Positions 1-64,000 of a DNA stretch of 64,000 bases are shown here, piece by piece. This stretch comes from Advenella kashmirensis WT001. GTDB taxonomy: Bacteria > Pseudomonadota > Gammaproteobacteria > Burkholderiales > Burkholderiaceae_B. The stretch lies in the NCBI RefSeq assembly GCF_000219915.2, contig NC_017964.1:1426001-1490000 (forward strand). Reading direction: 5' to 3'. Under the pieces are notes generated by a model. That model saw nothing but the letters and a program-made list of their open reading frames with translations. It did not search any database and was not told the DNA's origin. The position numbers and the translations under genes are program-made. Positions within the stretch are counted from its first letter, which is position 1. Every line of letters starts with the position of its first letter.

Positions 1-785
1 TTTTCGTGCAGCCCTTCCTTGCGCAGTTGCTCCAGCGCGACAATCGCATTACCACAGGTCAGCAGCTTGAGCGTCTCATCAAACAGGCGCGAGTCCGGCA
101 CGTTTTTTATCAGACCGGCCAGCTGGCGAATCGGGGCCTGTGTTGCCGGCTCAATCGTGCCATTCAGTTTGGAGGCAAAGCGCACGGCGCGCAACATGCG
201 CACCGGATCTTCGCGAAAACGCTTTTCCGGGTCGCCGATCATGCGCACCAGATGATTTTTCAGATCGGCCACGCCGTTATGATAATCAATGACGGTTTCC
301 TTGACCGGATCGTAATACAGGGCGTTGAGCGTGAAGTCGCGCCGGGCAGCATCCTCCTGCTGCGTACCGAACACATTGTCATTCAGAATACGACCATCGG
401 CATCGGTGTGCTGGTCCCCTTGCGAAGGGGCGCGAAACGTCGACGTCTCGATGATTTCCTGGCCGAAGACGACGTGCACCAGCTGGAAACGCCTGCCAAT
501 GATGCGGGCACGCCGGAACAGCGGGCGGATTTCTTCGGGTGTGGCGCTGGTGGCAACGTCAAAATCCTTGGGCTCGTAGCCCAGGACCAGGTCACGCACT
601 GCACCGCCAACGATGAATGCATCGTAGCCCTTTTGCTGCAGTACTTCGCACACCTTGATGGCATTGCGCGAGACCAGGCGTCGGTCAATCTTGTGCTGCT
701 CGTGGGAATAGACCCGGTGCTTATCTTTCAGGACGGGCGCGGCAAAAAGCCGGCTGACGAATGTGCGAATGGTATTTTTGATCAT
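1..785 (-). CDS. pcnB: Poly(A) polymerase I (5' part, cut by window edge)
   Basis: Adds 3' poly(A) tails to RNAs in the cytoplasm, promoting their decay. The reading frame is open from an ATG at 785 to the window edge, about 261 codons. It begins MIKNTIRTFVSRLF and carries the class II nucleotidyltransferase signature: FIVGGAVRDLVLGYEPKDFDVATSA, in pieces VGGAVRDLVLG and KDFDVATSA (catalytic Asp pair), then ARRDFTLNALYYD and MIGDPEKRFREDPVRMLRAVRFA. These separate it from tRNA nucleotidyltransferase mainly by the N-terminal extension (HKIDRRLVSRNA) typical of PcnB, so the assignment is strong but not absolute. The C-terminal RNA-binding part lies outside the window. It is followed upstream on the same strand by the HAD phosphatase gene, 23 bases away, so the two are probably cotranscribed. 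Confidence 0.93.
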   Translation of the reverse strand, partial: MIKNTIRTFVSRLFAAPVLKDKHRVYSHEQHKIDRRLVSRNAIKVCEVLQQKGYDAFIVGGAVRDLVLGYEPKDFDVATSATPEEIRPLFRRARIIGRRFQLVHVVFGQEIIETSTFRAPSQGDQHTDADGRILNDNVFGTQQEDAARRDFTLNALYYDPVKETVIDYHNGVADLKNHLVRMIGDPEKRFREDPVRMLRAVRFASKLNGTIEPATQAPIRQLAGLIKNVPDSRLFDETLKLLTCGNAIVALEQLRKEGLHE

Positions 786-808
786 GTGATTGTTTTTGTT
801 GGTCCCTG

Positions 809-1488
809 TTATTGCAAAGGAAATAGATCCAGCACCGGCCAGCCATTTTTATTTGCCAGTTCGCGTAGCGGCGGTACCGGGTTGGTTGCAACCGGATGGG
901 TTACCGCTTCAAGCAGCGGGATATCGTTCTGGGAGTCGCTGTAGAACCAGCTCTCAGTAAAGTGCTCAAGAGTCAGGCCCATGCTGCTTAGCCATTCATT
1001 GACGCGAATGACTTTGCCATCCTGATAACTGGGCGTACCCACAACCTTGCCGGTGTAGCGGCCGTTTTTGTATTCCGGCACCGTACCGATAACATGCGGA
1101 ATGCCAAAGGCCCGGGCAACCGGCGCGATGACAAATTCATTGGTGGCCGACACCAGGCAACACAGGTCGCCCTGTTCCAGATGTTTTGCCACCAGGCCAC
1201 CGCCTTGTCGCGCATGGCGGGCCTGACCACTTCATGCATGTACTGTTCGTGAAAACGCGCCAGTTCATAAGGTGTATGCAGGTTCAGAAAACTCAGCATG
1301 AATTCGACCGATTCTTCTATTTTCAGCGTACCCGCCGTGTATTTTTCCATGAGTTCATGGTTTTTTGCCTGCACCACCTTGGGATCGCCACCCCAGCCAT
1401 TGCGGGCCAGGAAATCTACCCAGTGTCGATCAGTATCGATTGGCAGCAGGGTATGGTCAAGGTCAAACAGGGCGAGTCGTTGCGTCAT
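809..1488 (-). CDS. HAD-IB family phosphatase (SerB-like), frame broken near 1195
   Basis: Haloacid dehalogenase-type phosphatase of the SerB/IB group, about 226 aa when repaired. Motif I is LALFDLDHTLLPIDTD near the N-terminus, motif II is CCLVSATNEFVIAPVA, and motif III/IV is SWFYSDSQNDIPLLEAV. The substrate cannot be read from the sequence. The N-terminal half starts at ATG 1488; the C-terminal half is in another frame. The switch falls at a CC pair on the coding strand (1195-1196), where one extra C gives a continuous AVALVAKHLEQGDLCC. The break is therefore probably a sequencing undercall. The gene lies between pcnB and hda on the same strand, an order I believe is common in Burkholderiales. 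Confidence 0.85.
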
Positions 1489-1507
1489 AGTCAAATAGAT
1501 GTATTTT

Positions 1508-2181
1508 TCAGGAATGTCTGGATTGAAGGTAGGATTTTAACAAGGGAACGGTGATTGATCGCTTTTCAGCAAGCGAATAGCGATCAAGGGCGTCAAGCAG
1601 CGATGACAAGGCACTCATATCACGGGCGTAATAGTTGAACATCCAGTTGGTTACCTCGGCGCTAAGCGGGATGCCTTTGTCTGATGCACGCTGCAGCAGC
1701 GCGCTACGGCGTTCATCGTCGGTCAGGGTCTCAAGGCGATAAACCAGGTCCCAGGCAAGGCGCGTGCGCAGGTCTTCGCGTATGTCCAGCTGGCGGGGAG
1801 CACAGGGCCGCTGGCCAGAAGGGTAAAGGCTTCGGGTGTATGCTGGTGGGTTTTCCACTGGTTGAACAGGCCGAACAAAGCTGCCGCCTGTGCTTCGGAC
1901 AGGTTCTGTACGTCGTCCACTGCGATGATGCTGCCGGGCGCGACGGGTTCGCCCGGATCTGGCAGGATATCGGTTGCCGTATTCAGGTAGAGACCGTGCT
2001 GACGGGTGGCAGCACGCAGCAAATGGGTCTTGCCGCTGCCGTGTTCGCCCCAAAGATAGATGCTCTGTCCGGCGCCAGCGCCAAGCAGGCGGCTGACCGT
2101 TTCGCCATTGCGACCCGTCACGAAATTGTCGAAACGGGGAGGTACGACCGGCAGGACGTCCAGGATAAGTTGTTCTTTCAT
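1508..2181 (-). CDS. hda: DnaA regulatory inactivator Hda, frame broken near 1806
   Basis: Small AAA+ DnaA paralogue that, with the DNA-loaded beta clamp, stimulates ATP hydrolysis by DnaA and limits re-initiation. The start MKEQLILDVLPVVPPRFDNF contains the N-terminal clamp-binding segment (QLILDV). Walker A is LWGEHGSGKTHLLRA and Walker B is SIIAVDDVQ. The C-terminal lid, with DIREDLRTRLAWDLVYRLE and sensor regions, is in a second frame and ends at 1508. The frames join at a CCC run on the coding strand (1805-1807); one added C yields LLASGPCAPRQLDIRE. The start overlaps the stop of the PerM-like gene by four bases (ATGA), so the two are translationally coupled. Repaired length is about 225 aa, normal for the family. 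Confidence 0.9.
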
Positions 2182-3242
2182 GTCTTGTAAAAATCACTGC
2201 GACGATACTGGCCGTAAACACGGCGGATCAGCACCGACAGGGCGGCGCTGATGGGCAGGGCCATCAGCACCCCGAAGAAACCGAAAATCTGTCCGAAAAC
2301 GAACAGAGCAAAAATAATGACCAGTGGATGCAGGCCGATACGTTCGCCCATGATTTTGGGCGTCAGCACCATGCCTTCCAGAATCTGCCCAAGCCCATAG
2401 ACGATAGCCACGGAAATCAGGCCATAATAATTGTCAAACTGCAGTAGCGCCGACAGAATGGCCAGCAACAGGCCGAAGGTGACACCCAGATAGGGAATGA
2501 ACACCAGCATGCCGGTCAATACCCCGATCGGAATCGCACTTTCGAACCCCGCCAATGACAGGCCAACACTATAGTAGACGGCCAGGATCAGCATGACCAG
2601 GATCTGGCCGCGTAAAAAGCTGGATAACAGGCGATCAATATCGCGAAATACGCTAAGGGTACCATCCAGATAGCGTCGCGGGATGACTTCACGGATAGAC
2701 AGAATGAACTTGTCCCAGTCAAACAGCAGATAAACCAGTACCACGGGTGTGATCAGCAGGTTTACAAAAAAGAAAATGACAGCCGATCCGCTGGACTTGG
2801 CGTAGGTGATAATGGTTGTTGTCAGGCTGTCGGTGCCGGTGATGGCATCCTGCAGCACTTCCCGAATCTTCAGGATGTCGATCTCTGCAGATACGCCAAA
2901 CAGATGGTTCAGGCGAGGCGCCAGGTTGATATTGTACTGCGCAACCCAGCCGGGCAACTGTTCAATGGCCATCCCCACTTCCTTGCGCACCAGTGGAATG
3001 ACAATCAGCAGCACCCCCAGGATGACGGCAAGTAACAGAAAAAACATGATGCCGACGGCCAGCCAGCGTGGTAATTTGAGGGCGACAAGCATATTGACGC
3101 CGGGCACCAGAATGTAGGCTAGCGCCATGCCAAGCATGAATGGTGTCAATACGGGCGACAGGACATACAGGAGAACGAGTAGTACCAGGCCGACTCCTGA
3201 CCAGAGAAGGGTCTGTTTCCGGCGCAAAATATATTCGTTCAT
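2178..3242 (-). CDS. AI-2E family transporter (PerM-like permease)
   Basis: Inner-membrane protein of the AI-2E exporter/PerM superfamily, about 354 aa from the ATG at 3242 (MNEYILRRKQTLLWSG). A longer in-frame start at 3278 would intrude on the purM promoter region and is less likely. There are eight or so hydrophobic segments: two N-terminal pairs, a soluble middle loop (about residues 95-150), then paired helices containing FIPYLGVTFGLLLAIL and the family motif GERIGLHPLVIIFALFVFGQIFGFFGVLMALP near the C-terminus, readable as LHPLVIIFALFVFG and FFGVLMALP. Members export AI-2, solutes or Na+ in different bacteria; the substrate here is unknown. It is divergent from purM and coupled to hda. 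Confidence 0.88.
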   Translation of the reverse strand: MNEYILRRKQTLLWSGVGLVLLVLLYVLSPVLTPFMLGMALAYILVPGVNMLVALKLPRWLAVGIMFFLLLAVILGVLLIVIPLVRKEVGMAIEQLPGWVAQYNINLAPRLNHLFGVSAEIDILKIREVLQDAITGTDSLTTTIITYAKSSGSAVIFFFVNLLITPVVLVYLLFDWDKFILSIREVIPRRYLDGTLSVFRDIDRLLSSFLRGQILVMLILAVYYSVGLSLAGFESAIPIGVLTGMLVFIPYLGVTFGLLLAILSALLQFDNYYGLISVAIVYGLGQILEGMVLTPKIMGERIGLHPLVIIFALFVFGQIFGFFGVLMALPISAALSVLIRRVYGQYRRSDFYKT

Positions 3243-3302
3243 CGTAAAATAAGGCCTTCCTGTTCGATTAATTGACATTTTACATATTTAGGCAGCCTGC
3301 TC

Positions 3303-4351
3303 ATGACAAATTCAAACAAATCTTCCTTAACGTATCGCGATGCGGGGGTAGACATCGACGCCGGGGATGCGCTGGTTGACCGGATCAAGCCGCTGGCGGC
3401 CAAAACCATGCGCGAAGGCGTCATGGCGGGCATTGGCGGTTTTGGGGCGTTGTTTGAAGTGCCGAAGAAATTTCGCGAGCCCGTGCTGGTTTCCGGAACC
3501 GACGGTGTTGGCACCAAACTGCGCCTGGCTTTTGAGTGGAACCGCCATAGTACAGTAGGCATAGACCTGGTGGCCATGAGCGTTAACGATATCCTGGTGC
3601 AGGGTGCAGAACCGCTGTTCTTCCTGGATTATTTCGCTTGTGGCAAATTGTCGGTCGACACCGCCGCCCAGGTGGTGGGTGGTATTGCCAAGGGCTGCGA
3701 GTTGTCCGGTTGCGCCTGATCGGCGGAGAAACGGCTGAAATGCCGGGCATGTATCCCGACGGCGAGTATGATCTGGCCGGTTTTGCCGTGGGCGCGGTCG
3801 ATAAATCGGCCATTATCAACGGCAAAAGCATTGTTGAAGGCGATCGCATCCTGGGCCTGGCCTCCAGCGGCGCGCATTCCAATGGTTTTTCGCTGATTCG
3901 CAAGATTCTGGAGCGCGCCGGCGCCCGTCCGGATGATGATTTCCACGGCCAGCCACTGGGTGACGTGGTCATGGCGCCCACCCGCATCTATGTAAAACAG
4001 GTGCTGGCGGCGCTGGCCCAGCATGGCACAGCGATCAAGGGTCTGGCGCATATTACCGGTGGCGGCCTGCTTGACAACGTCCCGCGCATTTTGCAGGAAG
4101 GCCTGAGCGCGCGTATTGAAAAAGCCGCCTGGACGCTGCCACCCCTGTTCCAGTGGCTGCAGCAGGAAGGGCAGGTTGCAGACACTGAAATGCATCGCGT
4201 ATTCAATTGCGGTATTGGCATGGTGATCGTGGTTGCCGCCGATCAGGCTGCGGCCATTACGGCAACCCTGCAGGAACAGGGCGAAACCGTTTTCGATCTG
4301 GGCCAAATTGTACGCCAGGAAGAGGGCATGCCTCAGGCTGTGGTGGTCTGA
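3303..4351 (+). CDS. purM: Phosphoribosylformylglycinamidine cyclo-ligase, frame broken at 3715-3716
   Basis: AIR synthetase, fifth step of purine synthesis: ATP-dependent ring closure of FGAM to AIR in the cytosol. About 349 aa when repaired, the usual length. Motifs in order: [20 protein letters not shown], the phosphate/ATP loop [78 protein letters not shown] and [13 protein letters not shown]. The first frame stops at 3719 (GCC TGA). One added C in the CC pair restores [14 protein letters not shown] and the second frame runs to 4351. This is an essential function in the absence of purines, so a sequencing undercall is much likelier than a null allele. It stands alone, facing miaA. Confidence 0.93.
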
Positions 4352-4358
4352 TACACTG

Positions 4359-4378
4359 CGGGCCGGCAGGCCGGCCCG
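4359..4378. terminator. GC-rich hairpin between convergent purM and miaA
   Basis: Perfect 9-bp inverted repeat CGGGCCGGC / GCCGGCCCG with a two-base centre, eight bases after the purM stop. There is no clear T-run on either side, so it is either a weak or Rho-assisted terminator or an mRNA 3'-end stabiliser serving both convergent genes. Confidence 0.5.
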
Positions 4379-4414
4379 GTAAGGTCTTGCTTAACAACGT
4401 GGTTTTTACGGCGG

Positions 4415-5347
4415 CTACCGAGCCATGATGGCGGCAGCGGCGTCAATAACGCGGTCCGCCACATCTGCCTGCAGGCAATCGATGACCTGACGATCAGGCA
4501 TGCTGCGCAACCAGGTGAGTTGCCGCTTGGCAAGTTGCCTGGTGGCGGCAATGGCTTTTTCCCGCGCGCTTTGCAGGCTGTCCTGGCCGGCAAGATGTTG
4601 CCAGATCTGCCGATAACCGACACAGCGTATTGCCGGCAAATCCTCGTGCAGATCGCCCCGGCGCCACAACTGTTCCACTTCTCTCACCAGCCCCAGCCCA
4701 AGCATCTGGTCAAAACGCAAGGCAATGCGTTCGTGCAACTGCAGGCGCGCCGAAGGCTCCAGGCTCACCATATGAAACGTATCGGTACTGGCGCGTTCGC
4801 CTTCAGCCGCAATCAGCGACGAATAAGGTTGGCCGGTGATCAGGCATACTTCCAGCATGCGCTGGATGCGCTGTCGGTCATTGGGGGCAAGCCGGGCTGC
4901 CGTGACCGGATCATGGCGCTGCAACAGCGCATGCACATGCGGCCAGCCATGCTCTTTTGCCATTTGCTCAATATCGGCGCGGATGCCCGCGTCTGCCTGC
5001 GGTAACGCATGCAGGCCCTGGCGTAGCGCATTGAAGTACATCATGGTGCCGCCGGCCAGCACAGGTATGCGGCTGCGCGCGCGTATTTGATCGATCAGCA
5101 GCTGGGTATCCTGCACGAACTGCGCGGCGCTATACGATTCTGTCGGATCTCGGATATCCAGCAGATGCTGGGGTGTGAGCGCTCGTTCCTGTGGCGTGGG
5201 CTTGGCCGTGCCTATGTCCATGCCAGTATAGATGGTGGCCGAATCAACATTGATGATTTCAATCGGCCAGCGTCGGGCCAGCGCCAGCACGCTGGCGCTC
5301 TTGCCCGATGCAGTCGGGCCGGCCAGGCACAATACCGGCTGCGTCAC
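4415..5347 (-). CDS. miaA: tRNA dimethylallyltransferase
   Basis: Transfers dimethylallyl from DMAPP to A37 of tRNAs reading UNN codons. The P-loop [16 protein letters not shown] is followed by [20 protein letters not shown] (DSxQ/DSA region), [28 protein letters not shown], and C-terminal [11 protein letters not shown] with the KRQLTWLR motif. I favour a GTG start at 5347: it overlaps the mutL TGA as GTGA and places ten residues before GPTASGKS. In-frame ATGs at 5389 and 5419 would intrude further into mutL and lack a good ribosome site. Last gene of the tsaE-amiC-mutL-miaA set, the arrangement also seen in enterobacteria, though no hfq follows. Confidence 0.94.
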
Positions 5348-7283
5348 TGGCCGCGCATGAACAGACGATCCAGATCGTTCATGCTCCATTGAAACCAGGT
5401 CGGGCGGCCGTGATTGCATTGGTTGGCCCGTTCCGTATGCTCCATCTGGCGCAGCAGGGCATTCATTTCTTCAAGGGTCAGGCGGCGATTGGCGCGCACC
5501 GAGCCGTGGCAGGCCATGGTCGAGAGCAGTTCATTGCGCTGACCGGTAAGTTGTTCGGAGTGGCCCACCATCTCCAGTTCCTTCAGGATATTGAGAACCA
5601 GCGATTCAATATCGCCGCCGGCCAGCAGGCTGGGCACCGATCGTACGGCCAGCGACTGCGGGCCGGTGGCGCTGATGGTCAGGCCCAGTGTGACCAACTG
5701 TTCCTTATGGCTTTCCATGACAGCGACATCGCGCTCGGAACAATGAATCACATAGGGAACCAGCAGTTCCTGCTGAGGTAATGCCTGCTGGTCGAGCAAC
5801 GTCTTCAGGCGTTCATAGACCACGCGCTCGTGTGCCGCATGCATGTCGACCAGAATCAGTCCGCGGGCATTCTGGGCCAGGATATAGATGCCATGAAGTT
5901 GCCCCAGCGCCATGCCCAGCGGATAGGGGTCGGCCTGGTCACCGGTGTCAGGCAGGCCGATGCCGGCATTGGCGCTGCCGTTAGTCGCGGGATGAAAGAC
6001 GCTTGCCGCCCCGGGCATGGCAAGATTGTGTTGTGGCTCGCCCAGGTGTTGCGAGGCCGATTCCAGCGGCGAGTAGAACTGTTTCCAGTGTTCCGTTGAT
6101 TGTGGCGAAGCGCTGTGCAAATGCAGGGAGGCTGATAGCCCGGGGTGACTCTGATGGTTTCCTGGGATTGGACGCCGTCGATGGCATTGGCGCCAATGCG
6201 ACCGTTTTCTGAGTTTTGTATATGGGTGGCGTATTCGGCCGGTGCCAGGCCGCCTGGCATTCTGGCAGGCAGGGCATTGGCTGCAGCCACTTCGCCGCCG
6301 ACGCCCGCAAGGGCCTGCGTAAGCACCTGCCCAACAAAACGGTGAATGGCGCCGCTGTCCCTGAAGCGCACTTCATGCTTGGCCGGGTGTACATTCACGT
6401 CTACTGCTGTAGGATCAATATCCAGGAACAGCACATAGGCCGGTTGCCGGTCGCCATGCAGGACATCGGCATAGGCCGTGCGTACGGCGTGGGTAACGGT
6501 GCGATCCCGTACAAAGCGACCATTCACATATAGATACTGACGATCGGCGCGGGCGCGCGCAGCGTTGGGCAGCGTGATCAGGCCTCGCAAGCCGGCGGCG
6601 GGCAATTGGGCGTCTACGGGCAGCCCGGCCTGGGTAAATTCATTGCCCAGCACATCCCGAATGCGTTGCAATAAATCTACCGGCATCCACTGCTTATAGG
6701 CTTTGCCATTATGGAACAGGCGAAAGGCGATGGCAGGGGTGGCCAAGGCAATGCGCTCGGCGACAGTCAGGCAGTGGCCCAGTTCGGTTGGTTCGGATTT
6801 CAGAAATTTGCGGCGGGCCGGAACGGCGTCAAAAAGCTGGCGCACATCGATGGTGGTACCTGTACTGCCCGCCGCCGGGCTAATCTGCAGCGCGGTGCCA
6901 TCAATCTGCCAGGCATGATCGTCGTTCTCGGTTCGGGAGGTAAGGGTCAGGCGAGCCACCGAGGCAATAGAGGCCAGGGCTTCACCGCGAAACCCCATGG
7001 AGCTGACCGATTCCAGGTCTCCCAGGCTGTTGATTTTACTGGTCGCATGACGGGTCAATGCGAGCGCCAGTTCTTCCCGGGGAATGCCGTGACCGTCATC
7101 GGTAATGCAAATGCGGCGAATGCCGCCGCCGTCCAGTCTGATTTCAATGCTGCGGGCTCCGGCGTCCAGCGCATTTTCCAGCAGCTCCTTCAAAACAGAG
7201 GCCGGGCGTTCAATAACCTCGCCGGCCGCGATCTGGCTAATCAGCGTGTCGGGCAGGGGGGCGATATGGCGGCGGTCGGACAT
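5344..7283 (-). CDS. mutL: DNA mismatch repair protein MutL, endonuclease type, frame broken near 6139-6145
   Basis: GHKL ATPase coordinating MutS-dependent mismatch repair. Start [21 protein letters not shown] at 7283 (an ATG at 7310 is also in frame). N-terminal motifs: [10 protein letters not shown] (residues about 34-42), DDGHGI (62-67) and GFRGEAL (97-103), then [15 protein letters not shown] and [15 protein letters not shown] poorly conserved linker holds the frame break; one extra base in the C/G run at 6139-6145 joins it to the C-terminal half. That half has [15 protein letters not shown], which fits the metal-binding endonuclease motif DQHA(X2)E(X4)E with M for Q, plus [10 protein letters not shown] and CNHGRPTW. 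So this MutL probably nicks DNA itself, unlike E. coli MutL. Repaired length is about 647 aa. Confidence 0.93.
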
Positions 7284-7392
7284 GGGGGCAGCATAAAGAG
7301 AGAAGGGCAATAGGACATTTTAGCGTGTTTGACGATTGACGTACACGTAAGTCTGGCCAGGGCGGATCACTGGCCCGATGACGCCGCAAATA

Positions 7393-7420
7393 ATAACGCC
7401 TCCGAATACGAAGGCGTTAT
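7393..7420. terminator. Hairpin downstream of amiC
   Basis: Inverted repeat ATAACGCCT / AGGCGTTAT with a ten-base loop, in the roughly 200-base gap between mutL and amiC. On the minus strand it is followed by TATTTG, only weakly T-rich. It may be a weak terminator for amiC or an internal operon processing site; the rest of the gap shows nothing certain. Confidence 0.4.
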
Positions 7421-7479
7421 GTGAGCAAAGGTAGGGCGGGATACCTAAGGGTTTTATATAGAAGCTTTGGTAGACGTTG

Positions 7480-8811
7480 TCAGCCGACTCTTGCCAGCGG
7501 TGGATTGGTGGAGAAATAATCGTTGACGCCAGAGAAAATGGCCCGAGCAATCTGGCGCTGGTTGGCCGGACTACGCAGAAAATTTTCCTCTTGCGGGTTA
7601 CTGATAAAAGCTGTCTCTACCAAAATGGAGGGGATATCCGGCGCCTTGAGCACGGCAAACCCCGCCTGTTCTACCTTGCGACTATGGATGCCATTGATTT
7701 GCGCCAGCGAACCCAGCACGCGATGCCCAATTTTCAGGGAATCATTGATTTGCGCGGTGGTGGACATGTCCAGCAGCACACTGGCTGTCTGGCGATCATG
7801 CGCGCCAATATCCAGGCCGCCAATCAGATCGGAGGCATTTTCTTTTTTGGCCAGCCAGCGGGCGGCGGCACTGGACGCGCCATTGCGGGAAAGGGCAAAT
7901 ACCGAGGTGCCGCGTGCCGAGCGGTTGGTGAAGGCATCGGCGTGAATCGATACGAACAGGTCGGCCTTGACCCGTCGCGCTTTTTGCACCCGAACATGCA
8001 GCGGCACAAAAAAGTCTGACTCGCGCGTCATGTAGGCCCGCATATTGGGCTGCGAGTTGATGACATCGCGCAACTGGCGTCCGATGGCCAGCACAATATC
8101 TTTTTCGCGTGTCCCGCGCATGCCTATCGCGCCCGGATCTTCGCCACCATGGCCAGGATCAATGGCCACCAGGATGGGGCGATTGGGGTTGGCACGGGAT
8201 GGCTGGCGGCCGGCCGTGGCAGGATTGACCTGGCCACTGACCGAAGGTACCGGCGCATTGCTGTTGTTCTGGGCCAGGTTGTCCAAAACCTGTGCCAGCG
8301 GATCATTTTCCAGATCCCTGGCCAGCGCCAGGATCGGATCCTTGGCAACTTTGGGATACAGATCCAGGACAAGCCGGTATTGGTAGTCGCCTACCGGTTT
8401 CAGTGTGAATACCTGCGGGGCAATGTCCTGTTTCAGGTCGAATACCAGACGCACTACATCGGCGCGGTTCTGTGCCACACGCACGGCGGCGATATAAGGG
8501 TCATTGGGACGGATTTTGGAAATCAGCGAATTGAGCGCCTGACTAATGGTCAGACCCTGGATATCGACCACCAGTCGATTGGGATTGCCCAGCATGAAGT
8601 GCTCGGCCCGCAGTGGCGAGTTCAGTTCCAGCGTGACCCGGGTATATTCGTCGGCAGGCCATGTACGTACGGCCAGAATCTGTCCACCGGCGGCGGCAGC
8701 GACCCTGGATACGACGGGAAGGGACAGCAGTGTGGCTGACGCACCCAGAATGCGCCGACGGGTTATTGGTCGCCTGTTGGCATTTTCCTGTGAATGAGCT
8801 TTGTTATCCAT
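7480..8811 (-). CDS. amiC: N-acetylmuramoyl-L-alanine amidase (AmiC type, Tat-exported)
   Basis: Zinc amidase that cleaves septal peptidoglycan during daughter-cell separation in the periplasm; 443 aa. The N-terminus has a twin-arginine signal (ITRRRILGASATLLSLPVV) ending near AAAA. Residues about 45-150 match the AMIN septal-targeting domain (TRVTLELNSPLRAEHF, NPNRLVVDIQGL). The Amidase_3 domain follows with zinc and catalytic motifs AIDPGHGGEDPGAIG, TRESDFFVPLHVRV, FVSIHADAF, KAPDIPSILVETAFISNPQEE. The start overlaps tsaE by 49 bases; the next gene, mutL, is about 200 bases on. The Tat signal and AMIN domain favour AmiC over AmiA or AmiB. Confidence 0.92.
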   Translation of the reverse strand: MDNKAHSQENANRRPITRRRILGASATLLSLPVVSRVAAAAGGQILAVRTWPADEYTRVTLELNSPLRAEHFMLGNPNRLVVDIQGLTISQALNSLISKIRPNDPYIAAVRVAQNRADVVRLVFDLKQDIAPQVFTLKPVGDYQYRLVLDLYPKVAKDPILALARDLENDPLAQVLDNLAQNNSNAPVPSVSGQVNPATAGRQPSRANPNRPILVAIDPGHGGEDPGAIGMRGTREKDIVLAIGRQLRDVINSQPNMRAYMTRESDFFVPLHVRVQKARRVKADLFVSIHADAFTNRSARGTSVFALSRNGASSAAARWLAKKENASDLIGGLDIGAHDRQTASVLLDMSTTAQINDSLKIGHRVLGSLAQINGIHSRKVEQAGFAVLKAPDIPSILVETAFISNPQEENFLRSPANQRQIARAIFSGVNDYFSTNPPLARVG

Positions 8812-9323
8812 GTCTTGCCCTTTTCCGAAAAAGCGTTAAATTGTGCCGTTCTTCCAGCCGATTCGTATCTCAGGTACAGCTCAAGATCGGGTGTTGGCAA
8901 CCCGGGTCCTGCTTTATCTGCCCACTCTATAAATACAATTGCGTCTTCACCCAGATTCTCACGAAAACCGGCTTCATGCCATTCTTCGGTATCGGTAAAT
9001 CTATAAAAATCAAAGTGATACAAGTATAAACTAGAAACTTTATAGGTTTCAAGCAAAGTGTAGGTCGGGCTCTTAATTCGTCCCTTCACACCCATGGCCC
9101 TCAAAAAATGCCGGACGAAGGTCGTTTTGCCGGCGCCCAGGTCGCCTCTCAGATACACCTTTGCGCTCTTTTCTGTGCCTGAGTTTTTCTCGTAACTATT
9201 TGAAAAATAATGAGAAAAAATGTCTGAAAGGGCCTTTGCGAGTTGCTCCGTGGCTGCCTCATCGGGCAGATAAAGTGCGGTGCTGGCCAGGGGCTCAGGA
9301 GGGGGTGTTTGCAAGTTCGACAT
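8763..9323 (-). CDS. tsaE: tRNA threonylcarbamoyladenosine biosynthesis ATPase TsaE
   Basis: ATPase partner of TsaB/TsaD in t6A37 formation on ANN-decoding tRNAs. 186 aa, slightly longer than usual because of an N-terminal proline-rich tail and an insert around residues 40-55. Walker A is LRGDLGAGKTTFVRHFLRAMG, readable in part as GDLGAGKTTFVRHF; KSPTYTLLETY and LYHFDFYRF are the family's conserved motifs; FIEWADKAG is the Walker B/E-W-x-D block. It heads the amiC-mutL-miaA set and overlaps amiC. Essential in many bacteria. No neighbouring gene upstream on this strand. Confidence 0.93.
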   Translation of the reverse strand: MSNLQTPPPEPLASTALYLPDEAATEQLAKALSDIFSHYFSNSYEKNSGTEKSAKVYLRGDLGAGKTTFVRHFLRAMGVKGRIKSPTYTLLETYKVSSLYLYHFDFYRFTDTEEWHEAGFRENLGEDAIVFIEWADKAGPGLPTPDLELYLRYESAGRTAQFNAFSEKGKTWITKLIHRKMPTGDQ

Positions 9324-9421
9324 GGAAATTGGGCCGTTCCGGGAAAAGAAACATAATGTAAATTATAAGAAATCCACCGGAACTGCCTAAAAATTAATGA
9401 AATTTAATGTCCAATCCGTGG

Positions 9422-10327
9422 CTAATTTACCAATGTTTGCCCGACGAACAGCCAAAAGGGTATCGTGAGTACCGAAAGGACTGTCCCGATGGAAACAGCA
9501 GTTGCAACGCAGCGTCCGTCGCCGCCCATGCGGGCGGCCAGAATATAGGCGGCAGAAGCCGGTGGCAATGCGGCAAACAGAACGAGGATATTGGTCTCCA
9601 GCGGGGACAAGGCCAGCAAGAAGGCCAGTATCAGCGCAAATACCGGCATGGCAAGCAGCCGGATACCCAGAATCCAGGAAATGACAGCGCGATCCTGTCT
9701 GCCGCCGGCCAGGGAAAGACTGGCGCCCACGCACAGCAGCCCCAGCGGGATGGCGCTATTGCCCAATTTGGATAAGGTCATGTTCACAGTATTGTCCAGT
9801 CCGATGCCTGAGAAATTGAGCAATAGACCGGCCAGCGTAGCCAGAACCAAGGGGTTTTTCAGAATTTCCAGCCACACATTGGACCCTTGAAAGCGGGCCA
9901 GCGATTTCACAGCCAGAACATTGGCAATCGGCACCGAAAATCCCACCAGCACCGCCATAATGGCCTGTCCTTCACTGCCGGCAAGCGCCGCCGCCAGTGA
10001 AAATCCGATATAGGTATTGAAACGATAGGCGCATTGGGCCAGCGAAGCCAGCGCGATTGGCCTTGGCTTTAGCAGGGGGCGGGCCAGCCACGCGGCCAGG
10101 TAGCCGGCAAGACACAGCAGAATCGATACCGCCAGCAGACGACCTGCGGAGCTGGCAGAGATGGGCGTGAAGGCGATAGACTGAACCAGCAGTGCCGGAA
10201 ACAGGATGTAGTAGACGAGCTTTTCGGTATTGGTGAAAAATTCGCGGGAAAACTTCAGTTTGTGAAGCAGGACCCAGCCCAGCGCGACAATGAGACAGTC
10301 TGGGATGACGAGCAGGGCAATATGCAT
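9422..10327 (-). CDS. AEC family transporter (auxin efflux carrier fold)
   Basis: Inner-membrane secondary transporter of the AEC family (also called MdcF/MleP type), 301 aa. There are about ten hydrophobic segments arranged as two five-helix halves; the second half contains NSAIPLGLLCVGASLS, the conserved crossover-helix region, and LPPASAAYILAARMGGD. Family members move organic acids such as malate or malonate, but nothing nearby indicates the substrate: the gene is a single unit, divergent from xerD. Start ATG at 10327 gives MHIALLVIPDCLIVALGW, directly entering the first helix. Confidence 0.87.
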   Translation of the reverse strand: MHIALLVIPDCLIVALGWVLLHKLKFSREFFTNTEKLVYYILFPALLVQSIAFTPISASSAGRLLAVSILLCLAGYLAAWLARPLLKPRPIALASLAQCAYRFNTYIGFSLAAALAGSEGQAIMAVLVGFSVPIANVLAVKSLARFQGSNVWLEILKNPLVLATLAGLLLNFSGIGLDNTVNMTLSKLGNSAIPLGLLCVGASLSLAGGRQDRAVISWILGIRLLAMPVFALILAFLLALSPLETNILVLFAALPPASAAYILAARMGGDGRCVATAVSIGTVLSVLTIPFWLFVGQTLVN

Positions 10328-10430
10328 AGGAAAATCGTATTTGGATAGCGGAATTTAGGCTAGAATCAAATCATAGTTCAGAAAGCAACGGCGGTTTGCC
10401 ATTATCATTTTTTGTTGTGAATAAATACCC

Positions 10431-11348
10431 ATGCCAGATCAGCAAGTGGCGCCAGCCCACCAGCACACCATTGATCCATTTATTGATGCCTTGTGGCTGG
10501 AAGACGGGTTATCGCAGAATACGCTAGCGGCCTACCGCCAGGATCTCAAGGGGCTGGCCGATTTTCTGGCAAAGCGAAAACCGGCCAAAACCCTGCTGGA
10601 AACGACCAGGGATGACATTGAAGCCTGGTTCGCCGCCAGGCATGCCCACACCAAAGCTACCACCGCCAATCGTCGTTTGGCCACGCTCAAACGTTATTTT
10701 GCCTGGGCCATCCGTACCCATCAGATCAGTGAGGATCCGTGCCTGACGCTGCATTCGGCCCGCCAGCCGACGCGGTTTCCCAAAACCATGAGCGAGCAGC
10801 AGGTAGACCAGTTGCTGGAGGCGCCCAACATCCGGGATGCGCTGGGATTGCGCGACCGCGCCATGCTTGAAACCCTGTATGCGTCGGGCTTGCGGGTCAC
10901 TGAACTGGTTAGCCTGAAAGTGCTGCATTTAAGCCTGAACGAGAATGTTGTCCGGGTGGTCATGGGCAAGGGTGGCAAGGACCGGCTGGTCCCGGTGGGC
11001 GCCCAGGCTGCCTACTGGCTGGAACGCTATCTGAAAGAGGCGCGTCCCGATTTGCTGGGGCGGCGTCAGTCTGATGATTTGTTTCTGACTCGTCGCGCCA
11101 CTGGTATGACGCGCCAGGCGTTCTGGCAACTGATCAAGAAATATGCCCTGCAGGCAGACATTCATACGCCGCTGTCGCCACATACCCTGCGGCACGCCTT
11201 TGCCACGCATCTGCTCAATCACGGCGCAGACTTGCGTGTTGTGCAATTGCTGCTTGGGCATGCCGATATTTCCACCACCCAGATCTATACCCACGTAGCG
11301 CGGGAGCGGCTCAAGCAGTTACACGCGCAACACCATCCGCGGGCATAA
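10431..11348 (+). CDS. xerD: Site-specific tyrosine recombinase XerD
   Basis: With XerC, resolves chromosome dimers at dif beside the FtsK motor. 305 aa. The N-terminal SAM-like core-binding domain includes DALWLEDGLSQNTLAAYRQDL and ANRRLATLKRYFAWA. The catalytic domain carries Arg in ASGLRVTELVSL, Lys in GKGGKDRLVP, the H-x-x-R box in PHTLRHAFATHLLNHGADLR, His in LLGHADISTTQIY and the nucleophile Tyr in QIYTHVARERL. Start at ATG 10431 (MPDQQVAPAHQH). The single-gene chromosomal setting next to ordinary genes and the fit to XerD (not a phage integrase) support a housekeeping role. Confidence 0.93.
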   Translation: MPDQQVAPAHQHTIDPFIDALWLEDGLSQNTLAAYRQDLKGLADFLAKRKPAKTLLETTRDDIEAWFAARHAHTKATTANRRLATLKRYFAWAIRTHQISEDPCLTLHSARQPTRFPKTMSEQQVDQLLEAPNIRDALGLRDRAMLETLYASGLRVTELVSLKVLHLSLNENVVRVVMGKGGKDRLVPVGAQAAYWLERYLKEARPDLLGRRQSDDLFLTRRATGMTRQAFWQLIKKYALQADIHTPLSPHTLRHAFATHLLNHGADLRVVQLLLGHADISTTQIYTHVARERLKQLHAQHHPRA

Positions 11349-11418
11349 GCCGAAAGCCCAGGCAGTTGCAGTAGAATATCCGGTTCCATTAACAACAATA
11401 CACGTCAGTGAACCGGAT

Positions 11419-11919
11419 ATGGCTGCCAGCAAACACGTATCGGAAACGCCTGCTACCCAAATGTTGAAAAAACATAAAGTGGCTTATACCGAACACACTT
11501 ATGATTATATTGAGCATGGCGGCACCGCAGAAGCGGCGCGGCAATTGGGCATTGATGCGCATGCGGTGGTCAAGACCCTCATTCTGGAAGATGAACACGC
11601 CAAGCCGCACGTGATGCTGATGCACGGCGATTGCGAAGTGTCGATGAAAAACCTGGCGCGCCAGGCCAGCGTCAAGAGAATGCAGCCATGCCAGGCAGCG
11701 GTGGCGCCCCGGCATTCGGGGTACCAGATCGGCGGCACCTCGCCTTTCGGAACCCGCAAGCGAATGCCGGTGTGGGTGGAACAAAGTGTGCTGGATTTGC
11801 CGCAGATCTATATCAATGGCGGGCGACGCGGCTATCTGCTGGGAATGGATCCGCAAGTGCTGGTCACGCTATTGCAGGCAAACTCAGTGAACGTGGCCAA
11901 CGACGGGCGCGCCGCCTGA
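11419..11919 (+). CDS. ybaK: Cys-tRNA(Pro)/Cys-tRNA(Cys) deacylase YbaK-type
   Basis: Free-standing trans-editing domain that hydrolyses mischarged Cys-tRNA(Pro). 166 aa, whole-length YbaK/EbsC fold: TPATQMLKKHKVAYTEHTYDY, readable as QMLKKHKVAYTEHTY, then AARQLGIDAHAVVKTLIL, the catalytic-lysine stretch SMKNLARQASVKRMQPC, GYQIGGTSPFGTRKRMPVWV and YINGGRRGYLLGMDP. The GGTSPFG motif is diagnostic. Start at ATG 11419 (MAASKHVSETPATQ). It follows xerD by 70 bases and may share its transcript. Confidence 0.92.
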   Translation: MAASKHVSETPATQMLKKHKVAYTEHTYDYIEHGGTAEAARQLGIDAHAVVKTLILEDEHAKPHVMLMHGDCEVSMKNLARQASVKRMQPCQAAVAPRHSGYQIGGTSPFGTRKRMPVWVEQSVLDLPQIYINGGRRGYLLGMDPQVLVTLLQANSVNVANDGRAA

Positions 11920-12075
11920 ACGTTTCCTGGTGAGCGTGTGCACCGCGTTGTTTCCGCGAACATATTGATATGGCTGATGTGCAAGTTTGCAGATTCAAAG
12001 CGGCGTGCAGCAGCATTGTGGTTCACAGGCGATCTGAGCCAGCGCGCTACTTCGCAAGCGTTGCGTCGTACCGGC

Positions 12076-12300
12076 TCAATGGCGCCGGATGACAGTGCGT
12101 GCATTGATTTCGTCCCAGAACGATTTGCCGCAAAGCGTGCAGCGTTCTTCGTAGCTGGGATCGCACAGGATTTCGGTAATTTCGCGTGCATCCGGATACG
12201 ATTGCGCAACGTCTCCTGCGCATTCATTGCAAACCAATGCATTCAGATAATAATCTTCATGTTGCGGCTCTCTGCGCTTGCGGATGGCGTAGTGTTTCAT
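12076..12300 (-). CDS. Small protein with two CxxC pairs, unknown function
   Basis: A 74-codon reading frame starting at ATG 12300 behind a good ribosome site (GGGGA, six bases upstream). It begins MKHYAIRKRREPQHEDYYLN and has two CxxC pairs, LVCNECAG and RCTLCGKSFWDE, about 31 residues apart. That spacing suits one zinc-binding ribbon or treble clef. No signal peptide or membrane segment. I do not recognise the family. The 150 bases between ybaK and this gene, and the 340 bases from its start to the tRNA, show no other gene I can support. Confidence 0.55.
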   Translation of the reverse strand: MKHYAIRKRREPQHEDYYLNALVCNECAGDVAQSYPDAREITEILCDPSYEERCTLCGKSFWDEINARTVIRRH

Positions 12301-12643
12301 GACAGTTCCCCGACCGGTCATAACGCCAAATTAATACTACAAAGATGATGCCGTTGAAAAGCAGGGTTTGTACTAGTTATGCCTGGCCTGAGCGCCGTCG
12401 TCACTGCGGTGTCAGGGGAAATATCGGCGCCCGGCTGTTGAAACGGCAGCACGCGTTGCCAATCCAACCAAGTAGCTTGCCCTTGGGAATGGGTGCCCTT
12501 ATTCAGTGTATTGCCAGTGGCGCCGTTCACCAGACTGATCGGCGCCTTTGTCATGGGTATTGATTTTTTATTGGGACTTGCACCGACCACCAAGTCCATA
12601 ATCCACCTGATTTGGCATATAATGCTGGGTGCTTTTAAGCGTT

Positions 12644-12717
12644 CTCGCCGTAGTTAAATGGATATAACCGACCCCTCCTAAGGCCAATTACAGGTTCGAT
12701 TCCTGTCGGCGAGGCCA
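12644..12717 (+). tRNA. tRNA-Arg (anticodon CCT), one base short in anticodon stem
   Basis: Cloverleaf: acceptor CTCGCCG pairs with CGGCGAG, discriminator G and encoded CCA at 12715-12717; D arm GTTA/TAAC; T arm ACAGG/CCTGT with loop TTCGATT; anticodon loop CTCCTAA gives CCT. The anticodon stem is defective as written: GACCC on the 5' side against only GGCC before the variable loop AATT. Relative to the E. coli argW layout this is one base short, most simply a GGG read as GG at 12682-12683. One A-C mismatch would remain. It could be a sequencing error or a degraded copy; the downstream 300 bases are AT-richer than the neighbours and hold no gene until 13051. Confidence 0.72.
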
Positions 12718-13050
12718 CTAATCTTTGTTTGATTTAGTGCAAACATAATTGTTTACAAAAACCGACACATTAATGGGTCATGGTTGGTGAATATATGTAA
12801 CCTCCCATTCTCTCTATATGGCTAAGCCTGGGTACACTCGTCTAAGGGTTTATTGAGCTCATAATTCTAAGAAAAACATGGCATACCCACTTATCGGCAT
12901 TGGACATTATTAATGATGTGAAGCGAATTGGCATGGTTACAACTGCGATATGCACGTACCAGCGCTTTTAGCCGGATTGCGGAATCGTTAAGGACAAGAC
13001 AAGCGGCATGGCTTAAAATGGTACATCGCTAATCACCTGGAGAATGGCAC

Positions 13051-13194
13051 ATGAACAACGACACTGACTTTGACACCGCGCTGGATAATATTGATTTTGA
13101 TGCGATCGAAAAGAAAAATGCCGAGCTCATCAAAAAGATGGATGAAAACCTGCCTGAAGCAGATGACGACTGCGGAGATGCCTGCAAGATCTAG
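13051..13194 (+). CDS. 47-residue acidic protein, unknown function
   Basis: Short frame with ATG at 13051, a ribosome site GGAG eight bases upstream and a strong intrinsic terminator 18 bases after the stop. The product is strongly acidic: it begins MNNDTDFDTALDNIDFDAIE, has a central amphipathic stretch rich in K and E, and ends in a Cys-containing tail DDDCGDACKI with a CxxxC pair. The upstream 330 bases (12718-13050) contain no other feature I can name apart from its presumed promoter. The complete transcription unit around it argues for a real gene. No family recognised. Confidence 0.6.
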   Translation: MNNDTDFDTALDNIDFDAIEKKNAELIKKMDENLPEADDDCGDACKI

Positions 13195-13211
13195 GTGTGT
13201 TCAATGCCAGT

Positions 13212-13243
13212 AAAAAACGACGCTATGTGGCGTCGTTTTTTTT
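13212..13243 (+). terminator. Intrinsic terminator after the 47-codon gene
   Basis: Stem AAAACGACGC / GCGTCGTTTT with a six-base loop (TATGTG) followed by a run of Ts. Preceded by As, so it can also act on the minus strand, though no minus-strand gene ends here. Confidence 0.88.
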
Positions 13244-13327
13244 GTACCTTAATGGTGTACACCAACTGGATTGTGTTCTGGAAAAGGCCCAATAGTGATT
13301 ATTGGGCCCGCAATTGTAGGCCCGCAA

Positions 13328-13645
13328 TCATAGGCCCAATAGAACGCCAACGCCAATAATCGCCAGCACCAGCGCCGCAATCGCGGTATAGATATAGTCG
13401 CGTGCGTGCGCGAACATCACCAGCATGAGTGCGACGCGGATGATTGGCAGCAGCACGAAGATCACCACACCAAATTTGATTAGTGCATAGCCCGTCTGGG
13501 CCAGGCCAGGGGTATTGCCCATCTGCGCCAGGGCGCCAAGGACAATGCCGGTCATAATCACAACAGAGGCGACCAGCGTGCCATACCAAAGCAGGCCTGC
13601 GATGATGCCGTCGTGACGGTCCGGCTTGCTGCTCAATGGATTCAT
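13328..13645 (-). CDS. DUF1634 family membrane protein
   Basis: About 105 aa from ATG 13645, which overlaps the TSUP stop as ATGA (an ATG at 13660 is also in frame). Three hydrophobic segments: GLLWYGTLVASVVIMTGIVL, a middle one with FGVVIFVLLPIIRVALMLVM and a C-terminal IAALVLAIIGVGVLLGL. The RVALMLVMFAHARDYIYT stretch is typical of DUF1634, proteins usually encoded next to TauE/SafE permeases, as here. It is probably an accessory membrane subunit of the permease; its biochemical role is not known. Confidence 0.82.
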   Translation of the reverse strand: MNPLSSKPDRHDGIIAGLLWYGTLVASVVIMTGIVLGALAQMGNTPGLAQTGYALIKFGVVIFVLLPIIRVALMLVMFAHARDYIYTAIAALVLAIIGVGVLLGL

Positions 13646-14502
13646 AAGCCTGTTTCCCAAAGGTTGATGCCCAGTGCACTAAACATCATTTGGATTGCAA
13701 GTGCAATAAGAATAACGGCAAACAGAATGCGCAGCTTGTCGGCGGGCAGTCCCATCAGCAGGCGGGCGCCGGCCAATGCGCCGACAACAGAACCGAGTGC
13801 CACGGGGCCGGCGATGTTCATGTCAATGTCGCCACGAACAAGATAGGCACCACCACTTGCTGCCGCAGTGACGCCAATCATAAAGTTGGAGGTTGCCGAT
13901 GATACCTTGATGGGCAGTCGCAAGGCAGTATCCATTGCTGGAATTTTCAACACGCCGGAACCAATGCCCAACAGGGCGGAGATCACGCCGGCGCCATACA
14001 TCAGGGAAAGACCCAAGGGAACCCGGGCCACCTGATAGGCCACATCCTTGCCCAGTTGGCGATCAGGAAAGGTGGAGTGTAAGCCCAGCCGGCTCGCCCA
14101 GCTTTGTGGATCGGGTGTGATGGCCAGGGCCGGGTCGCGGCGCCGCGCCATCATTTGCTGCGCTGACAGAACCAGAATGACTGCGAAAAGCCCGTAGAGT
14201 ACCGGCGTTGGAATCACGCCTATCAACAGCACGCCGGTAATCGCGCCAAGCGTGGTTGCTGTCTCCAGGACAATGGCAAGCCGGATGTTGGTCAGCCGTC
14301 CTTTAAGAAACGGCGCGGCACTGCCGCAAGAGCAGGCAATGACAGACACAATACTGGCCGCGATCGCAACGTGGATGTCCACGCCGAAGGCGATAATAAG
14401 TATGGGCACAATGAAAATGCCACTCGCCATACCCAGCATGCCGCCCAGCAGGCTGGCGCCAAACGCAGCAGCAAATAACCAGAACAGGGTTGTTATATCC
14501 AT
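13642..14502 (-). CDS. TSUP (TauE/SafE) family sulfur/organo-anion permease
   Basis: Inner-membrane permease of the sulfite exporter TauE/SafE family, 286 aa from ATG 14502 (MDITTLFWLFAAAFGASLLG). It has about eight helices in two repeats, with the repeat motifs GMLGMASGIFIVPILIIAFG in the first half and GIGSGVLKIPAMDTALRLP in the second, followed by ATSNFMIGVTAAASG. Family members move sulfite, sulfonates, sulfoacetate or related C2-C3 anions. It sits between a UTRA-domain GntR regulator and a DUF1634 protein in one operon, so its substrate or a derivative is probably the GntR effector. The substrate is not determinable here. Confidence 0.88.
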   Translation of the reverse strand: MDITTLFWLFAAAFGASLLGGMLGMASGIFIVPILIIAFGVDIHVAIAASIVSVIACSCGSAAPFLKGRLTNIRLAIVLETATTLGAITGVLLIGVIPTPVLYGLFAVILVLSAQQMMARRRDPALAITPDPQSWASRLGLHSTFPDRQLGKDVAYQVARVPLGLSLMYGAGVISALLGIGSGVLKIPAMDTALRLPIKVSSATSNFMIGVTAAASGGAYLVRGDIDMNIAGPVALGSVVGALAGARLLMGLPADKLRILFAVILIALAIQMMFSALGINLWETGL

Positions 14503-14518
14503 GTTTGCACAGCCCTTT

Positions 14519-15250
14519 TCAGCGCGAACGCCGCGATAACTGGGTGGCAAAGCGGATGGCGTCCCCCCTGTAATACAGTTTTTCGTAATCGACGGGTCGT
14601 TCTCCCGTGCTATAGGAGGTGCGTTCAATCAGAAAAATCGGGGCGCCGACTGCAATATTGAGGGCTTGTGCAACATGCGGCTCTGCTATCACGGCCTCCA
14701 GCTGATAGCTCGCCTCGATCAGCGGCAGGGCATATTTGTTTTCAAGCAGAGCGAAGATAGGTTCCACTTCCAGGTTGTTGCTGACCACTTTGTTGCCAAT
14801 CTCCAGGGGTAGATAGGTTTCGTCAAATGACATGGGAATGCCGTCAGCAAGGCGAACGCGCTCAATCCGATAGACTTGCGTGCCAGGGGCCATCTGCAGG
14901 GCCTGGGCCGTTTTCTCGTCAGCGGAAATGATGCGTTTATCCAGCAGGCGTGAGGTCGGATGGCGGCCTAATACCACCATATCTTCGGCAAAGCCGGTCA
15001 GCTCGGTCAGGGCTTGCGTGATCTTGGGATGGGTCACGAAGGTTCCCTTGCCGCGGCGAATCTCCACCAAGCCACGGGCCACGAGATTATCGATAGCCTT
15101 GCGGATCGTGGTTCGGCTCATCTGAAAGCGGCCGATCAGTTGCTCTTCCGTTGGCAACTGCGTTCCGGCGCCAAGCTGGCCGCTGGAAATCTCTGCCGCC
15201 AGCGCTGCTTCAATTTTTGCGTATAGCGGGGTAGTGTCGATCTGTGTCAT
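14519..15250 (-). CDS. GntR family regulator with UTRA ligand domain (HutC subfamily)
   Basis: Transcription factor of about 243 aa. The N-terminal winged helix (residues about 5-72) includes PLYAKIEAALAAEISSGQL, PTEEQLIGRFQMSRTTIRKA as the recognition region, and GLVEIRRGKGTFV as the wing. The rest is the UTRA effector domain: YRIERVRLADGIPMSFDETY, YLPLEIGNKV, IFLIERTSYS, PVDYEKLYYRGDAIRF. Start ATG 15250 (MTQIDTTPLYAK); another ATG at 15262 adds four residues. A perfect 22-bp palindrome lies immediately upstream, indicating autoregulation. First gene of the operon with the TSUP permease and DUF1634 gene. Confidence 0.9.
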   Translation of the reverse strand: MTQIDTTPLYAKIEAALAAEISSGQLGAGTQLPTEEQLIGRFQMSRTTIRKAIDNLVARGLVEIRRGKGTFVTHPKITQALTELTGFAEDMVVLGRHPTSRLLDKRIISADEKTAQALQMAPGTQVYRIERVRLADGIPMSFDETYLPLEIGNKVVSNNLEVEPIFALLENKYALPLIEASYQLEAVIAEPHVAQALNIAVGAPIFLIERTSYSTGERPVDYEKLYYRGDAIRFATQLSRRSR

Positions 15251-15262
15251 AAATGACATCAT

Positions 15263-15284
15263 GACATCATGACGTCATGATGTC
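15263..15284. promoter_or_regulatory. Perfect 22-bp palindromic operator upstream of gntR
   Basis: Positions 15263-15284 form a perfect palindrome, half-site GACATCATGAC. A second copy of the sequence TGACATCA abuts it at 15254-15261, giving direct plus inverted repeats right at the gntR start. This is the size and position expected of an autoregulatory GntR/HutC operator. Binding itself is inferred. Confidence 0.75.
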
Positions 15285-15436
15285 CAGAAAAATTACCGAA
15301 GTTATTTTTCGTGTGTATTTCAAATGTATTAATGACGACATGACTCCTCCTGCTGAATTGCCGTCTGCCGCCCGAGTGTACGACAACAAAAAATGCAATA
15401 GGCGATCAGAGATGCTTATCGGCCAATGGCGGATAG

Positions 15437-15913
15437 TCAGATTGCGGCGCCCGTTTTCCGTGGCAGGCGACGCTCGACGGGCGATGACTGGATGATGGAC
15501 GTATTGGTCATTGAATAAGGAATTAACTGGTCAATCAGGCGTTCCAGCCCTTCGATGGACTCGACATGCGCTCGAGCGATAAAGCAGTCTTCGCCCGTGA
15601 TGCGATCACATTCGGCAATTTCAGGGATGTCTTTCAGAAGCTGCGCGACGCGTTGCAACTGGCCCGGAATAGGCCGAATGCGCAGCCAGGCCGCGATTGG
15701 CAGGCCCAGGGCTTTGGGATTTATCTTAAGGGTGTAGCCTTCGATCAGGCCGGCATCTTCCAGCCTTTTTATTCGTTCCGAAACGCTTGGCGGCGATAGT
15801 CCCACAAGACGGGCCAGTTCGGCTGTTGCCGTTCTTGCGTCCATTACCAGCGCGTCGATCAACAGCAAATCAGTGCGGTCAAGCTTTCCATTTTGATATT
15901 TAAGGCGTTTCAT
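15437..15913 (-). CDS. Lrp/AsnC family transcriptional regulator
   Basis: 158 aa. An N-terminal winged helix-turn-helix (residues about 10-60: LDRTDLLLIDALVMDARTAT region, LARLVGLSPPSVSERIKRLE, GLIEGYTLKINP) is followed by the RAM effector domain (CDRITGEDCFIARAHVESIE, LERLIDQLIPYSMTNTSIIQ). The GEDCFI segment is typical of amino-acid sensing members. It is divergent from an EamA-type exporter gene about 100 bases away and is likely its regulator, as in other Lrp/amino-acid exporter pairs. Confidence 0.9.
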   Translation of the reverse strand: MKRLKYQNGKLDRTDLLLIDALVMDARTATAELARLVGLSPPSVSERIKRLEDAGLIEGYTLKINPKALGLPIAAWLRIRPIPGQLQRVAQLLKDIPEIAECDRITGEDCFIARAHVESIEGLERLIDQLIPYSMTNTSIIQSSPVERRLPRKTGAAI

Positions 15914-16014
15914 AAAATAAACCTTCTTTTGTAACGAAATTGGCCATATGTGGCTTTTGTTTTGTATTCATTTGACCGCTCCAGTCTCGCATAATAAGGA
16001 CAAAGGAGCAAACA

Positions 16015-16983
16015 ATGAAGCCACTGCATCTATCACACTTATCATTGACTCAGGTCGCTCGCTTTGTACCCCCCACGGCCTGGTTCGGTGTCAGCGCAAT
16101 CTTTCATTATCTGGGGCCCTCATTTGCAGTGCTTCTGTTTCCGTCCATCGGCGTATTGGGTGTCGCCTGGTTCAGAATCGCGTCGGCGGCGTTGATTTTC
16201 GCACCGGTCACGCGGCCATGGAAGACCTGGCGGCAGGCTGATGGGAGAACGCGATTATTGCTGATCGGACTGGGGGTTTGCCTGGCGGTGATGAACACTG
16301 CCTTTTATCTGGCGCTGGATCGCCTGCCGATGAGTCTTGTTGCGGCCATGGAGTTTGGCGGCACGATCGCTGTCGCGCTCTATGGCCTGCGATCGCGACG
16401 CAACCTTTCGGCGCTGGTGCTGGCCGTTCTTGGCATCGTCATACTGATTGACATAAAGTGGGCCACCGATTTGCCAGGGCTTTGTTGGGCGGCATTGAAT
16501 GCGACTCTGTTTGTCATCTATATTGTTCTGGGTCACAAGGCTGCAGCGGGTGGCGCCAGCAATGGTGTTGAATATCTTGGTGCAGCAATGGCTATTGCAT
16601 TTGTCATTGTGATGCCGATTGGCATCATCCAGGCTGTGGCGGCGTTTGGCGCGCCGGAACTCGTGTTGGCAGGCATCGCAGTTGGCTTGTGCTCTTCGGT
16701 GGTTCCTTATGTTGCCGATCAGATGGCAATGTCGCGTTTGCCTCGCGCCACCTTTGCCCTGTATCTGGCTATCCTGCCGGCCACTGCGACCCTTATTGCT
16801 GCCATCATGCTTGCACAGGTACCAACATTGCAGGATATCGTTGGCATTGCGCTTGTGATGATCGCCATTGCAATACACAAGCCACCACGATCCGCCACAG
16901 ATGCCGGTCACATGAGCGGCGGGACGGACGATGACTGCACGACAATGCAGCCTCGTCAGAAAAAGAGCGGCGCAGCAGGGTAG
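16015..16983 (+). CDS. EamA/DMT family exporter (RhtA-like)
   Basis: 322 aa, ten predicted membrane helices in two EamA repeats, with a hydrophilic Cys/Asp-containing tail of about 35 residues. Characteristic stretches: AFYLALDRLPMSLVAAMEF, LGIVILIDIKWATDLPG and VPYVADQMAMSRLPRATFAL, the last typical of the RhtA threonine/homoserine exporter subgroup. The adjacent divergent Lrp-type regulator supports amino-acid efflux, but the specific substrate is inferred. Start ATG 16015 follows GGAGCAAACA. The long tail after helix ten differs from RhtA and may be slightly affected by sequence errors. Confidence 0.85.
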   Translation: MKPLHLSHLSLTQVARFVPPTAWFGVSAIFHYLGPSFAVLLFPSIGVLGVAWFRIASAALIFAPVTRPWKTWRQADGRTRLLLIGLGVCLAVMNTAFYLALDRLPMSLVAAMEFGGTIAVALYGLRSRRNLSALVLAVLGIVILIDIKWATDLPGLCWAALNATLFVIYIVLGHKAAAGGASNGVEYLGAAMAIAFVIVMPIGIIQAVAAFGAPELVLAGIAVGLCSSVVPYVADQMAMSRLPRATFALYLAILPATATLIAAIMLAQVPTLQDIVGIALVMIAIAIHKPPRSATDAGHMSGGTDDDCTTMQPRQKKSGAAG

Positions 16984-17071
16984 CGAGTGGCCACCGATGC
17001 CAGGGGTCAGCCAGCGGCAAAATCAGTGAGTGAGCGATCAGTGGCGTGTATTAAAGGACAGTCCGAGGCTG

Positions 17072-17386
17072 TTATGCAGGCTTGTTTGTTGTGCTGGCAT
17101 CGTCGCCTGCATCATAAACGCCGTCCGGGTCGGCAATCAGTTTATGGAACTGCCCGCCTTGGGCCACCAGCATTTCAAAATGGGTTTTCCCGTCGTGCAG
17201 CCGCGGCGTGAGCAGCACCACTTTGCCCTGTGTTTTTTCTTCGATATCGCGAACAATTTCGGTCAGGCCCTGCACGGTCCGGCACTTGCGACGCTGATCA
17301 TCGTCCTGGATGCCGGCGGCAAACGCACCATAGCTCAATTGCGCCGCGAGCGAGGACAGAACCAGCTTGAGCAGTACATCTTTCAT
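17072..17386 (-). CDS. Small secreted protein, PepSY-like
   Basis: 104 aa from ATG 17386 with a strong ribosome site (AAGGAG seven bases upstream). A signal peptide (MKDVLLKLVLSSLAAQLSYG, cleavage after AFA) is followed by a mature part with QDDDQRRKCRTVQGLTEIVRD and LHDGKTHFEMLVAQGGQFHK. The helix-then-strands pattern resembles a single PepSY-type domain, but I am not certain. A single Cys remains in the mature part. Probably periplasmic. The 520 bases between its start and 17905 contain only low-quality frames on the minus strand that I do not accept as genes. Confidence 0.65.
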   Translation of the reverse strand: MKDVLLKLVLSSLAAQLSYGAFAAGIQDDDQRRKCRTVQGLTEIVRDIEEKTQGKVVLLTPRLHDGKTHFEMLVAQGGQFHKLIADPDGVYDAGDDASTTNKPA

Positions 17387-17905
17387 TTTATTCTCCTTCT
17401 GGTATTGCGCGTAAACGGGTAGATAATGAGTGCAAGCAGGGCTGCCAACATTGAACGGCTTTCGCACCTGGCAACCGGTGAGAGCACAGCGGCATAATAG
17501 GAAGCAATCAGGGCGAATAGAAAAACGCTGGATCGTGGTGCTTTATCGTCTGCGAGCGCCCAGTGTACCGGCTTGTTCCGCAACGAGCCAGTAAATATTT
17601 CAAGTTTGATACGGCTTTTTGTGCTGACTGGCAGTACGAATAAGGCAGCAGCAGCCAGACAGCAGTAGCAGGACAACAGGCGTGGACACAGTTTCTGGAT
17701 GCCGGTTTTTTTTGTGCCCGAGTTATCCTGTTCAAGCAGGATACCCGGGTATCGTGACGGTGGTGTGACGGTGTGCCCGCTATCGTAACAACCGAAAGCT
17801 GCGATGCCACCGCAGCAATGCCGATGAATGCCTGTCATAATACCGGTTTGCGATTAAAGCCGGTTGTGGTACGACACGCCGGATTGTTTTTTCGGATGCA
17901 TTCAC

Positions 17906-20591
17906 ATGGCATGTTCAATTGATGCGGTAACGCCTGAAACGGTGGCATCGCTGGATCCGGATACAACTGTTGTTGTGACCGTCAATAACCGCCTGGTTTG
18001 GCGGGTTCACGCGTTGTTGCTTGAGCACGCCGGGCGCGGCAGGGCCGTGCTGCAGTTGCCCGTTGCCAGTTCACTTACCCGGTGGCTGGACCAGTTGCAC
18101 CAGGAGCGGCTTTTTTGCGCTGATCCCACCGTTCGCAGTCACCGGCTCAGTCCTTTTGCTGCTCGTCTGTTGTGGGAAGAGGTCGTCGCGTCCCTGCAGG
18201 GCGAAACCCCGCTTATTGACGTCCAACTGGCTGCCGCGCGCGCCATGGCGGCCAGTCATGATCGTGATGAGTGGCAGGTGCAGGTCCAGCCCCAGGAGCA
18301 GACCGAGGAATACCTGCGTTTTATGCAGTGGCGTAATCAATACGAACAACGCTGTCGCGAACTGGACGCCCAGGATGATAATCATCTGTATAACACGCTG
18401 ATCGATTCTATTGCTGCAGGTCGGTTGTTACGACTGCCGGCACCGTGGTCCTGGCCGGCTTCAACGAATACTCGCCGCGATTGGCGCGGCTATTGCAGGC
18501 GTGTGCAGAACGCGGCTGCAGGCTGGTATCGCTGACTTTGCCCAGGCATGAGCAGTCGCAACGCATCTTGTCAGCGCAAAAGGATCGTAGCAGTGAATGG
18601 ATCGCTGCCGCACACTGGGCGGCCGCCGAGCTGGCGGCCGATCCGCAGCTCCGCGTGGCCATTGTTTCGCCAGCGATGGAAGCCGATGCCGTGTTCGCAA
18701 GACGAATTCTGGATCGTGAGTTGTCGCCTGATCCCTTTGCGCCGGCCTATCGCTACAACATGACAGTGGGTCGCGCACTCGGGGACTGGCCGGTGGTCCT
18801 GGCCGCCTTTCGGTGGCTGTCGCTGATTGCCGGTCTGTGCGATCAGGGTTCGGTGCGGCCGCAGCAGTTTGGCCAGGCGCTGTTGGCCGGGTATTGCAGT
18901 GCCAGCGCTGCCGAACAGTCGGCCATGGCGGTGTTGGATGCACGTCTGCGCGATTCGCAGAATATCGCCTGGGGTGCGGATCAGGTATGCGCCCAAATGG
19001 ACCGGCATGTGCCAGACTTTTCCTATGTCTTTCGGCAGGCGATTGCGCACTGGCGGCAGGCCGCGTCAGGCGGGCGTCAGAACACCGAGCACTGGACGCA
19101 AGTCATGCGCGAGACGCTGGCATTGCTGGGCTTTCCCGGCAGTGCGCTATCGAGTACCAATTATCAGGTGTGCGCAGCGTTTGATGCGCTCTTGCATACT
19201 TTTTCACTACTGAACCTGTATGCGGGGCGCCTGTCGGGTATGCCCGCCGTTGCGCTGCTGCAGCGCATGGCCCGGGAATCCATGTTTCAGCCGCAACGCG
19301 ATCAGGGGGTCCGGCTGGATGTCCTGGGCTTTCTTGAAGCTGAACACGGCCAATGGGATGCGGTCTGGGTGCTTGGCCTCACAGATGATGTTATTCCTGC
19401 CAGTCCTGATCCGAATCCGTTTTTGCCCGTGGCGGCGCTGGCCAGGGCAGGTGCGCCGCGGGCCACGCCCGAGCGCGAGAAAGCCTGGGCAATTGATATG
19501 CTGCAGGCATTGTGCGGCGTTGCGCCCCGTGTCGTACTAAGTTACCCGGCCAGCGAGGCCGACAGAGCCTTGCGGGCCTCGCCATTGCTCAGCTTTTTTG
19601 TTGGCGCGCAGGCTGAACAAGGGGAGGGTGCCGAGCCTCCTGAATGTCTGTCGCGGGCCCGCAGCCCATCGTTGCCGCTGGAAACGCTGAACGACAATCG
19701 GGGTTTGCCTCTGGCCCATACTCTGGAAGGCGGCTCGGATTTGCTGGAAACGCAGGCACTTAACCCGCTTTGGGGGTACGTGCGGTATCGTTTGCTGGCC
19801 AAAGGCTCAAGCCCTATCCGGAATCGCTGAATGCAGCGATTCGCGGCATGTTCTTGCACAGCATGGCCCAGAAAGTATGGGAAATGCTGGGCTCGTCCGA
19901 AAGGCTGGCTCAACTTAGCCAAATTCAGCAGGACGAACTGGTGGCGCAGGCTGTAGCCATGGCGGCAGACCAGACCCTGGACGGGGTATCGCCAGTATTG
20001 GCGAGAATGGAAAAGGAACGGGGCCATGCAGTCATGATGACTTTGCTGGACCTGGAGCGGGAACGTTCGCCATTTCATATTGTGGGGGTAGAACAGGCTG
20101 CCGGCTGGCAGCATGCCAGCGTAAAAGTCAATTTACGTGTCGATCGGATTGATGAAACCGGGCAGGGTGCCAAAGTGGTCATGGACTACAAATCCGGGCA
20201 GCGCACGCCCGACTTTCAGAAAGACTGGCTGCGACCACAGCCGGTCAATCTGCAACTGCCCTTGTACGCCACGGTGCTGCGACAGCCCGATGTAGCGGGA
20301 CAACGCGGGCAGATAGAAGCCTTGCTGTTTGCAAAATTGAATGCAAAGAAAACCGAATTGAACGGCCTGGGCGAAAATGGCACAGACATTGCCGGGGTGA
20401 CGTCTCTGGGCAAGCTGGCACCGGAGCAGAGCTGGGAGGCGTTGCTGGAGAGCTGGGAACGCAGTCTGCAACAACTGGCCCGAGATATATCGGACGGGGT
20501 GGCCGACAACCGCAGCTGGGCTGTGAATGACCTGATCTATTGTGATGTGCTGCCGTTTTTGCGTCTGGCACAGGAGAGTGAAGATGACTGA
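17906..20591 (+). CDS. AddB-like PD-(D/E)XK nuclease/repair protein, frames broken at 18443 and 19804
   Basis: Large protein of the RecB-type nuclease superfamily that pairs with a UvrD-like helicase for double-strand break processing, of the AddB kind found in betaproteobacteria in place of RecBCD. About 895 aa when repaired. The N-terminal inactive helicase-like part contains VVVTVNNRLVWRVHALLLEH; the middle has LDVLGFLEAEHGQWDAVWVLGL, with the helicase-like GLTDDVIP. The C-terminal nuclease has VDRIDE and VVMDYKSGQ with Gln-rich strands LQLPLYATVL. Two frame breaks disappear on adding one C at 18443-18444 (LPAPVVLAGFNEYS) and one G at 19804-19805 (LLAKGLKPYPESL). It overlaps the helicase gene by eight bases. 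Confidence 0.85.
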
Positions 20592-23500
20592 ACGTCGGCC
20601 CAGTGATTTTGAGGCGCGGGCACAGGCGCTGCGCGCGGACAAATCGTTCATTATTCAGGCGCCGGCCGGTTCTGGTAAAACCGAGCTGCTCACTGATCGT
20701 ATTCTGGCGCTGCTGGGGGGCGTGACCAAGCCCGAAGAGATTCTGGCTATTACCTTTACACGCAAGGCAGCAGCCGAAATGCACGCCCGGGTGCTGCGCA
20801 AGCTGCGTGCCGGGCTGCTCGATCAGGAGCCGGCAAGCGCGCATGAAAAAAACAGCTGGCGTCTGGCCCGTGCCGCGCTGGCCCGTAATGAGCAACAAGG
20901 CTGGGATCTGCTTAATCACCCGGCACGGCTGAAGGTTCGCACGATCGATGCCTTTTGCGCGCAATTGGTCCGTTCCATGCCGTGGATGTCCGCCATGGGC
21001 GGGATGCCGGGCATTGCCGATAATCCCGAGCAGCTGTATTTGCAGGCAGCCAGACGATTGCTTGAGCATGTCGACGACAACGAGAGTGTGCAGGATGTGT
21101 TGCTGCATATGGATATTGACCTGGGGTCGGTAGAACGATTGATCGTGGATATGCTTGCGCGACGCGATCAGTGGCTGCAGGAAACGGTTAACACCCAGGA
21201 GGCCATGACCCAGTTGCGGGTGGCGCTCAGAGATGTCATGGAGCAGAAACTGGACGCCCTGGCAGAGGCGATGCCGTTTTCTTACGCCAGCGAGCTGGCC
21301 CCTATCGCGCGTCTTGCTGCCGCCAGCCAGGCCGAGACAGCCGTCTGCATGCTGGAGGCGCTCATGGATTGGGACGGGGTGCCGCTGGCCAGTTCCGTCG
21401 AGGCCCTGCCGCAATGGCATGCCTTGTCGCGCCTGCTGCTCACTGGCAGCGGCGGCTTGCGCAAGCGCCTTACCGTCAAGGAAGGTTTTCCGGCCAAAAG
21501 TGCGCACAAGCAGGCCATGCAAGACTGGCTCGATGCCTGGCAGAATGATAGCGAGCATTGGGCCGGCCTGCTTGCTGAAATCAGCAACTTGCCCCTGGAG
21601 GTATTGAGCGAGCGCCAGGAAAAAATCATCCGGTCTCTGCTGGAAACATTAAAACTGGCTGCGGCGGAGCTGACACTGGTGTTTCGTGAAGAAAAACAAG
21701 TGGATTTTATCGAGATCGCCCAAAGGGCAGCGCTGGCGCTGGGTTACACCGATGATCCCACGGATATGCTGTTAAAGCTGGACGCCCGCATTTCGCACAT
21801 TCTGATCGATGAGTTTCAGGACACCAGCCAGATCCAGATTCAACTGATCGAAAAGCTGACGCTGGGCTGGAGCCCGGGCGACGGCCGCACGCTGTTTCTG
21901 GTGGGCGATCCGATGCAGTCCATTTATCGCTTTCGTAAAGCGGATGTTGGCCTGTTCCTGAGTGTTGCCAACGAGGGGATCAACGGACTTGAGCTGGAAA
22001 AACTGGTCCTGACCGAAAATTTTCGTTCTCAGGCCGGCGTGGTCAATTGGGTAAACCAGTCCTTTAGTCGCGTGTTTCCGGAACATGATGACCTGATGCT
22101 GGGTGCGATCAGGTATACGGACTCGGTTGCATTCAATCCGGCTGCAGACGGTCCGGCCGTACGCTTTCATCCGGTTTATCAACCGGAAGACAAGGATGCG
22201 CAGGCAGTTCAGGCAGAAGCAGAGCAATTGACGCTGGAGCTGGTGCGGACAGCACTGGCAGCCAACCCGGGGAGTGATCATCCGGTCGCCATTCTGGTCA
22301 AGGCCCGAACGCATTTGGGGGCGCTGATGCTGCTCATGCAGCGTAACGGGATACCGGTGCGGGCGGTCGAGCTCAATCCGATTCGGGCAGAGCAATCGGT
22401 AACCGATCTGGTGCAATTGATCCGTGCGCTGGCTCATCCGGCCGATCGCGTGGCCTGGCTGTCGGTTTTGCGCTCACCTGTATGTGGGTTGACACTGCAG
22501 GCGCTAACCCATCTGTTTGGCGACAGTCGCGACACCATTGCCTTTCGGTTGCAAACGGTGCTGGCCCGCGAAGCTGAATTTGCGCCGTTGCTTGGCGAAG
22601 AATGGCCGCGTTTGCAGCGTTGCGCGCGAATTCTGCTGGATCGTAGTCATGTGACTGCCGATATTGCATTTTCCTCGCATGTGGAGTCTGTCTGGCGGGG
22701 GTTGGGTGGCTATGGCGTATATGCAAGCGATACGGCATTCGCCGATTTCCAGGCCGTGTTCGATCTGGTGGATAGACTGGCTCCCTACGGCGATCTGAAT
22801 CCTGCAGACTTGGAGGACGCGCTGGCCCGGCTGTACTCGGCTACGAGCGCGCAGCAGCGCGCGGTTGAAATCATGACCATGCATAAATCCAAGGGGCTGG
22901 AGTTCGAAGAGGTGATTTTGTATGGGCTGCACCGTCGGCCCCGTTCCGACACGGCGCCATTGTTGCGCTTCGAGCGTAACCGCGATCGCCTGTTAATGGG
23001 TCCCATCAAACCCAAGGCGGCAGAGGAAACAGACAAACTGTCAGCTATGTTGGGCGCGATGGAAAAACGACGCAGTGACTATGAGCTCGATCGCTTGCTC
23101 TACGTGGCAGCTACCCGTGCGCGCCAGCGCCTGCATCTGGTTTCGCAAATCCAGTGCAAGCAGGGCCAGGTCGTTGAGCCGCCGCGTGGTTCCCTGTTGT
23201 CCCGGCTGTTTTCACTATTTGAATTTACACCTCCCGCGCCTCAGGTGCAGCCTGCTGTGGCAACGGCCGATGCTGCCGCGTCAGGAATTCAGGGACCGGT
23301 TCTGAGCCGGATTGCCACTCGGGTTCTTGATCAAATGCCGGTCATTGCCGACAGAAGCGTTCTCACTGTTTCTGCGGGGACGGGTTGGCAATTTGATGAT
23401 AAATATGAGGCCAGCATTGGTACTGTGGCGCACGCATGGCTGGCCCGCATCGGCAGGACCGCATGCGGGGCTGGGACCAGGCGAGACTGCAATCGGTGCG

Positions 23501-23927
23501 GGACGTGATTGTGCGCCAGCTGGAAAACGAAGGACTGCGCCAGTCGCAGGCGCGCAATGGCGCCCAGCGCGTTTATGAGCTGCTCAGCCGTTGCATGACA
23601 TCGGAAAGAGGCCGCTGGCTGCTCTCGCATGATCAGGCGCGGCAGGAATTACCTTTGACCGGTGCGGATGGCAAACTGCTGATTGTCGACGTGGCAATCT
23701 CCACCGAAACGGGATGGCTGGTTGTGGATTTCAAGACCGGTATGCGGCGCGAGCATGAGTCGCAGGAGGTTTTTGAAACACGCATGCGCGACACGTATCG
23801 ACTCCAGTTGCAAGGATATTGCGAGCGCCTGTCGCAGCTGGACGGACGCGACGCCACGGCTGCGATTTTTGCGCTGGATACCGGCGACTGGATTGAATTT
23901 GATCCGGCCCTCTTGGTGCAGACCTAG
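20584..23927 (+). CDS. AddA-like UvrD/RecB helicase-nuclease, frame broken near 23454
   Basis: Superfamily 1A helicase with a C-terminal RecB-type nuclease, partner of the preceding AddB-like protein. About 1115 aa when repaired. Motifs in order: I, APAGSGKTELLTDRILALLG; Ia, ITFTRKAAAEMHARVL; II, LIDEFQDTSQIQIQL; III, LVGDPMQSIYRFRKADVGLF; IV, LTENFRSQ; V, IMTMHKSKGLEFEEVIL; VI, LYVAATRARQRLHLV. The nuclease at the end has LIVDVAISTETGWLVVDFKTG, in which VVDFKTG is the active-site strand. The first frame stops at 23508; adding one C at 23454 gives ARIGQDRMRGWDQ and continues to 23927. Start ATG 20584 lies within the end of the previous gene, so the two are coupled. Confidence 0.9.
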
Positions 23928-23957
23928 TAAATTTCCCACAAGCTTGGCGAAACTTGC

Positions 23958-23963
23958 TAAAAT
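23958..23963 (+). promoter_or_regulatory. Possible -10 element of the ffs promoter
   Basis: TAAAAT six bases upstream of the 4.5S RNA 5' end. No good -35 element at 16-18 bases is obvious, so this is tentative. Confidence 0.35.
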
Positions 23964-23968
23964 GCAAA

Positions 23969-24070
23969 GCGGTGGGTCCCTTCGCATGGGCCGGCGGTGA
24001 AACTGGTCAGGTCGGGAACGAAGCAGCCATAGTCGTTCAGGTTCAGTGCCGAAGTAAGGCTCACCCCCGC
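23969..24070 (+). ncRNA. ffs: 4.5S signal recognition particle RNA
   Basis: RNA scaffold of the bacterial SRP, binding Ffh and directing ribosomes to the membrane. The conserved domain IV core is visible as GGTCAGGTCGGGAACGAAGC followed by AGCC, with the asymmetric loop, and the RNA closes end to end: GCGGTGGGT at the 5' side against CTCACCCCCGC at the 3' side. About 102 nt, the usual bacterial small size. It has its own terminator before dnaX. Confidence 0.93.
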
Positions 24071-24081
24071 ATTCTTGAACC

Positions 24082-24113
24082 AACGTCACCCCTTGTGGTG
24101 GCGTTTGTTTTTT
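24082..24113 (+). terminator. Intrinsic terminator of ffs
   Basis: Nine-bp stem AACGTCACC / GGTGGCGTT (one G-U pair) with a six-base loop, followed by TGTTTTTT. Located 11 bases after the 4.5S RNA and 19 bases before the dnaX ATG. Confidence 0.82.
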
Positions 24114-24132
24114 CTGGGCTAAAATATACGGT

Positions 24133-26544
24133 ATGAGCTATCTTGTCCTTGCCCGTAAGTGGCGTCCTCGCTCCTTCGAAACGCTTGTCGGCCAGGACCA
24201 TGTGGTCCGGGCGCTAACCAACGCACTCAATACCCAGCGCCTTCATCACGCCTGGTTGTTTACAGGTACCCGAGGGGTTGGCAAGACCACGCTCTCACGC
24301 ATCCTGGCAAAATCACTCAATTGCGAAACCGGCATCACGTCCAAACCCTGTGGCGTATGTCGTGCCTGCGTTGAGATTGACGAGGGGCGCTTTGTCGACT
24401 ATCTGGAGTTTGATGCGGCGTCCAATCGCCGGGTTGAGGAAATGACGCAACTGCTGGAGCAGGCTGTTTATGCACCCAGTTCGGGGCGCTATAAAGTTTA
24501 TATGATCGACGAGGTGCACATGCTTTCCGGGCATGCGTTCAACGCCATGCTCAAAACGCTGGAAGAACCGCCGCCGCATATCAAATTTATTCTTGCCACC
24601 ACTGATCCGCAGAAAATGCCGGTGACCGTGTTGTCACGCTGTCTCCAGTTCAATCTGAAGCAAATGCCGCCCGATGCCATTGTCTCGCACTTGAATCATG
24701 TGTTGACAGAAGAGGAAGTGGCTTTTGAGGTGCCTGGGTTGCGCCAGATCGCCCAGGCCGCAGGTGGTTCCATGCGCGATGCACTGTCGCTGACCGATCA
24801 GGCTATTGCATTCAGCGGTTCCAATATCACCGGCGATGCCGTGCGCGATATGCTTGGCACCATTGACCAGCGCTTTCTGGTCCGTCTGCTTGATTCCCTG
24901 AACCAGGGATCGGCGCAGGGCGTACTGGATATTGCAAATGAATTATACGAACGCGGCTACTCGTTTGGCGGCGCGCTTGCCGATCTGGCTGTGCTGCTGT
25001 CACAGATCGCCATAGAACAGCGCCTGCCGGGTACGGCCCTGACAGAAGCGGTGTTGCAGGATGATATCGTGCGACTGGCGCGAACCTGCCACCCCGATAC
25101 GTTGCAACTGTTTTACAGTATTGCGATTCATGGACGAAATGAACTGGCGCTCTCTCCGGATGAATATGCCGGCTTTGTCATGACCTGCCTGCGCATGCTC
25201 TCTCTGGTAACATCCGAGCCGGCTCACAGTACGGCAAGTGAATGGCAGTCGGGCAATAGCCATGCATCAGGCGGACAAAAAGCGGCTGCTGTCGTGACCG
25301 CTTCAGGATCTGCCGCGGGGCATCACGAATCGGCGGCGGTGTCGTCGGCTGCCGCGGAGCAGGGCGCACAGCACACCCCTGCAGCGATGGGCGAGGCAAC
25401 AACCGCAAGTGCAACAGACTTGCAAAAAAAAAATCTGAATAACACGTCGGTTGTGGTGGCTGCCCAGCCGCTTGGGGTCGAGCTCCAGCCCTCATCTGCG
25501 TTGCCGGAGCATGCGCAACCGGCAAACGCAGCGCCTGTTGCTGCCGTTGCGACTCAAGCGGCGGGGCAGGTCGTTGCCTCCGATATCAGCACACGCACAA
25601 CCATCAGCCGCGACGGTGCATTACCGGTTGTTCTGGCGCCGCAGCGCGAGCCGATTGTGGTCCCGCCGATTCGGGCTGCGGAACAGCACGCCCAGGAGCG
25701 GCCGGCCTGGGAAGATGATGGCGTGGGGGCCATGACTGCTACAGCTGCTGCCCCCAAGGCAGGTGCAACTGATTCAAGCGTTGCGACCGTTACGTATGTG
25801 CCTGACGGGGCTTCGGCTCAGCCTTTGGTCAACGGTCACGGCGCCGATCACGAACTATCCGCAAGCGATGCCTTGCGGTCTGCCGGGGTTGACGCTCACG
25901 ATTTGCGCCGCGATAGTTCTGCAGAAGAACAAACCCAAAGCCAGACCTTAAGTTCACCCAATGCGCAGCAGACCAGTGACGATTCTGGACCGCCTGTGTG
26001 GGAAGATATCCCCCCGGACTGGGAGGCCGCCGGTCTGGCTGGCCAGACAAATGATGATGGCGATATTGTGCCTGTCGACAATGTGGTGGTTGAGAAAGAC
26101 CAGACCTGGGTCCCCAGTCACCAGGATCCACAAGCCCGCAGACCACTTGCGGCCATGAATGCCCGCGAATGGGTGCAACTGGTCGCCGAGTTGCCGCTTG
26201 CCGGCTATGCTGCCGAAATGGCTCGCCGCTGTGAATGGATAGCGCACAAACAGAATAAAATCACACTCAGAATTCCGGTCAAGGGGCAGAATGATCTGAA
26301 CGCCAAGACCAAGCTGGAAACGGCGCTGACCGAATATTTCCATGAAGTCGTTCGGGTCGATATGGTTTTTGGCCGTACCGGAGACGATACCCTGCATGCC
26401 GTGGAGCAGGCCGAGCGTGAGGCATTGCAGAAGCGGGTGGAAAAAGCAGTGCAGGAAAATGAATTTATTAATACACTGATTGCTGATCTGGGTGCACGCG
26501 TCGTACCCGGTAGCATAGAGCCGTTCAGGCAAAAAAGCGCTTGA
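24133..26544 (+). CDS. dnaX: DNA polymerase III subunit tau (and probably gamma)
   Basis: Clamp-loader ATPase and replisome organiser, 803 aa. Domain I-III (about 1-370): RKWRPRSFETLVGQDHVVRAL, Walker A FTGTRGVGKTTLSRILA, zinc cysteines C64 and CGVCRACVE, Walker B/DExx YMIDEVHMLSGHAFNAMLK, SRC motif TVLSRCLQF. An Ala/Gln/His-rich linker follows (about 375-670), then the tau-specific domain V with REWVQLVAELPLAGYAAEMA. At 25424-25433 there is an A10 run (codons 431-434, reading Q K K N). One-base slippage in either direction meets a stop within a few codons, predicting a 434-436-residue gamma-like form. The gene heads dnaX-ybaB-recR, the classical order. Confidence 0.94.
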   Translation: MSYLVLARKWRPRSFETLVGQDHVVRALTNALNTQRLHHAWLFTGTRGVGKTTLSRILAKSLNCETGITSKPCGVCRACVEIDEGRFVDYLEFDAASNRRVEEMTQLLEQAVYAPSSGRYKVYMIDEVHMLSGHAFNAMLKTLEEPPPHIKFILATTDPQKMPVTVLSRCLQFNLKQMPPDAIVSHLNHVLTEEEVAFEVPGLRQIAQAAGGSMRDALSLTDQAIAFSGSNITGDAVRDMLGTIDQRFLVRLLDSLNQGSAQGVLDIANELYERGYSFGGALADLAVLLSQIAIEQRLPGTALTEAVLQDDIVRLARTCHPDTLQLFYSIAIHGRNELALSPDEYAGFVMTCLRMLSLVTSEPAHSTASEWQSGNSHASGGQKAAAVVTASGSAAGHHESAAVSSAAAEQGAQHTPAAMGEATTASATDLQKKNLNNTSVVVAAQPLGVELQPSSALPEHAQPANAAPVAAVATQAAGQVVASDISTRTTISRDGALPVVLAPQREPIVVPPIRAAEQHAQERPAWEDDGVGAMTATAAAPKAGATDSSVATVTYVPDGASAQPLVNGHGADHELSASDALRSAGVDAHDLRRDSSAEEQTQSQTLSSPNAQQTSDDSGPPVWEDIPPDWEAAGLAGQTNDDGDIVPVDNVVVEKDQTWVPSHQDPQARRPLAAMNAREWVQLVAELPLAGYAAEMARRCEWIAHKQNKITLRIPVKGQNDLNAKTKLETALTEYFHEVVRVDMVFGRTGDDTLHAVEQAEREALQKRVEKAVQENEFINTLIADLGARVVPGSIEPFRQKSA
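25424..25433 (+). promoter_or_regulatory. A10 slippery tract within dnaX (predicted tau/gamma switch)
   Basis: Ten consecutive As right after codon 430. Gaining one A (or a -1 ribosomal shift) reads AAA TCT GAA TAA; losing one A reads ATC TGA. Both stop at once, giving a product that ends soon after domain III. The expected outcome is inferred by analogy with dnaX of E. coli (ribosomal shift) and Thermus (transcriptional slippage). Confidence 0.6.
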
Positions 26545-26586
26545 TGTCAACCGCAAACTATTGCGATTTATAGGAACTTATTCATT

Positions 26587-26913
26587 ATGATGAAGAATCA
26601 ACTGGCCGGTCTGATGAAGCAGGCCCAGCAAATGCAGGAAAACATGAAAAAGGCCCAGGATGCCCTGGCTGATATTCTGGTTGATGGAGAATCAGGCGGC
26701 GGCATGGTTAAAATCACCATGTCTTGCCGTCACGACGTCAAACGCGTCACCATAGATCCTGCACTGCTTGGCGATGACAAGGACATGCTCGAGGATCTGG
26801 TCGCTGCAGCATTTAACGACGCCCTGCGCAAGGCCGAGGCAACAACACAGGAAAAAATGTCCGGGGTGACCGCAGGCATGCCCATGCCACCAGGAATGAA
26901 ATTTCCCTTCTGA
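26587..26913 (+). CDS. ybaB: Nucleoid-associated protein YbaB/EbfC
   Basis: Small dimeric DNA-binding protein of the YbaB/EbfC family, 108 aa. An N-terminal helix, [22 protein letters not shown], is readable as [16 protein letters not shown]; then [41 protein letters not shown] and a C-terminal [12 protein letters not shown] typical of the family. Between dnaX and recR; its stop overlaps the recR start (TGATG), so they are coupled. A double ATG at 26587/26590 leaves the exact start open by one residue. Confidence 0.94.
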
Positions 26914-27524
26914 TGCGCGACATGCTGCCTGAACCCGAGCCATTAAGTGCATTGATCGATGCGCTGCGCCGCCTTCCCGGCGTCGGTCAGCGCTCGGCAA
27001 GACGCATGGCTTATCATTTGCTGCAATACGATATAGCGGGTGCTGACCAGCTGTCCCGTGCACTCAGTACTGCCGTAAACGATATTCGACATTGTGCTCG
27101 CTGCAACTCATTTTCCCAGAATGACATCTGTGAAACCTGTCTGAATCCGAAACGCAATGCGGCACAGTTGTGCATAGTCGAGACGCCGGCTGATCAAAAT
27201 ATGATAGAGGCCAGTCATGGATATCAGGGGCTGTATTATGTGCTCATGGGGAGAATTGCGCCGCTTGAAGGCGTGGGACCGGCACAGCTCAACTTCGAAC
27301 GACTGCTCAGGCGTGCAATGGATGGCACGGTCGCCGAAGTCATTCTGGCAACCAATTTCACCGCGGAAGGGGAAACCACCGCGCATTACCTGACTGAAAT
27401 TTTGCGTGAAAAAGGCTTGCAGGTCTCACGCATTGCGCGCGGCATACCTACCGGCAGCGAGCTGGAATATGTTGATGCCGGCACCATTGCCTGGGCGTTT
27501 ATGGAGCGCCGCGGCGCACAATAA
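26913..27524 (+). CDS. recR: Recombination protein RecR
   Basis: Ring-forming mediator that, with RecO(F), loads RecA on SSB-coated gaps. 203 aa. Helix-hairpin-helix [22 protein letters not shown], readable as [15 protein letters not shown]; zinc finger [16 protein letters not shown]; Toprim domain [20 protein letters not shown] through [20 protein letters not shown]-terminal Walker-B-like [22 protein letters not shown], in part [13 protein letters not shown]. Third gene of dnaX-ybaB-recR. Confidence 0.95.
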
Positions 27525-27606
27525 CCAGCGCGACGCGTTGTGGTCTTTCCTGTAAAAGGAGAGGCATCTATCTCCCCCTTGACCATAAACGATCCCGCGC
27601 CGCTGC

Positions 27607-28564
27607 CTAGCCGTTTTTACGAGCGGCTTCGATCAATGTATCCAGACCAATTGCATCTGCCACAAAGGTGCGTATGCCTTCGCTGAGCTTTTCCGTGGCC
27701 ATCGCATCTTCATTGAGCAGAAAGCGGAAGTTCTTTTCCTCCGGCGCAATCGAGTCAATATTTGCTTGGCAGCCATGGATTCATGCAGGTGTGCCGTGAC
27801 GCTGCCTTCGGTGGCGGCCAGCGCGCCCAGCAGTTCCGGACTAATGGTCAGCAGGTCGCAGCCGGCCAGTGCCAGTACCTGACCGGTGTTGCGAAAGCTG
27901 GCACCCATGATCTCGGTCTGGATGCCATGGCGACGATAGTACTGATAGATTCGGGTGACCGACTGCACGCCCGGATCATTTGTCCCGCTATTGTCCGCCT
28001 CTACCCAGCTGCTGCCTGCTGCTTTTTTATGCCAATCGTAAATACGACCGACAAAGGGTGAAATCAGCGTCACCCCGGCGTCGGCGCAGACGACCGCCTG
28101 GATCAGGGAAAACAGCAGCGTCATATTGCAGGCAATCCCTTCTTTTTGCAGGATACGCGCGGCGGCAATGCCTTCCCATGTTGATGCGATCTTGATCAGA
28201 ACACGCTTGTGATCCACCCCGCTTGATCGTACAGCTCGATAATGCGGCGTGCACGGGCTACCGTGCCTTCCGTGTCGAACGACAGGCGTGCGTCAACTTC
28301 AGTGGAAACCCGTCCTGGCACAATCTCAAGAATCCGTCTGCCAAATTCAACCAGAATATGATCCAGCGTATCGGCGGGTGTTGCGCCAGGGTATCGGGCA
28401 AGTGTGTCCTGCAGGATCGGACGATAAGCGTCCTTGGACAGGGCTTTGAGGATTAGTGATGGATTGGTGGTTGCATCGGTGGGCTTGTGCTCACGCATGC
28501 TTTCGAAGTCACCCGTATCGGCAACCACAGTTGTGAGTTTTCTGAGTTGGTCAAGTTGATTCAT
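27607..28564 (-). CDS. tal: Transaldolase, frames broken at 28217-28220 and 27765
   Basis: Pentose phosphate enzyme moving a dihydroxyacetone unit between sugar phosphates. About 319 aa when repaired, class of E. coli TalB. N-terminal part: [33 protein letters not shown]. Middle: [14 protein letters not shown] with the Schiff-base lysine, [32 protein letters not shown]. The first break is a GGGG run on the coding strand (one more G gives [15 protein letters not shown]). The second is at 27765 (AAK then [20 protein letters not shown] after adding one G), with the true end ARKNG at 27607. Divergent from the exported-protein gene at 28931. Confidence 0.9.
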
Positions 28565-28686
28565 ATGAGATGTTTCCTGCGCGGCCAGTGGGACATATTT
28601 GCCGTTTCCTGCAAACCATTGCTCCTTTGCGGCCCGATGAAAAATTGTAAATTAACAGTTGATTATTTCAAAATCTTACGGATACG

Positions 28687-28708
28687 TGTATATTACCCGC
28701 AATATACA
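28687..28708. promoter_or_regulatory. Dyad in the tal / exported-protein intergenic region
   Basis: Perfect inverted repeat TGTATATT / AATATACA around a six-base centre, about 120 bases upstream of tal and 220 upstream of the divergent gene at 28931. AT-rich, operator-like. The rest of this 366-base gap shows no gene. Confidence 0.45.
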
Positions 28709-28930
28709 GGCAAGATTCGAATACCGGTCGCCTGACACATATTGTCATCTGATTCGGCCGGAAAAAACCGGCGGTGGGTGCCCTGCGCTGGCGGTGTTCA
28801 TAGCTCCGCACCGCAAGCGACGCGGATACAAACGCGCTTGAAAATATTTTAAATGTAATTATTGCGACGGCTTGGGTCGTCCAGTTTTTTTATTTCATTC
28901 AAAACTGTACAGGAAAGGGTTAAGGGCAGA

Positions 28931-29842
28931 ATGCTTGTCAAGTGGTGCAGGACAATATTGCTGACGGGGCTCGCTGTGATGTCAGGTACGTATCTACCAG
29001 TCGCATCCGGCCAGATAATCTCGTTCGCAAATCCCTTCGTCGGGGTCGGTTCCGCACAACAGGAAATTTCCCTGAATCCCTGTCTGCCCGAAACTGAAGT
29101 CCGCAATCAATTTGGCGCCAGTGCGGCCCTGCAATTGCAGCAGGCGGTAAACCAGTGGCCGGCCAATTTGTGCAAGGATCCGACCATTGCCCGCAATCTG
29201 GCCGACTGGCTTTACAACAGTTCGGCGCTGCTTGCCAAAACCGACAGGCCGCTGGTCATGGCGGATATTATCCAGAACCGAAACCGGACGTTGCTTGCCT
29301 GCCGCGATCTCAGATGCCTGCGCGATAAATTGCCCGCCATGGTCGATTGGGCCAAAACCAACCTTGATCGCACGCCTGTCTATGGAATAGAAGACCAGCC
29401 CATTAGCGTCGAAGGCGCCTTGCTTTCGCTGCCCAGGCTGTCCCTGCGCGGCCTGGATCTGCCATTGCCTGGCCAGCGCAAATTCTGCGGTGGCGGTGGT
29501 ATTGATGATCTTGATTTTTTCAGCACCAATCTGAAAGTCTCAGGCAAGGCCTACGTGCTGGTCAAATGCAAGGCCGACAACGGTGAGCGCAAAAGCTGGA
29601 TTCTGGAAAACGACGGCGGCAAAGACTGGCGCGCCGTGGTGGATCTGCGTGCCAGTGCCATGCAGATCGGCAACTTGCGTCGTAATAATCATCCCATCAT
29701 CTTCAGTTATCTGGAGGAAAGTCGCGGTACGCGGGTACGGATTCTGAGCTATCAGGACAACAGCTACCGGGAAATGTTGCGCTTTCTGGTTGTAGAGGAT
29801 CGCAGCAAGCTTGCGCATGCCTTCGAGGTTGAAAGCCAGTAG
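28931..29842 (+). CDS. Exported protein of unknown function
   Basis: 303 aa from ATG 28931, with AAGGGCAG just upstream. A signal peptide (MLVKWCRTILLTGLAVMSGT, cleavage probably after SGQ or nearby) precedes a soluble region with Cys-containing segments NPCLPETEVRNQFG, LCKDPTIARNLADWL and LLACRDLRCLRDKLP. The even number of cysteines suggests periplasmic disulfides. The second half alternates strands (KFCGGGGIDDLDFFSTNLKV, AYVLVKCKADNGERKSWILE) ending in LVVEDRSKLAHAFEVESQ. The pattern resembles small lysozyme-inhibitor or LprI-like N-terminal modules, but that is only a guess. It precedes carA with a promoter in between. An upstream in-frame start (28862) would remove the signal peptide from the N-terminus. 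Confidence 0.7.
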   Translation: MLVKWCRTILLTGLAVMSGTYLPVASGQIISFANPFVGVGSAQQEISLNPCLPETEVRNQFGASAALQLQQAVNQWPANLCKDPTIARNLADWLYNSSALLAKTDRPLVMADIIQNRNRTLLACRDLRCLRDKLPAMVDWAKTNLDRTPVYGIEDQPISVEGALLSLPRLSLRGLDLPLPGQRKFCGGGGIDDLDFFSTNLKVSGKAYVLVKCKADNGERKSWILENDGGKDWRAVVDLRASAMQIGNLRRNNHPIIFSYLEESRGTRVRILSYQDNSYREMLRFLVVEDRSKLAHAFEVESQ

Positions 29843-29902
29843 TTCATTTGGTTTTCTTGCGAAATTACCCCTAAGTTTTTTCTATCGTCAAGCCTTACTC
29901 TG

Positions 29903-29908
29903 TATAAT
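29903..29908 (+). promoter_or_regulatory. -10 element of the carAB promoter
   Basis: Consensus TATAAT 41 bases upstream of the preferred carA GTG; the matching -35 region near 29880 (TTCTAT) is weak, suggesting activator help or regulation by pyrimidines/arginine. Confidence 0.55.
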
Positions 29909-29949
29909 AGAAAGGTTTACTTATCGATACCAAATTTTTGGGGTTCTGC

Positions 29950-31104
29950 GTGCTCACGTCTTCCATATTCGAGGATAATCCTCAATTTCCCACCGCAATT
30001 CTGGCTCTGGCAGATGGCACGATTTTCAAGGGAATATCCATCGGGGCAAATGGCCATAGTGTGGCCGAACTGGTGTTCAATACGGCTATGACCGGATACC
30101 AGGAGATTCTTACCGATCCCAGTTACACCAACCAGCTGGTCATGCTGACCTATCCGCATATTGGCAATACGGGTATCAACCCGGAAGATGTCGAGTCTTC
30201 ACAGGTCCATGCTGCCGGTCTGGTTGTCCGGGACTGCCCGCGTCGTCTATCCAATTTCCGTGCTACTCAGTCGCTGCCCGATTACCTTAAAGAGCAGGGT
30301 GTTGTTGCCATCTCCGGCATTGATACCCGTAAACTTACCCGTCGCTTGCGCGAGGGTGGCGCCCAGGGTGCCTGCATTCTTGTTGGCGACGATGAACAAA
30401 AAGCCATCGCCCTGGCCGCGGCCTATGCCGGCATGACCGGACAGGATCTGGCCAAAGTGGTTAGTCGCAGCGAGCGTGAAGAGTGGCGCGAAGGCACCTG
30501 GCAGCGCACCGAGGGATATACTCAGCCGCAACAGGATCGCTTCCATGTCGTCGCCTACGATTTTGGCGTCAAATCCAATATTCTGCGTATCCTGGCTGAT
30601 CTGGGCTGTCGACTGACGGTCGTACCCGCCCAAACGGCGGTCGCCGATGTACTGGCCCTGAACCCCGATGGCGTTTTTCTGGCCAATGGTCCCGGCGATC
30701 CGGAACCCTGCGATTACGCTATCGAAACGGCGCGGGTGGTCATGGAAAAAAGAATTCCGCTCTTTGGAATCTGCCTGGGCCACCAGATCATGGGGCTGGC
30801 GCTCAATGCACGCACCATCAAAATGAAAAACGGCCATCATGGCGCCAATCACCCCGTCAAGGATGTACAGAGCGGCAGGGTATACATTACCAGCCAGAAT
30901 CACGGCTTTGCGGTAGATGCAGAGACATTGCCGGACAATGCCCGCGTTACCCACGTGTCCCTGTTTGACGGTTCACTGCAGGGGTTTGAGCTGACCGACC
31001 GTCCCGCCTTCTGCTTCCAGGGGCACCCAGAAGCCAGCCCAGGCCCGCACGATATCATCGTGCTGTTTGAAAAATTCATCCGCTCCATGAGCGAAAAAAA
31101 CTAG
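29950..31104 (+). CDS. carA: Carbamoyl-phosphate synthase small (glutaminase) subunit
   Basis: Hydrolyses glutamine and channels ammonia to CarB for carbamoyl phosphate, shared by arginine and pyrimidine synthesis. About 384 aa. Start is uncertain: GTG 29950 ([13 protein letters not shown]) or TTG 29938; no ATG is suitable. N-terminal domain: [47 protein letters not shown], in part YPHIGNTG. Class I glutaminase: [13 protein letters not shown], nucleophile Cys in [29 protein letters not shown], and His/Glu in [12 protein letters not shown]. carB follows after seven bases. Confidence 0.95.
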
Positions 31105-31111
31105 AGATATC

Positions 31112-34100
31112 ATGCCCAAGCGTACCGACATAAAAAGCATATTGATTATCGGCGCGGGTCCGATCATTATTGGTCAGGCCTGCGAATTTGATTATTCGGG
31201 TGCACAGGCGTGCAAAGCCCTGAAAGCCGAAGGCTACCGCACCATTCTGGTCAACAGCAATCCGGCCACCATCATGACCGATCCGGAAACTGCCGATGTG
31301 ACCTATATCGAGCCCATTACCTGGAAAGCGGTTGAGAAGATCATTGAAGTGGAGCGTCCTGACGCGCTGCTGCCTACCATGGGCGGGCAGACTGCACTGA
31401 ACTGCGCGCTTGATCTTGCCCATAACGGCGTGCTGGAAAAATATAACGTCCAGATGATCGGCGCCAACGAGCAGGCCATTGAGAAAGCAGAGGACCGTCT
31501 GAAGTTCAAGGACGCCATGACCAGTATTGGTCTGGAGTCGGCCAAGTCAGGCGTCGCCCACTCGCTGGACGAAGCCTGGGAAGTGCAAAAGCGCATTGCT
31601 GCTGAAGCCGGCACTAGCGGTTTCCCTGCAGTCATTCGACCCAGCTTTACGCTGGGTGGTACCGGCGGCGGTATTGCCTATAATGCCGAGGAATTTGAAA
31701 CCATCTGCCGTCGCGGCCTGGAAGCCTCGCCCACCAATGAGTTGCTGATCGAAGAATCGCTGCTGGGCTGGAAAGAATACGAGATGGAAGTGGTGCGCGA
31801 CAAGGCGGACAATTGCATCATTATCTGCTCAATCGAAAACCTTGATCCCATGGGCGTGCACACTGGTGACTCGATCACCGTGGCGCCTGCGCAGACCCTG
31901 ACCGACAAGGAATACCAGATCATGCGTAACGCGTCTATCGCGGTGTTGCGCGAGATCGGGGTAGAGACCGGTGGCTCCAACGTTCAGTTTGCCGTTAATC
32001 CTGAAAACGGCCGCATGATCGTGATTGAAATGAATCCGCGTGTATCGCGTTCTTCGGCGCTGGCGTCCAAGGCAACGGGCTTTCCGATTGCCAAAGTGGC
32101 GGCACGCCTGGCTGTCGGTTATACGCTGGATGAATTGCAAAATGAAATTACCGGCGGGCAAACGCCCGCATCGTTCGAGCCGACCATCGATTACGTGGTC
32201 ACCAAAATCCCTCGCTTTGCCTTCGAAAAGTTCCCCCAGGCCGATTCCCGTCTGACGACGCAAATGAAATCGGTGGGCGAAGTCATGGCCATGGGTCGCA
32301 CCTTTCAGGAATCATTCCAAAAGGCGTTGCGCGGGCTTGAAGTTGGCGTGGACGGTCTGAACCAGAAAACGCTTGATCGTGAAAAGCTGCAGGTTGAGCT
32401 GGCCGAGCCCGGTCCGGAACGGATCTGGTATGTGGGCGATGCGTTTGCCCAGGGCTTCACCCTGGACGAAGTGCATTCCCTGACCAAGATTGACCCCTGG
32501 TTTCTGGAGCAGATCAAGGAAATCGTCGACATTGAGCTTGAGCTTGAACAGAAAACGCTGTCCGATCTGAACGAGACGGTCATGCGCCGCCTGAAGCGTC
32601 GCGGCTTTTCTGATCGTCGCCTGGCGTTCCTGCTGGATGTCTCCGAATCCGAGGTGCGCAAGGTGCGTCATCAGCTGGGCGTGCGTCCCGTTTACAAACG
32701 GGTAGACACTTGCGCGGCCGAATTCGCCACGAAAACAGCGTATATGTATTCCACTTATGAAGAAGAGTGCGAATCTCATCCTACGGATAAAAAGAAAATC
32801 ATTGTGCTCGGTGGCGGTCCGAATCGCATCGGTCAGGGCATCGAGTTTGATTATTGCTGCGTACATGCGGCGCTGGCGTTGCGTGAAGACGGCTATGAAA
32901 CCATCATGGTCAACTGCAATCCGGAAACGGTCTCAACCGATTACGATACCTCGGATCGCCTGTATTTCGAACCGCTCACGCTTGAAGACGTACTGGAAAT
33001 CGTGCATCTGGAGCGCCCGGTGGGCATGATCGTGCAATATGGCGGGCAAACGCCGCTGAAACTGGCGCGCGCACTTGAAGCCAATGGCGTCCCGATCATT
33101 GGCACCAGCCCCGAGTCCATTGATGTGGCCGAGGATCGCGAACGCTTCCAGAAGCTGCTGCAAAAACTCGGCCTGCGCCAGCCGCCGAACCGGACCGCGC
33201 GTACCGAAGCCGAAGCCATTGCTCATGCAGCTGAAATTGGTTACCCGCTGGTGGTGCGTCCAAGCTACGTGCTGGGCGGCCGCGCCATGGAAATTGTCCA
33301 TGAACAGACCGATCTTGAACGCTATATGCGTGAAGCCGTCAAGGTCAGCAATGATTCTCCGGTGCTGCTTGATCGGTTTCTGAACGATGCAACGGAAGTG
33401 GACGTCGATTGCCTGGCCGATGATGAAGTGGTGTTCATTGGCGGCGTCATGGAACACATCGAACAGGCGGGCGTACACTCAGGCGATTCGGCCTGCAGCC
33501 TGCCTCCGTATTCACTCTCCACAGAGGTGATCGAGGAAATCAAGCGGCAGACCAGCCTGATGGCCCGTGCACTGAACGTGCGCGGCTTGATGAATGTGCA
33601 GTTCGCCATCCAGGACGGACAAGTCTATGTGTTGGAGGTCAATCCGCGCGCATCTCGCACCGTGCCGTTTGTCTCGAAAGTAACCGGCTATCAGCTGGCC
33701 AAGATCGCGGCGCGTGCCATGGCCGGCAAGTCGCTGGCCGAGCAGGGCGTGACCGAGGAAGTGGTGCCATCATACTTCAGCGTCAAGGAAGCCGTCTTCC
33801 CCTTTGTTAAATTCCCGGGTGTGGATACCATCCTGGGCCCGGAAATGAAGTCTACCGGGGAAGTCATGGGCGTCGGGCGCACTTTCGGTGAAGCCTTCGT
33901 CAAGTCTCAGCTGGCCGCCGGCGTACTTTTGCCGGAAACAGGCACTGCCTTTCTCAGTGTCAAGGATCAGGATAAATCCAAGGCGGTGGAGCTGGCCCGT
34001 GGCCTGGTCAATCTGGGCTTCAAAGTTGTGGCGACTCGCGGTACGGCCGCCAGACTTAATGAGGCAGGCGTAGAAGCGCAGGTGGTCAATAAAGTGACTG

Positions 34101-34363
34101 AAGGGCGTCCGCACGTGGTCGACATGCTCAAGAACGGTGAAATTCAGCTGGTCATCAATACCGTAGAAGAGCGCCGCAATGCGATCTCCGACTCGCGCGT
34201 GATCCGTACACAGTCGCTGGCTGATCGGGTCACCTTCTTTACCACGCTGGCCGGCGCCAGGGCGGCCATCGAAGGCATGCAGTATCTGCGCGATTCCGAC
34301 GGCATCCAGGTGTATTCATTGCAGGACCTGCACATCGGGCTGGCTTCGGCAAAGAAGATATAA
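31112..34363 (+). CDS. carB: Carbamoyl-phosphate synthase large subunit
   Basis: 1083 aa with the two homologous synthetase halves and intact frame. First ATP-grasp half: [73 protein letters not shown]. Second half: [68 protein letters not shown]. The C-terminal MGS-type allosteric domain has [20 protein letters not shown] and ELVINTV-like [11 protein letters not shown]. Highest-quality long ORF of the window. In Bordetella-type genomes greA normally follows closely; here four unrelated genes lie between. Confidence 0.97.
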
Positions 34364-34396
34364 ACAGCTTGTCGGGTCGGATGGCCATTGCGTGTA

Positions 34397-34415
34397 GATA
34401 ATGAGAACGATTGCC
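34397..34415 (+). promoter_or_regulatory. Fur box upstream of bfr
   Basis: 19-base site beginning GATAATGAGAACGATTG; 14 of 19 positions match the classical Fur consensus. It lies 104 bases before the bfr ATG, between carB and bfr. Iron-dependent control of bfr is inferred. Confidence 0.65.
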
Positions 34416-34518
34416 ATTTTTCTTCGTGAAATTTGGCAATTTTTCTTTATAGGGCATGCTCCGCGCAAACCTCTCTTAAAATAGGGTTTTACGTTTGATT
34501 CTTTCAAGGAGCAGCATA

Positions 34519-34983
34519 ATGAAAGGCCATCCTAAAGTCATCGACTACCTGAACTTTCTGCTTTCAGGTGAACTCGCTGCGCGCGATCAGTATTTCATTC
34601 ATTCACGCATGTACCATGAATGGGGTTATACCAAGCTGTTCGAGCGTATCGGCCACGAAATGCAGGATGAGACAGACCACGCCGACGCGTTGATTCGTCG
34701 CATTCTTTTGCTGGAAGGCACACCCAAAATGATATCTGCAGATATCCGGGTAGGCAAGGACGTGCCAGAAATGCTGCAACTTGACCTGGACACCGAGTTT
34801 GAAGTTCGGGACAATCTGAAAAAAGGCATTGCGCTTTGTGAAGAGGCCGGCGATTACGTAACGCGTGAAATGTTGCGTGCACAGCTGGAAGATACCGAAG
34901 AAGATCACGCACACTGGCTGGAACAGCAGTTGCGCCTGATAGAGCGCCTTGGCCTGCAGAACTATCTACAATCACAGCTGTAA
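34519..34983 (+). CDS. bfr: Bacterioferritin
   Basis: Heme-containing iron storage protein forming a 24-mer shell. 154 aa, normal length. Diiron ferroxidase ligands sit in [19 protein letters not shown] (Glu18), [17 protein letters not shown] (Glu51, Met52 heme ligand, His54) and [17 protein letters not shown] (Glu/His of helix D). All are in the E. coli Bfr pattern, so both the ferroxidase site and heme binding look intact. Good ribosome site AAGGAG upstream of ATG 34519. A Fur-like box precedes it; no bfd is adjacent. Confidence 0.95.
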
Positions 34984-35040
34984 TAATTTCGATTGTAATA
35001 TCACGAAATTGTACTATCACGATAGCGATTGCACACCGAC

Positions 35041-35805
35041 ATGCGTGTTTTTATTAGTGGCGCCAGTAGCGGACTGGGCGAGGCCTTTGCCCGGTATTAC
35101 GACGCCCGTGGTGCGCAGCTAGGTCTTTTTGCCCGTTCGGGTGACAAACTGCAAGCGCTCTCGTCGTCGTTGTCAAAGCCGGCCGCTTGCTATGTTGGTG
35201 ATGTACGGCGTGCCTCCGATCTACATGCTGCGGCTGCAGATTTTTTGCATAATGGCCCGGTGGATATCGTTATTGCCAATGCAGGCATCAGTGTCGGCAT
35301 TCTTAACGGCATGGTTGAAGACGCCGAGGTGTTCCGGGAAATTATTGAAACCAATGTGCTGGGCATGGGGGCGACCTTCGAGCCCTTCATTCCTGGAATG
35401 CAAAGCAGGGGTAGCGGCACCTTGGTGGGCATCAGCAGCGTTGCCGGTGTTCGCGGCTTGCCTGGCTCCAGTGCCTATAGCGCCTCCAAGGCGGCAACCA
35501 CAGTCTTTTTGGAAAGTTTGCGCATTGATCTGTACGGTACCGGCGTTAAAGTCGTCACCATTGCTCCCGGGTTTGTCGATACCCCTATGACGCAGCACAA
35601 TCCGTATCCCATGCCTTTTCTGATGAAGCCCGATGCCTTTGCGCGGCGCGCAGGGCAGGCGATCGAACGTGGCCGCCGCTATGCGGTGATTCCGTGGCAG
35701 ATGGGTCTGGTTGCCAGGTTGCTGCGCTTTATCCCCAATGCGCTCTATGACCGCATGATGAGTCGTGCCGGTCGCAAACCGCGTCGTCAGCAGGCCCCCC
35801 GCTAA
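35041..35805 (+). CDS. SDR family oxidoreductase
   Basis: Classical short-chain dehydrogenase/reductase, 254 aa from ATG 35041 (TTG at 35029 is also in frame). Cofactor loop FISGASSGLGEAFARYYDARG, readable as SGASSGLGEAFA; NAGISVG; catalytic Ser in LVGISSVAGVRGLPGSSAYSASKAA, with the Tyr-x-x-x-Lys as YSASK; substrate loop IAPGFVDTPMTQHNPYPMPF. The C-terminal basic tail RKPRRQQAPR is unusual. Substrate unknown. It follows bfr closely on the same strand with no obvious functional link. Confidence 0.88.
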   Translation: MRVFISGASSGLGEAFARYYDARGAQLGLFARSGDKLQALSSSLSKPAACYVGDVRRASDLHAAAADFLHNGPVDIVIANAGISVGILNGMVEDAEVFREIIETNVLGMGATFEPFIPGMQSRGSGTLVGISSVAGVRGLPGSSAYSASKAATTVFLESLRIDLYGTGVKVVTIAPGFVDTPMTQHNPYPMPFLMKPDAFARRAGQAIERGRRYAVIPWQMGLVARLLRFIPNALYDRMMSRAGRKPRRQQAPR

Positions 35806-35886
35806 GTTCGTCAAGCGGCATGACCCGGGTACGCATCTTCCCGCGTGAGCGCGCCGGCATCCCACAACAACTTTATACTTTGATTT

Positions 35887-36528
35887 TCATGCCTCGGTCA
35901 CCGCTTGCGGCAAATGGCTTGTGTCGGCCCAGGACACAATCTGCCAGCTGTCGTCACTGATAATCCGCAAGCGGTTGATGCTGGTATTGCGCTGGGTGAA
36001 CTCGCGTGGCGCATCGGGTGTGAGCTTGCCGGCCGCCCGCCACATCATATCAATCGCGCCGCCATGGCTGACGATCATGACGGTTTCATTCCGGTGCTTT
36101 TGTGCCAGGGCGTTCAGCGTCTGTCTGATCCGTGTATAAAAGGTTGCCAGGTCCTCTGCCTTGTGCTCGTCCCGGTCCAGTTCTATCGCCTGGTTGTGAT
36201 TGCGCGCCGAGTCAAAGCCGGTCAGCTCCGACCAGAGCTGACCTTCAAGAACACCGTAATTGCGTTCGCGCAGCCCGGGCAGGCGATGAATCGGCTTGTT
36301 GCACGACTGTGCATAGGGCAGGGCGGTATGGTACGCCCGCTGCAGATCGCTTGTATAGATGTGTGCAGGCGTCGCGTCGCTAAAACAGCCTTGCAGATGC
36401 GCGTTCAGTGCCTGGGCCTGGGCAATGCCGTTGGGGTTCAGTGGAATGTCGCACCAGCCCTGCAGGCGGCGCTCGGCGTTCCAGTCGGTTTCGCCATGGC
36501 GGATAATCCAGAAATCGGTGTGTGACAT
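35887..36528 (-). CDS. Histidine phosphatase (phosphoglycerate mutase-like)
   Basis: 213 aa from ATG 36528 (MSHTDFWIIRHGETDWN). Two-histidine active site: RHGETDWN at the N-terminus and VMIVSHGGAIDMMWRAAG. Other conserved residues: DIPLNPNGIAQAQAL, IYTSDLQRAYHTALPYA, LRERNYGVLEGQLWSELTG. Similar to GpmB/CobC-type cofactor-independent-of-BPG phosphatases; the substrate may be a small phosphate ester, cobalamin precursor or phosphoglycerate. Single gene on the minus strand between the SDR and permease genes. Confidence 0.85.
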   Translation of the reverse strand: MSHTDFWIIRHGETDWNAERRLQGWCDIPLNPNGIAQAQALNAHLQGCFSDATPAHIYTSDLQRAYHTALPYAQSCNKPIHRLPGLRERNYGVLEGQLWSELTGFDSARNHNQAIELDRDEHKAEDLATFYTRIRQTLNALAQKHRNETVMIVSHGGAIDMMWRAAGKLTPDAPREFTQRNTSINRLRIISDDSWQIVSWADTSHLPQAVTEA

Positions 36529-36679
36529 AGTTGGATGCTCGAAGGGTGGTCGGGTGAAGAACAGAAAATCACGGGTAAAGGTCTTGCTGCCGGCCGCAGT
36601 TTTGCTTGCTCTGTGCACCGGTCAGGCCGTACACTGCATATCCAGCAAAATATGACATCACATCTGAATGGGGAAAGTA

Positions 36680-38039
36680 ATGAGTGGACCTTTTTTTCCA
36701 ATCTGGCGGCGGGTTGACCGGGCCCGGGATCATCAGATTGTAGCACCCGATGAGCGTCTGTCCTGGCCGCAGACGGCGGTAATGGGTGCGCAACACGTTG
36801 TCGCCATGTTTGGTGCGACTGTGCTGGCCCCGTTGCTGATGGGTTTCGACGCCAACCTGGCCGTACTGATGTCAGGTATCGGCACGTTGATCTTCTTCTT
36901 TTTCGTTGCAGGTCGCGTGCCAGTTATCTGGGTTCCAGTTTTGCTTTCATCGGCGGTGTCATATCGGTAACGGGTTACGCCGGCAGCGGCCCAAATGCCA
37001 ACATCAGTGTTGCGCTGGGTGCCATTATCGTGTGCGGTTTGGTATATGCACTGGTTGGGTTGCTGGTATGGTATGCCAACAGTCGGGGCAACGGTTCGGC
37101 CTGGATCGAACGGCTGATGCCGCCTGTGGTAACGGGTGCCATCGTTGCCGTGATCGGCCTGAATCTGGCGCCCATTGCGGCCAAGGGTGCGATGGGATCG
37201 GGTTCAACCTTCGAGGCGCTCATGGCCCTGATGACCATCCTGTGTGTAGCCGGGGTGGCTGTTTTTACGCGCGGCATGATCCAGCGCCTGCTGATTCTGC
37301 TGGGGTTGATCGCCGCTTGCGTCATTTACTGGTTGTTGACCAATGTGGCCGGACTGGGCACGCCGATTGACTTTACCGGCGTGCAGGCAGCGGCCTGGTT
37401 TGGCTTGCCGACGCTGGTCGCGCCTGAATTTACGGTATCGGCGATTTCAGTAATGGTGCCGGTCGCTGTTATTCTGATTGCTGAGAATCTGGCCATATCC
37501 GTGCCGTCAGCGCGATGACCGGGCAAAACCTGGATCAGTATCTGGGGCGCGCCTTCGTGGGTGATGGCGTTGCCACCATGATTTCAGGCGCCGTCGGCGG
37601 CACCGGCGTGACCACCTATGCAGAAAATATCGGCGTCATGGCTGTGACTCGTATTTATTCGACCCTGGTGTTTGTAGCGGCGGCATGTATTGCCATCGTC
37701 CTGGGTTTTTCACCCAAATTCGGCGCGCTGATCCATGCGATTCCCGGTCCGGTGCTCGGTGGCGTTTCCATGGTGGTTTTTGGTCTGATTGCCATTGCCG
37801 GCGCTCGTATCTGGGTGGTCAATCAGGTTGATTTTGGCGATAACCGGAATCTGATCGTGGCGGCAGTCACCTTGCTCATGGGCGCCGGCAACTTTACGCT
37901 GCAATTGGGCGCTTTCAAGCTCGAAGGCATCGGAACTGCGACCTTTGGCGCCATCATTTTGTACGCGTTGCTCAATTTGCGGCAACGTTCCACAGTTGAA
38001 CCGGACCAGAGCCCGTTCGATCAGGAACAGAATATGTAA
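36680..38039 (+). CDS. Uracil/xanthine-type permease (NCS2), frames broken at 36920 and 37491
   Basis: Nucleobase:cation symporter-2 family membrane protein, about 453 aa when repaired (UraA-like). Start ATG 36680 behind GGGGAAAGTA. Features: FGATVLAPLLMGFDANLAVL, VLMSGIGTLIFFFFVAGRVP, PPVVTGAIVAVIGLNLAPIA, and the substrate helix VPVAVILIAENLGHIRAVSAMTG, in part ILIAENLGHIRAVSAM, when a G is added at 37491-37492. The first break is repaired by one C at 36920-36921 (GRVPSYLGSSFAFIGG). The motif VGGTGVTTYAENIGVMAVTR is characteristic of uracil/xanthine permeases. Neighbouring carAB makes uracil uptake a natural guess. Confidence 0.87.
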
Positions 38040-38293
38040 AATCGTAATTTTTTCAATTGTTTTCAAGACTTTAGCAACATTTTCCCGAATGCTTGCATTT
38101 TGTTCAGGAATTGGAGACAATGTCATAACGATGTCCCTGGCACTAATTAACCAGTGCCGGGGTTTATTTTTGTTTTTTCCATTCTTTTGTGCTTGCGCCA
38201 GGCATCGTTGGCCAAGTCTATAACACAACAGCACGCTCATCATCATGGCACATCATTGTGCAATGGGGGCGTTTTTACTTTTTTGAGACAGAT

Positions 38294-38770
38294 ATGGCAG
38301 GTATTCCATTAACAGCGCAAGGTGCGAAGCGCTTAGAAGAAGAATTGCACCGCTTGATCAGCGTAGAGCGGCCCGGCGTCATCCAGGCAATTGCTGAGGC
38401 GCGCGCGCAGGGTGATCTGTCGGAAAATGCGGAATACGATGCAGCCCGGGAACGTCAGGGTTTCGTCGAAGGCCGCATCAATGAACTGGAAGGTCTCCTG
38501 TCCAATGCGCAAATCATCGATCCGTCCAGTCTGGATGTCGAAGGGCGAATTGTGTTTGGTGCAACGGTCGGCATTGAAGACCTGAACTCCGGCAGTCACG
38601 TGACTTATCAGATCGTCGGCGATGCCGAATCCGATATCCGCCTGAACAGAATTTCCATTTCCAGCCCCGTTGGCAAAGCGCTAATTGGCAAGGCCGAAGG
38701 CGATGTAGTCGTCGTTACTGTGCCGTCCGGCGAGAAAGAGTTTGAAATTGTCTCTGTTGAGTACAAGTAA
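38294..38770 (+). CDS. greA: Transcription elongation factor GreA
   Basis: Rescues backtracked RNA polymerase by stimulating transcript cleavage. 158 aa from ATG 38294 ([18 protein letters not shown]). The N-terminal coiled coil with [23 protein letters not shown] (tip residues D and E in GDLSENAEY) and the C-terminal FKBP-like domain with [20 protein letters not shown] are complete. The 250-base gap upstream (38040-38293) holds no other gene. A strong bidirectional terminator follows. Confidence 0.95.
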
Positions 38771-38856
38771 ACTGCATATTGTTATGCAACATTCCCGGGT
38801 GTCATAGGGCACGAACCGGAATCGGTCGCTCAGCAAGGCTGATATACCGATAGCAG

Positions 38857-38897
38857 CAAAAAAAGCCGCAGAAAACAGTCCTGCGGCTTCTTTTTTT
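38857..38897. terminator. Bidirectional intrinsic terminator between greA and yhbY
   Basis: Stem AGCCGCAG / CTGCGGCT with a nine-base loop, A-run on the left and T-run on the right, so it works on both strands for the two convergent genes. Confidence 0.88.
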
Positions 38898-38913
38898 GTC
38901 TGACCGTAAGTGG

Positions 38914-39502
38914 TTATCTGCCGCCGCGACGCCCGGTGCGAGGCGCCGCTGTAGTGCGCCGGCCAGCGCGCAGCGACAGGCGCTGCCCGCGCGTCGGGGG
39001 ATGCCATGCGCCTCGGTGCCGCCGGGACGCGCCGCTGGGGCCCGTGCGGCTTGCGTGCCGGGGTGCCCACCAGTTCGTCGTTGCCTCGGGCTGCCTTGCG
39101 GTGTGTCTTGCGGTCTTTCAGGGTCTTGCCCGCGGCCAGCAGTTTTTTCGGCGTATGGGGTTCATTGGGGAGTCGGCGGCTGCGTTCGACGGGTTCTTCG
39201 ACTTTTTGTTCCCAACGACGGTTTTGTGACCCGTGTCGATATAAAATAAGCGTTTTGCCGACGTGTCCGGCAGCGGCACACGATAATGAATCACAGATAG
39301 TGTCAAGCATGGCAATACGTGCGGCGCGATCATCTCCGGCAACGCGCACCTTAATCAGTCCGTGCGCGGTGAGGTTCATGTCAATTTCTTTCAACACCGC
39401 GGGCGTGAGGCCCTGATCACCGATCAGGACTACCGGTTTCAGCGGATGGGCGGCAGCGCGTAGTTCGCTGCGCTCTTTTGATGTCAATTCTAGGGTAGGC
39501 AT
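38914..39502 (-). CDS. yhbY: YhbY family RNA-binding protein (CRM domain), 3' part probably misframed
   Basis: Small CRM-domain protein associated with 50S assembly. Start ATG 39502 (MPTLELTSKERSELRAAAHP). Conserved: LKPVVLIGDQGLTPAVLKEI with the GxxG-type loop, HGLIKVRVAGDDRAAR and GKTLILYRHG. As written, the frame runs on past the terminator and into greA's 3' end (to 38681), which is implausible. Another frame ends at TAA 38914-38916 with a basic tail RTTAAPRTGRRGGR, just beyond the terminator. So I place the true end at 38914, with one inserted or two missing bases between about 39000 and 39250. The tail composition (Arg/Gly/Pro-rich) fits betaproteobacterial YhbY. Confidence 0.75.
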
Positions 39503-39516
39503 AAGGTAATCAGGCA

Positions 39517-40170
39517 ATGGCCAAAAAGAAATTCTCGAAAGAATGGATACATCAGCATATCAATGACCCATACGTGAAAATGGCCAAGCAGCAGGGCTAT
39601 CGGGCACGGGCAGCGTTTAAGCTGATTGAGATCCTGGATTCGGAAAAACTGATGCGGAAAGGGGATATTATAGTCGACTTGGGCTCTACCCCCGGCAGTT
39701 GGTCGCAGGTTGCACGCGAAAGACTCGTTGGCGAGGGCGGAGTGTTGCAGGGCCGCGTCATTGCGCTGGACCTGCTGCCGATGGAGCCCATTGCGGGTGT
39801 GGAGTTCATCCAGGGCGATTTTCGTGACGATGCGGTGCTTGCCGCCTTAAACGACAAGGTCGGACAGCAGCAGGTGAACCTGGTCATGTCTGATATGGCG
39901 CCAAACCTGTCCGGTGTCAGTTCTGCCGATTCCGCCCGGATTCAGCATGTATGCGAGCTGGCCATGGCGTTTTCCTTGCAGCATCTGACGCCCGATGGCG
40001 TTCTTATCGTCAAGGCATTTCACGGCAGCGGATTTTCCCAGATCGTGCAGATGTTCAAACAGCATTTTAAGCGAGTTGTCGAGCGCAAGCCCAAGGCATC
40101 GCGCGACAAGTCTTCGGAAACCTTCTTGCTGGGGCGTGGTCTAAAGCATCCGGAGAACCGTCAGTTCTAG
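39517..40170 (+). CDS. rlmE: 23S rRNA 2'-O-methyltransferase RlmE (FtsJ)
   Basis: Methylates the 2'-OH of U2552 in 23S rRNA using SAM. 217 aa. SAM site [20 protein letters not shown], in part [13 protein letters not shown]; catalytic K-D-K-E tetrad: Lys in [11 protein letters not shown], Asp in [12 protein letters not shown], Lys in [11 protein letters not shown], Glu in [10 protein letters not shown]. Start ATG 39517, divergent from yhbY with 14 bases between. The 470 bases to ftsH (40171-40639) contain no gene I can support, only two short tandem copies of ATCAGGAAAAA near 40330. Confidence 0.95.
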
Positions 40171-40639
40171 GCATCGGCAGGCCTGACCAGGCGCCGGCCT
40201 TGCGGCCCAACTGGCATTGGTCCTTGTTTACGGCGCTTATTCCTATAGGTTAATTGCGGTGCCGCTGTACAGTGGGGTTACGACAAGCACCCTTGACGAT
40301 CTGAATGGGGCACCGGTCGGGCTCGCAATATCAGGAAAAAATCAGGAAAAAGTTACAGAGTAGCGCTTGGAAACCGGGTTTTTGCCCCAATTTGACTATT
40401 GTGAGACTCCTTGGTGCTTCATGCCGGGACAACGACTTGCAGCAGTTGCCGTAACACGCCCGGATGCAGTCAAAATCGGCGCCTTTACCTGGGAAATTCC
40501 GGAAATGGCGGGTAATGGTTTAATTTGTTTTTAAGCCGGTTGTAAAGCCTCTTTTTTTTATCAATAGGTTAGAATCATATGAACGGGGTAAAGACGCTGC
40601 TTTCAGGGTCATTTGCCATTCATCGCAGGAGTCAGATTG

Positions 40640-42547
<1,908 letters not shown>

Positions 42548-42566
42548 TTTTATTGCTGTATTTTTC

Positions 42567-43417
42567 ATGAATTATTCCACATTCATTTGCGGGCGCTTTG
42601 AGCTTACACTCAAGCGCCCGCTTGTTATGGGCATCGTTAATGTGACGCCCGACTCCTTTTCCGATGGCGCCGCCCATTTTTCTGCCGATGCAGCGACCGC
42701 GCATGCGCTGGAACTGATCGGGCAGGGTGCCGATATCCTGGATATTGGTGGCGAGTCTACTCGCCAGGTGCTGATGCCGTCTCCGAAGAGGAGGAGCTCC
42801 GGCGCATCATTCCGGTGATACATAATCTGCGTGATTGTGGCAGACCTATCTCCGTGGACACCTTCAAACCGGCAGTGATGCGTGCTGCCCTGGCGGCGGG
42901 TGCCGATCTGATCAATGATATTTATGCCTTGCGCATGCCCGGCGCCCTTGAGGTTGTAGCAGCGCATCCCAATTGCGGGGTGTGCCTGATGCATATGCAG
43001 GGTGAGCCTAAAACCATGCAGGCTGCGCCTCAGTACGAAAATGTGACTGACGAGGTCTACCGGTTTCTGGAGGAACGCAAGGCGGCGGCGGTGGCGGCCG
43101 GAATTGCGCCTGCACGCATCTGTCTGGATCCGGGATATGGTTTCGGTAAGACAGTGCAGCAAAATTATCAGCTTTTACGTGAACAGGACAGGCTGTCCGG
43201 TTTACACTCACCGTTATTAATCGGTCTGTCCCGTAAAACCATGATTGCAGCGGTTACGGGCCGGGCTCCGCAGGACCGCGTTGCCGGCAGCATTGCCGGC
43301 GCGCTGGCTGCTGCAAATCGGGGCGCGGCTATCATACGGGTACACGATGTCGCACAAACTGCAGATGCCCTCAAAGTGTGGGCGGCCACAGAACAAGGAG
43401 AAATTCATGGGGCGTAA
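42567..43417 (+). CDS. folP: Dihydropteroate synthase, frame broken at 42764-42765
   Basis: Condenses pABA with dihydropterin pyrophosphate in folate synthesis; sulfonamide target. About 283 aa when repaired. [36 protein letters not shown], then after adding one C at 42764-42765 [96 protein letters not shown]. First frame stops at 42818. Between ftsH and glmM (classic ftsH-folP-glmM order), overlapping glmM by eleven bases. Confidence 0.93.
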
Positions 43418-44747
43418 ATATTTCGGAACAGATGGGGTACGTGGTGAAGTGGGCGGTCCGGTCATCAATGCGGAGTTTGCATTGCGACTGGGCTATGCCG
43501 CGGGCCGGGTACTGTCAAAAAATTACAAAGATAGTGCGCGTCCCATGGTGCTGATCGGCAAGGATACGCGCATTTCAGGCTATATGCTGGAGTCGGCGCT
43601 GGAAGCCGGCCTGGCCGCTGCCGGTATTGACGTTTACCTGGCAGGACCCATTCCGACACCTGCCGTGGCGTATCTGACCCGTGCACTGCGCCTGACTGCC
43701 GGTGTGGTCATCAGCGCTTCGCATAATGCCTATCAGGACAATGGGATCAAGTTTTTCTCCGGTAACGGCATGAAGCTGCCCGATAACGTTGAGCTGGAAA
43801 TCGAAGCGGCGCTGGACGAACCGGTAGGTTGTGTCGATTCCGAGCATATTGGTCGTGCCCGCCGCATGCCAGACTCTGCCGGGCGCTATATCGAATTTTG
43901 CAAAAGCACGTTCCCGAACGACCTGGATCTCAAGGGCATGAAAATCGTGGTCGATGGCGCGCATGGTGCGGCTTACCACATTGCACCTCATGTTTTTCGC
44001 GAACTGGGTGCTGAAGTGGTTGCCATTGGCTGCAACCCGGATGGTTTCAACATCAATTCCGGCGTAGGTGCGCTGCATCCGGAAGCGCTGGCCGAAAAAG
44101 TCAGGGAAGTGGGCGCGCACTACGGCATTGCACTGGACGGCGACGCCGACCGGATTCAGATGGTGGACGCCGAAGGACGTATCTACAATGGGGATGAATT
44201 GCTTTATGCCATGGTCCGTGAACGGATGATGCACGGCCGCGTGGCCGGTGTCGTGGGCACACTCATGACCAACTATGGCTTTGAAAAGATTATGCAAATC
44301 ATGGGTGTACCCTTTGAACGGGCCAATGTGGGCGATCGCTACGTACTGGAAGCCATGCAGAGAAACGGCTGGCTCTATGGCGGCGAGAGCTCGGGCCATC
44401 TGCTGTGCCTGGATCACCACAGTACCGGTGACGGCATTATCGCTGGCTTGCAGGTGTTGACGGCATTGGTGCGCAGCGGCAAAACGCTTTCTCAATTCAT
44501 TTCAGATCTGAAAATGTATCCACAGATCATGGTCAATGTGCCCTGGAAAAAAGGTGCTGACTGGAAGGCCCATGCAGGCTTGCAGACGGCCAAAGAAGAG
44601 GTTGAGCGCGAGCTGGACGGGCGCGGCCGGGTGCTGATTCGTGCCTCGGGCACCGAACCCAAGCTGCGGCTGATGGTTGAAGCTGAAACCGAAGCGCTGG
44701 CCCGTCAGGGCGTGGAACGTCTGCAGGCCGTCGACCTGGCTGCATGA
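43407..44747 (+). CDS. glmM: Phosphoglucosamine mutase
   Basis: Interconverts glucosamine-6-P and glucosamine-1-P for UDP-GlcNAc. 446 aa from ATG 43407, with AAGGAG seven bases upstream; longer in-frame starts are inside folP. Sugar-phosphate mutase signature: [13 protein letters not shown], active Ser in [19 protein letters not shown], metal loop [13 protein letters not shown], sugar-binding [19 protein letters not shown], in part [10 protein letters not shown], and phosphate-binding [16 protein letters not shown]. Continuous frame, essential gene. Confidence 0.96.
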
Positions 44748-44900
44748 TTTCTCGTGGCCAGTTGTATGCAGTTTGTGCAACTGGCAATGCATTCTGTTGT
44801 AAGATTTCAAAAAATCGAAATATTACCTGTATGTGAAAAGTTTTTGTCAAATGAACCGGGTATCATGCAGCTTTACAGTAAATCTTAGGAATTGACCCGA

Positions 44901-45665
44901 ATGCAAGAAATCATGCGGATCCAGGCAGACGAGAATGATACGTCAAGCCACAGCCTGGTCTTGGGGATTGCTACAACCGACGAGGAAGTCGAACAGTTGC
45001 AGCGATTGCGTTACGAGGTCTATACCAACGAAATGAACGTGGTATTTCCCGGCGCAGTCAACGGTGTAGACATTGAACCGTTTGACAAATGGTGTGTCCA
45101 TTTGATGGTTCGGGACCTGAAAACAGGTGCCGTTGTCGGTACCTACCGGATCCTGAGTCCGGAGAAGGCGGCAGAAGCCGGTGGCTATTACTCAGAGCTG
45201 GAATTCAATATTGATCAATTGGCGCATATCCGCCATCTGTTATGTGAATGCGGCCGCTCATGCACGCATCCGGATTACCGCAATGGTCAGGCGATCATGC
45301 TGCTCTGGAATGGTCTGGCGCGCTATCTGCTGAGTAATAATTATCGCTATATGCTCGGTTGCGCCAGTGTCAGTCTGGCCGATGGTGGTGTGCAAGCCTC
45401 CAAGGTCTGGCGTGCGGCCAAACGCGATATCGATGCACATCCCGAGCGTCCGATCATGGTGCCCATCAATCCGTATCCGCTGGACAAACTCACGCTTACC
45501 GATGATGCGAAAACACCTGCGCTGATCAAAGGATATCTGAAGATTGGCGCACATATCTGCGGTGAGCCGGCATTTGACCAGGACTTCAATTCTGCAGATT
45601 TTCCGGTCATTATCGATGTGGCCAATATCGATCCCCGGTACAAAAAACACTTCGGCCTGGCCTGA
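44901..45665 (+). CDS. GNAT-fold acyltransferase (OlsB-like, ornithine N-acyltransferase family)
   Basis: 254 aa from ATG 44901 (TTG 44892 in frame upstream), matching the Acetyltransf_5 group that includes OlsB, the ornithine acyl-ACP transferase that starts ornithine-lipid synthesis. Typical residues: QLQRLRYEVYTNEMNVVFPG, in part RYEVYTNEMN; FDKWCVHLMVRD; VGTYRILSPEKAAEAGGYYSE; CECGRSCTHPDYRNGQAIMLLW, in part GRSCTHPDYRNG; MLGCASVSLADGG. The partner acyltransferase OlsA is not next to it, so the specific product is uncertain. Ornithine lipids often respond to phosphate limitation; the neighbourhood is full of phosphate genes. Confidence 0.8.
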   Translation: MQEIMRIQADENDTSSHSLVLGIATTDEEVEQLQRLRYEVYTNEMNVVFPGAVNGVDIEPFDKWCVHLMVRDLKTGAVVGTYRILSPEKAAEAGGYYSELEFNIDQLAHIRHLLCECGRSCTHPDYRNGQAIMLLWNGLARYLLSNNYRYMLGCASVSLADGGVQASKVWRAAKRDIDAHPERPIMVPINPYPLDKLTLTDDAKTPALIKGYLKIGAHICGEPAFDQDFNSADFPVIIDVANIDPRYKKHFGLA

Positions 45666-45794
45666 TACGCGTACGGCGCCCGTTGCCAGGGATCTGGCCG
45701 GACGGGTGGGCCGCTTGCGCCAGGCAGCCGGCTGGTGCCGGCTTTCATGTCGGCATGCGATAATACTCACGTCCGACACGTGGCATCCGCAAGG

Positions 45795-47281
45795 TCAGGA
45801 AGGAATAATATCCAGTGTAAAGCCGGCTTTTTTCCATTCGGCAGCTTCCAGAGACAGCGTGTACCGGGTCAGAGGGTGGTCTTCCAGCCATTTCCGGCCC
45901 ACGCGCAATATGAGTTTCTGATCGTCGGTTTCCAGTGAAACCGGAAGCGATGTCACCGGCTGGCGGCGGCGCATGAACACGACGGCCAGTCGCAGGCACA
46001 GGGTCAGCAGCCATTTGACGCGGCTTGGCTTTTCGGGCAGCAATTTGTCCAGCTTACCCTGATGGCCCAGGTCAGGAACGAGAGCAGTTCCTGTTCGGCT
46101 TCGGAAAAACCAGGCATGTCGGCGTTGGCCATCACGTAGGCGGTATGCTTGTGATAATTATTCTGCGAGATGCTCAGGCCGGTTTCATGCAAATCGCAGG
46201 CCCAGCTCAGATAGCGTCGTAGATCATCGGCTGCTGTTTCATCAGCCAGTATTGAATCAAAAAATGCCAGTGCCTGTTTTTTCACGCGCGCGGCCTGTCG
46301 GCTGTCAATATGGTAGCGTTTCATGAACACACCCGCTGTTTCATCACGCTTGTCATGAGAGCTGTCGCGGCCCAGCATATCGTACAGAACGCCGACGCGC
46401 AGCGCGCCGTCACCCTGGAACATCTGCTTGACCTGTAGTTCGCTGAAGATCGCCATCATGATAGACAGCCCAGCCGGCAGCACTTCCATGCGATCCAGCT
46501 TCAGGCCGCGCAATTCCGGCGCGTGAGCGCTGCCGTGACGGATCAGCACTTTTTTCAGCTTTTGCATGCCGTCCAGCGTAATGCCTTTTTCTGAAAAACC
46601 GGATTCTTCCAGGGTCGCAACCAGTGCTTTGGCCGTACCCGAAGAGCCGAAGGCTTCATCCCATCCCAGATGCCGATACTGTCTGGAAATAATTTCGATT
46701 TCCTTTCTAGCAGCAATTTCGGCCAGGACAAAGCCTTCTTCGGTGACTTTGCCGTCCGGAAAAAAGGACTTGGTGTAGCTGACGCAGCCCATGGCCAGGG
46801 ATTTCATGATCAGCGGTTCAAGCTCCCGGCCGATGATAAATTCAGTGGAGCCGCCGCCGATGTCGACGACAAAGCGTTGTTTATTGGACGGCGGCAGTTC
46901 GTGAACCACGCCGGAGTACACCAGCCGAGCTTCTTCCTGACCGGAAATGACTTCGATCGGGTAGCCCAGCGCGGCTTCCGCACGAGGCAGAAATTCAGCC
47001 ACATTGCGCGCGACGCGAAAGGTATTGGTTGCTACGGCACGTACACGGCCGGCGGGGAAGTTTTCCAGGCGCTCGCCAAAACGGGACAGCACGGCAATGG
47101 CGCGCTGGATTGCGTCTTCATCGAGCACGCGCTCGGCGTTCAGGCCAGCGGCAAGTCTGACGGTTTCCTTGAGACGATCTGTTGCGTAAATTTGCACAGA
47201 ATCATCGTTCTGGACAATCCTTGCAATGGACAGGCGAAAGCTGTTGGAGCCAAGGTCTACGGCGGCAAGTAATTGGTCCAT
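45795..47281 (-). CDS. ppx: Exopolyphosphatase, frame broken at 46066-46068
   Basis: Degrades polyphosphate from the end, releasing orthophosphate. About 496 aa when repaired. Start ATG 47281 (MDQLLAAVDLGSNSFRLSIA). Ppx/GppA motifs: DLGSNSFRL, VRAVATNTFRVARN, VISGQEEARLVYSGV, VVDIGGGSTEFIIG, EAFGSSGTAKALV, then the HD-like part ACDLHETGLSISQNNYHKHTAYVM. The frame breaks near the end; one G restores HQGKLDKLLPEKPSRVKWLL and the stop at 45795. Divergent from ppk. Confidence 0.93.
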
Positions 47282-47564
47282 GATGCATCTGCTAGGTAAG
47301 GGAAACGCCATTTTAGTAAAAAAGCCGCAAGCGTGAGCGAAATAAAGGCAATCGGCTTCATCATTTTTATTTGAATGTGGCGTCAACCTCTGCCATTGAA
47401 GGCAGGTATATATTGCCAGTATTGCGTAGCAATTATTAAATAGATAGCATGTCGGCAATGGTTTTAATAGAAAACCATGCAGATACGCCAAGTCTTTAAA
47501 TTCGAGTGGATACCAAACGCTGTACGCATCGGCAAAATGAAGCTGTTTTACAGATATTCGCGTT

Positions 47565-47582
47565 TTGTCATGAATTTGTTAT
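47565..47582 (+). promoter_or_regulatory. Pho box upstream of ppk
   Basis: TTGTCAT GAAT TTGTTAT, the 7-4-7 arrangement of a PhoB half-site pair, ten bases before a TATAAG -10 element (47593-47598) and about 60 bases before the ppk start. This is the spacing of a PhoB-activated promoter. The rest of the 360-base ppx-ppk gap has no gene. Confidence 0.8.
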
Positions 47583-47643
47583 ATTGTGAGAGTATAAGAA
47601 CTGTTCTTTGCCAAAGCCTAATACACACAACAACTGCGCCTTC

Positions 47644-49748
47644 ATGTCCGATACCAATCCTGTCCCAGTTTCTGCTTCCTCTTCCGACTCCGTCACGCTG
47701 CTCAATCGCGAACTGTCATTGCTAAAATTCAATGAACGGGTGTTGGGCATGGCCATGAATCAGGCCAACCCGCTACTGGAGCGCCTGCGCTATTTGTGTA
47801 TTGTCAGCTCCAATCTGGATGAGTTTTTTGAAATCCGCATCTCCAGTCTGAAAGAACAGGAACGGCAGTTTCCCAATGTGCCGGGCGATGACGGCCTGAC
47901 ACCGTCGGCAGCATTCGAACTGGTGCAGCATCGTGTGCACGAACTGGTCGATCGCCAGTACGCGTTGCTGCACAAGGATATTTTTCCTGCCTTGCGCAAG
48001 CAGGGCGTGTCTGTGCTGGCCCCCAGGGAATATTCAGATGCCATATCCGCCTGGCGCGCGATGTGTTCCTGAACGAGGTGCTGCCGCTGCTTACGCCTAT
48101 CGGCCTTGATCCGGCGCACCCGTTTCCGCGTGTTTATAACAAGAGTCTGAACTTTATCGTCTCGCTTAGCGGCGAAGATGCCTTTGGCCGCCGTGCGTCC
48201 ATTGCCATTGTGCAGGCACCGCGCGCTTTGCCTCGTTTACTTGAAATTCCCGAATCGGTCTGCGGGCACCGTCATTGCTACACGCTTTTGTCCTCGCTGA
48301 TGCAGCAGTTCTCCGGAGAGCTGTTTCCGGGCATGGAGGTAAAGGGGCTATATCAATGGCGTGTCACGCGTAACAGCGACCTGTTTGTTGATGAAGACGA
48401 GGTGACCAACCTGCGGCAGGCGCTGCAGGGGGAGCTGTCGCAGCGTAACTTCGGGGCGGCGGTTCGATTGGAAATTTCTGAAGACACTCCGGTAGAACTC
48501 GAACATTTTCTGCAGCGGGAGTTCGCGCTGGGCCCCAAGGATACCTACCGCACGCACGGTAGTGTCAACATGACGCGCCTGATGCCGCTATGCGATATTG
48601 ACGCTGACCCGCAGTTGGTGTTCCCCAGCTATCGGGCCCGCCTGCCGGCCCCATTCGATTCCATGAATGATAATCCTGCAGAAATGTTCGATGCGATAGC
48701 GCGGGAAGACCTCTTGTTGCACCATCCGTACCAGTCATTCAAGCCAGTGATCGACTTTCTGACATCAGCTGCGCTGGATCCGCAGGTAGTGGCGATCAAG
48801 CAAACCATTTATCGTACCGGTGAAGATTCCGAACTGATGGGGCTGTTGCTGGCCGCAGCCAAAGCCGGCAAGGAAGTGACGGTAGTCGTAGAATTGATGG
48901 CCCGTTTTGACGAACAGACCAATATCAACTGGGCGGCCAAGCTGGAAGAGGTTGGCGCACATGTGGTCTATGGTGTTGTGGGCCATAAAACGCATGCCAA
49001 AATGTTGCTGGTGTTGCGCCGCGAAGGCAAGAAAATCGTTCGCTACGGACACCTGGGTACCGGAAATTATCATCCACGTACGGCACGGCTCTATACCGAC
49101 TTTGGTTTGCTGACGGCCAATCCCGATCTGACCAATGATATGGATCGGGTTTTTTCCCTACTTACAGGCTTGGGCGCCCGGCGTCCACTCAAACTGCTGC
49201 TGCAGTCGCCGTTTACCCTGCACGAACGGGTACTCAAGATGATTCAGGCTGAAACCGAACAGGCGCAGGCTGGAAAAAAAGCGGTGATCATGGCCAAGAT
49301 GAATTCTTTGCTGGAAGTGGAGGTGATCAACACTTTGTACAAGGCCAGCCAGGCCGGCGTTCGCATTGAACTGATCGTGCGCGGGGTATGTGCGCTGCGT
49401 TCCGGCGTTCCCGGCCTGTCGGAAAATATTCGGGTGCGTTCCATCATTGGGCGCTTTCTGGAACACTCGCGAGTGTTTTATTTTCATGCCGGTGGCCAGG
49501 AGCAGGTTTACCTGTCTTCTGCCGACTGGATGGCGCGCAATTTTTTCCGCCGTGTGGAAGTGGCCTTCCCTATCCTGAATCCGGTTCTGAAAAAACGGGT
49601 AATCAATGAGTCCTTTACCTTCCCATTGAAGGACAATGTGCTGTCGTGGGAGCAGAAACCCAGTGGCGAGTACGAGCGAATAAAAAATCGTCGGGAGCCA
49701 TTCAATATCCACCAGTACTTGATGAATCTGCTTGGCAAGGCCGGTTGA
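47644..49748 (+). CDS. ppk: Polyphosphate kinase 1, frame broken at 48041-48042
   Basis: Reversibly polymerises the gamma phosphate of ATP into polyphosphate. About 702 aa when repaired. Start ATG 47644 (MSDTNPVPVSASSSDSVTLL). N domain: LLNRELSLLKFNERVLGMA, SNLDEFFEIRISSLKEQ. Break near 48041: one C gives SDAHIRLARDVFLNEVLPLL. Later motifs: YQSFKPVIDFLTSAALDPQV, QTIYRTGEDSELM, catalytic His in YGVVGHKTHAKMLLVLRREG, in part VGHKTHAKM, GTGNYHPRTARLYTDFGLLT, in part GTGNYHPRTARLYTD, and RGVCALRSGVPGLSENI. Preceded by a Pho box. Confidence 0.94.
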
Positions 49749-49972
49749 TTGTACGTATGAATATGCAGGGCATCGCGCGTTGCCTCGCATTCAGGTCCGT
49801 CTGTTGTCAGATGGGTCCGGGTGGGCTTTTGCGCGACACCTGGGATGATAACGAGGCGCGAAAAGCAGACAGGTGAGGGTGCGTCAACGCTAGTTTGTAA
49901 CATGACATAATATGACAGGCTTCAGAACTTGTTGTATGCAGCCTGCGTTTTTCAAGACGATTTTGAAGTCTT

Positions 49973-49990
49973 TTGACACAATTTTGTCAC
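49973..49990 (+). promoter_or_regulatory. Distal Pho box upstream of pstS
   Basis: TTGACAC AATT TTGTCAC, 7-4-7 spacing, about 180 bases before pstS. Weaker in the first half than the proximal box. The rest of the 425-base ppk-pstS gap contains no gene. Confidence 0.6.
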
Positions 49991-50078
49991 CTGAAATATT
50001 CTTTAAGTTATTGATAATAAAATATAAAAAGCATATTGCTAGTGTTTTCCCTTATGGAGGAAAAAAACTGCCTTATAT

Positions 50079-50096
50079 TTGTCACTATCTTGTCAT
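50079..50096 (+). promoter_or_regulatory. Proximal Pho box upstream of pstS
   Basis: TTGTCAC TATC TTGTCAT in 7-4-7 form, followed after 13 bases by TATACT (50110-50115) as -10. Close to the consensus, so strong PhoB control of pstSCAB is expected. Confidence 0.85.
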
Positions 50097-50172
50097 ATAA
50101 GCGTTTTACTATACTCGGCATGGACATCAAGGTTCGTATTTTGTTACCTCTTTAACGTATTAAGGAATATAC

Positions 50173-51216
50173 ATGTTCAAACATGCACTTAAAAGCGTCT
50201 CTGTCGCCATCGCGCTGTCGACCGCGACTTTCGCCGCACAGGCCGCCAACGTGACCGGCGCAGGCGCTTCTTTTCCATACCCCGTTTATGCCAAATGGGC
50301 ATCCATGTACGCAGCTGAGACCGGTAATAAAATCAATTACCAATCTATCGGTTCTGGTGGCGGCCAACAACAAATTATCGCCAAGACAGTAGATTTCGGT
50401 GCATCCGATGATCCATTGAACGAAAAGAAACTGGCTGAAAACGGTCTGTTGCAGTTTCCAGCAGTTATTGGCGGCACCGTTGCAGTCGTAAATATCGATG
50501 GCATCAAACCAGGTCAACTCAAACTGACAGGTCCTGTTCTGGCCGATATCTTCCTGGGTAAAATCACCAAGTGGAATGATCAGGCGATTGCTTCCCTGAA
50601 CCCTGGTGTTACTTTGCCTGACGCGGCCATTATCGTTGTTCATCGTTCGGATGGTTCAGGCACGACCTTTGGCTGGACAAACTACCTATCCAAGGTTTCT
50701 GCCGAGTGGAAAGAAAAAGTGGGTGAAGGCAAGGCCGTTAAGTGGCCAACAGGACAGGGCGGCAAGGGTAACGAAGGCGTAGCCGCTTATGTGGGTCAGC
50801 TCAAAAACGCTATCGGCTATGTTGAATACGCGTATGCCAAACAGAACAATCTGTCCTGGACTCAGCTGAAAAACAAAGATGGCAAATTCGTTCAGCCTGA
50901 ACAAAAAGCGTTTGCAGCCGCTGCAGCCAACGCCGACTGGAAAAGCGCACCAGGCATGGGTGTTGTACTGACTGAAGAGCCAGGTGCTGATTCCTGGCCT
51001 GTAACGGCAGCTACCTTTATTCTGGTGCACAAGAAAGCCGACAAGCCAGAACAGACTAAAGCCGTTCTGTCGTTCTTTGACTGGGCATTCAAAAATGGTG
51101 CGAAAGCCGCTGCTGATATCGACTATGTGCCACTGCCAGACGCTGTAACCAAAGAAGTTCGCGCAGCCTGGGCTTCCGAGATCAAAACGGCAGACGGTCA
51201 GGCGGTTTGGAAATAA
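50173..51216 (+). CDS. pstS: Phosphate ABC transporter, periplasmic binding protein
   Basis: High-affinity phosphate-binding protein, 347 aa. Signal peptide MFKHALKSVSVAIALSTATF ends at AAQAA. Binding motifs: NVTGAGASFPYPVYAKWA, SIGSGGGQQQIIAKTVDFGAS, in part SGGGQQQIIA, VVHRSDGSGTTFGWTNYLS and GGKGNEGVAAYVGQ, the phosphate-coordinating loops of PstS. It is the first gene of pstSCAB behind two Pho boxes. Its codon choice and the hairpin downstream fit its usual excess over the permease. Confidence 0.95.
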   Translation: MFKHALKSVSVAIALSTATFAAQAANVTGAGASFPYPVYAKWASMYAAETGNKINYQSIGSGGGQQQIIAKTVDFGASDDPLNEKKLAENGLLQFPAVIGGTVAVVNIDGIKPGQLKLTGPVLADIFLGKITKWNDQAIASLNPGVTLPDAAIIVVHRSDGSGTTFGWTNYLSKVSAEWKEKVGEGKAVKWPTGQGGKGNEGVAAYVGQLKNAIGYVEYAYAKQNNLSWTQLKNKDGKFVQPEQKAFAAAAANADWKSAPGMGVVLTEEPGADSWPVTAATFILVHKKADKPEQTKAVLSFFDWAFKNGAKAAADIDYVPLPDAVTKEVRAAWASEIKTADGQAVWK

Positions 51217-51248
51217 TCAGGTCTATCAAGACTTGACCCTCTGAACAA

Positions 51249-51286
51249 AACATGGCGACTTAATCAATTTAAGCCGCCATGTTTTT
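51249..51286 (+). terminator. Long hairpin between pstS and pstC (attenuator-type)
   Basis: Two stacked stems: AACATGGCG / CGCCATGTT and CTTAA / TTAAG, separated by one mismatched base each side, followed by a T-run. Positioned after pstS and before pstC, where partial termination would raise PstS over the permease subunits. Confidence 0.8.
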
Positions 51287-51310
51287 TACGAACACCAAGA
51301 CGGGTTTACA

Positions 51311-52327
51311 ATGAGCGTTTCGATAACGACAACAGGGGCCGAGCCTAACCGGTCCGCCATCCAGACTATGCAAAAACAACTTCCCCCGACACCGGCCAAG
51401 AGCAATGCGTTTGCCGACATGTTGTTCAAGAATGTGGCACGTTTTTTTGCCTTTTTCGTATTCATGCTACTTGCGGCCATCATGGTTTCACTGTTGTATG
51501 GAAGTCAGGAGACGCTGCTCAAGTATGGTGCGGCGTTTTTGTGGACAAATGACTGGGACCCTGTCAATGACGTTTACGGCGCTGTCGTGCCTATCATTGG
51601 TACGCTGATTACCGCGTTTGTGGCCCTTATTATCGCTGTGCCGGTTTCTTTTGGTATTGCCATGTTCCTTACCGAACTGGCTCCAACCTGGCTGCGTCGT
51701 CCCCTGGGTACTGCGGTTGAGCTGCTGGCGGCCATTCCATCCATTATTTACGGTATGTGGGGTTTGTTCGTCTTTGTTCCCATCTTTCAGCAATATGTCC
51801 AGCCTACATTGATCAATGTGCTGGGCAGTGTGCCCTTTATCGGGCAGTTTTTCCAGGGCGCTCCCTTTGGTATCGGCCTGTTTACGGCCGGCCTGGTGCT
51901 GTCCATTATGGTCATTCCCTATATTGCTTCGGTCATGCGAGACGTATTTGAAGTGGTTCCTCCCATGCTCAAGGAGTCGGCCTATGGCCTGGGGTCTACG
52001 ACCTGGGAAGTCATGTGGCGCGTCGTACTCCCCTACACAAAAACCGGCGTGATCGGCGGCATCATGCTCGGTCTTGGCCGTGCATTGGGTGAAACCATGG
52101 CCGTTACGTTTGTGATCGGCAACTCGTTTCGCCTGCCGGGTGGTGTTTTCGATCCGTCCAACTCGATCGCTTCGGCCATTGCCAACGAATTCAATGAAGC
52201 CGGTGGCTTGCAGAAATCTTCCCTGATTGAATTGGGCCTGATCCTGTTCCTGATCACAACCTTGGTATTGATGGCTTCGCGCCTCATGTTGGCAAGATTG
52301 TCAGCGGCCGAAGGTAAAAAATCCTGA
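51311..52327 (+). CDS. pstC: Phosphate ABC transporter permease PstC
   Basis: One of two membrane subunits of the Pst importer, 338 aa. N-terminal cytoplasmic tail of about 40 residues, then about six helices. The ABC-contact EAA region is [20 protein letters not shown], with [26 protein letters not shown] earlier and [17 protein letters not shown] in the later helix. Start ATG 51311. Followed by pstA after 23 bases. Confidence 0.94.
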
Positions 52328-52350
52328 TTGTGGGGCTCAAGAGATAAATC

Positions 52351-53233
52351 ATGAATACAACGACAGCAACAACATCGCAGGCCAATTCGGCCATCAATCC
52401 CGGCAACTGGATTTACCGTCGCCGCCATATGCGCAACAAGGTCATGCTTGTCTTATCGTCGGCAGCGCTGCTGTTCGGCCTGTTTTGGCTGGTCTGGATC
52501 CTGTTCACGCTGGCTGTGAAGGGCGGCGGTTCGCTCTCATTTTCGCTCTTTACTGAAAAAACACCAGGTCCGGGCGAATCAGGCGGGCTGGCCAATGCGC
52601 TGATCGGTTCCGTGCTCATGTCCGGGGTTGGCACGGCTATCGGTACGCCGATTGGCATTCTGGCCGGAACTATCTGGCTGAATATGGACAACGCGGCTGG
52701 CTGGCACCGGCAACCCGCTTTTTGAATGACGTGCTGCTCTCTGCGCCATCCATCGTGATCGGCCTGTTCATTTATGCCATTGTGGTTGCCAACTCGGGGC
52801 ACTATTCGGTTGGGCCGGTTCCTTTGCATTGGCCATTCTGGTTATTCCTGTGGTGGTGCGTACTACAGACAATATGCTGGCGCTGGTGCCCAACAGTCTG
52901 CGCGAGGCTGCGTCTGCACTGGGCTGCCCGAAATGGCGCGTGATTACGCTGGTATGTTATAAAGCAGCCATGTCTGGGATTCTGACTGGCGTCTTGCTGG
53001 CGGTGGCCCGTATTGCCGGCGAAACCGCGCCGCTGCTGTTTACCGCGCTGTCGAACCAGTTCACCAGCTGGAACATGAATGCGCCAATGGCCAATCTGCC
53101 GGTGGTGATCTATCAATACGCTGCAAGTCCGTTCAAGGACTGGAATGAGTTGGCGTGGGCTGGCGCCACCCTCATCACATTGCTGGTGCTGGCGCTCAAT
53201 ATTCTCGCCCGTAACTTGTTTCGCAAACAATAG
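52351..53233 (+). CDS. pstA: Phosphate ABC transporter permease PstA, frames broken at 52703 and 52808
   Basis: Second membrane subunit of the Pst importer, about 294 aa when repaired. ATG 52351 ([16 protein letters not shown]). Fragments: [40 protein letters not shown], then after adding one G at 52703-52704 ([20 protein letters not shown]) and one at 52808-52809 ([20 protein letters not shown]) the frame continues through [37 protein letters not shown] and [16 protein letters not shown] to 53233. Both breaks are G-run shortages. Confidence 0.93.
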
Positions 53234-53274
53234 TCAGCGACCCCTAAATTAAAGTATTCGTCAGGAAGACACTC

Positions 53275-54051
53275 ATGGAAAACTTGGTTACGATTGACCA
53301 GACAAAGATTGAAGTCAAGAATTTGAACTTCTATTATGGAAAATTTCACGCCATCAAAGACGTGAACATACGGATCGCAAAGAACAAGGTAACGGCATTT
53401 ATTGGCCCGTCCGGCTGCGGTAAATCCACGCTGCTGCGTACCTTCAACCGCATGTACGAACTTTACCCGGGCCAGCGTGCCGAAGGTGAAATCAACATGG
53501 ATGGCGAGAACCTGCTAACGTCTGCACAGGATATTTCGCTGTTGCGTGCCAAGGTCGGCATGGTGTTTCAGAAGCCCACGCCTTTTCCAATGAGCATATA
53601 TGATAATGTGGCCTTTGGCGTCAAGTTGTTCGAGCGCCTGTCCAAGGCGGCGATGGATGAACGGGTCGAGTGGGCCCTGACCAAAGCTGCTCTGTGGAAC
53701 GAAGTAAAAGACAAACTGAGTCAAAGCGGCAATGGCCTGTCCGGTGGTCAGCAGCAGCGCCTGTGTATTGCCCGTGGCGTTGCCATCAAACCAGAGGTGC
53801 TGTTGCTGGATGAACCATGTTCCGCGCTGGATCCGATCTCTACAGTTAAAATCGAAGAGTTGATTACCGAATTGAAAAAAGACTATACGGTTGCCATCGT
53901 TACGCACAATATGCAACAGGCGGCACGTTGCTCCGATTACACGGCGTACATGTACCTGGGTGAAATGATGGAGTTTGGCGAAACGGAACAAATGTTCGTT
54001 AAACCCAAGCGCAAGGAAACCGAAGACTATATTACTGGCCGTTTCGGCTAA
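53275..54051 (+). CDS. pstB: Phosphate ABC transporter ATPase
   Basis: ATP-binding subunit of the Pst importer, 258 aa with intact frame. Walker [19 protein letters not shown]-loop [20 protein letters not shown], in part [14 protein letters not shown], signature [14 protein letters not shown], Walker [21 protein letters not shown], in part [13 protein letters not shown]-loop [20 protein letters not shown], in part THNMQQAAR. phoU, which usually follows pstB, is not found here; a strong terminator ends the operon. Confidence 0.95.
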
Positions 54052-54104
54052 CCATCGCATTTCGCGGCAGGCTGCGGCCTGTTCCGGCTTGTTCTATACG
54101 AGAA

Positions 54105-54159
54105 AAACTGCGCCCTGCGGTATTCGATTCGTCGGCTACCGCAGGGCGCAGTTTGTTTT
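54105..54159 (+). terminator. Strong terminator after pstB
   Basis: Perfect 18-bp stem (54105-54122 with 54137-54154) around a 14-base loop, followed by GTTTTG. Exceptionally long and perfect for an intrinsic terminator. Confidence 0.85.
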
Positions 54160-54305
54160 GAACCAGCCCCTCTGGATTCTGTTGGATATTTTTGCCACAA
54201 CCAAGGGTTATCCCTAGCAATGCGTTTTCCCATCTATTGGTAATATTTGCGGGCGCAATGTTTAAAACAATGTTAGATAATATGGATAGGTGAATCCATT
54301 GCGCC

Positions 54306-54335
54306 GCCCCGCCTCGTGCGGGGCGCTTCGTTTTC
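54306..54335 (+). terminator. Second GC-rich hairpin between pstB and the DUF1330 gene
   Basis: Seven-bp stem GCCCCGC / GCGGGGC with a five-base loop, then GCTTCGTTTT. The 460-base gap between pstB and 54511 contains these two hairpins and no gene. Confidence 0.5.
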
Positions 54336-54510
54336 AGGCATGCGGTCCTTGTTGTGGTGCGCAGCCAGGATGCGCCCAGGCGGCGCGCTTGCTAATGTCG
54401 ATGACGCCTGTGGGACGATGGTCCCTTGCGTAAATACGCCGCTTTATCCAGATATAGTATTATCGGAGCAGGCAGTCTTGCTTCCAATTATTCCGAGGAA
54501 CATTCATACG

Positions 54511-54798
54511 ATGGCGTACTATCTGATCGTCCGGGTAAAAGTCAATGACCCTGAAGGCTATGCAGCGTATACCGCTTTGACACCTGATATTGTGGCTGCC
54601 CATGGCGGGCGATTTCTGGTGCGTTGTCCTGCGCCGGTTACCCTTGAGGGGCCGCAAGAGCAGCAGCGTATCGTTGTGGTGGAGTTTCCCGACGAGCAGC
54701 ATGCCCGTACGTTTTATGATTCTGCTCAGTACCAGGCTGCCAAAGCGATCCGCGAGCCCTTTTCCGAGGCACAGTTCCTGATGGTTCCTGGCGTCTGA
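54511..54798 (+). CDS. DUF1330 family protein
   Basis: 95 aa from ATG 54511 with GAGGAA about 12 bases upstream. MAYYLIVRVKVNDPEGYAAY is the diagnostic start of the DUF1330 ferredoxin-like (dimeric alpha-beta barrel) family, followed by GGRFLVRCPAPVTLEG, IVVVEFPDEQHARTFYDSAQ and QFLMVPGV. The function of these proteins is not established. Stands alone between pstB and the cadR gene. Confidence 0.88.
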   Translation: MAYYLIVRVKVNDPEGYAAYTALTPDIVAAHGGRFLVRCPAPVTLEGPQEQQRIVVVEFPDEQHARTFYDSAQYQAAKAIREPFSEAQFLMVPGV

Positions 54799-54860
54799 AA
54801 GACCGGGTTGGATTCTATTGCTGTGCACCCATGCTGTTGGACTTGTGGGTTACCGGGGGT

Positions 54861-55292
54861 TTACAGATGCGTGTGGCCGTGCACGTGCGGATCTGCCATC
54901 TCTGCCGTCTGCAGTTCAAGAAAGATGCCGCAGTTTTTGACATCATGAGGGACGGTGCAGCGTTGTCTCAGCGAGGCCAGTTGTGCTTTTAACTGGCTCA
55001 ATTCCCGGATACGCGTTTCTACGTGTTCAATATGCGCGTCAATTGACCGATTGACCGGCTGGCAGTCGTCCGGGGTTTCATCATGCGCCTGCAACAGGGT
55101 ACGGATTTCGTCGTGGGACATATCCAGAATCCGGCAGTTCCGAATAAAGCGCAAGCGTTGTACATGTTCATTGTCATAGTGTCGGTAATTACCCTCTGTC
55201 CTGACGGGTGCCGGCAGCAGTCCGGCTTTTTCATAAAAGCGGATTGTTTCGGGGGTACATCCCTGCAAACGGGCCAATTCTCCGATTTTCAT
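54861..55292 (-). CDS. cadR: MerR family metal regulator (CadR/PbrR-like)
   Basis: 143 aa from ATG 55292 (an earlier in-frame start at 55313 is possible). N-terminal MerR helix-turn-helix: MKIGELARLQGCTPETIRFY, EKAGLLPAPVRTEGNYRHYD; dimerisation helix with ELSQLKAQLASLRQRCTVP. Metal-binding cysteines: C in RQRCTVP and in NCGIFLELQ, with a His-rich end HVHGHTHL. The cysteine and His pattern matches CadR/PbrR sensors of Cd, Pb or Zn. Divergent from the cadA-type ATPase it should control. Confidence 0.87.
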   Translation of the reverse strand: MKIGELARLQGCTPETIRFYEKAGLLPAPVRTEGNYRHYDNEHVQRLRFIRNCRILDMSHDEIRTLLQAHDETPDDCQPVNRSIDAHIEHVETRIRELSQLKAQLASLRQRCTVPHDVKNCGIFLELQTAEMADPHVHGHTHL

Positions 55293-55323
55293 CTTTTTTC
55301 CTGTCCTGTTCAATAATCCCTTG

Positions 55324-55344
55324 ACTCTAAAGTTACTTCAGGGT
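55324..55344 (+). promoter_or_regulatory. MerR-type operator-promoter of the metal ATPase
   Basis: Near-perfect dyad, ends ACTCT / AGGGT and centre AAAGT T ACTT, lying in a 19-bp spacer between TTGACT (-35, 55321-55326) and TTAAAT (-10, 55346-55351). The long spacer is the hallmark of MerR-family activated promoters. Confidence 0.85.
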
Positions 55345-55381
55345 TTTAAATGCCATTATACGATGTAATTGGAGTTCAAGC

Positions 55382-57755
55382 ATGTCAGAGCAGCAAACCC
55401 GAGTTACCGCCATCAGAATCGAGCAAATGGACTGCCCGACTGAAGAGCGGTTATTGCGCAAGGCGCTGGAGAAAAAGCCAGGGGTAACCGACCTTCGTTT
55501 CAATCTCATGTCCCGCGTTCTGTCTGTAACGCATGATCCGGCCATACTGGAAGAGGTCATGCAGGCTATTCGCAAGATCGGCTTTACGCCGGAGCTGCAC
55601 GATGGCAAGTCCGCAACTGCACGGACAATCAGCAAAACAGGTTGCTGCGGGCATTCGCATGCCACTACAGGCGGACAGACAATTGCCGGCGCCCCGCACA
55701 GTCATGGAGACAGCGGGGTGCACGGCGCACACGATCATCATCAGCACGAACACAACCACGACGGTAGTCACTGCGCCCAGGGGCACGATCACACGCACGG
55801 ATCAGCGCAAGGCACCTTGCTTGCGCAGCCGGAAGGCGAAGTCTCTCCCAATATTGCCGGCGGCATCCTGCCGGCCTGGTGGCATCTCGCGCTGGGCGGG
55901 GCGCTGGCGCTGGCATCGGAGCTGGTCCACTGGTTCGGCGGACCAACCTGGCTGACGATTGTCTGCGCTATTGCCGCCGTTGCCCTGGCAGGTACCGCCA
56001 CCTACCGCAAGGGCCTGGTTGCGCTGCGTTACGGCGATCTGAACATCAATGCGCTTATGAGTATTGCCGTCACCTGCGCCTTGCTGATCGGCCAGTGGCC
56101 TGAAGCGGCCATGGTCATGGTGCTGTTTACGCTGTCTGAATGGATTGAGGCAAAATCGCTGGATAGAACCCGCGCGGCTGTGGCCGGACTGATGAACCTG
56201 GCGCCCGAAACGGTGACGGTACAGATCGATGGGCAATGGCAGAAGCGTGAAGTCGCGCAAGTCGCTGTCGGCAGCCTTGTGCGTATTGCACCGGGCGAGC
56301 GCATCGGACTGGATGGCCGTATTGTTCGTGGCGTGACAACCGTAAATCAGGCGCCTATTACCGGCGAAAGCGTGCCGGTAGATAAACAGCTGGGTGATAC
56401 GGTGTTTGCCGGCACTGTCAACGAAGCCGGCGAAATAGAAATTGATGTGACTGCGGCGGCCGACAGCACAACGCTGGCCCGCATCATCAACCAGATTGAA
56501 GAGGCCCAGGCGGTCAAGGCGCCGACGCAGCGTTTTGTTGACACGTTCTCGCGCTATTACACGCCCGCAGTAGTGGTGTTGGCCATTTTGCTTGCGGTCA
56601 TCCCGCCGCTCTTTTTTGGAGGGGCCTGGCTGCCTGGATTTACCAGGCGCTGGTCGTGCTGATTATTGCCTGCCCCTGCGCCCTGGTCATCTCGACACCG
56701 GTGACCGTGGTCAGCGGACTGACCGCAGCGGCCGCATGGGGATCCTGATCAAGGGTGGTGTGTATCTGGAGCAGGGGCATCGCATGCGTTGGCTGGCACT
56801 GGACAAGACTGGCACGATCACCCAAGGCCAGCCGGTGCAGACGGGCTTGATACCGCTGGGTCAGGAACGATCTGTTGAGCAACTGCAGCGCATTGCGGTG
56901 AGTCTTGCTGCACGCTCTGATCATCCCGTCTCACGGGCCATCGCACAGGCGCCCGAGGCGGCTGCCATGTTGGCCATGACAGTAGCTGATTTCGTTGCTG
57001 TGGCAGGGCGGGGCGTGCAAGGCGTGATTGATGACGAGCGTTGGTATCTGGGCAGTGCCGTGTGGGCGCAGGAGCTGGGTCTTATGACCGCTGCGGTCAG
57101 AGACAGCGTGACGGCGGCACAAACCAGTGGTCAAAGTGTTGTGCTGCTGATGAACACAGGCGCCGCTTGCATGTTGTTTACCGCCGCCGACAAAATCAAG
57201 GACAGCAGTATCAAGGCGATTGAGCAATTGCATCAGTTGGGTGTCAAGACCGTGATGCTGTCGGGCGATCATCAGTCTGTTGTTGACGCCATTGCCAAAA
57301 CCAGTGGTGTGACCCAGGCCCATGCACAGTTGTTGCCGCAGGAAAAGCAGCAAGTGGTGCAGAAGCTGCAACAAGACGATCGCACGGTGGTCGGCATGGT
57401 CGGAGACGGCATGAATGATGCGCCGGCGCTGGCGCAAGCCAATATCGGGTTCGCGATGGGCGCTATGGGTTCCGATACGGCAATCGAAACGGCGGACGTG
57501 GCGCTGATGGATGATAATCTGCTCAAAATTCCCGCATTTCTCAAGCTGTCGCGCACCACGCGCCGCGTGCTGGTGCAAAACATCAGCCTGGCCCTTGGTA
57601 TCAAAGCGGTTTTCCTGGTCCTTGTCCTGTTGGGGATGGGTTCCATGTGGCTTGCGGTTTTTGCCGATGTTGGTGCCAGCCTGCTGGTGGTGGCCAATGG
57701 GTTGCGGTTATTGCGGGCCGGCCCGAAGCTGCAGGAGACAAATGAAGCCGTCTGA
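55382..57755 (+). CDS. Zn/Cd/Pb-translocating P-type ATPase, frames broken at 56633 and 56732
   Basis: P1B-2 type heavy-metal exporter (CadA/ZntA/PbrA-like), about 792 aa when repaired. N-terminal HMA-like domain carries [17 protein letters not shown], with one metal Cys instead of the usual CxxC. A His-rich segment ([15 protein letters not shown]) follows. Then [23 protein letters not shown], the helix with [20 protein letters not shown] (CPC), KTGTITQGQ (phosphorylated Asp), [12 protein letters not shown], and [13 protein letters not shown]. Breaks are fixed by one C at 56633-56634 (GAWLPWIYQ) and one C at 56732-56733 ([13 protein letters not shown]). Controlled by the divergent CadR. Confidence 0.9.
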
Positions 57756-57924
57756 TTGCAGCAAATAGTCGAAAAAAATTGTGTCAATAGCAACAAAACA
57801 TGCCCGGGACAGGCGATCGCCCCAATAACGGTCGACAGCCCCGGCGCATGGTCATTCACATTATTTCAATTGTCATAAATTAACGGAATCGAAAAGCTGC
57901 CATTAACATTTAATTGCAAATATA

Positions 57925-57943
57925 AATAGAAATAGTTATCATT
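57925..57943 (+). promoter_or_regulatory. Possible Fur box upstream of the TonB receptor
   Basis: AATAGAAATAGTTATCATT matches 11 of 19 Fur consensus positions in one orientation and shares its TTATCATT core with the consensus. It lies 35 bases before the receptor start in an AT-rich stretch. Moderate support only. Confidence 0.5.
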
Positions 57944-57977
57944 TGGTTTTATCATCAAAAGATAACGAGGGCTTTTT

Positions 57978-60158
57978 ATGGCGGTTTCATCGATGTATTT
58001 TGGTCACAGCGGCAGCAGGTTTACCCCCAATATTCTGTTGGTTTCCATTCTTGGGGCGCTAGCGGCGCCAGCGGTTGCGCAGACTGCAACGGCCACAGCA
58101 GGTGCATCCTCATCGGTGGCGACCCTGCAACCGATCAATGCGGTCAGCGTCAATGATGCTACCAGCGAGGGCACGGGACTGTATAGCGTTCCCGTTGCAA
58201 CAAGCGCGACGCGCATGCCGTTGTCACCGCGCGAGACGCCGCAAACCATCAATGTGGTAACTCGCACCCAAATGGACGACTTCCGGCTGAATAACGCGAC
58301 GTCCTTGCTTTCTGCAGTTCCCGGCGTGTTTGTGCAGCAGGTGGAAACGGATCGCAATTACTACATCATCCGCGGTTATGACGTTACCAACTTTCAAGTG
58401 GATGGCGTGGGAATGCCATTTTCCACCGAAGAGCAGATCGGCGACCTGGACATGGCTTTTTATGACCGGGTTGAAGTGCTCAAGGGGGCCAATGGCCTGT
58501 TGTCCAACACCGGTAATCCATCGGGAACCGTCAATTTCATACGTAAGCGTCCCAAGCGCGAGTTTTCTGCCAACGCAGGTTTATCGTACAGTTCCTTTGC
58601 CACGCGTCGGCTCGATGTCGACATCTCTTCACCCCTGAACGACAGCGGTTCCGTACGTGGCAGGCTCATCGGCGCCTATCAGAAAGGCAATTCCCACTTG
58701 GATCGCTATGGCCTGGAAAAGCGCATGCTGGGCGTGATTGTGGATGCAGATCTGGGAGACAGGACTACGTTAACGCTGGGACACACTTATCAGAGGAACA
58801 AATCGAAATCACCCATGTGGGGTGCCTTGTCGCTTTACTATAACGACGGCAGTGCGATTGATTACGATGTATCGGATAGCTACGCGCCGGACTGGGCTTA
58901 CTGGAATACCACGGACCAGACCAGCTTTGCTGAGTTGAGTCACGATTGGGGTGGCGGCTGGAAGACCAAAGGCTCATTAACTTATCGGAAGATCACACAG
59001 GATGCCGAGCAGTTTCTGGCATATGGCGTGCCGGATCGAACGACAGGCTTGGGGCTCTCGACCTATCCGACAAAGTACGATCGATACGAGAAGCAATGGA
59101 TTGCTGATATCAGCACCACAGGAAAATACTGGCTGGGCGGCCGCGAGCACGACGTGATGTTCGGTATCAATGCCAATCGCAGCAAAAATTACATGACCTC
59201 GCTGGAAGCGGATGTGGGTGTGGCTTTGCCGTCTTTGTTCACCTGGGACAGACAGTTTCCAAGGCCCGATTTTGCGAATGGAACTGAAACCTTTTCCGAT
59301 TTTACGGTTCGTAAAACGACGGCGTTTGCGGCGACACGCCTGAACCTGCACGATGATTTCAAAGTGATTGCCGGTCTTAACTACACCCGGGCAACCAGTA
59401 CGGGCGAGCACTACGGCGAGCCTCGTGAATACAAGCGCAATAAACTGTCTCCCTATCTGGGTCTGATCTATGACCTGAATGACAATTATTCGGTGTATGC
59501 CAGCTATACAGGTATTTTCAATCCACAATCTCAAGTAGACATCAATGGCCAGATCCTGCCGGCCATTGAAGGAAAAAACTATGAAATTGGCCTCAAAGGC
59601 GAGTCGAGCGACGGCAAAATCAATGGCAGTGTCGCGCTATTTCGGGCCGAGCAGGACAATACAGCGGAATATGACACATTCCTGGATGGCCTGAGTCGAT
59701 ATAAGGCGGTGAACTCTCGCTCTGCTGGTTTTGAACTGGCCTTGCAAGGTGAAGTCATGCCTGGTCTGCAGGTCAGCGCCGGCTATACCCACTTTTTCTC
59801 AATCAAGGATGAGGACGGTAAGGCAGTACGCCAGTTTGTCCCGAAAAATTCCTTTACTGTCGCAGCGTCTTACGCAGTCCCTGCGGTTCAAGGGCTGAAG
59901 GTAGGCGGCGCGGTGCGCTGGCAATCCGGCACAAGTCGCCTGCAAGGCCAGACTCCGGCAGGAGAAGACATCCATCTGAAACAAAAATCGTATGCCGTGG
60001 CCGATCTGATGGCCAGTTACGAAGTCAACAAGAATGTCACGGTGGGCGTCAACGTCAAGAACCTGTTTGACAAGAAATACCTGACCTCAACGCAATGGGA
60101 GCAAGGCTTTTACGCTCCATCGCGCTCGGTCGGCATGAATGTTCAATTAAAGTACTAA
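57978..60158 (+). CDS. TonB-dependent ferric hydroxamate siderophore receptor (FauA-like)
   Basis: Outer-membrane receptor, 726 aa. Signal sequence ends near APAVAQT. Plug domain: SPRETPQTINVVTRTQMDDF, LLSAVPGVFVQQVETDRNYY, IIRGYDVTNFQVDGVGMPF, DRVEVLKGANGLLSNTGNPSGTVNF, in part EVLKGANGLLSN. Barrel strands follow, ending in NVKNLFDKKYLTSTQWEQGF and the aromatic terminus NVQLKY. It resembles FauA, the alcaligin receptor, or other hydroxamate receptors. There is no extra N-terminal FecA-type signalling domain. It heads the siderophore cluster and is followed by the alcA-like gene after 19 bases. Confidence 0.88.
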   Translation: MAVSSMYFGHSGSRFTPNILLVSILGALAAPAVAQTATATAGASSSVATLQPINAVSVNDATSEGTGLYSVPVATSATRMPLSPRETPQTINVVTRTQMDDFRLNNATSLLSAVPGVFVQQVETDRNYYIIRGYDVTNFQVDGVGMPFSTEEQIGDLDMAFYDRVEVLKGANGLLSNTGNPSGTVNFIRKRPKREFSANAGLSYSSFATRRLDVDISSPLNDSGSVRGRLIGAYQKGNSHLDRYGLEKRMLGVIVDADLGDRTTLTLGHTYQRNKSKSPMWGALSLYYNDGSAIDYDVSDSYAPDWAYWNTTDQTSFAELSHDWGGGWKTKGSLTYRKITQDAEQFLAYGVPDRTTGLGLSTYPTKYDRYEKQWIADISTTGKYWLGGREHDVMFGINANRSKNYMTSLEADVGVALPSLFTWDRQFPRPDFANGTETFSDFTVRKTTAFAATRLNLHDDFKVIAGLNYTRATSTGEHYGEPREYKRNKLSPYLGLIYDLNDNYSVYASYTGIFNPQSQVDINGQILPAIEGKNYEIGLKGESSDGKINGSVALFRAEQDNTAEYDTFLDGLSRYKAVNSRSAGFELALQGEVMPGLQVSAGYTHFFSIKDEDGKAVRQFVPKNSFTVAASYAVPAVQGLKVGGAVRWQSGTSRLQGQTPAGEDIHLKQKSYAVADLMASYEVNKNVTVGVNVKNLFDKKYLTSTQWEQGFYAPSRSVGMNVQLKY

Positions 60159-60177
60159 AGAATCAAGGTAGCAGATA

Positions 60178-61505
60178 ATGAAGGGCAGCCAAGCGGCAGA
60201 CACAATTTACGATGTACTTGGGATAGCCTGGGGCCCTTCAACCTGGGCCTGGCATGTCTGATGGCGCCAGTAGAGAATCTGACCGCCGTGTTTCTGGAGC
60301 GCAAGAGCGCGTTCAGCTGGCACGATGGCATGATGATCCCGGGCACGACGCTGCAGAACAACTTCATGGCCGACCTGGTTACGCTGGCGGACCCGACCAG
60401 CCCCTTTACTTATCTGAACTACTGCAAGCAGCACGGGAAAATCTACCGCTATTATTTTCGGGAGAATTTTTATCTGACCCGGCAGGAATACAATCGTTAT
60501 TGCCAGTGGGCCGCCTCGCAACTGGACAGTGTCCATTATGAACGGAAAGTGACCGCGCTGGCGTATGACGATGCCGATCAATGCTACGTGGCTACAGTAA
60601 CCGATTTACGCAATCAATGTCAGTTGCAATATCGTGCACGCAGGCTGGTGGTCGGTATTGGTAGCGTGCCCAGCCTGCCGGCTTGCGTTGGTGAAGACTA
60701 TTTGTCAGCGCATACCGGCCAGTACCTGCGGCAAAAAGCCAGGTTGCAGAAAGCACGCAGAATTACGGTGATCGGCAGTGGCCAGAGTGGCGCCGAGATC
60801 TATTATGATCTGCTGCAGGATATGGAGCAACACGATTACGAACTGTACTGGATCACGCGTTCTTCCCGTTTCTTTCAGATGGAAACCGGCAAGCTTACGC
60901 TTGAACTGATTACGCCTGACTATGCCGAGCATTTTTACCAGCTGGACGAACAGCAAAAGCACAAGACGCTGCAGGACCAGGTCAGCATATTCAATGGCAT
61001 CAATACCAGCCTGATTGAACAGATTTATGACGAGCTGGATGAAAAGTCGCCAGACAGCGCCAGCCGCACCCATCTGTACACCAATATGGCACTTACGCAA
61101 TGCAGCCGACGCGGCAGCGACACGGAACTGGTTTTTGATCATTGCCAGACTGGCAAGCGGTATCGCTTCATGACAGATGAAATCGTGTTTGCCACCGGCT
61201 ATTGCTATCGTATACCCGACTTTATGCAGGGGATTGCTGACAGACTCCATCTGACCAGCCAGGGGCGCTACCGTCTGGCTCAGGATTACGCAGCGGATAT
61301 CAATGGAGATGAAGTCTACATTCAGAACGCGGGCTTTGACAGCCACGGTCTGACCAACCCCGATCTGGGATTAAATTGCTTTCGCAATGCCCGCATTATC
61401 AATGCGATTATGAAGCGGCAAGTGTATGCGATTGATACCGGTACGACGTTCCAGGCGTTCACGCCGCAAGAGAACAACCAGTTTGCACAGTTGAGCGACC
61501 AATGA
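60178..61505 (+). CDS. alcA: L-lysine/ornithine/diamine N-hydroxylase (AlcA/IucD-like), frame broken at 60226
   Basis: Flavin monooxygenase that N-hydroxylates a diamine or amino acid, the first step of hydroxamate siderophores (putrescine in alcaligin and putrebactin). About 443 aa when repaired. Start ATG 60178 (MKGSQAADTIYDVLGI); adding one G at 60226 gives the FAD-binding start GLGPFNLGLACLM and continuous sequence. NADPH site ITVIGSGQSGAEIYYDLLQD; FATGY near EIVFATGYCYRIPDF; GLTNPDLGLNCFRNARIINA, the ending typical of the family. It overlaps the MFS gene by four bases. Identity with Bordetella AlcA is inferred from neighbours. Confidence 0.87.
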
Positions 61506-62796
61506 CCATACGCCTTGCCATTATCATTATGTCCGCGCTGGGCATGATGAGCGATACCGTGCTTATCGGTTTTTATCCGCAGTTTTTTGACATGCGCTAT
61601 GGCAACACCGATCAGGTGCACACAGGGATGTATGTGGCAGCGATATCGATTGCCGTCATGTGTACGCTGCCGATTTGGGTGCGGGTAGCCAAACGGTTCG
61701 AGCCCATGTCGCTTATTGGTTTTACCCAATGCATCGCGGGCCTGCTGTGTCTGTCGGCCATCTGGGCAGAAACGCTGACGCAGTACTGGGTTTTGACCAT
61801 GCTCATGTTCATGTTCAAAAGCAGTTACTTGCTGATGTTTCCGTACCTGATGCGCATCGTCAATAGCGATGAACACAGCCGGACCATCGCGCTGCTCTCT
61901 GTTGTGGTGCACATCTCGGGCATTCTGGCCGCGGCTTCGGGGGGTTATATATTGCAGCACTTGGGAGCGAGTGCGGCACTGGTTCTGATGGCCGCTGGTG
62001 ATTTTGGCCAAATGGCGATTACGCTCTGGCTCAATCGCACGGGGAAAATCATCAAGATCAACAAGCAGGAGGATATCAATGCACAGGACATCAAGGATAC
62101 AGCGGCGATCGTTGCTGATGATGCCACGGCACCCGCGCCGGTAGCCACACGCCGCGGATTCTCGCATTTGACCAAGGGCATTCTGACGCTCAGCCTGATT
62201 ATGTTTGTGTTTGATTTCAGTGCCTATCTGATACGGCCGTTCTTCTCCGAATACTGGATTTATGCGACGGCACACAAGGACCAGACACTGGCCGGCTTGA
62301 TTTTTGCCATACCAGGACTGGCGGCGGTGGTTGCCTGATTGTCAAGCATCGGCTGAGCGCGACGGCGACGCAGCGCAATGAAAACCTCTCCTGGAATCTG
62401 CTGTTGTCGCTGGTCGGCCTGTACCTGCAGTCTATCCCGTCCGACATTGCCATTGTGATCGGGCGTTGCATGTACGGCTGGGGGCTGTTCCAGGTTGCCG
62501 TCAAGCTTGAAGTCAGTCTGTTTAGCATCAGTCGCAAGGAAGACTATGCACATCACTTCAGTATCACCAATTTTTTCCAGAACCTGGGCGTGCTTATTTC
62601 GTCCTGGTGCGCAGGCTATATCGTCAGTCTGATCAGCCATCAGGCCGTGTTCCTGATTGCCGCAGGCGGCATCGCGTTGACCTGGCTGGCCAATAAGCTG
62701 ACGCTGAATCTGGACCATATCAAGACAACCGGTGTTCCGCAGGGCGCCGATACAGACAGGAGCAGCGAAATTGAACTGGAATCCCGGCGCGTTTGA
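61502..62796 (+). CDS. MFS transporter, probable siderophore exporter, frame broken at 62334
   Basis: Twelve-helix major facilitator, about 432 aa when repaired. Start ATG 61502 (MTIRLAIIIMSALGMMSDTV). First half includes VRVAKRFEPMSLIGFTQCIA; a hydrophilic central loop with alanine/threonine stretch follows; the second half, FAIPGLAAVVALIVKHRLSA (after adding one C at 62334-62335), YLQSIPSDIAIVIGRCMYGW, GVLISSWCAGYIVSLISHQA. Placement between the hydroxylase and acetyltransferase genes suggests export of the newly made siderophore, like AlcS in Bordetella, though direct evidence is lacking. Confidence 0.82.
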
Positions 62797-63321
62797 GATT
62801 CGGGAACTTGTTCCCGAACAGGATGTACCCGTATTTCATCCTTGGTTCGACCTGGAATATGCCAACTACTGGGACATGGCAGGCATGAGCCGGCAGGAAG
62901 TGCTGGCCTTTTACAAGGCGCAGCAGGCCAGTTCGCGCGAATGGGCCTGGGTGGGTACGCAGCATGGACAGATTTGTTTTCTGCTCGAATGCTATGACCC
63001 GCAGCATCATGCTATCGCCGGGCATTACGAGGTGCAGCCCGGCGATATCGGCATGCATTTTTTTGTGGCGCCGGCAACCGAAAAGCGCCGTGGCTATACG
63101 CTGGATGTCATGCGGCATGTCATGCATTACCTGTTTCATCAGGTTGGTGCACGACGGGTCGTGGTTGAACCCGATAGCCGCAATGACAAGGTAAGAGCAA
63201 TCAACCGCAAGGCCGGATTTGCAGAGGTTGGTCTTATTGCTCTTAAAACCAAGCAAGCCATGCTGTCTATCGCTACCAGGCCAGCCTTCGAAGCAACCCT
63301 ATCACTTTCAGGAAATACTAA
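62771..63321 (+). CDS. alcB: Siderophore N-acyltransferase (AlcB/IucB-like), no stop before alcC
   Basis: GNAT-fold acyltransferase that acylates the hydroxylated amine. I take TTG 62771 as start because GGAG lies eight bases upstream; GTG 62732 is an alternative. Features: FEIRELVPEQDVPVFHPWFD, YWDMAGMSRQEVLAFYKAQQ, HYEVQPGDIGMHFFVAPATE, AINRKAGFAEVGLIALKTKQ, ending AMLSIATRPAFEAT. As written, there is no stop codon: the frame continues straight into the alcC start at 63323. One missing base in the last 30 bases would create TAA at 63319-63321, one base before the alcC ATG. Since every other break in this window is a missing base, separate genes seem likelier than a fusion. Confidence 0.78.
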
Positions 63322-63322
63322 G

Positions 63323-64000
63323 ATGAGCCATTATCCCGTACCGTCAGCGCAACAGCATTTGCGTCATCTCGAACCCGAGATCTGGAAACATGTCAATCGT
63401 CATCTGGTTGCCAAAGCCATTGCCGAGTTTTCGCACGAGCAGATTCTAACGCCTGCGCATAGTGACGCGCCTCATGATGCTCGCCATGCTGAGCATGACG
63501 ATAGCCTGCAGGCCTATGTACTGGTCTCAGACGATGGCCAAACGCAGTATCAGTACCTGGCTCGCCCCATGATGTTACGGCACTGGCATGTTTCAGAGCC
63601 ATCGGTCACCCGTATCAGCAATGGCCAGACGCTTGACCCGGATGCCTTGTCGTTTATTATCGACTTCAAGGACACGCTGGCCATACCAGCCGACAAATTG
63701 CCGGTTTATCTCGATGAGATAAGCAGTACGCTGTATGGCGCAGCATATAAGCGATGCCACCAGTCATTGGATAGCAAGGCTCTATTGCACGCGGACTATC
63801 AGCAGATAGAAGCAGCCATGACAGAGGGGCATCCGGGCTTTGTGGCCAACAACGGTCGCATAGGCTTTAATGTGTTCGATTATGAAAGCTATACGCCGGA
63901 AACCGGCAGTCGCTTTACGCTGGTATGGCTGGCGGTCCATCGCGCCCATGCCCATTTCGCATCGCTGTCCACGCTGGAATACGACAGTTTTGTGCGTAGT
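63323..64000 (+). CDS. alcC: NIS siderophore synthetase, IucA/IucC family (AlcC-like), cut by window end
   Basis: N-terminal 226 residues of an NRPS-independent siderophore synthetase, which condenses and cyclises succinyl/acyl-hydroxydiamine units. ATG 63323 (MSHYPVPSAQQHLRHLEPEI) with AGGA upstream. The conserved N-terminal landmark is present: MTEGHPGFVANNGRIGFNVF followed by DYESYTPETG, corresponding to the EGHPxxxxxKxRxGF ATP/phosphate motif of the family (with N at the K position). Continues beyond the window. In frame with the upstream alcB as written. Confidence 0.85.
   Translation, partial: MSHYPVPSAQQHLRHLEPEIWKHVNRHLVAKAIAEFSHEQILTPAHSDAPHDARHAEHDDSLQAYVLVSDDGQTQYQYLARPMMLRHWHVSEPSVTRISNGQTLDPDALSFIIDFKDTLAIPADKLPVYLDEISSTLYGAAYKRCHQSLDSKALLHADYQQIEAAMTEGHPGFVANNGRIGFNVFDYESYTPETGSRFTLVWLAVHRAHAHFASLSTLEYDSFVRS

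Follow-up and report, generated by a model that had tools for sequence, protein, structure and literature searches.

The sections of PMC3623719 that deal with the Ion Torrent PGM describe a class of strand-asymmetric high-frequency indels made up largely of C and G deletions, with 82% of the class located in runs of two to three; such strand-asymmetric sites are 7.4% of the testable high-frequency indels. Among PGM high-frequency indels overall, the same sections place only 29% in homopolymers, and insertions outnumber deletions in many runs (its Table 2) and in the raw reads. For 454 pyrosequencing, passages in PMC3764156 and PMC3623719 describe homopolymer over- and undercalls, that is, indels at runs that become worse with length, and the latter source gives insertions about the same likelihood as deletions.

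The single-base losses that we describe here in the assembly of Advenella kashmirensis WT001 are like the PGM strand-asymmetric class in being mostly C/G deletions at two- or three-base runs, and unlike the wider PGM set, with its many insertions and A/T sites, in that only 32 insertions accompany 223 deletions. They share with 454 errors the location at runs and the increase with length, but losses dominate in WT001. The full PGM high-frequency set amounts to about one indel per 1000-2000 bp (PMC3623719), which compares with a deletion every 2,145 coding bases in WT001. The PGM indels were scored in reads against a reference, whereas ours are inferred in a finished consensus by comparison with congeners. 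Dependence on a motif was suspected for the PGM, with no motif named in the PGM section, while in WT001 a hot spot at GCCCT could be measured. On this comparison, the type of error resembles the Ion Torrent strand-asymmetric subclass, and we regard Ion Torrent as a lead and not as a result.

Advenella is a member of the Alcaligenaceae. The WT001 genome has 4,423,879 bases in two contigs, a chromosome of 4,365,995 and a second contig of 57,884. We analyzed a 64,000-nucleotide stretch (the window), positions 1426001-1490000 of the chromosome contig, together with congeners of which G001 and G006 are collinear with most of the window at ~88-92% identity and G007, G009 and G003 show patchier collinear alignment. 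The Illumina-sequenced strain A. kashmirensis W13003 was unusable as a same-species check because its ANI to WT001, as reported in PMC3907720, is only 78.7%. Searches of a plasmid collection with the window start and with the 16S sequence gave no useful match.

Single-base losses in the window

Private indels were sought in a leave-one-out scan, in which conserved G001 ORFs were matched to DNA of each genome, the matches were aligned, and indels found in one genome only were assigned to that genome. From 62 selected ORFs, 54 were aligned (58,504 columns) and 8 had no usable match in the window. Two of the 54 alignments (G001 genes 1576_2557 and 2553_3525) hit ~53300-53900, which was already covered by another gene; they were read as paralogue mismatches and left out before counting. 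All of the longer frame-changing indels seen in the window, and the single insertion of two bases, came from these two alignments. Across the remaining 52 genes, single-base deletions private to the window numbered 22, and neither private single-base insertions nor longer frame-changing indels were seen there. Treated identically, G003, G006 and G007 had one private single-base deletion each and G001 and G009 had none; single-base insertions numbered 3 in G003 and 0 in the other four, and longer frame-changing indels were counted in G001 (3), G003 (6), G006 (3), G007 (4) and G009 (3). The missing base is present in three to five congeners at each of the 22 sites. At 21 sites, the adjacent run is longer by a G or C in at least one congener, in agreement with the G/C bias first noticed from the window alone; the exception, at 27767, is an A. 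A run-class table made from these window alignments misplaced gaps where the flanks differ and was superseded.

At the start of the window, single losses affect the genes for a HAD-IB phosphatase (809..1494, minus strand; near 1196), hda (1508..2181, minus; near 1804), purM (3303..4351, plus; near 3714) and mutL (5344..7310, minus; near 6131). Further along, an AddB-like DNA repair gene (TIGR03623; 17864..20591, plus) lacks bases near 18436 and 19803, an AddA/RecB-like helicase gene (20542..23927, plus) one near 23453, and the transaldolase gene tal (27610..28594, minus) two, near 27767 and 28220. Losses were also located in a gene for an NCS2 uracil/pyrimidine permease resembling RutG (36668..38039, plus; near 36919 and 37490), in a yhbY gene with a C-terminal extension (38921..39526, minus; near 39514, 39047 and 38980), and in folP (42567..43417, plus; near 42763), ppx (45798..47323, minus; near 46070), ppk (47608..49748, plus; near 48052) and pstA (52351..53233, plus; near 52670 and 52807). 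The last three affected genes, all on the plus strand, encode a heavy-metal P-type ATPase (55382..57755; near 56631 and 56731), an AlcA-like lysine/ornithine N-monooxygenase (PF13434; 60178..61505, with the start placed by analogy with G001; one base short near 60225) and an MFS_1 protein (PF07690; 61502..62796; one base short near 62333). When the unbroken copies of the congeners were scanned for protein families, the results backed the gene names used earlier for this DNA. The AlcA-like protein has a single NCBIfam match, below the cut-off, and its Pfam family is lysine/ornithine N-monooxygenase.

A sequence-only reading of the window had listed 20 breaks in 15 genes, each mended by one added base. 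Comparison with the assemblies of close relatives showed that the congeners carry the extra base at every listed break, so that all 20 are one-base losses; 19 were recovered in the scan, and the alcA break, which lies in a trimmed alignment end of the scan, is visible by local alignment with G001, G006 and G007. The positions agreed within 14 bases for 19 of the 20 (mutL being placed at ~6131), and the first pstA break was moved to ~52670 from 52703. All of the listed breaks are present, but the count was too low, as the three losses in yhbY bring it to 23 in 16 genes. The suggestion that irregularities in yhbY and in a tRNA gene probably share the same cause also fits, the former with these three losses and the latter with the comparison that follows.

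The tRNA-Arg(CCT) gene (12644..12717, plus) is one G shorter, on the 3' side of the anticodon, than the copies of G001 and G006. ARAGORN reported a two-base anticodon for this tRNA, probably because of the missing G. The two 16S copies of WT001 are identical to each other over 4,039 aligned bases, and two Gs found in the 16S of G001, G003 and G006 are absent from both. When 12 copies from six other genomes were checked for these motifs, 11 had the first full-length string and 5 the second, the remainder having neither form; the shortened strings were absent from all 12 and present in both WT001 copies. A first 16S alignment, of whole loci, was uninformative and was replaced by this one.

Spectrum and sequence context of the losses

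The comparison with G001 was also made over 664 kb, consisting of the window and the 600 kb to its left, for which the corresponding G001 sequence is 680 kb. Of 550 ORFs queried, 430 were kept. Another 51 hits were skipped because the match was short, identity was <80% or substitutions showed no excess at third positions, which by subtraction leaves 69 ORFs with no hit. The 430 genes, with 478,350 aligned coding bases, contained 223 clean single-base deletions and 32 such insertions in WT001 (~7:1), part of which may be changes or errors of G001, and the insertion count is a rough ceiling. The one-directional loss claimed for the window is seen both there (22 to 0) and in the larger region. 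At least one clean single-base deletion was present in 159 of the 430 genes (37%), and 25 of the 223 deletions fall within the window. Other clean frame-changing deletions were few (11 of two bases and 2 longer), and 30 single-base deletions and 22 single-base insertions failed the clean-flank filter. Losses numbered at least two in 31 of the 33 full 20-kb bins, and the other two bins had none. An earlier pairwise count over 264 kb that included intergenic DNA gave 86 clean single-base deletions and 30 insertions, with 260 and 321, respectively, failing the flank filter; it is the weaker count, since it also takes in genuine indels between genes and stretches of poor alignment.

The lost base was assigned as G or C in 164 of the 223 cases, 135 of which lie in runs of at least two, with an even division on the plus strand (69 G and 66 C). 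For G/C runs of lengths 1-7, the loss per 1000 runs was 0.2, 1.1, 7.3, 7.3, 13.8, 54 and 200, and for A/T runs of the same lengths it was 0.33, 0.33, 0.42, 0.88, 2.3, 3.5 and 23, with only one to two events per cell at lengths 6-7 in both series. Loss climbs with run length, although the G/C series is flat between 3 and 4 and has few events above 4, and in A/T runs of 3-7 the rate is 6- to 17-fold below that of G/C. Of the 223 clean deletions, 118 are in G/C runs of two bases (51) or three bases (67). At 68 of the 223, the congener run length is one, perhaps partly reflecting a congener difference at the site.

When contexts were collapsed to the C strand, with the 430 kept ORFs as background (a first table used all 550), loss was found at 31 of 1,078 occurrences of 5'-GCCCT-3' (28.8 per 1000) compared with 36 of 8,164 CCC runs with other flanks (4.4 per 1000; Fisher p = 1.4e-12). 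Flanks of G before and T after lead among CC runs too (24 of 5,233). Because of this strong flanking-base effect, run length alone is insufficient as an explanation. The raw k-mer density of GCCCT is 0.954 of that in G001; this small deficit is no independent proof, since it is only what a 3% loss predicts. Our guess is that the effect stems from carry-forward or flow order. We consider it unlikely that GCCCT, with GCCT leading among two-base runs, marks a motif-specific loss beyond run-length miscounting, brought about by flow-order phasing, by the library-preparation polymerase or by a base modification of the strain at GCC(C). If it did, the error map would report on template chemistry.

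Constraint beyond the breaks and their probable origin

We examined selection beyond the breaks in 96 genes whose only frame-changing indel was a single clean deletion, compared with 226 intact genes; the remaining 108 of the 430 carried frame-changing indels in other combinations and were excluded. Codons were taken from the alignment columns according to the reading frame of the congener. Amino-acid changes per codon were 0.046 upstream of the gap, 0.038 downstream and 0.045 in intact genes, and the share of substitutions at third positions was 78.8%, 82.5% and 79.4%, respectively, among genes that entered the test with at least half of their substitutions at third positions, a requirement that would have left out freely decaying genes. 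As judged from these substitution patterns, the stretches past the breaks appear to have evolved as working protein, under undiminished purifying selection.

The frame breaks are almost certainly consensus errors of the assembly, produced by undercalling of G/C homopolymers, and an artefact instead of biology. This reading is favored because the loss is one-directional, G/C-biased, dependent on run length and widespread, reaching coding genes, tRNA and 16S, with selection undiminished. In flow-type sequencing, which we take to have been used, the signal from a homopolymer would be read as one base too few, and where too few independent reads overruled the short call, one base would be gone from the consensus. 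The main targets would be G/C runs of at least two, foremost C runs with a G before and a T after (or the reverse complement). The genes would then be intact in the living strain, and the breaks absent from the cell. The earlier proposal of homopolymer undercalling, as opposed to mutation or programmed shifting, is thus supported, but with most G/C losses in runs of 2-3 and with the flanking-base effect in addition. Against undercalling can be set the small number of events in long runs, the flanking effect that length does not predict, the sites with a run length of one, and the single A among the 22 sites of the window.

Single-base indels in runs are a known mark of mismatch-repair mutators, and mutL is among the broken genes, which would suit a strain whose runs had truly slipped and whose frame breaks were real. 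Mutators gain and lose bases, however, mainly in long runs and with A/T included, whereas the 223 losses and 32 gains of WT001 lie mostly in short G/C runs. A culture with 159 of 430 genes, a tRNA and both 16S copies hit would hardly live, yet growth data in PMC4814524 give A. kashmirensis WT001 an OD600 of 0.48 at 24 h, compared with 0.57 for E. coli BL21. We therefore hold a mutator origin to be very improbable. The same large number of interrupted genes could be taken for decay of the genome, with pseudogenes under relaxed selection. The downstream codons are instead constrained like those of intact genes, the breaks are almost solely losses of one base (223, compared with 11 of two bases and 2 longer), and housekeeping genes, tRNA and rRNA are affected, which makes decay more improbable still. 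A different proposal would accept the breaks as real and have programmed frameshifting or transcriptional slippage restore the proteins. The location of the breaks mostly at short runs could be cited for it, but two- and three-base runs make poor slippery sites, the shift site is not shared (three to five congeners carry the base at each of the 22 sites), and neither mechanism could rescue a tRNA or 16S; we find this hardly conceivable.

If undercalling is accepted, the platform can be considered separately. The rates that climb with run length in G/C and A/T alike would suit 454 pyrosequencing or another platform as well as Ion Torrent, to which the match is partial, and consensus calling could still turn 454 errors one-sided. 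The similar likelihood of insertions and deletions given for 454 in PMC3623719 argues the other way, as deletions prevail 7 to 1 here and short runs are dominant. A platform other than Ion Torrent therefore seems to us a nearly even prospect, tilting slightly against.

Consequences for use of the genome and minor observations

As an assembly artefact of a familiar type, the losses hold little biological interest; their practical importance is as a warning to users of the genome. Gene absence, pseudogene counts, novel small proteins and frameshift claims taken from the WT001 assembly are unsafe. At a rate of roughly one missing base in every 2.1 kb of coding DNA, the losses would be on the order of 1,500-2,000 genome-wide, as extrapolated from 15% of the chromosome. 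Placement based on 16S could be slightly misled, with two Gs missing in each of the two copies. The contamination estimate of the WT001 genome is 3.87; of nine congeners, eight have an estimate of 1 and the other has 4. Genes split through frame errors could have inflated the WT001 value.

Outside the window, the compared G001 region offers no collinear match of at least 400 bases to chromosome positions ~1332600-1352600, 1356400-1362350 and 1365050-1371950 (~20, 6 and 7 kb), which are possibly insertions or islands of WT001. Within the window, positions 15300-17100 and 25260-25960 lie inside long matches to G001 and G006 (the latter stretch partly) and have no match of more than 300 bases in G007 or G009; 25260-25960 lies in the middle of an 803-aa ORF at 24133-26544. 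Finally, between window positions 58077 and 63952, much of the AlcA-like/MFS region matches G007 at two places, with 84% and 72-78% identity, as if a siderophore-like locus were duplicated in that genome.
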